NCBI GenBank assembly: GCA_964019135.1
Contig: OZ025249.1
Span: 3,038,001-3,102,000 of the forward strand
Length of the DNA: 64,000 bases
Origin: Arenicola marina
Taxonomy: Eukaryota > Annelida > Polychaeta > Arenicolidae
Direction: 5' to 3'
Position 1 is the first letter of the stretch. Every line of letters begins with the position of its first letter. Made by a program: the position numbers and the translations under genes. The notes under the pieces are model-generated. The model had not been told where the DNA came from, ran no database searches, and saw only the letters and a program-made list of their open reading frames with translations. Shown here in pieces: positions 1 to 64,000 of the stretch.

Positions 1-1698
1 AATTAATTCCCATCGGCTGATTTCCGTAACGGCGTTTCGCCTCGTTAGCGTGTCAAATGGTTAATATAATAAATGGTTGTGTGGCGGGCACTGGGCTGGG
101 GTCGACGGGAGGCGCTGCCATGGCAACCAGAGGCAGATGTCTCCGTTGACTCCCTCTGTCTCTAATCTTTTAACCACGATGGGGCGGGGCGCGAGGTGAC
201 CTTGGGCGCACAGACGGATTAAGACTGTAGTGACGCGTCAGCTGTCGCTGTCGCTAGGAGTTTCAAGGTCGTTTACCGTAAACAATCAAAATAAGATAGC
301 TCACCGAACAAGCACTTTTTTTGTTGCTGTGGATTTTCCGGGTGATTGTCGATTACATTTGCATTAGAATGGGAATGTTTAACATTAAAGCTGCTGATAC
401 AGCAACTCCCCATCTACATTATGATTTGCGATATCTTTTGGAGACGCGTCGTTCACACATCGTCTGACTGTGAATATTAAATCTGTATGAATTATATGTG
501 TTATCACATGTTTTAAGGCAAAAACGGCAGCAATTTCCGAAATGCACTAGTTTGGCCCAAAAGTGTCTTACAAAATGTTCTGTTATTGACTGTCTGCGAT
601 ATACGTGTGATCAAAATGTAAAAGGCAGAACAGTAAGAATATAATACATCATTTCCATTAAAAATATTGCTAACAATTTAAATATGAAGCCTTTTATTGA
701 TCCCTCCGTCTTTCCCACGTTTTGTCTGCCCCCCTTGTCTACTATGTTCCCACTTTCGTCATAACAATCTGACTTTGTATTAAGCCTATACACAAAATAG
801 TAATTACTGGATGGATGCGCTTATACAGGGGATAACGGTACATCTATTTATAACTATTCATGAGCCATTCTATCTGGACGCCCTCAGCATGGCCGCCTCT
901 CCTCACCTCGCAGTCGGCGTAAGCTGGCCACCAGTTTATTGCAACAGACACCTTGAAGATATCTCTAGACGCAGAAAAAATTGGTGAAAACGATTGTGGA
1001 ATGCGCGGGGTCTGTGAGGCCTGCGTGTGTCAGTGCACTCTAGGGGGGGTCCTCTCTCACTCTGCTTACAGGGTTAACAAAAAGGGTCAATCTCTGCCCG
1101 AGGCTGGTTAAAAGTCGCCCTTAGAACACTTGTTCCAGTCCATTCCACAGGGGTTTGTTTGACAGATGTGAGCGCCTGGGACCGTGTTACCGTAGTACTC
1201 CCCCCGCAGAGCCTATCTGGTCGTAGCGCCACGGGTCTCGTTAGCCAAGAATTACCTCATCGTTAAGTCGTATCAATGACTTTTTCTGTGCGATGCAGCA
1301 TGATTCCTATCCGATAGGCTATGATATGAGGCCTCGTAGAGCTGACGGAAGAGACTAATAAGGCTGAATTATCTTCAGTTGCCGACCCTTCTGGCTATAT
1401 GACAATAGAGTTATACAGGGTTACCATTACGTCACAGAGGTGTAATGACGGTAACCCCCATACTGACGTCCAGCTGTTCGACCTCTAGGGATTGTTAACA
1501 AGTCGGGTTATTCTGTTTCCCGAGAGGATAACAACCCCAGCCAAGAATGGCTTTAGGAGATTCATGTATTAAAAAGTACCGATGTTTTAGTAGCGTCTAA
1601 AAAGTCTTATTAATCGGTGTCATATGTCTATTTAGTGGTCATAATAATAGGTCCCTTATTGCTTGATACCGTCTGAAGCTGTTTCCCGGGGTACCCCC

Positions 1699-1718
1699 CA
1701 CGTGTGGTCACGTGACCA
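1699..1718. promoter_or_regulatory. Paired E-boxes with a 14-bp palindrome
   Basis: CACGTG occurs at 1699-1704 and 1709-1714. The second sits in the perfect palindrome TGGTCACGTGACCA (1705-1718), the GTCACGTGAC form bound by USF and MiT/TFE-type bHLH-zip factors. Function is inferred from the motif only. Confidence 0.35.
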
Positions 1719-4244
1719 CTTGGCCCCCGGGTCGTGTGATATTTAGCGGGGTAATTAGACGCTCGGGAAGAGAAGCTTTTCTAGTTCTGAAGACACGAGG
1801 TTGAGCGAGGTCACTCCAAGGTGATTGATGCGCGTGAGAGCGCGCGTGCGGCGGGCGCTGTGTGCCCGGGGGGAGGGGGGGAGAGGGGGGAGGGGGGAGG
1901 TGGATTAGAGGTCACACTCTCACCGTCATGTCGCCGCCATCGCTACAATGTCGAGTGTCTTTCTCGTTCTGAAGTGGCTTGGACTCAGGGAAAGGTAAAC
2001 CGCTTTTGATTGGCTGACGGCTGGCACATACGGCTCCTAATTGGCTACAGCCCTGAATGCTACCCTGGTGTGTGTGTGTTCCTACAACCCGGTCTGCCCT
2101 CACCCCCCCCCCTCCCCCGCCCTTCTCCTCGCCACCCACCCCACCCCGGGCCTCTCTCCGCCCCTCGCCTCCCTCCCTGCTGGGCGGTGGTCACTGGGCG
2201 TGTTAATAGGCGGTACGTGTCCCAGTGTGGCCCTCTGGCGGTTGGCAGTGACCATGGCCGGGGAGATCCGATGACACAGGGCTGACGACTGGGGTCCTCA
2301 CAACCCAGCCCTCCACCTGCCTCGGCCTGTCCTGGACTCACCCTGGTCGCCAGACCCCCCCCCCTACCCCACCCTCATCGCCCGCCCCCCCTCTCCTCTC
2401 ATCCCACCTGTCAACGCCCCCACTGCCCTCCACCCCCTCCCCCTCACACAATAGTGGGCAGTTCCTTCATATGTATATCTGATCGAGAGATTAGGGACAG
2501 AGACCTGCGCTTGGGTCATCGCTGAATAGGGTGTGAGGGGGTGGTGGCTAGTGTCCCCCCTGGGGGAGCGGGGGGGGGTACATGACGGCCATTGTCGACT
2601 GGAATGTCCGAGGACCCTAGACCCCTAGACCCCAGACCAATACACCTTCCTTAATCGGTTCATTGATTCATGTCCGCATTTGTACCTCACATAGATGTCT
2701 TTTCCACTCGGTTGGTACTTCACTACTGGTTCACGGCATGTTGCCGTCTTCTATGCCATTGAAAGGATTTTCATAAAATATGTTCCCGGTAGTATTCTGA
2801 ATCTGCTAATATCAGGCCTGTGATGGATCCCAAACTTGCTACCGTTTCACTATTTGTTTTCAAGTTGTCCATATTTGACCGGGTCTAATGGATGGAACTC
2901 CTGAATCAAGAAGCTCAGATGGAATCACGTAAAGCAATGCTCTCGGTATCCTGAGGCAGATGTTCTAATGACTAATCACTTAAGAGCAAAATACATGCAT
3001 ATATTTTGTCTGGTCAGGCTTTTAAAGGACATATCTCTGGTCCGGTTATGCCATGGAATTGCAAAACGTTGGAGAAATGAGGTAACAAAGAGGCTCCAAG
3101 GAAAGCTTTAACAATTACTGTATGTCCCTTTTAATGATTATTTGTGGGTGAATTTGTAATTCAGTTTCTTTTGGCAAAGCGTTTACTGGAATGAACTGCC
3201 TCGGTCTCCCGGCTGAGGGCGTTTCGTTTGCGAGCTAGTCCCTCTGCCCCACGTAAGACTAGGAACAATGTAACCATCAAAGTTGTCATATAAAGGGGAA
3301 AATTTTAAATGAATCTCATCCTAAGGATATTCGAACTTTGGCATCAATTGCACCACTTTTATTTCAGTCGATTTTGATTCATTTGAGGCCATGTTGTTTT
3401 CGAGATTTCCCGTTTTCAATCGAGATGAAAGGCGTAAAGCGCTCTAAACCTTGACGCCATGTTATTTGGACATAATGTTTTTTTTCTTATTATTTCATTT
3501 TCCATTGGCTCTTCTCATAAAGAATGGATGGGTACAGGTTAAATCGACAAACTTAACAGTAGAGACGGGTGTCGACAATTTTACAACAGAGTTAGTCATA
3601 TAACATGACCTTATAAACACTTAGTTAACGGCGGAAGCCATTTAGGAATTGACACAACCAAACCAAAATTACTCAACTTTATGAACTTCTTCATCTTGTA
3701 ATTAACTGTATTGGAACTTATTTCTGTTCTTTCCTCTAAAACAACGTGCTTTCCATAACGAGGAACATATTGGAATATTGAGGAGAACATACAGTTACAT
3801 TTACAGAAATATAAATATTCCTTTGCTATTAACAAAGCCAAGTCAATTTAGACATTATTTTAGCTTAACTCTTCAATTCGCTTTTACGATAATGGAACGT
3901 TTTTAAAATTCTCAATCGAAATGCAAAACTGACTTACTGTCAACCTAAAGAACCCTCAACTATTGTTCGTGACCCACAGACCGTGGAGGTCAACTATTAG
4001 GTTGATAGGTGAGACAGAGGTCATGTGAGGAACGAGCTCCCTCTGCTGGGAAGGTGAAACTGCCTTTCTATTCTGGAATTGGTCCTCGGGTCCTGCGGTC
4101 TCGGGTTCGATATCCCCGTGTGTCAGTGTTTAAGCGTGGGAATCACGCCCCAACCTCAGCGTCTAGCAAGGGCCGGTAATTTGTGACCCAGAGCTGTGAC
4201 AGCTCCCCAGCACATGGCTCTTCCTCGACTCCGGGTCTCCCTGT

Positions 4245-4420
4245 CTAGCTGCTACATCCGGGACCCCGCCACGCTGAGGGAGACCACGTGTCTCTCCGGC
4301 CCCTCCACGGCGACCTCTGACGTCATTTCCGTTGGCTCGCGACTCAACATCCGGGTACGGTGAAATGTTTTATGTGAAGCTGATCCACTTCCGGTTTGGC
4401 GAGCTGAGCGTCCGATGGAA
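4245..4420. promoter_or_regulatory. Possible CpG-type promoter patch
   Basis: CACGTG, TGACGTCA, ATTTCCG, ACATCCGGG and ACTTCCGG (bHLH, CRE and ETS-like sites) cluster within 175 bp of CpG-rich sequence. No gene start can be tied to it. Confidence 0.2.
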
Positions 4421-5683
4421 CCCTTTGGGAGTCTGGTGTGATGTGTTAACGTGTCCGCGTGGGGGCGCCACAACAGGGCGGCATCATCTCGCGTGGAATG
4501 GCGAGAGGAGAGCGCGAGGCCGCCGCAGCCCTGGCGAGGTGCGACGAGATCACAGAGATGAATGCACGGTCCAGACTACCCCACCCCCCTCCCATCACTC
4601 CGTGTTGTTGTCTGTTGTCTCACCTTGTAAACTTACTACAAAACTGCATTGTCTTAAGCGTCTGAGAGGCTTTGTGCGTCCAGGACCCTCCTTGTAAGCC
4701 TTCCCGGAGTCCTGTGCCAAACCTGATTGATTCACGCGCATTCACGCGCCTCTGCGAGACTTTGCGAGACTTTGTAAACCGACTGTTGCCTAATCTCTAA
4801 ACACTTGGTGTCTGATGTTGCCATTACCCGGCATTGTGAACTTGTTTCTGCTGCTTACCCTCCTCTGTCAATGGCCAAAGAGGTTCCTACTTGACTAGAC
4901 CGATCGCCAGACTGCTGACCGTTTTTCCCTGTATTCGAGCAGTTCTCTGAAGACATGTTTGCAGTTCACGTTCAGCTCACGTCCCCATCACGTGGCGTCT
5001 GGATGACGGCGAGAAGTGGAAACGGCTCATGCCCTTGACCTTGAGTTCACCTCAAAATGCAATTCATTTGTGGTTGTTACAATTACAATTCTACCAGATA
5101 AACCTGGGCCGTCGCCGCTCTTTGTAACAGCGGCCTTGAACATTGAACAGGAAGTATAGATCTACCTTCAAATATCTGCCTCTGAACCGACTGGCTGGGA
5201 TTACCTATCAAACCGAAAGGTGTGGGTTTACCATGCACCATCACAAAACCCGATGATCTACCGTAAAACTGAAAGGCGTAGAGCTGCCATAGAATATGTT
5301 ATTCGATCATCCCGCAGACAGGTGTAAATCTAATTTAGAGCAGAAAAAATGGGATCTATCATTGCGCAGAAAGTTCTTGGCCACCAGGTAGCAGACAGGC
5401 GTTCATCTTACTGTTTAACATGAACGCGACTGTACCATTGAGCAAACAGACATAATTTACCATTGAACAACTGCGGAACGAGGTCGGTGTTAAGTAAAGC
5501 CTGTATATATATACAGCCACGGGCTGATTGTCCGTATATGGTAACAGGTATGATGAGGTCAAAATACCATGTCTAACATTTTGTAAGCATGATTGTAACC
5601 GGGTTTGGGGAGGGAGGGGGAGTGGGGTGTGTTGTCTGTTTGAAGACATTTTTCAGAAACCAACAAACGTAATCCTGCACGCT

Positions 5684-8501
5684 TAGCCCTCCCTCCTTAC
5701 CCGCCCCGCCCGCTCTCCCTCTTTACCCGCCCCGCCCTCCCTCCTTACCCGCCCCGCCCGCCCTCCTTCTTTACCCGCCCGCTCTCCCTCTTTACCCGCC
5801 CCGCCCTCCCTCCTTACCCGCCCCGCCCGCTCTCCCTCTTTACCCGCCCCGCCCTCCCTCCTTACCCGCCCCGCCCGCCCTCCTTCTTTACCCGCCCGCT
5901 CTCCCTCTTTACCCGCCCCGCCCTACCTCCTTACCCGCCGCGCCCGCCCTCCCTCTTTACCCGCCCCGCCCTTCCTCCTTACCCGCCCCGCCCGCCCTCC
6001 TTCTTTACCCGCCCGCTCTCCCTCTTTACCCGCCCCGCCCTACCTCCTTACCCGCCGCGCCCGCCCTCCCTCTTTACCCGCCCCGCCCTTCCTCCTTACC
6101 CGCCCCGCCCGCCCTCCTTCTTTACCCGCCCGCTCTCCCTCTTTACCCGCCCCGCCCGCTCTCCCTCTTTACCCGCCCCGCTCTACCTCCTTACCCGCCG
6201 CGCCCGCCCTCCCTCTTTACCCGCCCCGCCCTCCCTCCTTACCCGCCCCGCCCGCTCTCCCTCTTTACCCGCCCCGCCCTACCGCCTTACCCGCCCCGCC
6301 CGCTCTCCCTCTTTACCCGCCCCGCCCTCCCTCCTTACCCGCCCCGCCCTACCTCCTTACCCGCCCCGCCCGCTCTCCCTCTTTACCCGCCCCGCCCTAC
6401 CTCCTTACCCGCCCCGCCCGCTCTCCCTCTTTACCCGCCCCGCCCTCCCTCCTTACCCGCCCCGCCCGCCCTCCTTCTTTACCCGCCCGCTCTCCCTCTT
6501 TACCCGCCCCGCCCGCTCTCCCTCTTTACCCGCCCGCCCTCCTTCTTTACCCGCCCGCCCTCCCTCTTTACCCGCCCCGCCCTCCCTCCTTACCCGCCCC
6601 GCCCGCTCTCCCTCTTTACCCGCCCCGCCCTCCCTCCTTACCCGCCCCGCCCTACCTCCTTACCCGCCCGCCCGCTCTCCCTCTTTACCCGCCCCGCCCT
6701 ACCTCCTTACCCGCCCCGCCCGCTCTCCCTCTTTACCCGCCCCGCCCTCCCTCCTTACCCGCCCCGCCCGCCCTCCTTCTTTACCCGCCCGCTCTCCCTC
6801 TTTACCCGCCCCGCCCGCTCTCCCTCTTTACCCGCCCGCCCTCCTTCTTTACCCGCCCGCCCTCCCTCTTTACCCGCCCCGCCCTCCCTCCTTACCCGCC
6901 CCGCCCGCTCTCCCTCTTTACCCGCCCCGCCCTCCCTCCTTACCCGCCCCGCCCGCCCTCCTTCTTTACCCGCCCGCTCTCCCTCTTTACCCGCCCCGCC
7001 CTACCTCCTTACCCGCCGCGCCCGCCCTCCCTCTTTACCCGCCCCGCCCTCCCTCCTTACCCGCCCCGCCCGCCCTCCTTCTTTACCCGCCCGCTCTCCC
7101 TCTTTACCCGCCCCGCCCTACCTCCTTACCCGCCGCGCCCGCCCTCCCTCTTTACCCGCCCCGCCCTCCCTCCTTACCCGCCCGCTCTCCCTCTTTACCC
7201 GCCCCGCCCTACCTCCTTACCCGCCGCGCCCGCCCTCCCTCTTTACCCGCCCCGCCCTACCGCCTTACCCGCCCCGCCCGCTCTCCCTCTTTACCCGCCC
7301 CACCCTCCCTCCTTACCCGCCCCGCCCTACCTCCTTACCCGCCCGCCCGCTCTCCCTCTTTACCCGCCCCGCCCTACCTCCTTACCCGCCCCGCCCGCTC
7401 TCCCTCTTTACCCGCCCCGCCCTCCCTCCTTACCCGCCCCGCCCGCCCTCCTTCTTTACCCGCCCGCTCTTCCTCTTTACCCGCCCCGCCCGCTCTCCCT
7501 CTTTACCCGCCCGCCCTCTTCTTTACCCGCCCGCCCTCCCTCTTTACCCGCCCCGCCCTCCCTCCTTACCCGCCCCGCCCGCTCTCCCTCTTTACCCGCC
7601 CCGCCCTCCCTCCTTACCCGCCCCGCCGCCCTCCTTCTTTACCCGCCCGCTCTCCCTCTTTACCCGCCCCGCCCGCTCTCCCTCTTTACCCGCCCGCCCT
7701 CCCTCTTTACCCGCCCCGCCCTCCCTCCTTACCCGCCCCGCCCGCTCTCCCTCTTTACCCGCCCCGCCCTCCCTCCTTACCCGCCCCGCCCGCCCTCCTT
7801 CTTTACCCGCCCGCTCTCCCTCTTTACCCGCCCCGCCCTCCCTCTTTACCCGCCCCGCCCTACCGCCTTACCCGCCCCGCCCGCTCTCCCTCTTTACCCG
7901 CCCCGCCCTCCCTCCTTACCCGCCCCGCCCTACTCCTTACCCGCCCGCCCGCTCTCCCTCTTTACCCGCCCCGCCCTACCTCCTTACCCGCCCCGCCCGC
8001 TCTCCCTCTTTACCCGCCCGCCCTCCCTCCTTACCCGCCCCGCCCGCCCTCCTTCTTTACCCGCCCGCTCTCCCTCTTTACCCGCCCCGCCCGCTCTCCC
8101 TCTTTACCCGCCCGCTCTCCTTCTTTACCCGCCCGCCCTCCCTCTTTACCCGCCCCGCCCTCCCTCCTTACCCGCCCCGCCCGCTCTCCCTCTTTACCCG
8201 CCCCGCCCTCCCTCCTTACCCGCCCCGCCGCCCTCCTTCTTTACCCGCCCGCTCTCCCTCTTTACCCGCCCCGCCCTACCTCCTTACCCGCCGCGCCCGC
8301 CCTCCCTCTTTACCCGCCCCGCCCTTCCTCCTTACCCGCCCCGCCCGCCCTCCTTCTTTACCCGCCCGCTCTCCCTCTTTACCCCCCCGCCCTACCTCCT
8401 TACCCGCCGCGCCCGCCCTCCCTCTTTACCCGCCCCGCCCTCCTCTCTACCCGCCCCGCCCGCCCTCCCTCCTTACCCGCCCCGCCCGCCCTCCCTCCAC
8501 G
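5684..8501. repeat. GC-box array: about 22-bp CCCGCCCCGCCC repeats
   Basis: This 2.8 kb array has alternating units CTCCCTCTTTACCCGCCCCG and CCTCCTTACCCGCCCCGCC, with several length variants and block-wise rearrangement. The minus strand is purine-rich, with GGGGCGGG in most units, which is both an Sp1/KLF core and a G-quadruplex-prone sequence. Confidence 0.95.
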
Positions 8502-9592
8502 CTAGCCGCTTTGTGAAGTGTACGTTCGTAAGACCTTCCCGTGGCGGCCGAAGAAAGCCATTATTTGCATTAGATTCCTTTCGCCTTCTGTTCGGGCTAC
8601 AGGGGGGTGGGGGGGGAGGTTTGGGATGGAGATCCCCCCTCCACGCCGTGGCGTTCCCACATGGTCTGAGCACTGACCGTGACGGGTGCCATATCCAGTG
8701 TTATCCACGGGCCGCAGATATTGCACAGTTATAGAGCGGCCACTTAAAATAGTTTGCCAGGAAATGAAAGTCAGGTAGCGGCTGGGTGACGGTGGGGTAA
8801 GGAAAGTGAGGGTAAAACACCAGAGGGTCAGGTGAGGTCTGAGTGTAGGGTGGGCTCTGAGGGTGGGGTGGGGTGGGGTGGGGTGGGTTGTGAGGGGAGT
8901 GTGGGGTGAGATGCGGTCTGAGGGTGGGGTGAGGTGTGAGGGTAGTGTGGAGTAAGATAAAGGTCTGAGGCTGGGGTAGGGTCGTGTGGAGTTGATGGGG
9001 TGAATCTGAGTGTAGGGTGAGGTGTGAGGTTGATATGGGATCAGAGTGTCGGTGGAGGGGGGGGGGACAAGCGGGCTGGGGTTGCAGTCGTGGGGGTGAC
9101 GCTGTCCCGATGCACGTTCTCGGCAGTGTACATATATTACCTAGCGATGCCTGATGGGGTGGTTATGTCAGTGGACTGGGGGTGCCCCGGAGGGGGGAGC
9201 GGGGCTAAGGGGCGAGGGCGTGTGTTGGTGCTGAAGGTGTACCGGCCTGGTGTTCGGCCTGGTTCCCACACTGCGCAGGTGAGACATTAAAGCCTAGAGG
9301 CTTTTGGTGCTGAGTGACGGATGAAGGGAGGGGTGTGGGGGGGGGGGGGGTACTGGGGCGTGCTTGCGCGCTTGGCTTGCCGCCAAAGTTGTTGCAAAAT
9401 ATGTCCTATATTTATTTATTAAACTTTGTGATGTGAGTGAGTCCCCCTCGTCAATGGAAATAACACCCCGGCCCTCCCTCCCCACTCCCGACATCCCTCC
9501 CCGGCTCCCTCCCCCCCCCCCCCACCCCCGTCTTTGACTACCCTCGCCCTGTACCGCGTGTCATTTTAGTTACATATGTGTCGTTTTTTTTG
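8502..9592. other. Non-coding spacer with a degenerate GTGAGGGT-rich tract
   Basis: Between 8790 and 9040 there are irregular GGTGAGGTCTGAGTGTAGGG-type repeats. The rest is unique with G and C runs (9057-9066, 9338-9350, 9508-9525). No gene is recognised. Confidence 0.55.
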
Positions 9593-10730
9593 TTGCACCC
9601 CACACACTCCTACACCTACACCCCACACGCCTCTACACCCCCCACAGCCACACACACCCCTACACCCCCCGCACCCTACACCTCCACACCCCTACACCCC
9701 CAACACCCCTGCACCCTCCACACCCCTACACCCCCAACACGCCTACACCCAACATGCCTACACCCCACACCCCGCACACCCTACACCCTCCACACCCCTA
9801 CACCCTTCACACCCCTACACCCCGCACACCCTACACCTTCCACACCCCTACACCCTCCACACCCCTACACCCCCAACACCCCTGCACCCTCCACACCCCT
9901 ACACCCCCAACACGCCTACACCCAACACGCCTACACCCCACACCCTGCACACCCTACACCCTCCACACCCTACACCTTCCACACCCCTACACCCCGCACA
10001 CCCTACACCTTCCACACCCCTACACCCTCCACACCCCTACACCCCACACACCCCTACACCCCACACACCCTACACCCCACACACCCCTACACCCCACACA
10101 CCCCTACATCCCACACACCCCTACACCCCACACACCCCTACACCCCGCACACCCTACACCCTCCACACCCCTAAACCCTCCACACCCCTACACCCCGCAC
10201 ACCCTACACCTTCCACACGCCTACATCCTCCACACTCCTACACCCCGCACACCCTACACCCTCCACACCCCTACACCCCACACACCCCTACACCCCACAC
10301 ACCCTACACCCCACACACCCCTAAACCCTCCACACCCCTACACCCTCCACACCCTACACCCCGCACACCCTACACCCTCCACACCCCTACACCCCACACA
10401 TCCCTACACCCCACACACCCTACACCCCACACACCCCTAAACCCTCCACACCCCTACACCCTCCACACCCCTACACCCCACACATCCCTACACCCCACAC
10501 ACCCTACACCCCACACACCCCTAAACCCTCCACACCCCTACACCCTCCACACCCTACACCCCACACACCCCTACACCCCACACACCCCTACACCCCACAC
10601 ACCCCTACACCCCACACACCCCTAAACCCTCCACACTCCTACACCCCGCACACCCTACACCCTCCACACCCCTACACCCTCTACACCCCTACACCCCGCA
10701 CACCCTCCACACCCCTACACACCCATTCCC
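9593..10730. repeat. CCCCTACACCC(A/T)CACA array
   Basis: Units of about 14-16 bp (CACCCCTACACCCTCCACAC and variants such as CTAAACCC and CCGCACACC) run for 1.1 kb. The long Thr/Pro/His frames are by-products. It resembles telomeric CCCTAA only superficially. Confidence 0.93.
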
Positions 10731-11434
10731 CCACAGATTAATCTTTTCTACCTGAACCCTCCTCCCCTCCCCCCCACCCGCGTCCCTCTACCCTTCCAAT
10801 CACCCCATCCGGGTCTTCACTCGGCCCGCACGGCAGGCTTGCAGCGAATATCTTCACCGTTCCTTTTCATTGTCATACCTGAAGGGACCTCAACACTGCA
10901 AAGGTGATCCAAACTATGTGCCCGACTCGTGGTTTGATGTATCCCCAGAGGTTTGACGGACTTCTTCACCGTCACTGCCTTCAACGGCGAATCCTTCACC
11001 CCCCACTCCCCTGGCCCCACCCCACCCCACGCCACTTGGGTTAGGGGGGGGGGGCGGGGGGGGGGCGGCGTGTCACCCCTTAGCGGGGACCGTGGGAGAC
11101 ATTTGACTCCCTGAACCCCAGAAGGAGGCCCTCAGCGCGAGCAAAATGACGTGAAGTATTTTAATAAGAGGCGTAAGAGGGAGTTCGTGAGTGAGCGCTG
11201 GCTTCATGTCGTTGGTGGCCCGGGGATTTTATGTGAGTGGTGGGCTGGGGGGGGGGGGTTATATATACCGTGTGACTCCCACACGGTAGTACTACCCACG
11301 CCCCCTAACCGTGTACAACCCCCCCCCCTCCCTCCTAACCTATGCTATGTGGACGTGAGCATGTGTTGTGCATAACTTGTCGTCATGTACAACACGTTTC
11401 AGCTATTTTACATTGTCGTTGTCAATATTATATC
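10731..11434. other. Unique non-coding spacer
   Basis: Contains G-runs at 11045-11066 and 11246-11258 and C-runs near 11319. No gene, RNA or repeat family recognised. Confidence 0.5.
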
Positions 11435-14425
11435 AGTTCTGAGTAACACTGCAGACACAGGTACCCCACTAATTAGACATACCATCCTAGAGTGACACTA
11501 CAGACTGTGATATAGGTACCCCCGCTAATTAGACATACCATCCTAGAGTGACACTACAGACTGTGATATAGGTACCCCACTAATTAGACATACCATCCTA
11601 GAGTGACACTACAGACTGTGATATAGGTACCCCGCTAATTAGACATACCATCCTAGAGTGACACTACAGACTGTGATATAGGTACCCCGCTAATTAGACA
11701 TACCATCCTAGAGTGACACTACAGACTGTGATATAGGTACCCCACTAATTAGACATACCATCCTAGAGTGACACTACAGACTGTGATATAGGTACCCCGC
11801 TAATTAGACATACCATCCTAGAGTGACACTACAGACTGTGATATAGGTACCCCGCTAATTAGACATACCATCCTAGAGTGACACTACAGACTGTGATATA
11901 GGTACCCCACTAATTAGACATACCATCCTAGAGTGACACTACAGACTGTGATATAGGTACCCCGCTAATTAGACATGCCATCCTAGAGTGACACTACAGA
12001 CTGTGATATAGGTACCCCGCTAATTAGACATACCATCCTAGAGTGACACTACAGACTGTGATATAGGTACCCCGCTAATTAGACATACCATCCTAGAGTG
12101 ACACTACAGACTGTGATATAGGTACCCCACTAATTAGACATACCATCCTAGAGTGACACTACAGACTGTGATATAGGTACCCCGCTAATTAGACATACCA
12201 TCCTGGAGTGACACTACAGACTGTGATATAGGTACCCCACTAATTAGACATACCATCCTAGAGTGACACTACAGACGGTGATATAGGTACCCCACTAATT
12301 AGACATACCATCCTAGAGTGACACTACAGACTGTGATATAGGTACCCCACTAATTAGACATACCATCTTAGAGTGACACTACAGACTGTGATATAGGTAC
12401 CCCACTAATTAGACATACCATCTTAGAGTGACACTACAGACTGTGATATAGGTACCCCGCTAATTAGACATACCATCCTAGAGTGACACTACAGACTGTG
12501 ATATAGGTACCCCGCTAATTAGACATACCATCCTAGAGTGACACTACAGACTGTGATATAGGTACCCCACTAATTAGACATACCATCCTAGAGTGACACT
12601 ACAGACTGTGATATAGGTACCCCGCTAATTAGACATACCATCCTGGAGTGACACTACAGACTGTGATATAGGTACCCCACTAATTAGACATACCATCCTA
12701 GAGTGACACTACAGACTGTGATATAGGTACCCCGCTAATTAGACATACCATCCTGGAGTGACACTACAGACTGTGATATAGGTACCACACTAATTGGACA
12801 TACCATCCTAGAGTGACACTACAGACTGTGATATAGGTACCCCGCTAATTAGACATACCATCCTAGAGTGACACTACAGACTGTGATATAATTACCCCGC
12901 TAATTAGACATACCATCCTAGAGTGACACTACAGACTGTGATATAGGTACCCCACTAATTAGACATACCATCCTAGAGTGACACTACAGACTGTGATATA
13001 GGTACCCCGCTAATTAGACATACCATCCTGGAGTGACACTACAGACTGTGATATAGGTACCCCACTAATTAGACATACCATCCTAGAGTGACACTACAGA
13101 CTGTGATATAGGTACCCCGCTAATTAGACATACCATCCTGGAGTGACACTACAGACTGATATAGGTACCACACTAATTGGACATACCATCCTAGAGTGAC
13201 ACTACAGACTGTGATATAGGTACCCCACTTACTAGACATACCATCCTAGAGTGACATTACAGACTGTGATATAGGTACCCATTCACTAGACATACCATCC
13301 TAGAGTGACACTACAGACTGTGATATAGGTACCCACTCACTAGACATACCATCCTAGAGTGACAATACAGACTGTGATATAGGTATCCATTCACTAGACA
13401 TACCATCCTAGAGTGACACTACAAACTGTGATATAGGTACCCACTAATTAGACATACCATCCTAGAGTGACAATTCAGACTGTGATATAGGTACCCATTC
13501 ACTAGACATACCATCCTAGAGTGACACTAGAGACTGTGATATAGGTACCCCACTAATTAGACATACCATCCTAGAGTCACACCACAGACTGTGATATAGG
13601 TACCACACTAATTGGACATACCATCCTAGAGTGACACTACAGACTGTGATATAGGTACCCACTTACTAGTGACACTACAGACTGTGATATAGGTACCCAC
13701 TTACTAGAGTGACACTACAGACTGTGATATAGGTACCCCACTCACTAGAGTGACACTACAGACTGTGATATAGGTACCCCACTCACTAGAGTGACACTAC
13801 AGACTGTGATATAGGTACCCCCACTCACTAGAGTGACACTACAGACTGTGATATAGGTACCCCACTCACTAGGGTGACACTACAGACTGTGATATAGGTA
13901 CCCCACTCACTAGAGTGACACTACAGACTGTGATATAGGTACCCCAGACTGTGATATAGGTACCCCACTCACTAGAGTGACACTACAGACTGTGATATAG
14001 GTACCCCAGACTGTGATATAGGTACCCCAAACACTAGAGTGACACTACAGACTGTGATACAGGTACCCCACTCACTAGAGTGACACTACAGACTGTCATA
14101 TAGGTACCCCACTCACTAGAGTGACACTACAGACTGTGATATAGGTACCCACTCACTAGAGTGACATTACAGACTGTGATATAGGTACCCCAGACTGTGA
14201 TATAGGTACCCCACTCACTAGAGTGACACTACAGACTGTGATATAGGTACCCCAGACTGTGATATAGGTACCCCACTCACTAGAGTGACACTACAGACTG
14301 TGATATAGGTACGCCACTCACTAGAGTGACACTACAGACTGTGATATAGGTACCCCAGATTGTGATATAGGTACGCCACTCACTAGAGTGACACTACAGA
14401 CTGTGATAAAGGTACACCACTCCCG
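11435..14425. repeat. 55-bp minisatellite that decays to a 41-bp form
   Basis: The main unit is GGTACCCCGCTAATTAGACA, TACCATCCTAGAGTGACACT, ACAGACTGTGATATA. About 38 copies run to about 13660, then a 41-bp derivative lacking the ATTAGACATACCAT part takes over, with 17-21-bp partial duplications (GGTACCCCAGACTGTGATATA type) mixed in. Nearly every unit carries GGTACC. Confidence 0.96.
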
Positions 14426-15194
14426 GCATTGGCATCTCTCGAGGCAGGACATTTATTAGGTTGTTTATCTAAGAATGAAATCCCTTCAATGGCTCTTCAA
14501 AATTGTTAGCTTCAGTCGCAATGGCGTGATCACTGGCCATTAACGGGCGTTCTGTGGCTCCCTCTAGTGGCCGGTTCATCGTTTCACCCTCCCCTCCTTC
14601 CCCTCCCTCTCTCCTCTCCCTTGCCTCCTACCCTCTCCCCCTCCACTCTTCCCCTCCGCATCCCCCGCCTCTGCCCTCCTTCCCCCTCCCTCCTCACCCC
14701 CTCCCTTTCCGCCTCCCTCCTCGCCCTCCTCCCCGCCCCTCCCCTCCCTCCTCGCCCCCTCTCCCCTCTCTGTGTCATGCTTGTCCCCTAGCGGTGAACA
14801 ATCAGACCAGTGACGAAGCCAAAAAAAGTGGTGAGCACCCGTGGGAGTATGGCTTTGCGCATGCGCAAACATGTCCTTAAATGATGGTGTCACTATTGGC
14901 CACATGTCTTCAGATAATAGAGAGAAAAAAGAACAAGGAACGTGGGCCACAAGGACTGAGTAACGTGGTAATATACAATCCTTGAAGTCCTTAGCCTGAA
15001 GGTGACACATTAGTCTTGGGTTCTTAACACGTGTCTTGTGGGTGGAAGTGTAACCCGGATGTCGAGTGAATGTTGTCGCTCTTCACGTTATTCTCTCTGT
15101 GGAGGAGTGGGGTGACAGAAAAACACCGATCTCTTTTAGTTCACCGACGATGGTCCTGGGTTAAAATACTCGGATAATCTGTCAGCTGTTGTAT
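14426..15194. other. Unique non-coding spacer with a pyrimidine tract
   Basis: 14580-14775 is a CCCTCC-rich polypyrimidine tract. The remainder is unique. No gene recognised. Confidence 0.5.
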
Positions 15195-17770
15195 CTGTCG
15201 CTCGGTCTCCCTCTTTGTCTGCCTCCCTCTTTGTCTGTCTCCCTTTGTGTCTGCCTCCCTCTTTGTCTGTTTCCCTTTTTGTCTGTCTCCCTCTTCGTCT
15301 GCCTCCCTCTTTGTCTGTCTCCCTCCTTGTATGTCTCCCTCTTTGTCTGCCCCTCTTTGTCTGTCTCCCTCTTTGTCTGTCTCCCTCTTTGTCTGGCTCC
15401 CTCTTTGTCTGCCTCCCTCTTGGTATGTCTCCCTGTTTGTCTGTCTCCCTCTTTGTCTGTCTCCCTCTTTGTCTGTCTCCCTCTTTGTCTGTCTCCCTCT
15501 TTGTCTGTCTCCCTCTTTGTCTGTCTCCCTCTTTGTCTGTCTCCCTCTTTGTCTGTCTCCCTCTTTGTCTGTCTCCCTCTTTGTATGTCTCCCTCTTTGT
15601 CTGCCCCCTCTTTGTCTGCCTCCCTCTTTGTCTGTCTCCCTCTTTGTCTGTCTCCCTCTTTGTATATCTCCCTCTTTGTCTGCCCCCTCTTTGTCTGTCT
15701 CCCTCTTCGTCTGTCTCCCTCTTTGTATGTCTCCCTCTTTGTCTGCCCCCTCTTTGTCTGTCTCCCTCTTCGTCTGCCTCCCTCTTTGTCTGTCTCCCTC
15801 TTTGTATGTTTCCCTCTTTGTATGTCTCCCTCTTTGTATGTCTCCCTCTTTGTCTGTCTCCCTCTTTGTCTGCCCTCTCTATGTCTGTCTCCCTCTTTGT
15901 ATGTCTCCCTCTTTATCTGCCCCCTCTTTGTCTGCCCCCTCTTTGTCTGCCCTCTCTATGTCTGTCTCCCTCTTTGTCTGTCTCCCTCTTTGTATGTCTC
16001 CCTCTTTGTCTGCCCCCTCTTTGTCTGTCTCCCTCTTCGTCTGCCTCCCTCTTTGTCTGTCTCCCTCTTTGTATGTCTCCCTCTATGTCTGCCCCCTCTT
16101 TGTCTGTCTCCCTCTTCGTCTGCCTCCCTCTTCGTCTGCCTCCCTCTTCGTCTGCCTCCCTCTTTGCCTGTCTCCCTCTTTGTCTGTCTCCCTCTTTGTC
16201 TGTCTCCCTCTTTGTCTGTCTCCCTCTTTGTCTGCCCCCTCTTTGTCTGTCCTCTTTGTCTGTCCCCCTCTTTGTCTGTCTCCCTCTTTGTCTGCCTCCC
16301 TCTTGGTATGTCTCCCTCTTTGTCTGTCTCCCTCTTTGTCTGTCTCCCTCTTTGTCTGTCTCCCTCTTTGTCTGCCCCCTCTTTGTCTGCCTCCCTCTTT
16401 GTCTGTCTCCCTCTTTGTCTGTCTCTCTCTTTGTCTGCCCCCTCTTTGTCTGTCCTCTTTGTCTGTCCCCCTCTTTGTCTGTCTCCCTCTTTGTCTGCCT
16501 CCCTCTTTGTCTGTCTCCCTCTTTGTCTGCCCTCTCTATGTCTGTCTCCCTCTTTGTATGTCTCCCTCTTTATCTGCCCCCTCTTTGTCTGCCCTCTCTA
16601 TGTCTGTCTCCCTCTTTGTCTGTCTCCCTCTTTGTATGTCTCCCTCTTTGTCTGCCCCCTCTTTGTCTGTCTCCCTCTTCGTCTGCCTCCCTCTTTGTCT
16701 GTCTCCCTCTTTGTATGTCTCCCTCTATGTCTGCCCCCTCTTTGTCTGTCTCCCTCTTCGTCTGCCTCCCTCTTCGTCTGCCTCCCTCTTCGTCTGCCTC
16801 CCTCTTTGCCTGTCTCCCTCTTTGTCTGTCTCCCTCTTTGTCTGTCTCCCTCTTTGTCTGTCTCCCTCTTTGTCTGCCCCCTCTTTGTCTGTCCTCTTTG
16901 TCTGTCCCCCTCTTTGTCTGTCTCCCTCTTTGTCTGCCTCCCTCTTGGTATGTCTCCCTCTTTGTCTGTCTCCCTCTTTGTCTGTCTCCCTCTTTGTCTG
17001 TCTCCCTCTTTGTCTGCCCCCTCTGTGTCTGCCTCCCTCTTTGTCTGTCTCCCTCTTTGTCTGTCTCCCTCTTTGTCTGCCCCCTCTTTGTCTGTCCTCT
17101 TTGTCTGTCCCCCTCTTTGTCTGTATCCCTCTTTGTCTGCCTCCCTCTTGGTATGTCTCCCTCTTTGTCTGTCTCCCTCTTTGTCTGTCTCCCTCTTTGT
17201 CTGTCTCCCTCTTTGTCTGCCCCCTCTTTGTCTGTCTCCCTCTTTGTCTGTCTCCCTCTTTGTATGTCTCCCTCTTTGTCTGTCCCCCTCTTTGTCTGTC
17301 TCCCTCTTTGTCTGTCTCCCTCGTTGTCTTGTCTCCCTCTTTGTCTGCCCCCCTCTTTGTCTGTCTCTCTCTTTGTCTGCCCCCTCTTGGTATGTCTCCC
17401 TCTTTGTCTGTCTCCCTCTTTGTCTGGCTCCCTCTTTGTCTGCCTCCCTCTTTGTCTGCCTCCCTCTTGGTATGTCTCCCTCTTGGTATGTCTCCCTCTT
17501 TGTCTGTCTCCCTCTTTGTCTGTCTCCCTCTTTGTCTGTCCCCCTCTTTGTCTGTCTCCCTTTTTGTCTGTCTCCCTCTTTGTCTGCCTCTCTCTTGGTA
17601 TGTCTCCCTCTTTGTCTGTCTCCCCTCTTTGTCTGCCCCCGCTCTTTGTCTGTCCCCCTCTTTGTCTGTCCCCCCTCTTTGTCTGATTCCCTCATTGTCT
17701 GTCTCCCTCTTTGTCGGCCTTGCTCTGTCTCTCTCTCTGTCTGGCTCCGTTTGTCTCCCTCATTGGTGTT
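15195..17770. repeat. 16-bp polypyrimidine minisatellite, about 160 copies
   Basis: The unit is CTCCCTCTTTGTCTGT. All three plus-strand frames stay open for more than 800 codons because three units (48 bp) contain no stop. A block starting TGCCCTCTCTATGTCTGTCT near 15871 recurs near 16528, a duplication of about 657 bp. These frames are not genes. Confidence 0.96.
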
Positions 17771-18204
17771 TTGTCTCTATGTCTCTCCCCATGTTTCTCT
17801 TGGTGTGCCTCTCTTTGCCTCTCTTTCTCTCTCTGCCCCCCCCCCCCCCCACCCACCCCACACTCTCTGTCTCGCTCTCACTTAAGTCTGTAGTGTAGAC
17901 GTGTCTCGAGGTCTAAAAACGCTCGTCAATTTTATTAGAAGTCTGAGAAAGTTGTGACTTTGGGGCCACGTTTAAAGGCCAGTCAGACCGCGTGAAGCCG
18001 CGACTGGTGGTAAAACTGGACCAGCCCCTCCAACCCACCCACCCCCACAACCCCCACAGCCCACCCACACCCACAACCCCCAATGGCCATATTTAATGTT
18101 CGCACCTCGTATGATACAAAGAGAACAAACATTTTAGACTGAAAAAGCACAGTCGCTACATTAACAGTGAAGTACGTGTCTGTGATGGGCTGATTGCTCT
18201 GGCC
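17771..18204. other. Unique spacer with C-rich patches
   Basis: C-runs lie at 17837-17851 and CCACCC repeats at about 18026-18080. No gene recognised. Confidence 0.5.
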
Positions 18205-19285
18205 ATGTCCTGTCGATATTACCAGATGTTTGCTGGTCGATATTACCAGACTATAAGTCTGCTGGTCGATATTACCAGACTATAAGTCTGCTGGTCGATA
18301 TTACCAGACTGTAAGTCTGCTGGTCGATATTACCAGACTGTAAGTCTGCTGGTCGATATTACCAGACTATAAGTTTGCTGGTCAATATTACCAGACTATA
18401 AGTCTGCTGGTCGATATTACCAGACTATAAGTCTGCTGGTCGATATTACCAGACTATAAGTGCTGGTCGATATTACCAGACTATAAGTCTGCTGGTCGAT
18501 ATTACCAGACTGTAAGTCTGCTGGTCGATATTACCAGACTAAAAGTGCTGGTCGATATTACCAGACTATAAGTCTGCTGGTCGATATTACCAGACTGTAA
18601 GTCTGCTGGTCGATATTACAAGACTGTAAGTCTGCTGGTCGATATTACCAGACTATAAGTTTGCTGGTCAATATTACCAGACTATAAGTCTGCTGGTCGA
18701 TATTACCAGACTATAAGTCTGCTGGTCGATATTACCAGACTGTAAGTCTGCTGGTCGATATTACCAGACTGTAAGTCTGCTGGTCGATATTACCAGACTA
18801 TAAGTTTGCTGGTCAATATTACCAGACTATAAGTCTGCTGGTCGATATTACCAGACTATAAGTCTGCTGGTCGATATTACCAGATTATAAGTGCTGGTCG
18901 ATATTACCAGACTGTAAGTCTGCTGGTCGATATTACCAGACTGTAAGTCTGCTGGTCGATATTACCAGACTGTAAGTCTGCTGGTCGATATTACCAGACT
19001 ACAAGTTTGCTGGTCAATATTACCAGACTGTAAGTCTGCTGTCGATATTACCATACTATAAGTCTGCTGGTCAATATTACCAGACTATATGTCTGCTGGT
19101 CAATATTACCAGACTATAAGTTTGCTGGTCAATATTACCAGACTATAAGTTTGCTGGTCGATATTACCAGACTATAAGTTTGCTGGTCAATATTACCAGA
19201 CTATAAGTTTTGCTGGTCAATATTACCAGACTATAAGTCTGCTGGTCGATATTACCAGACTATAAGTCTGCTGGTCGATATTTCC
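18205..19285. repeat. 29-bp minisatellite with an internal inverted repeat, about 37 copies
   Basis: The unit is TGCTGGTCGATATTACCAGA plus CTATAAGTC. CTGGT and ACCAG flank an AT-rich centre, so every unit can form a small hairpin. A few units are shortened by about 3 bp (AAGTGCTGG). Confidence 0.95.
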
Positions 19286-19458
19286 AGCGAAGCTATGTTA
19301 TATTAGCATAAATTATCGTATATTTCGATTTAATGCATCAGTTATATTTCGACTTGTATTTGATACGGTAGTTATATTTTTACTTTATTATGTAATAAAA
19401 CAGTTTCATTTGCTTCGAAATATTCTTCACCTTTACATTGCCCAGTGTAGCCTCCACG

Positions 19459-19658
19459 NNNNNNNNNNNNNNNNNNNNNNNNNNNNNNNNNNNNNNNNNN
19501 NNNNNNNNNNNNNNNNNNNNNNNNNNNNNNNNNNNNNNNNNNNNNNNNNNNNNNNNNNNNNNNNNNNNNNNNNNNNNNNNNNNNNNNNNNNNNNNNNNNN
19601 NNNNNNNNNNNNNNNNNNNNNNNNNNNNNNNNNNNNNNNNNNNNNNNNNNNNNNNNNN
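19459..19658. other. Assembly gap of 200 N
   Basis: A run of exactly 200 N ends where the 31-bp array starts. The round number suggests a nominal gap size, and the array edge suggests assembly failed in the repeat. Confidence 0.97.
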
Positions 19659-21180
19659 AGGTGTGAGTGGACGCGGGTCGTAATGTCCTAGGTGTGACTG
19701 GACGCGGGTCATAATGTCCTAGGTGTGACTGGACGCGGGTCGTAATGTCCTAGGTGTGACTGGGCGCGGGTCGTAATGTCCTAGGTGTGACTGGACGCGG
19801 GTCATAATGTCCTAGGTGTGACTGGACGCGGGTCATAATGTCCTAGGTGTGACTGGACGCGGGTCATAATGTCCTAGGCGTGACTGGACGCGGGTCATAA
19901 TGTCCTAGGTGTGACTGGACGCGGGTCATAATGTCCTAGGCGTGACTGGACGCGGGTCATGATGTCCTAGGTGTGAGTGGACGCGGGTCGTAATGTCCTA
20001 GGTGTGACTGGACGCGGGTCATAATGTCCTAGGTGTGACTGGACGCGGGTCGTAATGTCCTAGGTGTGACTGGGCGCGGGTCGTAATGTCCTAGGTGTGA
20101 GTGGACGCGGGTCGTAATGTCCTAGGTGTGACTGGACGCGGGTCATAATGTCCTAGGTGTGACTGGACGCGGGTCATAATGTCCTAGGTGTGACTGGACG
20201 CGGGTCATAATGTCCTAGGCGTGACTGGACGCGGGTCATAATGTCCTAGGCGTGACTGGACGCGGGTCATAATGTCCTAGGTGTGACTGGACGCGGGTCA
20301 TAATGTCCTAGGTGTGACTGGACGCGGGTCATAATGTCCTAGGTGTGACTGGACGCGGGTCATAATGTCCTAGGTGTGACTGGACGCGGGTCATAATGTC
20401 CTAGGCGTGACTGGACGCGGGTCATAATGTCCTAGGTGTGACTGGACGCGGGTCATAATGTCCTAGGTGTGACTGGACGCGGGTCATAATGTCCTAGGCG
20501 TGACTGGACGCGGGTCATAATGTCCTAGGTGTGACTGGACGCGGGTCATAATGTCCTAGGTGTGACTGGACGCGGGTCATAATGTCCTAGGTGTGACTGG
20601 ACGCGGGTCATAATGTCCTAGGTGTGACTGGACGCGGGTCATAATGTCCTAGGCGTGACTGGACGCGGGTCATAATGTCCTAGGCGTGACTGGACGCGGG
20701 TCATAATGTCCTAGGTGTGACTGGACGCGGGTCATAATGTCCTAGGTGTGACTGGACGCGGGTCATAATGTCCTAGGTGTGACTGGACGCGGGTCATAAT
20801 GTCCTAGGCGTGACTGGACGCGGGTCCTAATGTCCTAGGTGTGACTGGACGCGGGTCCTAATGTCCTAGGTGTGACTGGACGCGGGTCATAATGTCCTAG
20901 GCGTGACTGGACGCGGGTCCTAATGTCCTAGGTGTGACTGGACGCGGGTCCTAATGTCCTAGGTGTGACTGGACGCGGGTCATAATGTCCTAGGTGTGAC
21001 TGGACGCGGGTCATAATGTCCTAGGTGTGACTGGACGCGGGTCATAATGTCCTAGGTGTGACTGGACGCGGGTCATAATGTCCTAGGTGTGACTGGACGC
21101 GGGTCATAATGTCCTAGGTGTGACTGGACCCGGGTCATAATGTCCTAGGTGTGACTGGACGCGGGTCATAATTTCCTAGA
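19659..21180. repeat. 31-bp minisatellite, about 49 visible copies
   Basis: The unit is AGGTGTGACTGGACGCGGGT plus CATAATGTCCT. Variants at a few positions (GTGAG, CGTGACT, TCGTAA, TCCTAA) occur in repeated blocks. The left end is truncated by the assembly gap. Confidence 0.96.
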
Positions 21181-22259
21181 GTTTCTGTTTCCACGCGATG
21201 CATTCGTAGCTCAGCAAACGTCCGTGCGTTTTAGTCCTTTATACACTATACAAGAGCTGGGTTTCGGCCAATGATGGATGATGTTTTACCGTGTGCCCTA
21301 GAGACCATGTAGAACAGCGATGATGTTTTGCCGTGTGCCCTAGAGACCATGTAGAACAGCGGTGATGTTTTGCCGTGTGCACTAGAGACCATGTAGAACA
21401 GCGATGATGTTTTGCCGTGTGCCCTAGAGACCATGTAGAACAGCGGTGATGTTTTGCCGTGTGCACTAGAGACCATGTAGAACAGCGATGATGTTTTGCC
21501 GTGTGCACTAGAGACCATGTATAACAGCGGTTGTATTTGGTGTGGGAATCACCCAAAGTGAGATGTACAGAATTCTTCTCTCCGCTCATGGGTGACTGCA
21601 CGGCTCGGCCACTGGAGGGCAGCACTGTACTATGCGGTATACGGAATTGGGCAATGCCATGGAAGACGCAAACATCGCCCCATTGTGTGTGTGGCTAATT
21701 TAATATACGGGTCCCCCAGTCTAATCGTTAATAACTGATGTAGCTATAGTAATATTGGTAGGTAATATCGGTAACAAACGTACTCTGCAGTATGTCTTAC
21801 ATGTAGTAATACTGTTATTGAAGTAGTAGAAGTTTATTGGGCATTTAGAGGTTCTATCTTTTGTAGAACTTTAGTCGAACCATGTTAGGACCTGGGAGAC
21901 CGCATGGCATACCTCAATGAGTAGTCGGTAAGCCCCGCATCAAATACCAGCCTAATTATGGTTGTCATGGAAACAGTATTCGGTATGTTCCACATAACAC
22001 ATCATCGTATGTAAGGTTGCCATGGAGACACCGATGTAGGGACTTGATGACGTCATGTATTCTCTGTGGCCGGAGTGAAAGCATCCGGGTCCTGGACCTT
22101 AGAACCACGCGACAGTCGCTGTGGTGTCCAGGTGTCGAGAGGTCGGCTGCGTCAATTCATTGTTCATGTGTGCATGGATGATGTAATGTCAGTGTTGACC
22201 GCCAGGTGATGCTTCGGTCCTGCGCCAATACATGCGCATGTGGCGTGTTCCGGTGGGGA
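21181..22259. other. Non-coding spacer containing a 42-bp array
   Basis: Apart from six 42-bp repeats at 21270-21525, the sequence is unique and no gene is recognised. Confidence 0.5.
21270..21525. repeat. 42-bp tandem repeat, about 6 copies
   Basis: The unit is GATGTTTTGCCGTGTGCCCT, AGAGACCATGTAGAACAGCG and two more bases. Because 42 is divisible by 3, the minus strand shows a repetitive open frame that is not gene-like. Confidence 0.9.
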
Positions 22260-22277
22260 CCAAACCAAGGGCTAACG

Positions 22278-22340
22278 GCCACGTGTAAAACACACGCCAC
22301 GTGTAGAACACACGTCACGTGTAGAACACACGCCACGTGT
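22278..22340. repeat. 18-bp repeat with CACGTG in each unit
   Basis: There are three to four copies of CACGTGTAGAACACACGC, each bringing an E-box. It lies about 2.5 kb past the gene's stop codon. Confidence 0.8.
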
Positions 22341-22387
22341 TCTTAAACCTCGTCATCGTACGTGAATGTTGTTTGGATTTGGTTTAT

Positions 22388-22705
22388 GTCTCCGCGGTTT
22401 AATGACGTCAGACAGGTGTAATGAATGTCTGTATGACGTCAGACAGGTGTAATGCATGTCTATACGACGTCAGACAGGTGTAATGAATTTCTATATGACG
22501 TCAGACATCTGTTGCCAGTTGTAATTAATGTTGTGTGTGACGTCAGACAACTGTGGCCAACTATAATTAATGTATGTCGTCGGCTGTAATTAATGTCTAC
22601 ATGACGTCAGTTGTAATTAATGTTCATATGACGTCATGCAGCTGTAACTAATGTCTATATGACGTCAGACAGGTGTAGTTAATGTATATGAGACGTCAGA
22701 CAGCC
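22388..22705. repeat. Degenerate repeat of about 30 bp with TGACGTCA sites
   Basis: About nine imperfect units are based on TGACGTCAGACAGGTGTAAT plus GAATGTCTATA. Most keep the full or partial CRE palindrome. Confidence 0.8.
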
Positions 22706-23084
22706 GAAAATTTAAGTAATTTAGCGCTGTAATCTGACTAAATACTTTAAACATGATTGCTTCGCTTCCAATTCCAGTTGGGTGGTACTCGTAGCGTAGC
22801 AGTGTGTCTGTCTGCGTTTGACGAAGTTTGTATGTTTTGTTATGTACATTAAAGGCGCCTACCTTTTGTCAAGTCGTTCTCTGTGGAGTCGGCCATCTGG
22901 GAGGCACAATGCACAATGTCACGCTATATCAGTCACGTTTACACGAGGTCCGCCAGGTGTCACGCGTTACCAGTCACGTTCACAGGAAGCCCAGGATGTG
23001 CCCCTCCCCGCTGTCACGCTTCCAGTACATCCGCTCATTCCATGGTAAACTGCCGTACACACCGCAAACAACGACTTCAAAGAC
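22706..23084. other. Unique spacer beyond the probable poly(A) site
   Basis: No gene, RNA or high-copy repeat recognised. Confidence 0.45.
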
Positions 23085-23100
23085 AGATGTACGTAAAATA

Positions 23101-23106
23101 TTTATT
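23101..23106 (-). terminator. Candidate polyadenylation signal AATAAA
   Basis: A canonical hexamer on the minus strand (TTTATT on the plus strand) lies about 1.7 kb after the stop codon, with a G/T-rich stretch 30-50 nt downstream. Confidence 0.35.
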
Positions 23107-24173
23107 AATAACAACGGTCCTTGACAACAGATTTGACAATGAGAGAAATCGACTTTACCAACTGCTACTCACACTGTAGGCTCAGCGCACACGTCGTAAT
23201 ATCAAATAGGGAGACCCATCAATATATTACATAGAACAAGTACATTTGGCTTGAACGTGCGAGCCCGCCACGACCAGTACAGCCTGAACACCTCTGGAAT
23301 TTATAGTCAACAAGGAATGTCTTTGGGCACGGTAGATAAAAACCTACATGCATGCATTAATAAAAAAAAAGCCCAAGGATCTCTGTAAAAGTTATAACTT
23401 ATGGACATCATCAAATCAATAATCAGCGCTCCATAGTTCATTAAGATCCCAAAACAAAGACAATCTACAAGCTTTTATAGAATTAATTGTATACAAGATT
23501 GGTCAGCCTATGGACAGCTACCCGCAACAGATATAATACAGAAGCAAACTGGTCGGCAATAAAGTACGACTGAGAATCTGAAACTCTTACTGTCAATAAG
23601 TATCACAGAGACCACCACAGTGAATTACAGCACTGCACTGATGTTCATTACTCGATGCTCTCCATGTCTGTGCCTTAGCAAGCCAGTCTCGCCAGATAGC
23701 GTTGGTCAGGGGGACAAAGTCGATGGAATGTACGAGACTAACGCGAGACTGGAGACGGAGATTGGCGACGTTCCCATTCTGACTACTGTAGGACACACAC
23801 ATTGTGCGACCGCTCTTGCTTACCGTCAAGGTCCCATTACCAAACCAGTACTAACAACCAGATATCACGGTGGGCATTACTGTAGTAATACCATGTAAAA
23901 AGGGGAATCACGGTGGGCTCCTCTGATCGCCACGATACATATAAAGTGTCGGTAACTGAAACTCAGATGTATCATGGCCATAATAATGTGGACACTTTGT
24001 GTCCCAAATTCAAACATGTTGAAATTTCGGACACAAACTTTACAGGATACACCAGTGAAAAGTTTCGGTCACAAACTTTCCGAAACTTCGCCAGATGCAT
24101 CCTGGGCAGGAGACCTTTTCAATAGAAGTTAACGTGGCACCCATAGTAACAAAGTTCAAGCGTTCGGGACATG

Positions 24174-24279
24174 AGTGGTTCCCAATAAGTGCATACCACC
24201 CTCTACTGTGGCAGACTGGCTTCGTGAGTGGTTCCCAATAAGTGCATACCACCCTGTACTGTGGCAGACTGGCTTCGTG
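24174..24279. repeat. Two-copy 53-bp tandem duplication in the probable 3' UTR
   Basis: The segment beginning GTGGTTCCCAATAAGTGCAT occurs twice head to tail, with one or two substitutions between copies. It is the only notable repeat between 23085 and 24833. Confidence 0.75.
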
Positions 24280-24833
24280 AGTATCTTTCACTTCGCAATA
24301 AGACCATTTTACATTCACAACAAGAATCCTTTTTTTGTGCAACTACATTCCAAAAGACAATAATACTTGATGGTTGAAGACGATGACAGACATTATGACG
24401 TACTGTACACTGGGCACTGAGGGCCGGGGCCGTCTGCCCCACTACACCACAGGGAGGTCACACACACCGGGGAAAGCCAACCACGTCTCACAACACCTCA
24501 CACCCACACCAGACAGTACATCTCATGAGAAACAAATCCTTAAGATGAAAACTTCAAGAACGTAAGAAAAATCACCAAAAATAGTAATATATATCAAGTA
24601 TGTCTGTAGTTTAACATAAACGCTTAACGAAATAGATATATTTATATATATATATATACTTACAGAGTTTCCAGAACAAGTATGAAACATCACATCGGAG
24701 GCAAGATCAAATATTAAGAAATAAAGTATATACTAAAAGCTCTCTTGGAGAGATCACTTTTATCTTTTAACAAGACAAAATTTCTTTGAACGATTCTGAT
24801 CCTCAAAAGTCATTTTTTTTTTTGGTTCGCTTA

Positions 24834-24983
24834 TCAAGGGGGCGACTGGTTTTGTTTCAGCCATTCCACCAGTTTAGCCTCGTTCCGGCTCAGCCAATCA
24901 ACGTTCATCTCGATGCTGTCGAGAGTCTGCGCCACGGAGCGCACCGTACGCCCTTCCAGGTTCTTCGCAAAGAAGTCGCTGAC
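24834..24983 (-). CDS. Aminopeptidase exon 19: C-terminus and stop
   Basis: This exon encodes residues 930-978 and the TGA stop, immediately followed by [23 protein letters not shown] and [16 protein letters not shown] match the terminal F...xxxL/ExxxxNxxWLxxxxxxxxxWL pattern of the family. The acceptor is CTGTGTAG|GTCAGC. Confidence 0.95.
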   Translation of the reverse strand, partial: VSDFFAKNLEGRTVRSVAQTLDSIEMNVDWLSRNEAKLVEWLKQNQSPP

Positions 24984-27900
24984 CTACACAGGGAGAAGGT
25001 CAAGACAGTGGTATCCGTTACTACGGAATGAAAGGATGTCATCAAGTTCAGACTTTGTTACAGAAATTATATACATTTAATTAGCAGTTCATTTAAATAG
25101 TGCATAGATTTATGTATGCACACGTGCACAGGCTAAAGCAGTTTTGGGCAAAGAATTATGCTTCACGGAGGATTTGAAAACACCCCATATTCCAACCAAC
25201 TTAGTCAACCAAAACAATCACGCAATTCAAGATGGCGGCTGGCTTCGTGGCCTTGACCTTTACCTCGTCGTAGTCGAACTGGCTTGAGAAGCGCGAGGTG
25301 GGATCGATGATGAGGTGACGGAGCTGGAAGCCGAGGTCCTTGTACCTGAAACACACCATGGACGGCTGGAGCACACCTGGCTGGGGACACTTTACCCTCT
25401 GACAGTCAATACACAGGGCTGGGGACCCTTTACCCTGTGACAGTCAATACACCTGGCCGGGGACCCTTTACCCTGTGACAGTCAATACACCTGGCCGGGG
25501 ACACTTTACCCTGTAACAGTCAATACACAGGGCTGGGGACACTTTACCCTGTGACAGTCAATACACCTGGCTGGGGACACTTTACCCTGTGACAGTCAAT
25601 ACACAGGGCTGGGGACGCTTTACCCTGTGACAGTCAGTACACAGGGCTGGGGACACTTTACCCTGTGACAGTCAATACACCTGGCTGGGGACACTTTACC
25701 TTGCGACAGTCGATACACCTGGCTGGGGACACTTTACCCTGTGACAGTCAATACACCTGGCTGGGGACACTTTACCCTGTGACAGTCAATACACAGGGCT
25801 AGGGACACTTTACCCTGTGACAGTCCATACACAGGGCTGGGGACGCTTTACCCTGTGACAGTCAATACACAGGGCTGGGGACACTTTACCCTGCGACAGT
25901 CAATACGCAGGGCTGGGGACACTTTACCCTGTGACAGTCAAATACACCTGGCCGGGGACACTTTACCCTGTGACAGTCAATAAACCTGGCCGGGGACACT
26001 TTACCCTGTGACAGTCAATACACAGGGCTGGGGACACTTTACCCTGTGACAGTCAATACACAGGGCTGGGGACACTTTACCCTGTGACAGTCAATACACA
26101 GGGCTGGGGACACTTTACCCTGTGACAGTCAATACACCTGGCCGGGGACACTTTACCCTGTGACAGTCAATACACAGGGCTGGGGACGCTTTACCCTGTG
26201 ACAGTCAATACACAGGGCTGGGGACACTTTACCCTGTGACAGTCAATACACCTGGCTGGGGACACTTTACCCTGCGACAGTCGATACACCTGGCCGGGGA
26301 CACTTTACCCTGTGACAGTCAATACACAGGGCTGGGGACACTTTACCCTGTGACAGTAATTACACAGGGCTGGGGACACTTTACCCTGCGACAGTCAATA
26401 CGCAGGGCTGGGGACACTTTACCCTGTGACAGTCAATACACCTGGCTGGGGACACTTTACCCTGTGACAGTCAATACACAGGGCTGGGGACACTTTACCC
26501 TGTGACAGTCAATACACCTGGCTGGGGACACTTTACCCTGCGACGGTCGATACACCTGGCTGGGTACACTTTACCCTGTGACAGTCAATATACAGGGCTG
26601 GGGACACCTTACCCTGTGACAGTCAATACACAGGGCCGGGGACACTTTACCCTGTGACAGTCAATACACAGGGCTGGGGACACTTTACCCTGTGACAATC
26701 AATACACCTGGCTGGGGACACTTTACCCTGCGACAGTCAATACACAGGGCTGGGGACACTTTACCCTGTGACAGTCGATACACCTGGCCGGGGAAACTTT
26801 ACTCTGTGACAGTCAATACACAGGGCTGGGGACACTTTATCCTGTGACAGTCAATACACCTGGCTGGGGACACTTTACCCTGGGACAGTCAATACACAGG
26901 GCTGAGGACGCTTTACCCTGTGACAGTCAATACAAAGGGCTGGGGACACTTTACCCTGTGACAGTCAATACACCTGGCTGGGTACACTTTACCCTGTGAC
27001 AGTCAATATACAGGGCTGGGGACACCTTACCCTGTGACAGTCAATACACAGGGCTGGGGACGCTTTACCCTGTGACAGTCAATACACAGGGCTGGGGACA
27101 CTTTACCCTGTGACAGTCAATACACCTGGCTGGGGACACTTTACCCTGTGACAGTCAATATACAGGGCTGTGGACACCTTACCCTGTGACAGTCAATACA
27201 CAGGGCTGGGGACACTTTGCCTTGTGACAGTCAATACACCTGGCCGGGGACACTTTGCCCTGTGACAGTCAATACACAGGGCTGGGGACGCTTTACCCTG
27301 TGACAGTCAATACACAGGGCTGGGGACACTTTACCCTGCGACAGTCAATACACCTGGCCGGGGACACTTTACCCTGTGACAGACAATACACCAGGCTGGG
27401 AACACTTTACCCTGTGACAGTCAATATACAGGGCTGGGGACACCTTACCCTGTGACAGACAATACACAGGGTTAGGGACACTTTGCCTTGTGACAGTCAA
27501 TACACCTGGCCGGGGACACTTTACCCTGTGACAGTCAATACACAGGGCTGGGGACACTTTACCCTGTGACAGTCAATACAAAGGGCTGGGGACACTTTAC
27601 CCTGTGAAAGTCAATACACAGTCAACGGACCTACCTGGCGTAGAGGACGCCCCTGAACCACGTGACCTATCTGCCGTAGAGGACGCCCCTGACCCACGTG
27701 ACCTATCTGCCGTAGAGGACGCCAGACCCACGTGACCTACCTGCCGTAGAGAACGCCCCTGACCCAAGTGACCTCCCGGTCGTAGAGGACGCCCCTGACC
27801 CACGTGACCTACCAGCAATAAAGGACGCCTCTGACCCACGTGACCTACCTGCCATAGAAGACGCCCCTGACCCACGTGACCTACCTGTCGTAGAGGACGC

Positions 27901-30900
27901 CCCTGACCTACCTGTCGTAGAGGACGCCCCTGACCTACCTGCCGTAGAGGACGCCCCTGAACCACGTGACCTACCTGTCGTAGAGGATGCCCCAGTTACG
28001 CTTGACGAAGCGCCAAGTTTGCACACGGCCCGCTGGGTTCCTGGCCAGGTTGTTGAAGACACCGACGGCGTCTGCACTCCGGATTTTAGTGTCATCCAGC
28101 GCCAGATTCAGCAGTCTGCGTGGGGAAAAAGCGCAATTACCACGTCTGTTACCCCAGGGTTCATGGCCAGAGCGGGGTGGGTGGCGGTAGGATGCGGACA
28201 CACGGCAGACTGCTCGTACACATGGCGTGGGCCAAGTACCAGCAACTGGTCAGGGCTACGCGGGTGACCCCCCCTTGTCAGACATGTCATCTGTTGATCC
28301 TTTGAGTGAATAATAACTTCATGTAACGCAGCCGGCATATGTGACAAAACCCCGGAAAGGTGTCCCGTTATAAGGGACCAGGCCACGGTTCATGGATCTC
28401 CACCCAGACCGTTATAAGGGACCAGGCCACGGTTCATGGATCTCCACCCAGACCGGTTTAAGGGACCAGACCACGGTTCATGGATCTCCACCCAGACCGG
28501 TTTAAGGGACCAGGCCACGGTTGATAGGGTCTCCACCCAGACCGTTATAAGGGACCAGGCCACGGTTCATGGGGTCTCCATCCAGACTGTTATAAGGGAC
28601 CAAGCCACGATTCATGGATCTCCACCCAGACCGTTATAAGGGACCAGGCCACGGTTCATGGATCTCCACCCAGACCGGTTTAAGGGACCAGGCCACGGTT
28701 GATGGGGTCTCCACCCAGACCGTTATAAGGGACCAGGCCACGGTTCATGGGGTCTCCATCCAGACTGTTATAAGGGACCAAGCCACGGTTCATGGGGTCT
28801 CCACCCAGACCGGTTTAAGGGACCAGGCCACGGTTGATGGGGTCTCCACCCAGACCGTTATAAGGGACCAGGCCACGGTTCATGGGGTCTTTATCCAGAC
28901 TGTTATAAGGGACCAAGCCACGGTTCATGGGGTCTCCACCCAGACCGTTATAAGGGACCAGGCCACGGTTCATGGGGTCTCCACCCTGACCGTTATAAGA
29001 GAACCAGGCCACGGTTCATGGGGTCTCCACCAAGACCGTTATAAGGGACCAGGCCACGGTTCATAGGGTCTCCACCCAGACCGTTATAAGGGACCAGGCC
29101 ACGGTTCATGGGGTCTCCACCCTGACCGTTATAAGGGACCAGGCCACGGTTCATGGGGTCTCCACCCAGACCGTTATAAGGGACTAGGCCACGGTTCATG
29201 GGATCTCCACCAAGACCGTTATATGGGACCAGGCCCCGGTTCATGGGGTCTCCACCCTGACCGTTATAAGGGACCAGGCAACGGTTCATGGGGTCTCCAC
29301 CCAGACCGTTATAAGGGACCAGGCCACGGTTCATGGGGTCTCCACCCAGACCGTTATAAGGGACCAGGCCACGGTTCATGGGGTCTCCACCCTGACCGTT
29401 ATAGGGGACCAGGCTACGGTTCATGGGGTCTCCACCCTGACCGTTATAAGGGACCACGCCACGGTTCATGGGGTCTCCACCCAGACCGTTATAAGGCACC
29501 AGGCCACGGTTCATGGGGTCTCCACCCAGACCGTTATAAGGGACCAGGCCACGGTTCATGGGGTCTCCACCAAGACCGTTATATGGGACCAGGCTACGGT
29601 TCATGGGGTCTCAACCCTGACCGTTATAAGGGACCAGGCCACGGTTCATGGGGTCTCAACCCAGACCGTTATAAGGGACCAGGCCACGGTTCATGGGGTG
29701 TCCACCAAGACCGTTATAAGGGACCAGGCCACGGTTCATGGGGTCTCCACCCAGACCGTTATAAGGGACCAGGCCACGGTTCATGGAGTCTCCACCCTGA
29801 CCGTTATACGGGACCAGGCCACGGTTCATTGGGTCTCCACCCAGACCGTTATAAGGGACCAGGCCACGGTTCATGGGGTCTCCACCCTGACCGTTATAAG
29901 GGACCAGGCCACGGTTCATGGGGTCTCCACCAAGACCGTTATAAGGGACCAGGCCACGGTTCATAGGGTCTCCACCCAGACCGTTATAAGGGACCAGGCC
30001 ACGGTTCATGGGGTCTCCACCCTGACCGTTATAAGGGACCAGGCCACGGTTCATGGGGTCTCCACCCAGACCGTTATAAGGGACCAGGCCACGGTTCATG
30101 GGGTCTCCACCCTGACCGTTATAAGGGACCAGGCCACGGTTCATGGGGTCTCCACCCTGACCGTTATAAGGGACCAGGCCACGGTTCATGGGGTCTCCAC
30201 CAAGACCGTTATAAGGGACCAGGCTACGGTTCATAGGGTCTCCACCCAGACCGTTATAAGGGACCAGGCCACGGTTCATGGGGTCTCCACCCTGACCGTT
30301 ATAAGGGACCAGGCCGCGGTTCATGGGGTCTCCACCCAGACCGTTATAAGGGACTAGGCCACGGTTTATGGGGCCTCCACCAAGACCGTTATATGGGACC
30401 AGGCCCCGGTTCACGGGGTCTCCACCCTGACCGTTATAAGGAACCAGGCAACGGTTCATGGGGTCTCCACCCAGACCGTTATAAGGGACCAGGCCACGGT
30501 TCATGGGGTCTCCACCCAGACTGTTATAAGGGACCAGGCCACGGTTCATGGGGTCTCCACCCTGACCGTTATAAGGGACCAGGCTACGGTTCATGGGGTC
30601 TCCACCCTGACCGTTATAAGGGACCACGCCACGGTTCATGGGGTCTCCACCCAGACCGTTATAAGGGACCAGGCCACGGTTCATGGGGTCTCCACCCAGA
30701 CCGTTATAAGGGACCAGGCCACGGTTCATGGGGTCTCCACCAAGACCGTTATATGGGACCAGGCTACGGTTCATGGGGTCTCCACCCTGACCGTTATAAG
30801 GGACCACGCCACGGTTCATGGGGTCTCCACCCGGACCGTTATAAGGGACCAGGCAACGGTTCATGGGGTCTCCACCCGGACCGTTATAAGGGACCAGGCC

Positions 30901-33900
30901 ACGGTTCATGGGGTCTCCACCCTGACCGTTATAAGGGACCAGGCCACGGTTCATGGGGTCTCCACCCAGACCGTTATAAGGGACCAGGCCACGGTTCATG
31001 GGGTCTCCACCCTGACCGTTATAAGGGACCAGGCCACGGTTCATGGGGTCTCCACCAAGACCGTTATAAGGGACCAGGCCACGGTTCATAGGGTCTCCAC
31101 CCAGACCGTTATAAGGGACCAGGCCACGGTTCATGGGGTCTCCACCAAGACCGTTATATGGGACCAGGCTACGGTTCATGGGGTCTCCACCCTGACCGTT
31201 ATAAGGGACCACGCCACGGTTCATGGGGTCTCCACCCGGACCGTTATAAGGGACCAGGCCACGGTTCATGGGGTCTCCACCCGGACCGTTATAAGGGACC
31301 AGGCCACGGTTCATGGGGTCTCCACCCTGACCGTTATAAGGGACCAGGCCACGGTTCATGGGGTCTCCACCCAGACCGTTATAAGGGACCAGGCCACGGT
31401 TCATGGGGTCTCCACCCTGACCGTTATAAGGGACCAGGCCACGGTTCATGGGGTCTCCACCAAGACCGTTATAAGGGACCAGGCCACGGTTCATAGGGTC
31501 TCCACCCAGACCGTTATAAGAGACCAGGCCACGGTTCATGGGGTCTCCACCCTGACCGTTATAAGGGACCAGGCCACGGTTCATGGGGTCTCCACCCAGA
31601 CCGTTATAAGGGACTAGGCCACGGTTCATGGGGTCTCCACCAAGACCGTTATATGGGACCAGGCCCCGGTTCATGGGGTCTCCACCCTGACCGTTATAAG
31701 GGACCAGGCAACGGTTCATGGGGTCTCCACCCAGACCGTTATAAGGGACCAGGCCACGGTTCATGGGGTCTCCACCCAGACCGTTATAAGGGACCAGGCC
31801 ACGGTTCATGGGGTCTCCACCCTGACCGTTATAAGGGACCAGGCTACGGTTCATGGGGTCTCCACCCTGACCGTTATAAGGGACCACGCCACGGTTCATG
31901 GGGTCTCCACCCAGACCGTTATAAGGGACCAGGCCACGGTTCATGGGGTCTCCACCCAGACCGTTATAAGGGACCAGGCCACGGTTCATGGGGTCTCCAC
32001 CAAGACCGTTATATGGGACCAGGCTACGGTTCATGGGGTCTCAACCCAGATCGTTATAAGGGACCAGGCCACGGTTCATGGGGTCTCAACCCAGACCGTT
32101 ATAAGGGACCAGGCCACGGTTCATGGGGTCTCCACCAAGACCGTTATAAGGGACCACGCCACGGTTCATCGGGTCTCCACCCAGACCGTTATAAGGGACC
32201 AGGCCACGGTTCATGGGGTCTCCACCCTGACCGTTATAAGGGACCAGGCCACGGTTCATGGGGTCTCCACCCAGACCGTTATAAGGGACCAGGCCACGGT
32301 TCATGGGGTTTCCACCCTGACCGTTATAAGGGACCAGGCCACGGTTCATGGGGTCTCCAGCAAGACCGTTATAAGGGACCAGGCCACGGTTCATAGGGTC
32401 TCCACCCAGACCGTTATAAGGGACCAGGCCACGGTTCATGGGGTCTCCACCCTGACCGTTATAAGGGACCAGGCCACGGTTCATGGGGTCTCCACCCTGA
32501 CCGTTATAAGGGACCAGGCCACGGTTCATGGCGTCTCCACCCTGACCGTTATAAGGGACCAGGCCACGGTTCATGGGGTCTCCACCAAGACCGTTATAAG
32601 GGACCAGGCTACTGTTCATAGGGTCTCCACCCAGACCGTTATAAGGGACCAGGCCACGGTTCATGGGGTCTCCACCCTGACCGTTATAAGGGACCCAGCC
32701 ACGGTTCATGGGGTCTCCACCCAGACCGTTATAAGGGACTAGGCCACGGTTTATGGGGTCTCCACCAAGACCGTTATATGGGACCAGGCCCCGGTTCATG
32801 GGGTCTCCACCCTGACCGTTATAAGGGACCAGGCCACGGTTCATGGGGTCTCCACCCAGACCGTTATAAGGGACCAGGCCACGGTTCATGGGGTCTCCAC
32901 CCAGACCGTTATAAGGGACCAGGCCACGGTTCATGGGGTCTCCACCAAGACCGTTATATGGGACCAGGCTACGGTTCATGGGGTCTCCACCCTGACCGTT
33001 ATAAGGGACCACGCCACGGTTCATGGGGTCTCCACCCGGACCGTTATAAGGGACCAGGCCACGGTTCATGGGGTTTCCACCCGGACCGTTATAAGGGACC
33101 AGGAAACGGTTCATGGGGTCTCCACCCTGACCGTTATATGGGACCAGGCCACGGTTCATAGGGTCTCCACCCTGACCGTTATAAGGGACCAGGCCACGGT
33201 TCATGGGGTCTCCACCCTGACCGTTATAAGGGACCAGGCCACGGTTCATGGGGTCTCCACCAAGACCGTTATAAGGGACCAGGCCACGGTTCATAGGGTC
33301 TCCACCCAGACCGTTATAAGGGACCAGGCCACGGTTCATGGGGTCTCCACCCTGACCGTTATAAGGGACCAGGCCACGGTTCATGGGGTCTCCACCCAGA
33401 CCGTTATAAGGGACTAGGCCACGGTTCATGGGGTCTCCACCAAGACCGTTATATGGGACCAGGCCCCGGTTCATGGGGTCTCCACCCTGACAGTTATAGG
33501 GGACCAGGCCACGGTTCATGGGGTCTCCACCCAGACCGTTATAAGGGACCAGGCCACGGTTCATGGGGTCTCCACCCAGACCGTTATAAGGGACCAGGCC
33601 ACGGTTCATGGGGTCTCCACCAAGACCGTTTTATGGGACCAGGCTACGGTTCATGGGGTCTCCACCCAGACCGTTATAAGGGACCAGGCCACGGTTCATG
33701 GGGCCTCAACCCAGACCGCTATAAGGGACCAGGCCACGGTTCATGGGGTCTCCACCAAGACCGTTATAAGGGACCAGGCCACGGTTCATAGGGTCTCAAC
33801 CCAGACCGTTATAAGGGACCAGGCCACGGTTCATGGGGTCTCCACCCTGACCGTTATAAGGGACCAGGCCACGGTTCATGGGGTCTCCACCCAGACCGTT

Positions 33901-36900
33901 ATAAGGGACCAGGCCACGGTTCATGGGGTCTCCACCCTGACCGTTATAAGGGACCAGGCCACGGTTCATGGGGTCTCCAGCAAGACCGTTATAAGGGACC
34001 AGGCCACGGTTCATAGGGTCTCCACCCAGACCGTTATAAGGGACCAGGCCACGGTTCATGGGGTCTCCACCCTGACCGTTATAAGGGACCAGGCCACGGT
34101 TCATGGGGTCTCCACCCAGACCGTTATAAGGGACCAGGCCACGGTTCATGGGGTCTCCACCCTGACCGTTATAAGGGACCAGGCCACGGTTCATGGGGTC
34201 TCCACCAAGACCGTTATATGGGACCAGGCTACGGTTCATGGGGTCTCCACCCTGACCGTTATAAGGGACCACGCCACGGTTCATGGGGTCTCCACCCGGA
34301 CCGTTATAAGGGACCAGGCCACGGTTCATGGGGTCTCCACCCGGACCGTTATAAGGGACCAGGCCACGGTTCATGGGGTCTCCACCCAGACCGTTATAAG
34401 GGACCAGGCCACGGTTCATGGGGTCTCCACCCAGACCGTTATAAGGGACCAGGCCACGGTTCATGGGGTCTCCACCCTGACCGTTATACGGGACCAGGCC
34501 ACGGTTCATGGGGTCTCCACCAAGACCGTTATAAGGGACCAGGCCACGGTTCATAGGGTCTCCACCCAGACCGTTATAAGGGACCAGGCCACGGTTCATG
34601 GGGTCTCCACCCTGGCCGTTATAAGGGACCAGGCCACGGTTCATGGGGTCTCCACCCAGACCGTTATAAGGGACTAGGCCACGGTTCATGGGGTCTCCAC
34701 CAAGACCGTTATATGGGACCAGGCCCCGGTTCATGGGGTCTCCAACCTGACCGTTATAAGGGACCAGGCAACGGTTCATGGGGTCTCCAGCCAGACCGTT
34801 ATAAGGGACCAGGCCACGGTTCATGGGGTCTCCACCCAGACCGTTATAAGGGACCAGGCGACGGTTCATGGGGTCTCCACCCTGACCGTTATAAGGGACC
34901 AGTCTACGGTTCATGGGGTCTCCACCCTGACCGTTATAAGGGACCACGCCACAGTTCATGGGGTCTCAACCCAGACCGTTATAAGGGACCAGGCCACGGT
35001 TCATGGAGTCTCCACCCAGACCGTCATAAGGGACCAGGCCACGGTTCATGGGGTCTCCACCAAGACCGTTATATGGGACCAGGCTACGGTTCATGGGGTC
35101 TCCACCCTGACCGTTATAAGGGACCACGCAACGGTTCATGGGGTCTCCACCCGGACCGTTATAAGGGACCAGGCCACGGTTCATGGGGTCTCCACCCAGA
35201 CCTTTATAAGGGACCAGGCCACGGTTCATGGGGTCTCCACCCTGACCGTTATAAGGGACCACGCCACGGTTCATGGGGTCTCCACCCAGACCGTTATAAG
35301 GGACCAGGCCACGGTTCATGGGGTCTCCACCCAGACCGTTATAAGGGACCAGGCCACGGTTCATGGGGTCTCCACCAAGACCGTTTTATGGGACCAGGCT
35401 ACGGTTCATGGGGTCTCAACCCAGACCGTTATAAGGGACCAGGCCACGGTTCATGGGGTCTCAACCCAGACCGTTATAAGGGACCAGGCCACGGTTCATG
35501 GGGTCTCCACCAAGACCGTTATAAGGGACCAGGCCACGGTTCATAGGGTCTCCACCCAGACCGTTATAAGGGACCAGGCCACGGTTCATGGGGTCTCCAC
35601 CCTGACCGTTATAAGGGACCAGGCCACGGTTCATGGGGTCTCCACCCAGACCGTTATAAGGGACCAGGCCACGGTTCATGGGGTCTCCACCCTGACCGTT
35701 ATAAGGGACCAGGCCACGGTTCATGGGGTCTCCAGCAAGACCGTTATAAGGGACCAGGCCACGGTTCATAGGGTCTCCACCCAGACCGTTATAAGGGACC
35801 AGGCCACGGTTCATGGGGTCTCCACCCTGACCGTTATAAGGGACCAGGCCACGGTTCATGGGGTCTCCACCCAGACCGTTATAAGGGACCAGGCCACGGT
35901 TCATGGGGTCTCCACCCTGACCGTTATAAGGGACCAGGCCACGGTTCATGGGGTCTCCACCAAGACCGTTATATGGGACCAGGCTACGGTTCATGGGGTC
36001 TCCACCCTGACCGTTATAAGGGACCACGCCACGGTTCATAGGGTCTCCACCCGGACCGTTATAAGGGACCAGGCCACGGTTCATGGGGTCTCCACCCGGA
36101 CCGTTATAAGGGACCAGGCCACGGTTCATGGGGTCTCCACCCAGACCGTTATAAGGGACCAGGCCACGGTTCATGGGGTCTCCATCCAGACCGTTATAAG
36201 GGACCAGGCCACGGTTCATGGGGTCTCCACCCTGACCGTTATAAGGGACCAGGCCACGGTTCATGGGGTCTCCACCAAGACCGTTATAAGGGACCAGGCC
36301 ACGGTTCATAGGGTCTCCACCCAGACCGTTATAAGGGACCAGGCCACGGTTCATGGGGTCTCCACCCTGACCGTTATAAGGGACCAGGCCACGGTTCATG
36401 GGGTCTCCACCCAGACCGTTATAAGGGACTAGGCCACGGTTCATGGGGTCTCCACCAAGACCGTTATATGGGACCAGGCCCCGGTTCATGGGGTCTCCAC
36501 CCTGACCGTTATAAGGGACCAGGCAACGGTTCATGGGGTCTCCAGCCAGACCGTTATAAGGGACCAGGCCACGGTTCATGGGGTCTCCACCCAGACCGTT
36601 ATAAGGGACCAGGCCACGGTTCATGGGGTCTCCACCCTGACCGTTATAAGGGACCAGTCTACGGTTCATGGGGTCTCCACCCTGACCGTTATAAGGGACC
36701 ACGCCACGGTTCATGGGGTCTCAACCCAGACCGTTATAAGGGACCAGGCCACGGTTCATGGAGTCTCCACCCAGACCGTCATAAGGGACCAGGCCACGGT
36801 TCATGGGGTCTCCACCAAGACCGTTATATGGGACCAGGCTACGGTTCATGGGGTCTCCACCCTGACCGTTATAAGGGACCACGCAACGGTTCATGGGGTC

Positions 36901-39900
36901 TCCACCCGGACCGTTATAAGGGACCAGGCCACGGTTCATGGGGTCTCCACCCAGACCTTTATAAGGGACCAGGCCACGGTTCATGGGGTCTCCACCCAGA
37001 CCGTTATAAGGGACCAGGCCACGGTTCATGGGGTCTCCACCCAGACCGTTATAAGGGACCAGGCCACGGTTCATGGGGTCTCCCCCCAGACCCTGTTTAT
37101 TTACACAAACCTGTTGATGAGCGTGACGTCTTCGGTGGAGGCCAAGGCTGACAAGTATTTCTTCTTCTCCGTAGCTTCGTATGTGACGAGGAACTTGTTC
37201 CACATGAAGTTCCACTCGGCCTCCCCGCCATACTTCACACCAGCCGAGTAAATGATGGATTTGAGGTTCGGGTTGAGGCTGAAACATCAACAGATGGGAT
37301 TCCACATCGGCATTCCTCCTCAAACACCGAGATACACAACTACGGTTTGGACCGTTGGACGGATTTCTGGTTTAGACCACGGTCAGCAACTCTATAATGA
37401 GATGCGATGAGAAAATTTACGTGTTGCCAATGGACATTTAGTCTGTGGATACGAAGTTTAGGCCGCTACCGACTAAAATAGGAAGACTCCCGTGTGTTTC
37501 GGATGCACGGACAATGGGTAAATAAATTACTGGCTACAGAACCCAAGATACTATCATTTATGGATAAGTACCTTGTACATAAAGATCTACTAAAAAATTC
37601 ATTATACAAATTATTATACTAATAATGTCAGTCGATCAAGCTTGTGTCAATTCAACAGTTACACAAACTCGATATCGTGAAGGACCCGAAATTCCGCGAG
37701 ACTCACGTGGTGTTCACGGAGTTCATCCAGTCTTGGAAGAACTGTTTGGCCTCTGCCATTCGCTCGCCGTGCTTCAGGTGCACCGCCTCCGACAGCAGCG
37801 CCGCCTGCCGCAGCCTGCACGCAAAGGGGAGATTGAAACCAAACGGCTAATGCTATCTGATGTTAAACCGCATACATAACGCGTCAAATGTGTTCACCCT
37901 GATCACAATAACGACAAGTCTATACTGAGACGTGGGGCAGAGCGTACAGCGGGTGGGCGCCCAGGGCCCATACACTATACTGAGACGTGGGGCAGAGCGT
38001 ACAGCGGGTGGGCGCCCAGGGCCCATACACTATACTGAGACGTGGGGCAGAGCGTACAGCGGGTGGGCGCCCAGGGCCCATACACTATACTGAGACGTGG
38101 GGCAGAGCGTACAGCGGGTGGGCGCCCAGGGCCCATACACTATACTGAGACGTGGGGCAGAGCGTACAGCGGGTGGGCGCCCAGGGCCCATACACTATAC
38201 TGAGACGTGAGGCAGAGCGTACAGCGGGTGGGCGCCCAGGGCCCATACACTATACTGAGACGTGGGGCAGAGCGTACAGCGGGTGGGCGCCCAGGGCCCA
38301 TACACTATACTGAGACGTGGGGCAGAGCGTACAGCCGGTGGGCGCCCAGGGCCCATACACTATACTGAGACGTGAGGCAGAGCGTACAGCGGGTGGGCGC
38401 CCAGGGCCCATACACTATACTGAGACGTGGGGCAGAGCGTACAGCGGGTGGGCGCCCAGGGCCCATACACTATACTGAGACGTGGGGCAGAGCGTACAGC
38501 CGGTGGGCGCCCAGGGCCCATACACTATACCGAGACGTGGGGCAGAGCGTACAGCGGGTGGGCGCCCAGGGCCCATACACTATACTGAGACGTGGGGCAG
38601 AGCGTACAGCGGGTGGGCGCCCAGGGCCCATACACTATACTGAGACGTGAGGCAGAGCGTACAGCGGGTGGGCGCCCAGGGCCCATACACTATACTGAGA
38701 CGTGGGGCAGAGCGTACAGCGGGTGGGCGCCCAGGGCCCATACACTATACTGAGACGTGGGGCAGAGCGTACAGCGGGTGGGCGCCCAGGGCCCATACAC
38801 TATACTGAGACGTGGGGCAGAGCGTACAGCGGGTGGGCGCCCAGGGCCCATACACTATACTGAGACGTGGGGCAGAGCGTACAGCGGGTGGGCGCCCAGG
38901 GCCCATACACTATACTGAGACGTGGGGCAGAGCGTGGTCAAAGATAATTGGGGTAAAATCGAACCCAATCGTCCCTAGCCAGTTACCTGGCCAGTGACTG
39001 ATCTGTGACTATGGTCTGTTACTATGGTATGTGACTATGATCTGTGACTGGTCTGTGACTGTGGTCTGTGACTGGTCTGTGACTATGGTCTGTGATTATG
39101 GTCTGTGACTGGTCTGCGGCTATGGTCTGTGATTATGGTCTGCGACTATGGTCTGTGACTATAGTCTGTGACTATGGTCTGTGACTATGGTCTGTGACTG
39201 GTCTGTGATTATAATCTATAACTGGGCTGTGACTGGGATGTGACTAGGGGGTGTGTCAGTGGTCTGTGGTAGTGGTCTGTGACTGTGGTCTGTGACTGGT
39301 CTGTGACTGGTTCGTGACTAGGGTCTGTGACTATGGTCTGTGACGTCTGTGATTCTGGTCTGTGACTGGTCTGTGACTAGGGTCTGTGACTGGTCTGTGA
39401 CTGGTCTGTGACTGGTCTGTGACTATGGTCTGTGATTATGGTCTGTGACTGGCCTGCGGCTATGGTCTGTGATTATGGTCTGTGACTATGGTCTGTGACT
39501 ATAGTCTGTGACTATGGTCTGTGACTGGTCTGTGATTATAATCTGTAACTGGGCTGTGACTGGTCTGTGACTAGGGTGTGTGTCAGTGGTCTGTGGTAGT
39601 GGTCTGTGACTGTGGTCTGTGACTGGTCTGTTACTATGGTCTGTGACTATGGTCTGTGACTAGGGTCTGTGACTATGGTCTGTGACTGGTTCGTGACTAG
39701 GGTCTGTGACTGGTCTGTGACTATGGTCTGTGACGTCTGTGACTGTGGTCTGTGACTGGTCTGTGACTGGTCTGTGACTAGGGTCTGTGACTGGTCTGTG
39801 ACTATGGTCTGTGACTATGGTCTGTGACTATGGTTCGTGACTGGTCTGTGACTATGGTCTGTGAGGTCTGTGGTCTGTGACTGGTCTGTGACTGGTCTGT

Positions 39901-42900
39901 GACTAGTGTCTGTGACTGGTCTGTGACTATGGTCAGTGACGTCTGTGATTGGTCTGTGACTATGGTCAGTGACGTCTGTGATTGGTCTGTGACCATGGTC
40001 AGTGACGTCTGTGATTGGTCTTTGACTATGGCCAGTGACGTCTGTTATTTGTCTGTGACTGTGGTTTGTGATTGAGGTTTGACCCCGGTAGGTAGTCATA
40101 AAGAGAGTTAAGTTAGATGACAGAGTTTATTTCATTTTTTTATTTTTTTTATTTAACTAAAAAAAAAAGCCACTGGAATATTACCATTTTCCAGAAGGCT
40201 GTTGTAGTCACTGGGTCAGCTGCGGCTATGGTCTGTGACTATAGTCTGTGACTATGGTCTGTGACTATGGTCTGTGACTGGTCTGTGACTGGTCTGTGAC
40301 AAGGGTCTGTGTCAGTGGTTTGTGGTAGTGGTCTGTGACTGTGGTCTGTGACTGGTCTGTAACTGGTCTGTGACTAGGGTCTGTGACTGGTCTGTGACTG
40401 GTATGTGACTATGGTCAGTGACGTCTGTGATTGGTCTGTGACTGGCCTGTGACTGGTTTGTGATTGAGGTTTGACCCCAGTAGGTAGTCATAAAGAGAGT
40501 TAAGTTGGATGACAGAGTTCATTTCATTTTTTTTTTTTTAACTAAGAAAATAAAAACTGGATTCATTTTCATTTTCCAGAATGCTGTTGTACTCAGGAAA
40601 GCTACTCACTGGGTCATGTGGTCAGTTTCTTGATCCCAGGACGGCAGCTGCGGCTCGAGCAGGTTCAGCATGTACCGCTAATGGAAAAGGGGGGGGGGTG
40701 TAAGAGTTATCAGATCAGGTTCAGCATGTACCGCTAATGGAAAAGTGGGGGGGGGTGTAAGAGTTATCAGATCAGGTTCAGCATGTACCGCTAATGGAAG
40801 AGGGGGGGGGGTGTAAGAGTTATCAGATCAGGTTCAGCATGTACCGCTAATGGAAGAGGGGGGGGGGTGTAAGAGTTATCAGATCAGGTTCAGCATGTAC
40901 CGCTAATGGAAAAGTGGGGGGGGGTGTAAGAGTTATCAGATCAGGTTCAGCATGTACCGCTAATGGAAGAGGGGGGGGGGTGTAAGAGTTATCAGATCAG
41001 GTTCAGCATGTACCGCTAATGGAAGAGGGGGGGGGGTGTAAGAGTTATCAGATCAGGTTCAGCATGTACCGCTAATGGAAGAGGGGGGAGGGGGGGGTGT
41101 AAGAGTTATCATATCAGGTTCAGCATGTACCGCTAATGGAAGAGGGGGGAGGGGGGGTGTAAGAGTTATCATATCAGGTTCAGCATGTACCGCTAATGGA
41201 AGAGGGGGGAGGGGGGGGGGTGTAAGAGTTATCAGATCAGGTTCAGCATGTACCGCTAATGGAAGAGGGGGGAGGGGGGGATGTAAGAGTTATCAGATCA
41301 GGTTCAGCATGTACCGCTAATGGAAGAGGGGGGAGGGGGGGATGTAAGAGTTATCAGATCAGGTTCAGCATGTACCGCTAATGGAAGAAGGGGGAGGGGG
41401 GGATGTAAGAGTTATCAGATCAGGTTCAGCATGTACCGCTAATGGAAAAGGGGGGAGGGGGGGGGTGTAAGAGTTATCAGATCAGGTTCAGCATGTACCG
41501 CTAATGGAAAAGGGGGGGGGGGGTGTAAGAGTTATCAGATCAGGTTCAGCATGTACCGCTAATGGAAGAGGGGGGGGGGGGTGTAAGAGTTATCAGATCA
41601 GGTTCAGCATGTACCGCTAATGGAAGAGGGGGGGGGGGTGTAAGAGTTATCAGATCAGGTTCAGCATGTACCGCTAATGGAAAAGTGGGGGGGGGTGTAA
41701 GAGTTATCAGATCAGGTTCAGCATGTACCGCTAATGGAAGAGGGGGGGGGGTGTAAGAGTTATCAGATCAGGTTCAGCATGTACCGCTAATGGAAGGGGG
41801 GGGAGGGGGGGGGTGTAAGAGTTATCAGATCAGGTTCAGCATGTACCGCTAACGGAAGAGGGGGGGGGGTGTAAGAGTTATCAGATCAGGTTCAGCATGT
41901 ACCGCTAATGGAAGAGGGGGGGGGGTGTAAGAGTTATCAGATCAGGTTCAACATGTACCGCTAACGGAAGAGGGGGGGGGGTGTAAGAGTTATCATATCA
42001 GGTTCAGCATGTACCGCTAATGGAAGGGGGGGGAGGGGGGGGGTGTAAGAGTTATCAGATCAGGTTCAACATGTACCGCTAACGGAAGAGGGGGGGGGGT
42101 GTAAGAGTTATCAGATCAGGTTCAGCATGTACCGCTAATGGAAGAGGGGGGGGGGTGTAAGAGTTATCAGATCAGGTTCAGCATGTACCGCTAATGGAAG
42201 AGGGGGGGGGGGTGTAAGAGTTATCAGATCAGGTTCAGCATGTACCGCTAACGGAAGAGGGGGGAGGGGGGGGGTGTAAGAGTTATCAGATCAGGTTCAG
42301 CATGTACCGCTAATGGAAGAGGGGGGAGGGGGGGGGTGTAAGAGTTATCAGATCAGGTTCAACATGTACCGCTAATGGAAGGGGGGGGAGGGGGGGGGTG
42401 TAAGAGTTATCAGATCAGGTTCAGCATGTACCGCTAACGGAAGAGGGGGGAGGGGGGGGTGTAAGAGTTATCATATCAGGTTCAGCATGTACCGCTAATG
42501 GAAGGGGGGGGAGGGGGGGGGTGTAAGAGTTATCAGATCAGGTTCAGCATGTACCGCTAATGGAAGGGGGGGGAGGGGGGGGGTGTAAGAGTTATCAGAT
42601 CAGGTTCAGCATGTACCGCTAATGGAAGAGGGGGGGGGGGTGTAAGAGTTATCAGATCAGGTTCAGCATGTACCGCTAATGGAAGGGGGGGGAGGGGGGG
42701 GTGTAAGAGTTATCAGATCAGGTTCAGCATGTACCGCTAACGGAAGAGGGGGGGGGGTGTAAGAGTTATCATATCAGGTTCAGCATGTACCGCTAACGGA
42801 AGAGGGGGGAGGGGGGGGGTGTAAGAGTTATCATATCAGGTTCAGCATGTACCGCTAACGGAAGAGGGGGGGGGGTGTAAGAGTTATCAGATCAGGTTCA

Positions 42901-45900
42901 ACATGTACCGCTAATGGAAGAGGAGGGAGGGGGGGGGGTGTAAGAGTTATCAGATCAGGTTCAGCATGTACCGCTAATGGAAGAGGAGGGAGGGGGGGGT
43001 GTAAGAGTTATCAGATCAGGTTCAGCATGTACCGCTAATGGAAGAAGGGGGGCAGGGGGGTAAGAGTTACATAATACAAAATCATAAGTACGTATTCCAA
43101 ATTCCTTCAAAGATTCCTTCAAATGGTCCGACAATTTCTCTTGTTGTCCTTCTGTTACTTGTTGCTGTAATACTGTACGAATAAGGATTTACTGAATTGC
43201 GATGAGATGTAAGCGAACACTTCGTGAGATCCACGGGTTTATTTCAAGTCGCGAGAATCAAAAGCCACGTGGTGCTCACAGAAAACAGCGCATGCGCGTC
43301 CGTGCCCTCCAGCAGGCCTCCGATGTAGCCGAGGCAGAAGCGCGCCACCTCCCAGGGCACGAACTCCTGCTCCTTGCTCAGGTATCGCGAGATTTCCATA
43401 GCGGTTGTGACTTCAATGTGACCCGACCTGACGAGCAGAGCAAGCCATATAACTGAGGATATTCAAAACGCATTTCTGGGTGAGCGAGAGAGTACAATGT
43501 GTAAGAAGGAAAGGCAGCGGTTCACCGGGTCTGGTCTACAGACACTGAGCTCTTATTATGGACTGGTCTGGTCTACAGACACTGAGCTCTCACTATGGAC
43601 TGGTCTGGTCTACAGACACTGAGCTCTTATTATGGACTGGTCTGGTCTACAGACACCGAGCTCTTATTATGGACTGGTCTGGTCCACAGACACTGAGCTC
43701 TCACTATGGACTGGTCTGGCCTACAGACACAGAGCTCTCACTATGGACTGGTCTGGTCTACAGACACTGAGCTCTCACTATGGACTGGTCTGGTCTACAG
43801 ACACAGAGCTCTCACTATGGACTGGTCTGGTCTACAGACACAAAGCTCTCACTATGGACTGGTCTGGTCTACAGACACTGAGCTCTTATTATGGACTGGT
43901 CTGGTCTACAGACACTGAGCTCTCACTATGGACTGGTCTGGCCTACAGACACAGAGCTCTCACTTTGGACTGGTCTGGCCTACAGATACTGAGCTCTCAC
44001 TATGGACTGGTCTGGCCTACAGACACTGAGCTCTTATTATGGACTGGTCTGGTCTACAGACACTGAGCTCTCACTATGGACTGGTCTGGCTTACAGACAC
44101 TGAGCTCTTATTATGGACTGGTCTGGTCTACAGACACTGAGCTCTCACTATGGACTGGTCTGGTCTACAGACACTGAGCTCTCACTATGGACTGGTCTGG
44201 CCTACAGACGCCGAGCTCTCACTATGGACTGGTCTGGTCTACAGACACTGAGCTCTTATTATGGACTGGTCTGGTCTACAGACACAGAGCTCTCACTATG
44301 GACTGGTCTGGTCTACAGACACTGAGCTCTCACTATGGACTGGTCTGGCCTACAGACGCTGAGCTCTCACTATGGACTGGTCTGGCTTACAGACACTGAG
44401 CTCTTATTATGGACTGGTCTGGTCTACAGACACAGAGCTCTCACTATGGACTGGTCTGGTCTACAGACACAGAGCTCTCACTATGGACTGGTCTGGCCTA
44501 CAGACGCTGAGCTCTCACTATGGACTGGTCTGGTCTACAGACACTGAGCTCTCACTATGGACTGGTCTGGCCTACAGACACAGAGCTCTCACTATGGACT
44601 GGTCTGGTCTACAGACACTGAGCTCTCACTATGGACTGGTCTGGCCTACAGACACAGAGCTCTCACTATGGACTGGTCTGGTCTACAGACACTGAGCTCT
44701 CACTATGGACTGGTCTGGTCTACAGACACTGAGCTCTTATTATGGACTGGTCTGGTCTACAGACACTGAGCTCTCACTATGGACTGGTCTGGTCTACAGA
44801 CACTGAGCTCTCACTATGGACTGGTCTGGCCTACAGACACTGAGCTCTCACTGTGGACTGGTCTGGTCTACAGACACTGAGCTCTCACTATGGACTGGTC
44901 TGGTCTACAGACACTGAGCTCTCACTATGGACTGGTCTGGTCTACAGACACTGAGCTCTCACTATGGACTGGTCTGGTCTACAGACACTGAGCTCTCACT
45001 ATGGACTGGTCTGGTCTACAGACACTGAGCTCTCACTATGGACTGGTCTGGCCTACAGACACTGAGCTCTCACTGTGGACTGGTCTGGTCTACAGACACT
45101 GAGCTCTCACTATGGACTGGTCTGGTCTACAGACACTGAGCTCTCACTATGGACTGGTCTGGTCTACAGACACTGAGCTCTCACTATGGACTGGTCTGGT
45201 CTACAGACACTGAGCTCTCACTATGGACTGGTCTGGCCTACAGAAACAGAGCTCTCACTATGGACTGGTCTGGTCTACAGACACTGAGCTCTCACTATGG
45301 ACTGGTCTGGTCTACAGACACTGAGCTCTCACTATGGACTGGTCTGGCCTACAGACACTGAGCTCTCACTGTGGACTGGTCTGGCCTACAGACACTGAGC
45401 TCTTATTATGGACTGGTCTGGTCTACAGACACAGAACTCTCACTATGGACTGGTCTGGCCTACAGACACAGAGCTCTTATTATGGACTGGTCTGGTCTAC
45501 AGACACTGAGCTCTTATTATGGACTGGTCTGGCCTACAGACACTGAGCTCTCACTATGGACTGGTCTGGCCTACAGACACAGAGCTCTCACTATGGACTG
45601 GTCTGGTCTACAGACACTGAGCTCTCACTATGGACTGGTCTGGTCTACAGACACTGAGCTCTCACTATGGACTGGTCTGGCCTACAGACACTGAGCTCTC
45701 ACTGTGGACTGGTCTGGTCTACAGACACTGAGCTCTCACTATGGACTGGTCTGGTCTACAGACACAGAGCTCTCACTATGGACTGGTCTGGTCTACAGAC
45801 ACAGAGCCCTTATTATGGACTGGTCTATCTTTGAAGACGCGGATACCCGAGATGGTTTGAACAACATGGAAGAGCGTGACCTTGAACGACGTGGATACAT

Positions 45901-48900
45901 TAGTGTGACCTGGAGCGACGGGGATACATTAGTGTGACCTTGAGCGACGTGGATACACGCGCGTGACCTTGAAGTGGAGGGGGGGGGCGTGGCACTAACC
46001 TGGTCAGGGCAAACACGTCCTCCACGAGACTCGCTCTGTCCGCTGCCGGCAACACCTGGAGTGGTAAAACAGATTAAAAGGTGATGTCACTAAGTCATGT
46101 AATCAACAGATAAAAATGACCTCGTCCAGCCGCGTCATCAGTGTTTTGTGAAGCGCAGATAACCCTAGCACAGACAGCCCTAGCGCAGACAGCCCTAGCG
46201 CAGACAGCCCTAGCGCAGACAGCCCTAGCGCAGACAGCCCTAGCGCAGACAGCCCTAGCGCAGATAGCCCTAGCGCAGACAACCCTAGCGCAGACAGTCA
46301 TAACGCAGACAGCCCTAGCGCAGACAGCCATAACGCTGACAGTTCTAGCACAGACAGTCATAGCGCAGACAGCCATAACCCAAACTGTCATAGCGCAGAC
46401 AGTCATAGCGCTGACAGCCCTAGCGCAGACAGCCCTAGCGCAGTCATAACGCAGACAGTCATAGCGCAGACAGCCCTAGCGCAGACAGCTCTAGCGCAGA
46501 CAGCCCTAGCGCAGACAGCCCTAGCGCAGACAACCCTAGCGCAGACAGTCATAACGCAGACAGCCCTAGCGCAGACAGCCATAACGCTGACAGTTCTAGC
46601 ACAGACAGTCATAGCGCAGACAGCCATAACCCAAACTGTCATAGCGCAGACAGTCATAGCGCTGACAGCCCTAGCGCAGACAGCCCTAGCGCAGTCATAA
46701 CGCAGACAGTCATAGCGCAGACAGCCCTAGCGCAGACAGCTCTAGCGCAGACAGCCCTAGCGCAGACAGCCCTAGCGCAGACAACCCTAGCGCAGACAGT
46801 CATAACGCAGACAGCCCTAGCGCAGACAGCCATAACGCTGACAGTTCTAGCACAGACAGTCATAGCGCAGACAGCCATAACCCAAACTGTCATAGCGCAG
46901 ACAGTCATAACGCAGACAGCCCTAGCGCAGACAGCCATAACGCTGACAGTTCTAGCACAGACAGTCATAGCGCAGACAGCCATAACCCAGACTGTCATAG
47001 CGCAGACAGTCATAGCGCTGACAGCTCTAGCGCAGACAGCCCTAGCGCAGTCATAACGCAGACAGTCATAGCGCAAACAGCCCTAGCGCAGACAGTCATA
47101 GCGCTGACAGCCCTAGCGCAGACAGCCCTAGCGCAGACAGTCATAGCGCTGACAGCCCTAGCGCAGACAGCCCTAGCGCAGACAGCCATAACGCAGACAG
47201 TTCTAGCACAGACAGTCATAGCGCAGACAGCCATAACCCAGACAGTCATAGCGCTGACAGCCCTAGCGCAGACAGCCCTAGAGCAGACAGCCCTAGCGCA
47301 GACAGTCATAGCGCAGACAGCCCTAGCGCAGACAGCCCTAGCGCACTCATAGCGCAGACAGCCCTAGCGCAGACAGCCCTAGCGCAGTCATAGCGCAGAC
47401 AGCCCTAGCGCAGACAGCCCTAGCGCAGTCATAGCGCAAACAGCCCTAGCGCAGACAGCCCTAGCGCAGTCATAGCGCAAACAGCCATAACGCAGACAGT
47501 CATAGCGCAGACAGCCATAACGCAGACAATCATAGCGCAGGCAGCCATAACGCAGTCATAGGTTAGACAGCACTAGTGCAGTCATAGTCCAGACAGTCCT
47601 AGCGCAGACAGGCCTAGCGCACAGCCCTAGCGCAGACAGTCATAGCGCAGACAGCCCTAGCGCAGTCAGCCATAACGCACAGTCATAGCGCAGACCATTC
47701 TAGCGCAGACAATAATAGCGCAGACAGCCATAGCGCAGAGAGCCATAGCGCAGACAGCCATAGCGCAGACAGCCATAGCGCAGACAGCCATAGCGCAGAC
47801 CGTTCTAGCGCAGACAGCCATAGCGCAGAGAGCCATAGCGCAGACCGTTCTAGAGCAGACAATAATAGCGCAGACAGCCCTAGCGCAGACAGCCCTAGCG
47901 CAGTGCTGGACTGTCGCCAGCTGTCAGTGCTCACAGCGCTGAAATGTCGCCAGCTGTCAAGCTCACAGTGCTGGACTGTCGCCAGCTGTCAGTGCTCACA
48001 GTGCTGGACTGTCGCCAGCTGTCAGTGCCCACAGTGCTGGACTATCGCCAGCTGTCAGTGCACACAGTGCTGGACTATCACCAGCTGTCAGTGCTCACAG
48101 TGCTGGACTGTCGCCAGCTGTCAGTGCTCACAGTGCTGGACTGTCGCCAGCTGTCAGTGCTTACAGTGCTGGACTGTCGCCAGCTGTCAGTGCTCACAGT
48201 GCTGGACTGACGCCAGCTGTCAGTGCTCACAGTGCTGGACTATCGCCAGCTGTCAGTGCTCACAGTGCTGGACTGTCGCCAGCTGTCAGTGCTCACAGTG
48301 CTGGACTGTCGCCAGCTGTCAGTGCACACAGTGCTGGACTATCACCAGCTGTCAGTGCTCACAGTGCTGGACTGTCGCCAGCTGTCAGTGCTCACAGTGC
48401 TGGACTGTCGCCAGCTGTCAGTGCTTACAGTGCTGGACTGTCGCCAGCTGTCAGTGCTCACAGTGCTGGACTGACGCCAGCTGTCAGTGCTCGCAGTGCT
48501 GGACTGTCGCCAGCTGTCAGTGCTCACAGTGCTGGACTGTCGCCAGCTGTCAGTGCTCACAGTGCTGGACTGTCGCCAGCTGTCAGTGCTTACAGTGCTG
48601 GACTGTTGCCAGCTGTCAGTGCTCACAGTGCTGGACTGTCGCCAGCTGTCAGTGCACACAGTGCTGGACTGTCGCCAGCTGTCAGTGCTCACAGTGCTGG
48701 ACTGTCGCCAGCTGTCAGTGCTCACAGTGCTGGACTGTCGCCAGCTGTCAGTGCTCACAGTGCTGGACTGTCGCCAGCTGTCAGTGCTCACAGTGCTGGA
48801 CTGTCGCCAGCTGTCAGTGCGCACAGTGCTGGACTGTCGCCAGCTGTCAGTGCTCACAGTGCTGGACTGTCGCCAGCTGTCAGTGCTCACAGTGCTAGAC

Positions 48901-51900
48901 TGTCGCCAGCTGTCAGTGCTCACCTTGCCGGACTGTCGCTCACCGTATGGTTCGAGAGCAGCTGGTGAGTCAGCGCCTGCCAGGTCTCGGCGTCGTAGTG
49001 GACGCGGTAAAAGCCCTTCATGCCCGGGTTGAACTTTATCCAAGTCGAGGCCGCGTTCAGTTGCAAGGTCACTGCGACACAGAAACGTGGTTTCAAACAT
49101 ATAAACTATTTATGAATGTTAACATATCATAAACAGATATATAAAAAGTCGCGTTGCAGTAAATCAAAGCCTGTTCCATTTTAATGTGCTACGTAAGTAT
49201 TAGGTTTGCAAGAAAGGTAACCGTGACTGGTCTGCTAACTTCTACATAATGACGTCACCAAAGAGTCATTGGTCGACTGATACATTAATGGTGACGTCAT
49301 TCAGGCAAGACTCACTAGTCGTCTGATACATTACTCATGACGTCACTCAGACAAGACTCACTAGTTGCGTGATATATCAGTTATTGGGGGTGGCTTGAGA
49401 GATAGGAATTTAAGAATCAAGAAGCTTTCTGAAGCGGTGACAGCCACCTACCTGACTGTGTCTTCAGCCAGAGTCCCGCCTGAGGCTTGTCCACAGTTGT
49501 CTCCGTAATGTAGGACAGCGGCACCTCCCACAGGTAACTGATAAAACATAAACTCCGTAATATAGGAAAGCGGCACCTCCCACAGGTAACTGATAAAACA
49601 CAAACTCCGTAACGTTGCACAGCGGCTCCTCCCACAGGTAACTGACAAAACACAAACTCCGTAATATAGGACGGCGGCAACTCCCACTGGTAACTGACAA
49701 AACACAAACTCCGTAATGTAGGACAGCGGCACCTCCCACTGGTAACTGATAAAACACAAACTCCGTAATGTAGGACAGACAGGCCACTCACCCTTAGTCG
49801 GACGTAAAGCTTACCCTCCCCAACCCCCCAACCCCCTCTCGGCCCACACCCGACACTCACCCATAGTCGGACGTAAAGTTTACAGCTTACCCTCCCCACC
49901 CCCACCGCCCTTCCCCCCCCCTCCTCTCGGCTCACACTCGACCCCCCACCCTCTCGGCCCACACTCGCCTCCCTCCTCTCGGCCCACACCCGACACTCAC
50001 CCATAGTCGGACGTGAAGCTTACCCACCCCCCTCTCGGCCCTCACTCGCCCCCCCCCCCCTCCCTCTCGGCCCACCCTCGCCACTCACCCATAGTCGGAC
50101 GTGAAGCTTACCCTCCCCCCCCCTCTCGGCCCTCACTCGCCCCCCACCCCCCCTCCTCTCGGCCCACCCTCACCACTCACCCATAGTCGGACGTGAAGCT
50201 TACCCTCCCCCCCCCCTCTCGGCCCTCACTCGCCCCCCCCCCTCCTCTCGGCCCACCCTCACCACTCACCCATAGTCGGACGTGAAGCTTACCCTCCCCC
50301 CCCCCCTCTCGGCCCTCACTCGCCCCCCCCCCCTCCTCTCGGCCCACCCTCACCACTCACCCATAGTCGGACGTGAAGCTTACCCTCCCCCCCCCACTCT
50401 CGGCCCTCACTCGCCACCCCCCCCCACCTCCGGCCAGCCCTCGCCACTCACCCATAGTCGGAGGTGAACTCCTCCTTGGTCTTGTTACTCCGGGGGTTGT
50501 AGAGGAAGCGTTGCTGGGAGACGGTCACGGAGTCACCGTGACGACGCACCGTGACGACCGGGTAGCCCATCTGGCGTGTCCAGGTGTCCATAACCCGCTT
50601 CACGTCCACCTGGTTACCGCTGAGGGTCGACTGGGGGGGGGGGGGGACAGGTTGCTGTACATGGTGTGGGCCGCACAACTTCAATCCGTTTCTATTTACT
50701 TTACATTTAAATTTACATTGAATACGTAAATTAAGTATTCGCAATCAAACACAATTTAACAAAGAGCTATTTTGGGTTGGTTCTTGTTCTGTTGTTTGTG
50801 TTTCAAGCGACTTCCTCTCATTGAGTATTGTGTTACTACAGACAATGGCGATTATTGGAGTGTCTTCGGACAGGCCGTCAGCCCCACCTGCTGCGACAGG
50901 GACTCCCACAGGTCGTCAGTCTCGGCGTTGGCGTACTTGTGCTTCTTGAGGTAGGCCTGCAGGCCCTGGCTGAACACACTCTCACCCAGGAAGTTCTCAC
51001 ACATCCCAATTACGGCCGCCCCCTAGCGGACAAAACGGGATACACTTCAGTCATGAAAGAGATTTCATACATCTTGTCAGTGAAGGTCTTACCACTTCCT
51101 TTCAGTAAAGTTGCTTTCAGTACAGAACAAACATCTTTACCCTATCCTTATCGTAAAAGTAATCCAATCCTCTGATCTCGTTCAGCTCTCGTTACCTTCT
51201 CGTATGAGATGGCGTCAAAGATCTCGTCGATCTCGCTTGGGTTGTGGACCTCCACGGAGATGGGGTGAGAGCTCCTCAGACCGTCATGGCGCATGGCGAC
51301 AGTGGTGACATCTGTCAGCATCTGGTCGAACTGCCGCGCCACAACAGCAAGATCACACCACAGGTCATACTACTAGCCATGTTAGCACATTACTAACAAT
51401 GTCATTAATACTATAATACTAACAATGTTATCAGAACTATTTTACTAGCCAGGTTATTAGTACTATAATACTAGCAATGCTATTACAACTATATTACTAG
51501 CATGGTTATCATGGCTGTTAAAGCTACAGTGTAATCACTTGCTGTGCCATCAGTACTTCGATACTATTTTTGTTCTAACTAACCATGTGGAAAGTATTCT
51601 TTTCCAAAGCTATGTTATCAGTTTTATATTACCAAGATCACGGTTCGTGATAACCTAATAATTATGTTCCACGTTCAGGTTAATTTACATGGTGACTTTG
51701 TACATACCATTTTCCACTCGGGTGACATATGGTGACTTTGTACATACCATTTTCCACTCGGTTCTCACATGGTGGCTTTGTACGTACAATTTTCAACACT
51801 GTTCTCACATAGTGGCCTTGTAGGTACCGTTTTCCTCTCGTTTATCGCTTGGTGACTTTGTACGTACCATTTTCCACTTGGGCTTCACATGGTCGGTTCC

Positions 51901-54900
51901 TATGAACTCCACATATCTGGCGAACCCCTCGTTCAGCCACAGGTCGTTCCACCATGTCATGGTCACCAGGTTCCCGAACCACTGCAACAACAAGTCCCGA
52001 TACATGAAATTATTCAAATTGACAGAATATATGTTTAAAAAATATAATATCGTCACACCAGTAGATTTCGGTTTAGTTTGTCTATGCGCGCTAACTGGTG
52101 CGCGGTCTGATGTGCGCCACCAAACGAGATATCTAATCAGGGCGCAAACAGGCGAGCAAGAAGCTATAATGGCGATCCAGACGACCAGAGCGCCACCTGG
52201 TGGGCGATATTTTAATGGCGATCCAGACGACCAGGGCGCCACCTGGCGGACGTGGTTTGCTACATGGTGCGCCACCCGGCGAGCTATAAGTCAACGCCGA
52301 GCCAGACGACAAGGGTGCCACCTGGCGGCGGGACGCGGTGTTACCTGGTGCGCCACTTGGCGAGCAATAAGCCAGACGACAAGGGTGCCACCTGGCGAGC
52401 AATAAGCAAGACGACAAGGGTGCCACCTGGCGGGACGCGGTGTGTTACCTGATGCGCCAGTTCGTGTGAGATGACGACGGCGGCCCACTGCAGGTCGCTA
52501 GGCGATGAGGTGACCGGGTCGACGAGCAGCGCCCTCATGCGGTAGGTGATGAGACCCCAGTTCTCCATGGCGCCCGCCTGGAAGTCTGGGATGGCGATGT
52601 GATCTACAACAGCGTACGATGACGTCACACACCAGCCATGGCACGATGACGTGACACAACAGGCATGGTACGATGACGTCACACAACAGCCATGACACGA
52701 TGACGTCACACAACAGCCATGGGACGATGACGTAAAACAACAGCCATGGGACGATGACGTAAAACAACAGCCATGGCACGATGACATCACAAACAGGCAT
52801 GGCACACTGACGGCACACAACAGCCATGGTACGATGACGTCACGCAACAGCCATGGCACGATGACGTCACACAGCAGCCATGGCACGATGACGTCACACA
52901 ACAGCCATGGCACGATGACGTCACACAACAGCCATGACACGATGACGTCACACAACAGCCATGGCACGATGACGTCACACAGCAGCCATGGCACGATGAC
53001 GTCACACAACAGCCATGGCACGATGACGTCACACAACAGCCATGACACGATGACGTCACACAACAGCCATGACACGATGACGTCACACAGCAGCCATGGC
53101 ACGATGACGTCACACAAGTCATGGCACGATGACGTCACACAAGTCATGGCACGATGACGTCACACAGCAGAATCAAGTTGGGGGCGATGGAAGGTCACGT
53201 GACAGTAGCTCGTACCTGACTTGGCGAGTGGATATTCGATGCCGAAGTATTGTCCGAAGAAGTCGATGACGCTGGTAGCGACGCCTACCGCGAATTCTCC
53301 ATGGCTGATCTGTTCTCTGGGCGCGTACACCGACACCTGGCGGCCGAGACACGCATCGTTTCAACATCGCCAAAACATGACATCGCTAGTTACAAACCCT
53401 TTCCACCAAACGGTTTGTTCTACAGTCAATGGCTTGTAAACTCTGAACATCAGGAAGTAATAAATGCTTGTGTATAGAAGCAGATGATGACCATATTGTC
53501 CCTGCCGTGCTGGCAATCACTTCACACTATGGGATCACCATGAAGTGAAGGCAGAAACAATAATACTTTAATAAATACCTTCATTACACAAGTTTCGACA
53601 CGACATACTTATACATAAGTTCGACACGACATACTTATACATAAGTTCGACACGACATACTTATACATAAGTTCGACACGACATACTTATACATAAGTTC
53701 GACACGACATACTTATACATAAGTTCGACACGACATACTTATACATAAGTTCGACACGACATACTTATACATAAGTTCGACACGACATACTTATACATAA
53801 GTTCGACACGACATACTTATACATAAGTTCGACACGACATACTTATACATAAGTTCGACACGACATACTTATACATAAGTTCGACACGATATACTTATAG
53901 AGCACTCACGCTGCCTGTCCGACCACCACCTGACAGACTACTTACATCCACGCCACCTTGTGTCTTGTCATGACGACTCTCATAGTCACACACCACCATG
54001 GCAACCAGATAGGTGCTCATGGGAACCGTCTCGGCAAAGTGATCGACGACAAAGTCTGGGTCCTCAGAGAACACTTCCTGCGAGACGTTGGGCGTGTTGA
54101 AGAGGGCCAGGTGAGTCTTGGGGCGGACCATGGACAGCTTAAAGGTGGCCTTCAGGGCCGGCTCGTCCAGACAGGGGAAGGCGGCGCGGGCGTCAGTCGG
54201 CTCGAAGTGGGTCGTCGCCAGCCACCTGTAGACGGGAGGGAGGAGGGGGGGGGGGGGTTAGAGAGAGTACTGCCACGGCGTCAGCTGAATCATTGGGCAG
54301 AGATTATAGAACGATAGAACCACAGTGTTACCCGTTTGTTCCTGATCGCTGGCCATCAAAACACTCAACCAGAGATGAAGAGGATCTGCTCAATTGAATC
54401 AGTCAGGACAACTATACGGACTATACTGAACAGTATAATCACCCTAAAGTATATACCCACCTCTGTTCCCGGTCACCCCAAGGTACACACCCACCTCTGT
54501 TCCCGGTCACCCCAAGGTACACACCCACCTCTCTTCCCGGTCACCCCAAGGTACACACCCACCTCTCTTCCCGGTCACCCCAAGGTACACACCCACCTCT
54601 CTTCCCGGTCACCCCAAGGTACACACCCACCTCTGTTCCCGGTCACCCCAAGGTACACACCCACCTCTCTTCCCGGTCACCCCAAGGTACACACCCACCT
54701 CTCTTCCCGGTCACCCCAAGGTACACACCCACCTCTCTTCCCGGTCACCCCAAGGTACACACCCACCTCTCTTCCCCGTGACCCCAAGGTACACACCCAC
54801 CTCTGTTCCCGGTCACCCCAAGGTACACACCCACCTCTCTTCCCGGTCACCCCAAGGTACACACCCACCTCTCTTCCCGGTCACCCCAAGGTACACACCC

Positions 54901-57900
54901 ACCTCTGTTCCCGGTCACCCCAAGGTACACACCCACCTCTGTTCCCGGTCACCCCAAGGTACACACCCACCTCTCTTCCCGGTCACCCCAAGGTACACAC
55001 CCACCTCTGTTCCCTGTGACCCCAAGGTACACACCCACCTCTCTTCCCGGTCACCCCAAGGTACACACCCACCTCTATTCCCTGTGACCCCAAGGTACAC
55101 ACCCACCTCTGTTCCCCGTAACCCCAAGGTACACACCCACCTCTGTTCCCCGTGACCCCAAGGTACACACCCACCTCTGTTCCCCGTGACCCCAAGGTAC
55201 ACACCCACCTCTGTTCCCGGTCACCCCAAGGTACACACCCACCTCTCTTCCCCGTGACCCCAAGGTAGACACCCACCTCTGTTCCCTGTGACCCCAAGGT
55301 ACACACCCACCTCTCTTCCCTGTCACCCCAAGGTACACACCCACCTCTCGTCCCCGTGACCCCAAGGTACACACCCACCTCTCTTCCCTGTGACCCCAAG
55401 GTAGACACCCACCTCTCTTCCCTGTGACCCCAAGGTAGACACCCACCTCTGTTCCCTGTGCCCCCAAGGTACACACCCACCTCTGTTCCCCATGACCCCA
55501 AAGTACACACCCACCACTGTTCCCTGTGACCCCAAGGTAGACACCCACCTCTGTTCCCCATGACCCCAAGGTACACACCCACCTCTATTCCCTGTGACCC
55601 CAAGGTACACACCCACCTCTGTTCCCCGTAACCCCAAGGTACACACCCACCTCTGTTCCCCGTGACCCCAAGATAGACACCCACCTCTGTTCCCCGTGAC
55701 CCCAAGGTACACACCCACCTCTGTTCCCGGTCACCCCAAGGTACACACCCACCTCTCTTCCCGGTCACCCCAAGGTACACACCCACCTCTGTTCCCCGTG
55801 ACCCCAAGGTACACACGCACCTCTGATCCCTGTGACCCCAAGGTACACACCCACCACTGTTCCCTGTGACCCCAAGGTACACACCCACCTCTGTTCCCCA
55901 TGACCCCAAGGTACACACCCACCTCTGTTCCCCGTGACCCCAAGGTACACACCCACCTCTTATCCCTGTGACCCCAAAGTAGATACCCACCTCTGTTCCC
56001 TGTGACACCAAGGTACACACCCACCTCTGTTCCCTGTGACCCCAAGGTAGACACCCACCTCTGTTCCCTGTGACCCCAAGGTACACACCCACCTCTGTTC
56101 CCTGTGACCCCAAGGTACACACCCACCTTTGATCCCTGTGACCCCAAGGTACACACCCACCTCTGTTCCCTGTGACCCCAAGGTACACACCCACCTTTGA
56201 TCCCTGTGACCCCAAGGTACACACCCACCTCTGTTCCCCGTGACCCCAAGGTACACACCCACCTCTGTTCCCCGTAACCCCAAGGTACACACCCACCTCT
56301 GATCCCTGTCACCCCAAGGTACACACCCACCTCTGTTCCCCATGACCCCAAGGTACACACCCACCTCTGTTCCCTGTGACCCCAAGGTACACACCCACCT
56401 CTGTTCCCTGTGACCCCAAGGTACACACCCACCTCTGTTCCCCGTGACCCCAAGGTACACACCCAACTCTGTTCCCTGTGACCCCAAGGTACACACCCAC
56501 CTCTGTTCCCCGTGACCCCAAGGTACACACCCACCTCTGTTCCCCGTGACCCCAAGGTACACACCCACCTCTGTTCCCCGTGACCCCAAGGTACACACCC
56601 ACCTCTGTTCCCCATGACCCCAAAGTACACACCCACCTCTGTTCCCCATGACCCAAAGGTAGACACCCACCTCTGTTCCCGGTGACCCCAAGGTACACAC
56701 CCACCTCTGTTCCCTGTGACCCCAAGGTACACACCCACCTCTGTTCCCCATGACCCCAAGGTACACACCCACCTCTGTTCCCCATGACCCCAAGGTACAC
56801 ACCCACCTCTCTTCCCGGTGACCCCAATGTACACACCCACCTCTGTTCCCTGTGACCCAAAGGTACACACCCACCTCTGTTCTCTGTGACCCCAAGGTAC
56901 ACACCCACCTTTGTTCCCGGTGACCCCAAGGTACACACCCACCTCTGTTCCCTGTGACCCCAAAGTACACACCCACCTCTGTTCCCTGTGACCCAAGGTA
57001 CACACCCACCTCTGTTCCCCATGACCCCAAGGTACACACCCACCTCTGATCCCTGTGATCCCAAGGTACACACCCACCTCTGTTCCCCATGACCCCAAGG
57101 TACACACCCACCTCTGTTCCCCATGACCCCAAGGTACACACCCACCTCTGTTCCCTGTGACCCCAAGGTACACACCCACCTCTGTTCCCCGTGACCCCAA
57201 GGTACACACCCACCTTTGATCCCTGTGACCCCAAGGTACACACCCAACTCTGTTCCCTGTGACCCCAAGGTACACACCCACCTCTGTTCCCGGTGACCCC
57301 AAGGTACACACCCACCTCTGTTCCCCGTGACCCCAAGGTACACACCCACCTCTGTTCCCCATGACCCCAAGGTACACACCCACCTCTGTTCCCCGTGACC
57401 CCAAGGTACACACCCACCTTTGTTCCCTGTGATCCCAAGGTACACATCCACCTCTGATCCCTGTGATCCCAAGGTACACACCCACCTCTGTTTCTCATGA
57501 CCCCAAGGTACACACCCACCTTTGATCCCTATGACCCCAAGGTACACACGCACCTCTGATCCCTGTGACCCCAAGGTACACACGCACCTCTGATCCCTGT
57601 GACCCCAAGGTAGACACCCACCTTTGATCCCTATGACCCCAAGGTACACACGCACCTCTGTTCCCTGTGACCCCAAGGTACACACCCACCTCTGTTCCCC
57701 GTGACCCCAAGGTACACACCCACCTCTGTTCCCCGTGACCCCAAGGTACACACCCACCTCTGTTCCCCATGACCCCAAGGTACACACCCACCTCTGTTCC
57801 CCGTGACCCCAAGGTACACACCCACCTCTGTTTCTCATGACCCCAAGGTACACACCCACCTTTGATCCCTATGACCCCAAGGTACACACGCACCTCTGAT

Positions 57901-60783
57901 CCCTGTGACCCCAAGGTACACACGCACCTCTGATCCCTGTGACCCCAAGGTAGACACCCACCTCTGTTCCCTGTGACCCCAAGGTACACACCCACCTCTG
58001 TTCCCCGTGACCCCAAGGTACACACCCACCTCTGTTCCCCGTGACCCCAAGGTACACACCCACCTCTGTTCCCCATGACCCCAAGGTACACACCCACCTC
58101 TGTTCCCCGTGACCCCAAGGTACACACCCACCTCTGTTTCTCATGACCCCAAGGTACACACCCACCTTTGATCCCTATGACCCCAAGGTACACACGCACC
58201 TCTGATCCCTGTGACCCCAAGGTACACACGCACCTCTGATCCCTGTGACCCCAAGGTAGACACCCACCTTTGATCCCTGTGACCCCAAGGTAGACACCCA
58301 CCTCTGTTCCCCGGCGCTTGTGTTGTATGAGCTGCGGTAGAAGCCAGCCAAGTTGTCGGTCAGCTCCCCAGAGAAGTGCAGCTGCAGCACGTACTTGCTG
58401 TCCTTCTGCAGAGTCTCCCCCAGCTTAAGCCAGACCTGCTCATGCCCCTCATACTCCAGGCTCTTCACGATGTTCACGTCGCTCTGGGCGCCGGCGCCAG
58501 TGTCCTCCTTGAACAGGGCATGGCTTTGTATGACAAGCTGCTTGCTGTGGAACACAATGAAGTCCTGGGCCTCCTCACACACCAGGGTCATGTTGATGAT
58601 GCCAGTGAATTGGAAGGTGCTGAGATCAGGGTACATAAAGAGGGAGTAAGATTCCGGGACCATGTGGGTCGGCAACAAGATGTCCTTCCAGGGGAAGGGT
58701 TCCCCGTTCTTGGCGGTGGCCTCGGTGGGGTGGGTGGCCTGTGAGCCTGGGATGGGTGTTGGTGCACAGCCCCCACTGGGGGCAGGTCGTGCCAGGGCCG
58801 CTATCAGAGCTATGGCAAATACTACTATAACCACCCCACTCACAATGAGGGCCGCCTTGGTGGGTGAGCAGATCAGCTGTTTACATTTCTGTATCGTGCT
58901 CGGCTCATATACAGACTTTTTCCCAACATGTGGGCCTGCAATAAAACATAAACAAAACCCAGATTAAAGTAACAGAAAGCATGTTTGGGTGATTAGAAAA
59001 CTGAGAGTGCAGGTGCAAACAGGATACCCAAGAGTGTTCGGTGATGATGAGAGAATTCAGAAGTGTTTATGTATTGTGCCAGAGCGGGACAAAGACAGTG
59101 TCACAGTAACATGGAATAATAATACCTTCCAGGGATTAGTAAATTTGGTTTAGATATTTATGATGGAATAATAAACTTTGAAATAAAATATAAAATAGAA
59201 TTATCTTTTAGATTTAACAGAACTAATTAGGTCCTAGTTTCATAAGTTAATACTCTCCACTCTGAGATGGCTCCAGTCACTAATTAATAGGTTCCTGACC
59301 AAAATCTGATCTAGACTTTCGTCTGCCATAAACGAACCTTTTCGCATCAAAATTTAGCAATGAACCATATATTTATATTCAGCAACCTATTCTTTGTTAA
59401 TTTATTACCAATTTGGGCACTGTTGTTACTTGAGATTTCTGAGGTTTTCTGGCTGCTTTGATTGAGGTTTAGGTGCACCAGATGAAATGACTCTGTATAT
59501 GCATTTTTTAAGTATGGATTCTACATCACATCAAGTGATGAGTCATGTTTGAGTAATATTTCTTTTATATAAATGATCAGACTTAATAGTCTGTCATCTC
59601 TGTATAATTTTTGAGAAGCATCATGTAGAAATTGTTTCAGTATTTCAATGTTAAAACCTAATTTGTTTGAGAATATCTCAGCAAGAAATTTGCTTACAAG
59701 CAACCGATTTTGTGACTAAATAAAAACTTGTCATTTGTATAAAATTGGTGACGTATTGGCACAAATTTATATCTCACTGAACTAAAGAAGTTAACAGAAT
59801 TAGTTTGGGGTATCGATTTTATTTGATTAATGTGAGTATTTGTGCTGAAGATGAAAATTTATGTGTGAACAGCAATTGCACACGATGAGTTCAGACGTTA
59901 CAGTCATAAGAATAAGTGTCAAGACTGTATCGTCTAAACATTCAGGCTAAAGGCGAAGTTACCAGACCTGTCTTTAACTTATCATAGGGTGCTGTTAGAG
60001 CCAGGCAGCATTTGCTGTCTTTGTGCTGTTGCAGCGCATAATGGCGCGGCTGGCGCTGATCGAATAAATGTGCCCAGAAAAAGCCCTGACATTGCAAGTT
60101 AGGACAATAAATCATAGTATTTTCCTTCCCGCCAGGTCAGTAAATTGCATAAGAATTCTGGAAAGATCCATATTTTGTCGGCTAGTTAAAAACTGTGCGC
60201 CCTATACGCAAAGATATGCGCTGCAACATCGCAAAGACAGCAAATGCTGCCTGGCTCTAACAGCACACCCTGTGATGCGTTGGAGACAGGCCTGGTAAAG
60301 GGCGAAGAAGCCTGCACCGAGAACTGCTTGGTTGTTATTGTTTCAAGGGAAGGTTGGACACAGTCTGGCAACAACACCTCTACACCCAAGACTTGTATTT
60401 TCCCTCGTCAGTAAATCGATGAATCCTCCAGTCCTGCGGTATGTTTTGCACTGATTATTAATGTAAAAGCGTTGGTTTAAAGCCACGACCAGCTGATAGG
60501 CTTCAAGCCTGATTATACAGCTGTATCAGATGTATGTATGTATGTATGTATGGTTGCCCTCTCCAGTGGGGGCCAAAATGCTGAGGACGAAAAAGCCTTC
60601 GGGCGATGAGTCTAGAAACTGTTAGACAGTTAGTGACAGAGTCCGTCACATAGCCTAGCCGCTTTCGACATTTGTCAGTGTTTGTCAGTGTCGACTGTCG
60701 TTTGAACGAGTTGGTAGGCCCAAATAGATCTTACCTGGTAAGAACGAAACATCTTCTACTTCGTTCATATCGTTGTCAGACAT
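24834..60783 (-). CDS. M1 zinc aminopeptidase, type II membrane protein (19 coding exons)
   Basis: This gene encodes a 978-residue ectoenzyme predicted to remove N-terminal residues from peptides outside the cell or in a vesicle lumen. I built it by joining 19 exons whose GT-AG junctions and phases all agree; the lengths sum to 2937 nt including the TGA. Visible features are a short acidic cytosolic tail (1-42), one membrane helix (about 43-65), a Pro/Thr-rich stalk (66-97), an N-terminal beta domain (about 98-320), the thermolysin-like domain with GAMEN at 372-376, HELAH at 408-412, the third zinc ligand Glu431 and catalytic Tyr494, then a beta-sandwich and a helical C-terminal domain. The length matches animal ANPEP/ENPEP (about 950-970). 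Sequences such as [12 protein letters not shown] recall ENPEP, but the residue before GAMEN is Ala, as in ANPEP and LNPEP, not the ENPEP Thr. I therefore give no symbol. Several N-glycosylation sequons (NMT, NTS, NVS, NKT, NHT, NTT) fit a secretory-pathway ectodomain. The Glu usual after ENWG-x-x-x-Y-R is Met here. Confidence 0.95.
25264..25345 (-). CDS. Aminopeptidase exon 18
   Basis: This exon encodes residues 902-929, [20 protein letters not shown] and then SQFDYDE, matching the conserved LxxLIxxxTxxFxTxxxxxE helix pair. Splice sites are TTTCAG|GTACAA and GACGAG|GTAAAG. Confidence 0.94.
25365..27618. repeat. 38-bp minisatellite, intron 17, about 59 copies
   Basis: The unit is read as ACAGTCAATACACCTGGCTG followed by GGGACACTTTACCCTGTG. 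Two main variants alternate irregularly (ACACCTGG and ACACAGGG). The array starts about 20 bp upstream of the exon 18 acceptor and runs up to the 36-bp array that abuts exon 17, so intron 17 is almost entirely tandem repeat. No intact splice-junction copy is evident in this unit. Confidence 0.95.
27619..27974 (-). repeat. 36-bp minisatellite carrying copies of the exon 17 donor, intron 17
   Basis: On the sense strand, ten units each repeat the exon 17 end and 5' splice site. The true junction is GGGGCATCCTCTACGACAG then GTAGGT, and copies read GGGGCGTCCTCTACGACAG or GGCAG then GTAGGT. Two units are shortened to about 24 bp. In the exon's reading frame a TAG lies across every junction, so use of a downstream copy would add a premature stop. 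Many units also contain CACGTG. Confidence 0.92.
27975..28115 (-). CDS. Aminopeptidase exon 17
   Basis: This exon encodes residues 855-902, [20 protein letters not shown] followed by [10 protein letters not shown] and [13 protein letters not shown]. It matches the Q/DxxxxxxxxxxNxxGxxxxWxFxxxNWxxL region near the C-terminus of M1 enzymes. Splice sites are CACGCAG|ACTGC and CGACAG|GTAGGT; the donor region is repeated ten times in the next intron. Confidence 0.95.
28370..37090. repeat. 45-bp minisatellite, intron 16, about 194 copies
   Basis: The unit is read as CCCAGACCGTTATAAGGGAC, CAGGCCACGGTTCATGGGGT, CTCCA. It is the largest array in the window. Variant units (CCCTGACC, CAAGACC, CCCGGACC, ATATGGG, GGCAACGG) recur in blocks, and a marker variant reading ATATGGGACCAGGCCCC appears at spacings that are exact multiples of 45 bp. 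Because 45 is divisible by 3 and the unit lacks stops, both strands show open frames hundreds of codons long. These are by-products: the exon 16 frame stops within a few codons of the donor. Confidence 0.97.
37111..37278 (-). CDS. Aminopeptidase exon 16
   Basis: This exon encodes residues 799-855. [20 protein letters not shown] matches the NPNLRxxVYxxGIxxGGxxEW signature of the helical domain, and [18 protein letters not shown] matches the following LxxALAxxxxxxLLxRYL stretch. Splice sites are GTTTCAG|CCTCAA and AACAG|GTTTGT. In the true frame a TAA follows the donor within a few codons, so the 45-bp array downstream is not part of this exon. Confidence 0.95.
37707..37814 (-). CDS. Aminopeptidase exon 15
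   Basis: This exon encodes residues 763-799, [20 protein letters not shown] and onward to WMNSVNT. It is amphipathic helical sequence matching the family pattern of a Cys/Gly-rich helix followed by FxxWM. Splice sites are GTGCAG|GCTGCG and ACCAC|GTGAGT. Confidence 0.94.
37918..38936. repeat. 55-bp minisatellite, intron 14, about 18.5 copies
   Basis: The unit is read as ACTGAGACGTGGGGCAGAGC, GTACAGCGGGTGGGCGCCCA, GGGCCCATACACTAT. Copies are nearly identical (occasional GTGAGGC or CCGGTG variants), which suggests recent expansion or homogenisation. No exon or splice junction sequence is evident in the unit. Confidence 0.95.
38993..40080. repeat. Degenerate GTCTGTGACT-type array, intron 14
   Basis: Short units of about 11-17 bp built on GGTCTGTGACT, with ATG or GG inserts, run with many interruptions over 1.1 kb and resume at about 40225-40460. 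They are simple and degenerate compared with neighbouring arrays. Confidence 0.85.
40072..40235 (-). pseudogene. Partial duplicate of the exon 14 donor region inside intron 14
   Basis: Positions 40072-40235 duplicate 40455-40655: both have GTTTGTGATTGAGGTTTGAC, a T-rich tract, a CAGAA-GCTGTTGTA stretch and then exon 14 sequence. In the copy the sense strand reads AGCCGCAGCTGACCCA then GTGACT, so the exon's GCCGCAGCTG is joined to its terminal TGACCCA with about 28 nt lost. It lacks the acceptor and first part of the exon, so it is a non-functional fragment with a donor-like site. Confidence 0.7.
40610..40677 (-). CDS. Aminopeptidase exon 14
   Basis: This exon encodes residues 741-763 ([10 protein letters not shown], ending in TDHMT plus CA of Gln763). 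It fits the family pattern of a helix after the PW motif. The acceptor, TTCCATTAG|CGGTAC preceded by C and T runs, is the most downstream of about 41 near-identical acceptors. The donor is ACCCA|GTGAGT. A broken partial copy of this exon lies about 400 bp further into intron 14. Confidence 0.94.
40680..43055 (-). repeat. About 58-bp minisatellite of exon 14 acceptor copies, intron 13
   Basis: On the sense strand each unit contains a C-rich and T-rich tract, TTCCATTAG and then CGGTACATGCTGAACCTG, which are the first 18 bases of exon 14, followed by ATCTGATAACTCTTACAC. I count about 40 copies besides the true site. Unit length varies (about 56-64 bp) only through the C-run. Use of any upstream copy in the exon frame would encode RYMLNLI and then TGA. 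Confidence 0.95.
43280..43427 (-). CDS. Aminopeptidase exon 13: helical C-terminal domain
   Basis: This exon encodes residues 691-740 ([20 protein letters not shown], then [10 protein letters not shown]). The FxPW motif is standard in the ERAP1_C-like helical domain. Splice sites are CGTCAG|GTCGGG and TTTTCT|GTGAGC; the donor's T at -1 is weak, but it is the only choice that keeps phase with exon 14. Confidence 0.93.
43530..45825. repeat. 37-bp minisatellite, intron 12, about 62 copies
   Basis: The unit is read as CTGGTCTGGTCTACAGACAC then TGAGCTCTCACTATGGA. Variants are TTATTATGG for TCACTATGG, GGCCTA for GGTCTA and CACAGAG for CACTGAG. Most units contain GAGCTC. The short 70-107-residue frames here are repeat by-products. 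I see no exon-junction copy in the unit. Confidence 0.95.
45845..45975. repeat. Short tandem repeat of about 30 bp next to the exon 12 donor, intron 12
   Basis: There are about four degenerate units of the form GTGACCTTGAGCGACGTGGA plus TACATTAGT. It separates the 37-bp array from the exon 12 donor. Confidence 0.75.
46000..46055 (-). CDS. Aminopeptidase exon 12 (56 nt)
   Basis: This small exon encodes [18 protein letters not shown] (673-690) and two bases of Arg691. [12 protein letters not shown] matches the DRAxLIDDAFxLA motif at the start of the helical domain. Splice sites are ACTCCAG|GTGTTG and GACCAG|GTTAGT. The exon is embedded between kilobase-scale arrays. Confidence 0.94.
46146..47900. 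repeat. 15-bp minisatellite, intron 11, about 117 copies
   Basis: The unit is CAGCCCTAGCGCAGA, with variants CATAACGCAGA, CATAGCGCAGA and CATAGCGCTGA. Blocks of variants recur at about 250 bp (for example CAGTCATAACGCAG near 46441 and 46692), which shows higher-order amplification. The 15-bp unit is open in several frames, giving Ala/Val/Cys-rich spurious proteins. Confidence 0.95.
47901..48935 (-). repeat. 33-bp minisatellite adjoining the exon 11 donor, intron 11, about 31 copies
   Basis: On the sense strand the unit is GTGAGCACTGACAGCTGGCG plus ACAGTCCAGCACT. The true exon 11 donor reads CATACG then GTGAGCGACAGTCCGGCAAG and runs directly into the first GTGAGCACT. Each unit therefore keeps the GTGAGC donor core and GACAGTCC sequence, but no clear exon bases. 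The array directly abuts the 15-bp array. Confidence 0.93.
48944..49071 (-). CDS. Aminopeptidase exon 11: FYRVHYD segment
   Basis: This exon encodes residues 630-672, including [17 protein letters not shown], the conserved NPxxxGFYRVNYD junction between the beta-sandwich and the helical C-terminal domain of M1 enzymes. Splice sites are TCGCAG|TGACC and CATACG|GTGAGC. Confidence 0.95.
49250..49375. repeat. Degenerate 54-bp duplication with CRE-like sites, intron 10
   Basis: There are two to three imperfect copies containing TGACGTCA, CAAGACTCACTAGT and CTGATACATTA. No splice-junction sequence is visible. Confidence 0.6.
49452..49537 (-). CDS. Aminopeptidase exon 10: beta-sandwich domain
   Basis: This exon encodes residues 601-630, [18 protein letters not shown] and onward, matching the YxWxVPxxxxT strand of domain III. 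The acceptor is TTTTATCAG|TTACC, which is reiterated upstream at 52-bp intervals; the donor is TCAG|GTAGGT. Phases (one base in, one base out) agree with the neighbouring exons. Confidence 0.93.
49538..49790 (-). repeat. 52-bp repeat of the exon 10 acceptor, intron 9
   Basis: On the sense strand about five units upstream of exon 10 each contain TTTT(A/G)TCAG then TTACC(T/A)GTGGGAG, GTGCCGCTGTCCTA and ATTACGGAG, which are the acceptor and first 38 or so bases of exon 10. TTTGTGTT joins successive copies. The 52-bp period is not a multiple of three, so use of an adjacent copy would shift the frame. Confidence 0.93.
49787..50451 (-). repeat. About 90-bp repeat of the exon 9 donor, intron 9
   Basis: Seven copies of a segment resembling the exon 9 end plus donor (sense TTCACGTCCGACTATGG then GTGAGTG; true exon TTCACCTCCGACTATGG) are joined by G-rich tracts. 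Five intervals are close to 90 bp. Together with the 52-bp acceptor repeats, these account for almost all of intron 9. Confidence 0.93.
50452..50630 (-). CDS. Aminopeptidase exon 9: start of beta-sandwich domain
   Basis: This exon encodes residues 542-601. It contains [16 protein letters not shown], diagnostic of the boundary between domains II and III in ENPEP/ANPEP-type enzymes, then QQRFLYNP. It ends ACTATGG|GTGAGTG. The C-tract acceptor abuts a G-run on the plus strand. The junction is copied seven times in the next intron. Confidence 0.96.
50888..51022 (-). CDS. Aminopeptidase exon 8
   Basis: This exon encodes residues 497-541, starting [14 protein letters not shown]. It is helical sequence following the catalytic tyrosine, and the segment through [20 protein letters not shown] is typical of the end of the thermolysin-like domain. 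Splice sites are CCGCTAG|GGGGCG and CAGCAG|GTGGGG, both phase 0. Introns 7 (173 bp) and 8 (257 bp) are the shortest apart from intron 18 and have no minisatellite. Confidence 0.96.
51196..51330 (-). CDS. Aminopeptidase exon 7: catalytic tyrosine
   Basis: This exon encodes residues 452-496 and ends IFDAISYEK. Tyr494 corresponds to the transition-state-stabilising tyrosine of M1 enzymes (the YxKG motif, whose Gly begins exon 8). Splice sites are GCGGCAG|TTCGAC and GAGAAG|GTAACG, both phase 0. Confidence 0.96.
51700..51867 (-). repeat. 40-bp repeat of the exon 6 donor, intron 6
   Basis: Donor-like sites lie exactly 40 bp apart at about 51707, 51747, 51787, 51827 and 51867 (the true one). Copies read GAGTGGAAAATG then GTATGT, with increasing divergence in two middle copies, against the exon's AAGTGGAAAATG then GTACGT. 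There are four extra copies. Confidence 0.85.
51868..51981 (-). CDS. Aminopeptidase exon 6: third zinc ligand
   Basis: This exon encodes residues 414-451, beginning [20 protein letters not shown]. Glu431 lies 18 residues after the second zinc histidine, which is exactly the M1 spacing. The intron between exons 5 and 6 splits the zinc site between HELAHQ and WFGN. Splice sites are TTGCAG|TGGTTC and AAAATG|GTACGT; the latter is repeated at 40-bp intervals downstream. Confidence 0.97.
52165..52448 (-). repeat. Degenerate repeat of the exon 5 donor, intron 5
   Basis: Sense-strand GTGGCGCACCAG then GTAACACCGCGTCC closely copies the exon 5 junction (CTGGCGCATCAG then GTAACACACCGCG). A second, more diverged copy reads GGCGCACCATGTAGCAAACC. 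Short CGCCAGGTGGCACCCTTG repeats fill the space between. Confidence 0.8.
52449..52603 (-). CDS. Aminopeptidase exon 5: GAMEN exopeptidase motif and HELAH zinc motif
   Basis: This exon encodes residues 362-413. It contains [13 protein letters not shown], the exopeptidase motif that binds the substrate amino terminus, and [10 protein letters not shown], with zinc ligands His408 and His412 and general base Glu409. Methionine follows TYR where animal family members usually have Glu. Splice sites are TTGTAG|ATCAC and CATCAG|GTAACA. The next intron repeats the donor junction. Confidence 0.97.
52612..53172. repeat. 27-bp minisatellite with a CRE in most units, intron 4
   Basis: There are about 20 units of ACGATGACGTCACACAACAG plus CCATGGC. 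About sixteen contain the palindrome TGACGTCA. On the sense strand GCTGTTGTGTGACGTCATCG resembles the exon 5 acceptor region GCTGTTGTAGATCACATCGC, but the AG is lost. Confidence 0.93.
53216..53336 (-). CDS. Aminopeptidase exon 4: start of catalytic domain
   Basis: This exon encodes residues 322-361 (begins [10 protein letters not shown], ends EYPLAKS) plus one base of Asp362. The segment corresponds to the YxxP...FFxxYFxIxYPLxKxD region that leads into the active-site domain of M1 enzymes. Splice sites are CCGCCAG|GTGTCG and TCAG|GTACGA. Confidence 0.96.
53591..53898. repeat. 26-bp minisatellite, intron 3, about 12 copies
   Basis: The unit is GTTCGACACGACATACTTAT plus ACATAA. Internal copies are identical; only the edge copies differ (GTTTCGAC, CGATATAC). 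This suggests a very recent expansion. The array ends about 50 bp from the exon 3 donor, without copying it. Confidence 0.95.
53946..54225 (-). CDS. Aminopeptidase exon 3: end of N-terminal domain
   Basis: This exon encodes residues 228-321. It contains the M1 landmark [20 protein letters not shown], a close match to the segment of animal aminopeptidases that helps shape the substrate pocket, followed by [12 protein letters not shown]. The acceptor is a long pyrimidine tract ending CTACAG|GTGG and the donor is GAT|GTAAGT. The first base completes Arg228 from exon 2 and the exon ends in phase 0. Confidence 0.96.
54449..58301 (-). repeat. 34-bp minisatellite of exon 2 donor copies, intron 2, about 113 copies
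   Basis: On the sense strand the unit is GTGGGTGTGTACCTTGGGGT plus CACGGGGAACAGAG. The last 11 bases, GGGGAACAGAG, equal the 3' end of exon 2, so each unit reproduces the junction CAGAG then GTGGGT. The array begins at the true donor without a spacer. All three sense frames stay open for hundreds of codons, so exon extension into the array would not soon meet a stop. Confidence 0.97.
58302..58935 (-). CDS. Aminopeptidase exon 2: membrane anchor, stalk, N-terminal domain
   Basis: This is the largest exon, 634 nt, encoding residues 17-228. It opens after a TTTTATTGCAG acceptor and carries basic and Cys residues before a hydrophobic helix (about 43-65, rich in V, I, A and L), a Pro/Thr stalk, and the first M1 beta-sheet domain starting near PWKDILLP and ending [13 protein letters not shown]. 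An ATG-like start inside the helix is really GTG, so translation must begin upstream. The exon ends CAGAG|GTGGGTG. That junction is reiterated about 113 times in the following intron. Confidence 0.95.
59943..60314. mobile_element. Foldback (inverted-repeat) element in intron 1
   Basis: Two inverted arms of about 98 bp (59943-60040 and 60215-60314) share, in opposite orientation, GTGCTGTTAGAGCCAGGCAG then CATTTGCTGTCTTTG, with weaker matching outwards. The 174-bp centre has no coding potential. The structure resembles a non-autonomous foldback or MITE-type transposon; I do not recognise the family or a clear target duplication. Confidence 0.55.
60530..60552. repeat. (TATG)n microsatellite in intron 1
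   Basis: About five tandem copies of TATG. Confidence 0.85.
60735..60783 (-). CDS. Aminopeptidase exon 1: start codon and cytosolic tail
   Basis: This exon encodes the acidic N-terminus [16 protein letters not shown] (1-16) and one base of Gly17, ending at a strong donor, CCAG|GTAAGA. The start is chosen because an in-frame TAA lies 21 nt upstream and the next exon's phase (two bases, GC) completes the Gly codon. Position -3 is G. Short cytosolic tails are normal for type II M1 peptidases. The main uncertainty is that no transcript confirms this junction across the 1.8 kb intron. Confidence 0.82.
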
Positions 60784-60810
60784 ATCTGCGCATGCAACAA
60801 TTTATGGCAT
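60776..60810 (-). promoter_or_regulatory. Two minimal upstream ORFs ahead of the aminopeptidase start
   Basis: ATGCCATAA lies at 60802-60810, and a five-codon frame starting ATGCGC (60776-60793) overlaps the main ATG out of frame and ends at the TGA within the second and third codons. They matter only if transcription starts upstream of them. A TTGCATGCGCAG stretch here also resembles an NRF1 site. Confidence 0.3.
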
Positions 60811-63800
60811 AATCTGGTTACGGATAGCCGACAATTATGATTAATTTGTAGCCTTTTTTTCTGCTTCAGCAACAATAAACCGCAGAACAAAACAGGAAGC
60901 GATTCCAGTATACATTGATGCACTGCAGAATGTATCGTTGTGTTCGCAGTTAGAACTTTGATGTCAATATTCGATAGTGCCGCTTGGAGGCGTTGTCGGC
61001 CGAGTTCTGTATCGCCAACACTCACCAACTAATTAAAGCCTATTTCCTTCCCAAAGATGCAGCAGTTAATTTGTTGGGGGGTAAATCCACTGAACAATTA
61101 ATGTTCATTTGCAAGTACATGTAGTAGCAAAATCTGCACATTTTAAAATATTGAAACACAAAGTTACACTATGAAAACCTATAAATAGGCCTAAGAACAA
61201 TAAAACTTTGTTCACGGAAAAAATATTGCTGTATGGGTTTCTTTAATATTATGATGCTGCTCCTAGTGTAATTAGAACAATCGCTTCAGGCAACCTTACC
61301 GCGAAATGTTTTCAATTGTACGTGTTTACCATTTATAATGTGTACCCCACTTAATTTGTTGTACCCGGGAACCCCGACATCATTAATTATGTTCAATTCC
61401 GGTCGCAATATTTTCTAAAGTGCCCCCCCCCCCCCACCCCCCGGTACTTATTGTTATCACTAATATATATTTTATAATATTGTGCACAAATTATGCCTTC
61501 CAAAGTGATCAGAGAAAACCACTACAACACATAGTGAATTGACTCATACAACAATGTTTTGTCTGGAAATTACGTATTTACATTCTTAACTTATAAGTAC
61601 ACATATATTGGATGCAATAAATGTTGCCAATCCCCTATTTTTGGGCTAAAGTAGTGCACATTACGTGGGCCAGGAAAGTGTGGCTTTCTTGTGTCATCAA
61701 CATTTGCACATTACGGCAGGATTCTTTAACTTTTAACATGTGATGACACATCTTTTTCTCGTCGAGTTAACATTTACACAGTCAGACAATGTATCCAGAA
61801 AGTGTTTCCGAAATGTTTCGAAAATCGTAATGAAAGTACATGAAGTAAAATATTGCTGCATGAGTACCTTTTACTTCTACTAACTGCATGTACCGGGCAA
61901 ATTCGCGTGTGTAAGCGACAAGCTCAAACATTTGTCAAAGCCGGGCAGCGTGACAGTTTCGCGATTTCTTTTTGCGACACCACCCCTCATTGAAATAAAT
62001 CTGAGGTATTATAATTGGTGGACCAGTGGCCGGTCTACTCGCGGGGGGTACCACTTATCTCACCCCCCCCCCACCCCCCCACCCCCCTTCAGCAACCCCT
62101 TGATATCAGCCTATGGTCTTCCACTTCTCACCGTCTCTCCTTACTAGCCTATATGGTATTAATAGGACCAAAATAAGAATATCATCTAATAATAATATAA
62201 AATTATAATATAGCTTGATGTGATGGTATTCGCTCGCGGGCTTTCAAATGATAAAGTAAAAACTGTATCAGATTTTAAATATAAGAGAGTGTGGCTTTCC
62301 TGTGCGCTACGTTGTTGCAATTCGTGTGATTTGATTGGTTACTCGTGGTGTAGGGCATACGTTATCCGTATCATTTCGTTCAGATGGCATGCGTTATTTT
62401 TTCCATAACTTTTCCCTGCATAACACTACCTGACGAGAAATCACTACAAGTTGCGATCATCGCAATATTTAAGAAGAACTATTTGCGAAAAATCGTAGCT
62501 GCGAAAAATCGCAAGTTCCTATTCTCGAAAGTTTTGCGATTTATCGCAGCTACGAAGTTTCGCAAGTAGTTTTTCGCGGTTGTCAGGGATAATTTTCTCG
62601 TAGCAACTGGTCTAAACGAACGCGCGCTTTTTTGCAGCGGAGGATATTAACATGTATTGGGCATTCCCATTTAGTATTTGCAAATGTGAATAGATATAAA
62701 ACTCCAGAAATATGACTGAGGGGGGTGGGGGGGGGGACTGGCAAATATGTCTGAGGCTGAAAGCGGAGCCTCTGTGTCTATACCCCCTCCCCTCACATGT
62801 ACTGCGTAGATCTACAGTGCCGAACATTGTGATGGGCGGACATCAGGCCCAAATTTAAATTAAGCTCAGGACAATATGCGACTATTCTATACCTATGGTA
62901 TGGCATGTTTAACAATATCAAGGCAAAGTAAGCTAAACGACTTACGCATATTAGCCTAACTTACATTGGCAAGCGTAAGTGACGCTGTCGTCGTCGTATG
63001 TTGCAGATTTATATAGTATCCAATATCATGAATAGATCTACGAGACACGGTCACGGGTGGGACGCTTGGTCATGGTAATCCACTAGCACAGACCATGACA
63101 CTATCTCAGGTTATTAAAGATCTTGTAAAATTGTAATCCATTAATTAGACTTTAGCACTGAGGCACTTTGACAACTGACGCCGTGACGGCGCGACTAAAC
63201 GTGTCATGCTTCCAACCTAAACCACTCAAATGAGTGTAGGAGGCTTTTAGTAACTTAGTTTTTCGCGTGTTGATACCACTGTATACATGGTATACATGGT
63301 GTAGCAGAAACAAATCTTTACAACGTGCACTCGCGCCATTACTTGAAACAGAGTATGGGTAGTCTCTGTGACATAACACGTACGTGAACATGAACGAAAG
63401 CGCACATTTCCACGAAAAATGGCAAGAAATAAGTGAGCCCAATCTTCTGAATCTTGAATCTTTCAATTTGCCGATTCAATCCTCATTAACTAAATTAATC
63501 AACCTCCGGGGGCAGGCAGGCGACACAACTCGCATGCCGGCCCCCAGGGGCGGATTAATTTAGCATATATATATGATCAGAGATTATTCCCTATAGTATA
63601 CGATCTCTGACATGCCGGCCCCAACTCAGTCAGTCGGAATCACATTTTGTAATAGGGCTGTACAGTCACTTCGGGATCTTATCGAGACCCCACGAGACAG
63701 GGATACCTATGCTCTGCGTCAATGCCTAGCATCAGCAGCCTGTAGGTGCTGCCTACCTTCCGGTTGTTTGCCTTCGCTCGCCTCACACACAAGATCGGCT

Positions 63801-64000
63801 AAAGCTGTCCTTGGAAGCACAAGTAACCACTGAAGTTCTGTGCATATCCGAATTATAACCATCCGAGTAGATTTATGTAATGTATGAGCGGTTAGGCAGT
63901 TGATAAACCAGAATGCGGTTGTCTCATGAGTGACTGTCAGTGTCAGGCGATCTAATGTGCTGCGCGGGGTTTTCCATGTCGTATGACGTAATAATCATCA
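60811..64000. other. 5' flanking DNA without recognisable genes
   Basis: This is unique AT-rich sequence upstream of the aminopeptidase, with C-runs near 61421-61442 and 62065-62089. Short open frames show no family resemblance. No TATA box at a convincing position was found; the promoter presumably lies in the right-hand part of intron 1 or here. A direct repeat CATGCCGGCCCC occurs near 63533 and 63611. Confidence 0.5.
62479..62569. repeat. Long near-perfect hairpin, MITE-like
   Basis: Two 36-bp arms (62479-62514 and 62534-62569) are inverted copies with about four mismatches, sharing GCGAAA and TCGTAGCTGCGA. Weaker inverted similarity (CCCTG ends) extends to about 62416 and 62588. It resembles a small palindromic transposon remnant. 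Confidence 0.5.

What the first reader, a model, noticed from the sequence alone, without database searches (positions are those of the whole stretch)
24834..60783. Intronic minisatellites built from the gene's own splice junctions
In at least six introns of this one gene the tandem unit includes an exon-intron boundary: donor copies in introns 2, 5, 6, 9 and 17, and acceptor copies in introns 9 and 13, with a possible partial case in intron 11. Arrays begin flush with the true junction, so each exon is flanked by arrays of decoy sites of nearly identical strength. This is too frequent for chance and points to a mechanism that starts slippage or unequal exchange at exon edges, with selection holding the exon itself. 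I recall junction-spanning minisatellites reported at an amphioxus gene, so the class may not be new, but several introns affected in one gene, at both junction types and with over 100 copies, would be striking.
Basis: partly seen in the sequence, partly recalled or inferred. Interest (0 to 1): 0.92.

Follow-up and report, generated by a model that had tools for sequence, protein, structure and literature searches.

The report
Introns built from splice-junction repeats
In what is most likely a marine-worm (annelid) gene for a peptide-cutting enzyme, short stretches that include the exact edge between exon and intron have been copied head to tail up to about 114 times, filling introns with decoy splice sites, a pattern known from lancelet genes.

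Summary
The minus strand carries an intact 19-exon M1 aminopeptidase gene (ERAP/LNPEP clade; 978 aa) that groups with the annelid Paralvinella. Seven of its 20 minisatellite arrays span a true exon-intron junction: donors of introns 2, 5, 6, 9, 17 and acceptors of introns 9, 13, each with 10-37 exonic nt. An eighth (intron 11) starts at the donor without exonic bases. About 171 decoys keep GT or AG. Intron 9 is 97% copies of its own two junctions. None of 612 junction-versus-other-intron comparisons gave a spanning copy. The class is known: "mirages", described in lancelet genes. New here are the annelid host, the scale, and a junction-spanning array in a second gene of the same genome (Rab3-like, 5 copies). 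The chance argument is weaker than claimed: 7 observed against 2.7 expected (P 0.009) when arrays are collapsed to founders, P 0.064 under the strictest null. Units sit evenly about the junction (KS p 0.51, n=7), so an exon-edge mechanism is not required. Best explanation: random tandem duplications in short introns of a minisatellite-rich genome, tolerated because the exon-proximal site is used. No RNA data were available.

The parts
24834..60783 (-). M1 aminopeptidase gene (ERAP/LNPEP clade), 19 coding exons, 978 aa
58302..58935 (-). exon 2, ends ...GAACAGAG|GTGGGT
54441..58311 (-). intron 2 donor array, 34-nt unit, 114 copies, 10 exonic nt
52219..52432 (-). intron 5 donor array, about 79-nt unit, 2 spanning copies with 14 exonic nt
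51687..51893 (-). intron 6 donor array, 40-nt unit, 5.2 copies, 26 exonic nt
49942..50468 (-). intron 9 donor array, 89-nt unit (TRF 91), 5.9 copies, 17 exonic nt
49501..49778 (-). intron 9 acceptor array, 52-nt unit, 5.3 copies, 37 nt of exon 10
49538..50451 (-). intron 9: 888 of 914 nt match its own two junction units
47901..48939 (-). intron 11 array, 33-nt unit, 31.5 copies, begins 4 nt inside the donor; GTGAGC decoys, no exonic bases
40657..43069 (-). intron 13 acceptor array, 56-nt unit, 41 phased copies, 18 nt of exon 14 per unit, C-rich tract, AG and a CTGAT branch-like motif at -36
27625..27993 (-). intron 17 donor array, 36-nt unit, 10.2 copies, 19 exonic nt; GT kept in 6 of 11
28365..37092 (-). 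intron 16 array, 45-nt unit, 194 copies, 18 nt from exon; no significant junction relation
52616..53170 (-). intron 4 array, 27-nt unit, ends 12 nt from acceptor; weak, uncounted resemblance (1 copy, no AG)

Best explanation
These are 'mirage' minisatellites. In a minisatellite-rich annelid genome, tandem duplications of tens of nucleotides arise by slippage or unequal exchange at positions random with respect to exon edges. Because the introns are short once arrays are taken out (mostly a few hundred nt), a sizeable share of duplications straddle a junction. One copy stays as the real exon edge, and the others fall inside the intron as decoys and expand. The gene still works because the exon-proximal site is the one chosen (exon definition). 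The decoys carry only 10-37 nt of exon, and within an intron donor copies lie before acceptor copies, so decoys cannot define a new cassette exon. Shown: structure, copy numbers, open reading frame, conserved protein length across junctions, local origin of units within the sample searched, and a junction-spanning array in a Rab3-like gene. Inferred: the slippage route, random placement, and exon-proximal site choice.
For: Junction copies only in their own intron, 0 of 612 comparisons elsewhere. Exonic fraction of units spread evenly, KS p 0.51, n=7. Neighbouring copies in i2 are more alike (0.934) than in any of 2000 shuffled orders (max 0.922), the sign of local exchange or slippage. Arrays sum to 27,477 of 35,950 bp; the collapsed gene is 9,418 nt of which 2,937 exonic. 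Non-array sequence per intron is 36-1799 nt. Genome sample: 27% arrays in 26 stretches. Twelve homologs chosen from 120 listed show no length change across introns 5, 6, 9 and 13; at intron 2 one lacks the region, at intron 17 one has a 2-aa gap. Only 2 of 169 tested decoys would leave the frame open; 167 give an early stop. Rab3-like exon acceptor: 5 spanning copies, 3 with AG, 7 exonic nt. A Rab-type donor in L037 is followed at a 68-nt lag by a 23-nt copy of its exon end (22 identical) without the GT, which fits the remnant of a tandem duplication across the junction. Units are local: one 17-nt match for ten units in 299.6 kb outside the window.
Against: Seven arrays exceed the 2.66 expected for random founders (P 0.009), so random placement alone is not a perfect fit. 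The KS test has only seven points. Outside the window clear arrays at junctions are rare: 1 clear and 1 ambiguous of 18 junctions and none in 20 Ras-family stretches apart from the partial copy. Site choice has no RNA support here. The duplication route was not observed directly.
Confidence: 0.68

Rival explanations
1. Exon edges are preferred birth places of tandem arrays in this lineage, for example through breaks or R-loops at exon borders, or because a fixed exon copy anchors one end of the array.
For: 7 of 20 arrays span a junction against 2.66 expected (P 0.009); one more starts 4 nt from a donor and two others end 12 and 18 nt from an exon.
Against: P is 0.064 when arrays slide within their own introns and 0.047 with a 1-nt threshold. 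The unit position is spread evenly over the junction. In the sample outside the window arrays span 1 clear and 1 ambiguous junction of 18 tested.
Confidence: 0.2
2. The decoy arrays are functional: they bind U1 or divert a share of transcripts to frames with early stops, lowering or tuning expression.
For: Many decoys keep donor scores and dinucleotides (112 of 114 GT in i2, 41 of 41 AG in i13); 167 of 169 would give an early stop.
Against: GT retention in i2 is not exceptional (22 of the unit's 33 dinucleotides are kept less often, the rest as often or more); i17 has lost GT in 5 of 11. No conservation between species could be tested.
Confidence: 0.07
3. The gene model is wrong and the arrays are coding repeats or alternative exons.
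For: The i2 array has long open frames.
Against: The 19-exon model gives one open frame matching ERAP1 over residues 86-973 (E 2.2e-191), and homologs have almost no length change at these junctions.
Confidence: 0.03
4. Assembly artefact.
For: Tandem arrays assemble poorly; a 200-N gap lies at 19459-19658 beside an array.
Against: Copies differ from one another in an ordered way, and the pattern recurs in other places of a chromosome-scale assembly.
Confidence: 0.02

Closest known systems
'Mirage' minisatellites of lancelets (Adh3, globins BflGb6/BflGb9, troponin C, PGBD5)
   Same: Tandem units spanning an exon-intron boundary, at donor or acceptor, with splice signals kept in many copies (PMC3087553 and PMC3902484, passages read). 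The 2002 Adh paper that named them (PMC117041) is not held and was not read.
   Different: Host is most likely an annelid; seven arrays in one gene and up to 114 copies, where the passages give 2-7 copies for the globins and PGBD5 (copy numbers for Adh3 and troponin C not seen); one intron almost wholly made of its own two junctions.
Intron gain by tandem genomic duplication (potato RdRp; human internal tandem repeats)
   Same: Tandem duplication that copies or creates splice signals (PMC4974935 search listing and start of abstract; PMC2812944 passages).
   Different: Those make new introns; here existing introns are enlarged and the encoded protein keeps its length at these junctions.
Intronic minisatellites of earthworm metallothionein genes
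   Same: Annelid intronic minisatellites (PMC12783039 passages).
   Different: Monomers of 25-216 nt inside intron 1; the passages read do not describe junction-spanning units.

Membership tests
mirage minisatellite | tandem unit spans a true exon-intron boundary | tested here: met
   seven arrays, 10-37 exonic nt each; boundaries are from homology and GT-AG, not from RNA
mirage minisatellite | minisatellite unit length (10-160 nt in the lancelet passages) | tested here: met
   units 34-91 nt
mirage minisatellite | both 5' and 3' boundaries can be affected | tested here: met
   five donors and two acceptors
mirage minisatellite | regular splicing not disturbed | not testable with these tools
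   no RNA; only indirect support from homologous proteins
mirage minisatellite | length instability between alleles or tissues | not testable with these tools
   one assembly only
mobile introner or dispersed satellite | unit dispersed through the genome | tested here: not met
   one 17-nt match for ten units in 299.6 kb sampled outside the window, that is 0.03% of the 867-Mb assembly; genome-wide pattern searches did not complete
intron gain by tandem duplication | new intron position absent from relatives | not tested
   no genomic sequence of relatives was available

The most novel reading that the evidence does not exclude
In this annelid, exon edges are preferred birth sites of minisatellites, so introns grow genome-wide out of copies of their own splice junctions (intron 9 being the end state), a process that arose independently of, or was retained alongside, that of lancelets.
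Probability: 0.25. Interest if true: 0.86.

Novelty: new variant of a known kind. Interest (0 to 1): 0.7.

Why it matters
It takes a curiosity of lancelets into a distant phylum and to an extreme scale. The gene is a natural test of how the splicing machinery picks one site among dozens of near-identical ones, since site strength cannot be the answer, and of how introns grow. It also warns gene annotators: tools that score splice sites alone would struggle with such genes.

Tried and rejected
Amphioxus as host: rejected, Branchiostoma ERAP1 is 32nd of the 120 listed hits at 44% and falls outside the annelid clade. One result does not fit neatly: the annelid Owenia falls outside that clade, beside molluscs (84/78). 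Junction origin for the remaining arrays: each of 20 units was tested against its own two junctions (40 uncorrected tests). Beyond the counted arrays, p was under 0.05 for the intron 3 donor (0.023), the intron 4 acceptor (0.043) and the intron 6 donor array against the intron 6 acceptor (0.030); these are weak and not counted. Intron 16 gave 0.512 and 0.116. Selection keeping decoys: not supported. Coding genes in 1-24.5 kb and 60.8-64 kb: ORFs listed, none recognised by eye; not searched in a database. The intron 5 array could not be phased. The stomatin exon copy (82%, one copy) is not counted as an array; the Ifi-6-16 array is ambiguous because the unit also holds an ATG in frame. The Rab3-like exon B donor was listed but not tested, and the exon A donor was entered one base off the likely junction.

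Full report
What the locus is. The window is bases 3,038,001-3,102,000 of contig C2 in an 867-Mb, 762-contig assembly. The minus strand from 60783 to 24834 carries a complete gene of 19 exons. Joining them at GT-AG borders gives one 978-aa frame. Of eight pieces scanned with Pfam, six matched: M1 peptidase N-terminal (2) and catalytic (2) domains above the curated cut-off, and the ERAP1-like C-terminal domain (2) below it. The best solved relative is ERAP1 (6q4r, E 2.2e-191, residues 86-973). The protein search listed the best 120 of 7976 hits; the closest named ones include Paralvinella palmiformis (52% over 69%) and Capitella (47%). In a tree of the protein with 27 chosen relatives it is sister to Paralvinella (100/99) inside a 7-row clade (100/100) with Capitella and four unnamed sequences; lancelet ERAP1 lies elsewhere, and so does the annelid Owenia, beside molluscs (84/78). 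The host is therefore most likely an annelid; no name was available.

The observation. Twenty arrays sum to 27,477 of the gene's 35,950 bases. I aligned each of the 36 junctions (25 exonic and 35 intronic bases for donors; 35 intronic and 40 exonic for acceptors) to its own intron and to the other 17. Copies spanning the junction occur at the donors of introns 2, 5, 6, 9 and 17 and the acceptors of introns 9 and 13. There was one doubtful copy at the intron 4 acceptor, none at the other 28 junctions, and none in 612 comparisons with other introns. Parsing with a cyclic alignment anchors the arrays on the true junction: 10, 26, 17, 37, 21 and 19 exonic bases lie inside the arrays of i2, i6, i9 donor, i9 acceptor, i13 and i17; i5 has 14. 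Decoys with an intact dinucleotide number 111, 4, 5, 4, 40 and 5 in the same order, plus 2 in i5, 171 in all. Intron 11 differs: its 33-nt array starts 4 nt inside the donor, repeats GTGAGC 22 times, and contains no exonic bases.

Two details stand out. Intron 9 has almost nothing but copies of its own ends: 647 of 914 nt match the donor unit, 241 the acceptor unit, 26 neither. Upstream of exon 10 the acceptor array runs for 241 nt, so the branch point of the true acceptor probably lies in an exon-derived copy (inference). The intron 13 unit holds a branch-like CTGAT, a C-rich tract, AG and 18 nt of exon 14, so the array looks like about 40 complete 3' splice sites in a row (inference from sequence).

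Strength and consequence. With a donor table recalled from memory, the median copy equals the true site in i2, i6, i9 and i17; within 1 unit or above are 109 of 114, 3 of 5, 6 of 6 and 5 of 9, the exon-bearing copy included. In i11 decoys are weaker (median 5.1 against 8.4). Acceptor decoys were not scored. Of 169 decoys tested, 2 would leave an open full-length frame and 167 would bring an early stop; none of the 22 in i11 would leave it open. Twelve homologs, chosen from the 120 listed, show no length change across introns 5, 6, 9 and 13; one lacks the region of intron 2 and one has a 2-aa gap at intron 17. The exon-proximal sites must therefore be used to make the conserved protein. Donor strength cannot separate them from many of the decoys, which points to exon definition (inference).

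Is it more than chance? It depends on the null. On present lengths, random founders of the same unit sizes give 0.59 junction-spanning arrays with at least 10 exonic nt, and none of 6000 runs reached 7. If each array is first collapsed to one unit, so that introns are short, the mean is 2.66 and P is 0.009. The 10-nt threshold was set after seeing the data; thresholds of 1, 5 and 8 nt give P(>=7) of 0.047, 0.025 and 0.014. If present arrays are slid within their own introns, the mean is 4.14 and P is 0.064. There is an excess, but not one that needs a special mechanism. The exonic share of the unit (0.18 to 0.71) is compatible with uniform placement (KS p 0.51, seven points).

How arrays behave. 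In i2 adjacent copies are more alike than in any of 2000 shuffles. In i13 and the i9 donor array, copies near the exon resemble the exon copy more than distant ones (Spearman -0.58 and -0.97, the latter on five points); in i2 (-0.09) and the i9 acceptor array they do not; in i6 the trend is opposite on four points. GT in i2 is kept in 112 of 114, but that is ordinary among the unit's dinucleotides (22 of 33 are kept less often). There is thus no clear sign of selection for or against decoys.

Is it only this gene? I sampled other parts of the assembly, at places I chose without knowing their genes. In 26 ten-kb stretches at four places arrays make up 27% (median 14.5%) against 64% of the window. 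Coding exons were picked by codon usage. Pfam matched at least one exon each for the Ras, diphthamide synthesis, band 7, PR/SET and Ifi-6-16 families above its cut-offs; the synapsin match, one Ras-family exon and some other exons did not reach them, and names such as Rab3, DPH2, stomatin and PRDM are by eye. Of 18 junctions tested (one more listed, not tested), 15 had no spanning copy. The acceptor of a Rab3-like exon had 5 (3 with AG, 7 exonic nt), an Ifi-6-16 exon start had 18 (8 with AG, but it may be a start codon rather than an acceptor), and a stomatin-like acceptor had one diverged copy. Of 149 Ras-family matches I took 20 short stretches (480 nt each), going down the list and leaving out matches over 216 nt, matches with stops, and the Rab3-like exon already seen. 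One of the 20 showed an exon-derived copy: a Rab-type donor followed at a 68-nt lag by 23 nt of its exon end, without the GT. The pattern is thus not unique to this gene, and this gene looks like an extreme case in an array-rich place.

Against what is known. Repeats spanning exon-intron boundaries were named mirages in lancelet Adh3, then reported in globins, troponin C and PGBD5 (PMC3087553 and PMC3902484, passages read). The passages say they do not seem to disturb splicing and that clusters vary in length. Ten searches of the held library listed no title or abstract start that reports them in an annelid; lists were cut at 15 of 49 and 12 of 25, and only six papers were opened in part (PMC3087553, PMC3902484, PMC12783039, PMC2812944, PMC4039745 in passages; PMC117041 not held). 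Most subscription papers are outside that library, so absence from print is not shown.

Verdict. Observation confirmed; the class is known; annelid host, scale and self-built intron are new as far as these searches go. The most likely mechanism is random tandem duplication in short introns with exon-proximal splicing; a preference for exon edges remains possible and is directly testable with the assembly and RNA.

Noticed in passing
L022:5199-7322 and L023:8630-8980 (G000 C3 15.00-15.02 Mb): A PR/SET domain followed by a C2H2 zinc-finger array (Pfam PRDM2_PR, SET, zf-C2H2), with a neighbouring ORF that looks KRAB/SSX-like by eye but has no Pfam hit: a possible PRDM9-type gene in an annelid. 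TRF covers 61% and 76% of the two stretches, partly the zinc fingers themselves.
   Followed up: partly
L011:231-1191: A 44-nt array running into the coding start of an Ifi-6-16 family exon; the unit contains both an AG and an in-frame ATG, so it may be a start-codon-spanning array.
   Followed up: partly
L025:2477-2575: One 82% copy of the acceptor and first 39 nt of a stomatin-like exon, about 200 nt upstream of the real exon, ending in a GA repeat.
   Followed up: partly
window 5686-21529: Large arrays flank the gene on one side with no gene recognised, while 58312-64000 (most of exon 2 to upstream of the gene) has none in the TRF list.
   Followed up: no
window 19459-19658: A 200-N assembly gap directly abutting a 31-nt, 49-copy array.
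   Followed up: no
window 28365-37092: A 194-copy, 45-nt array makes up 8.7 kb of the 9.0-kb intron 16, starting 18 nt after the donor; its origin is unexplained.
   Followed up: partly
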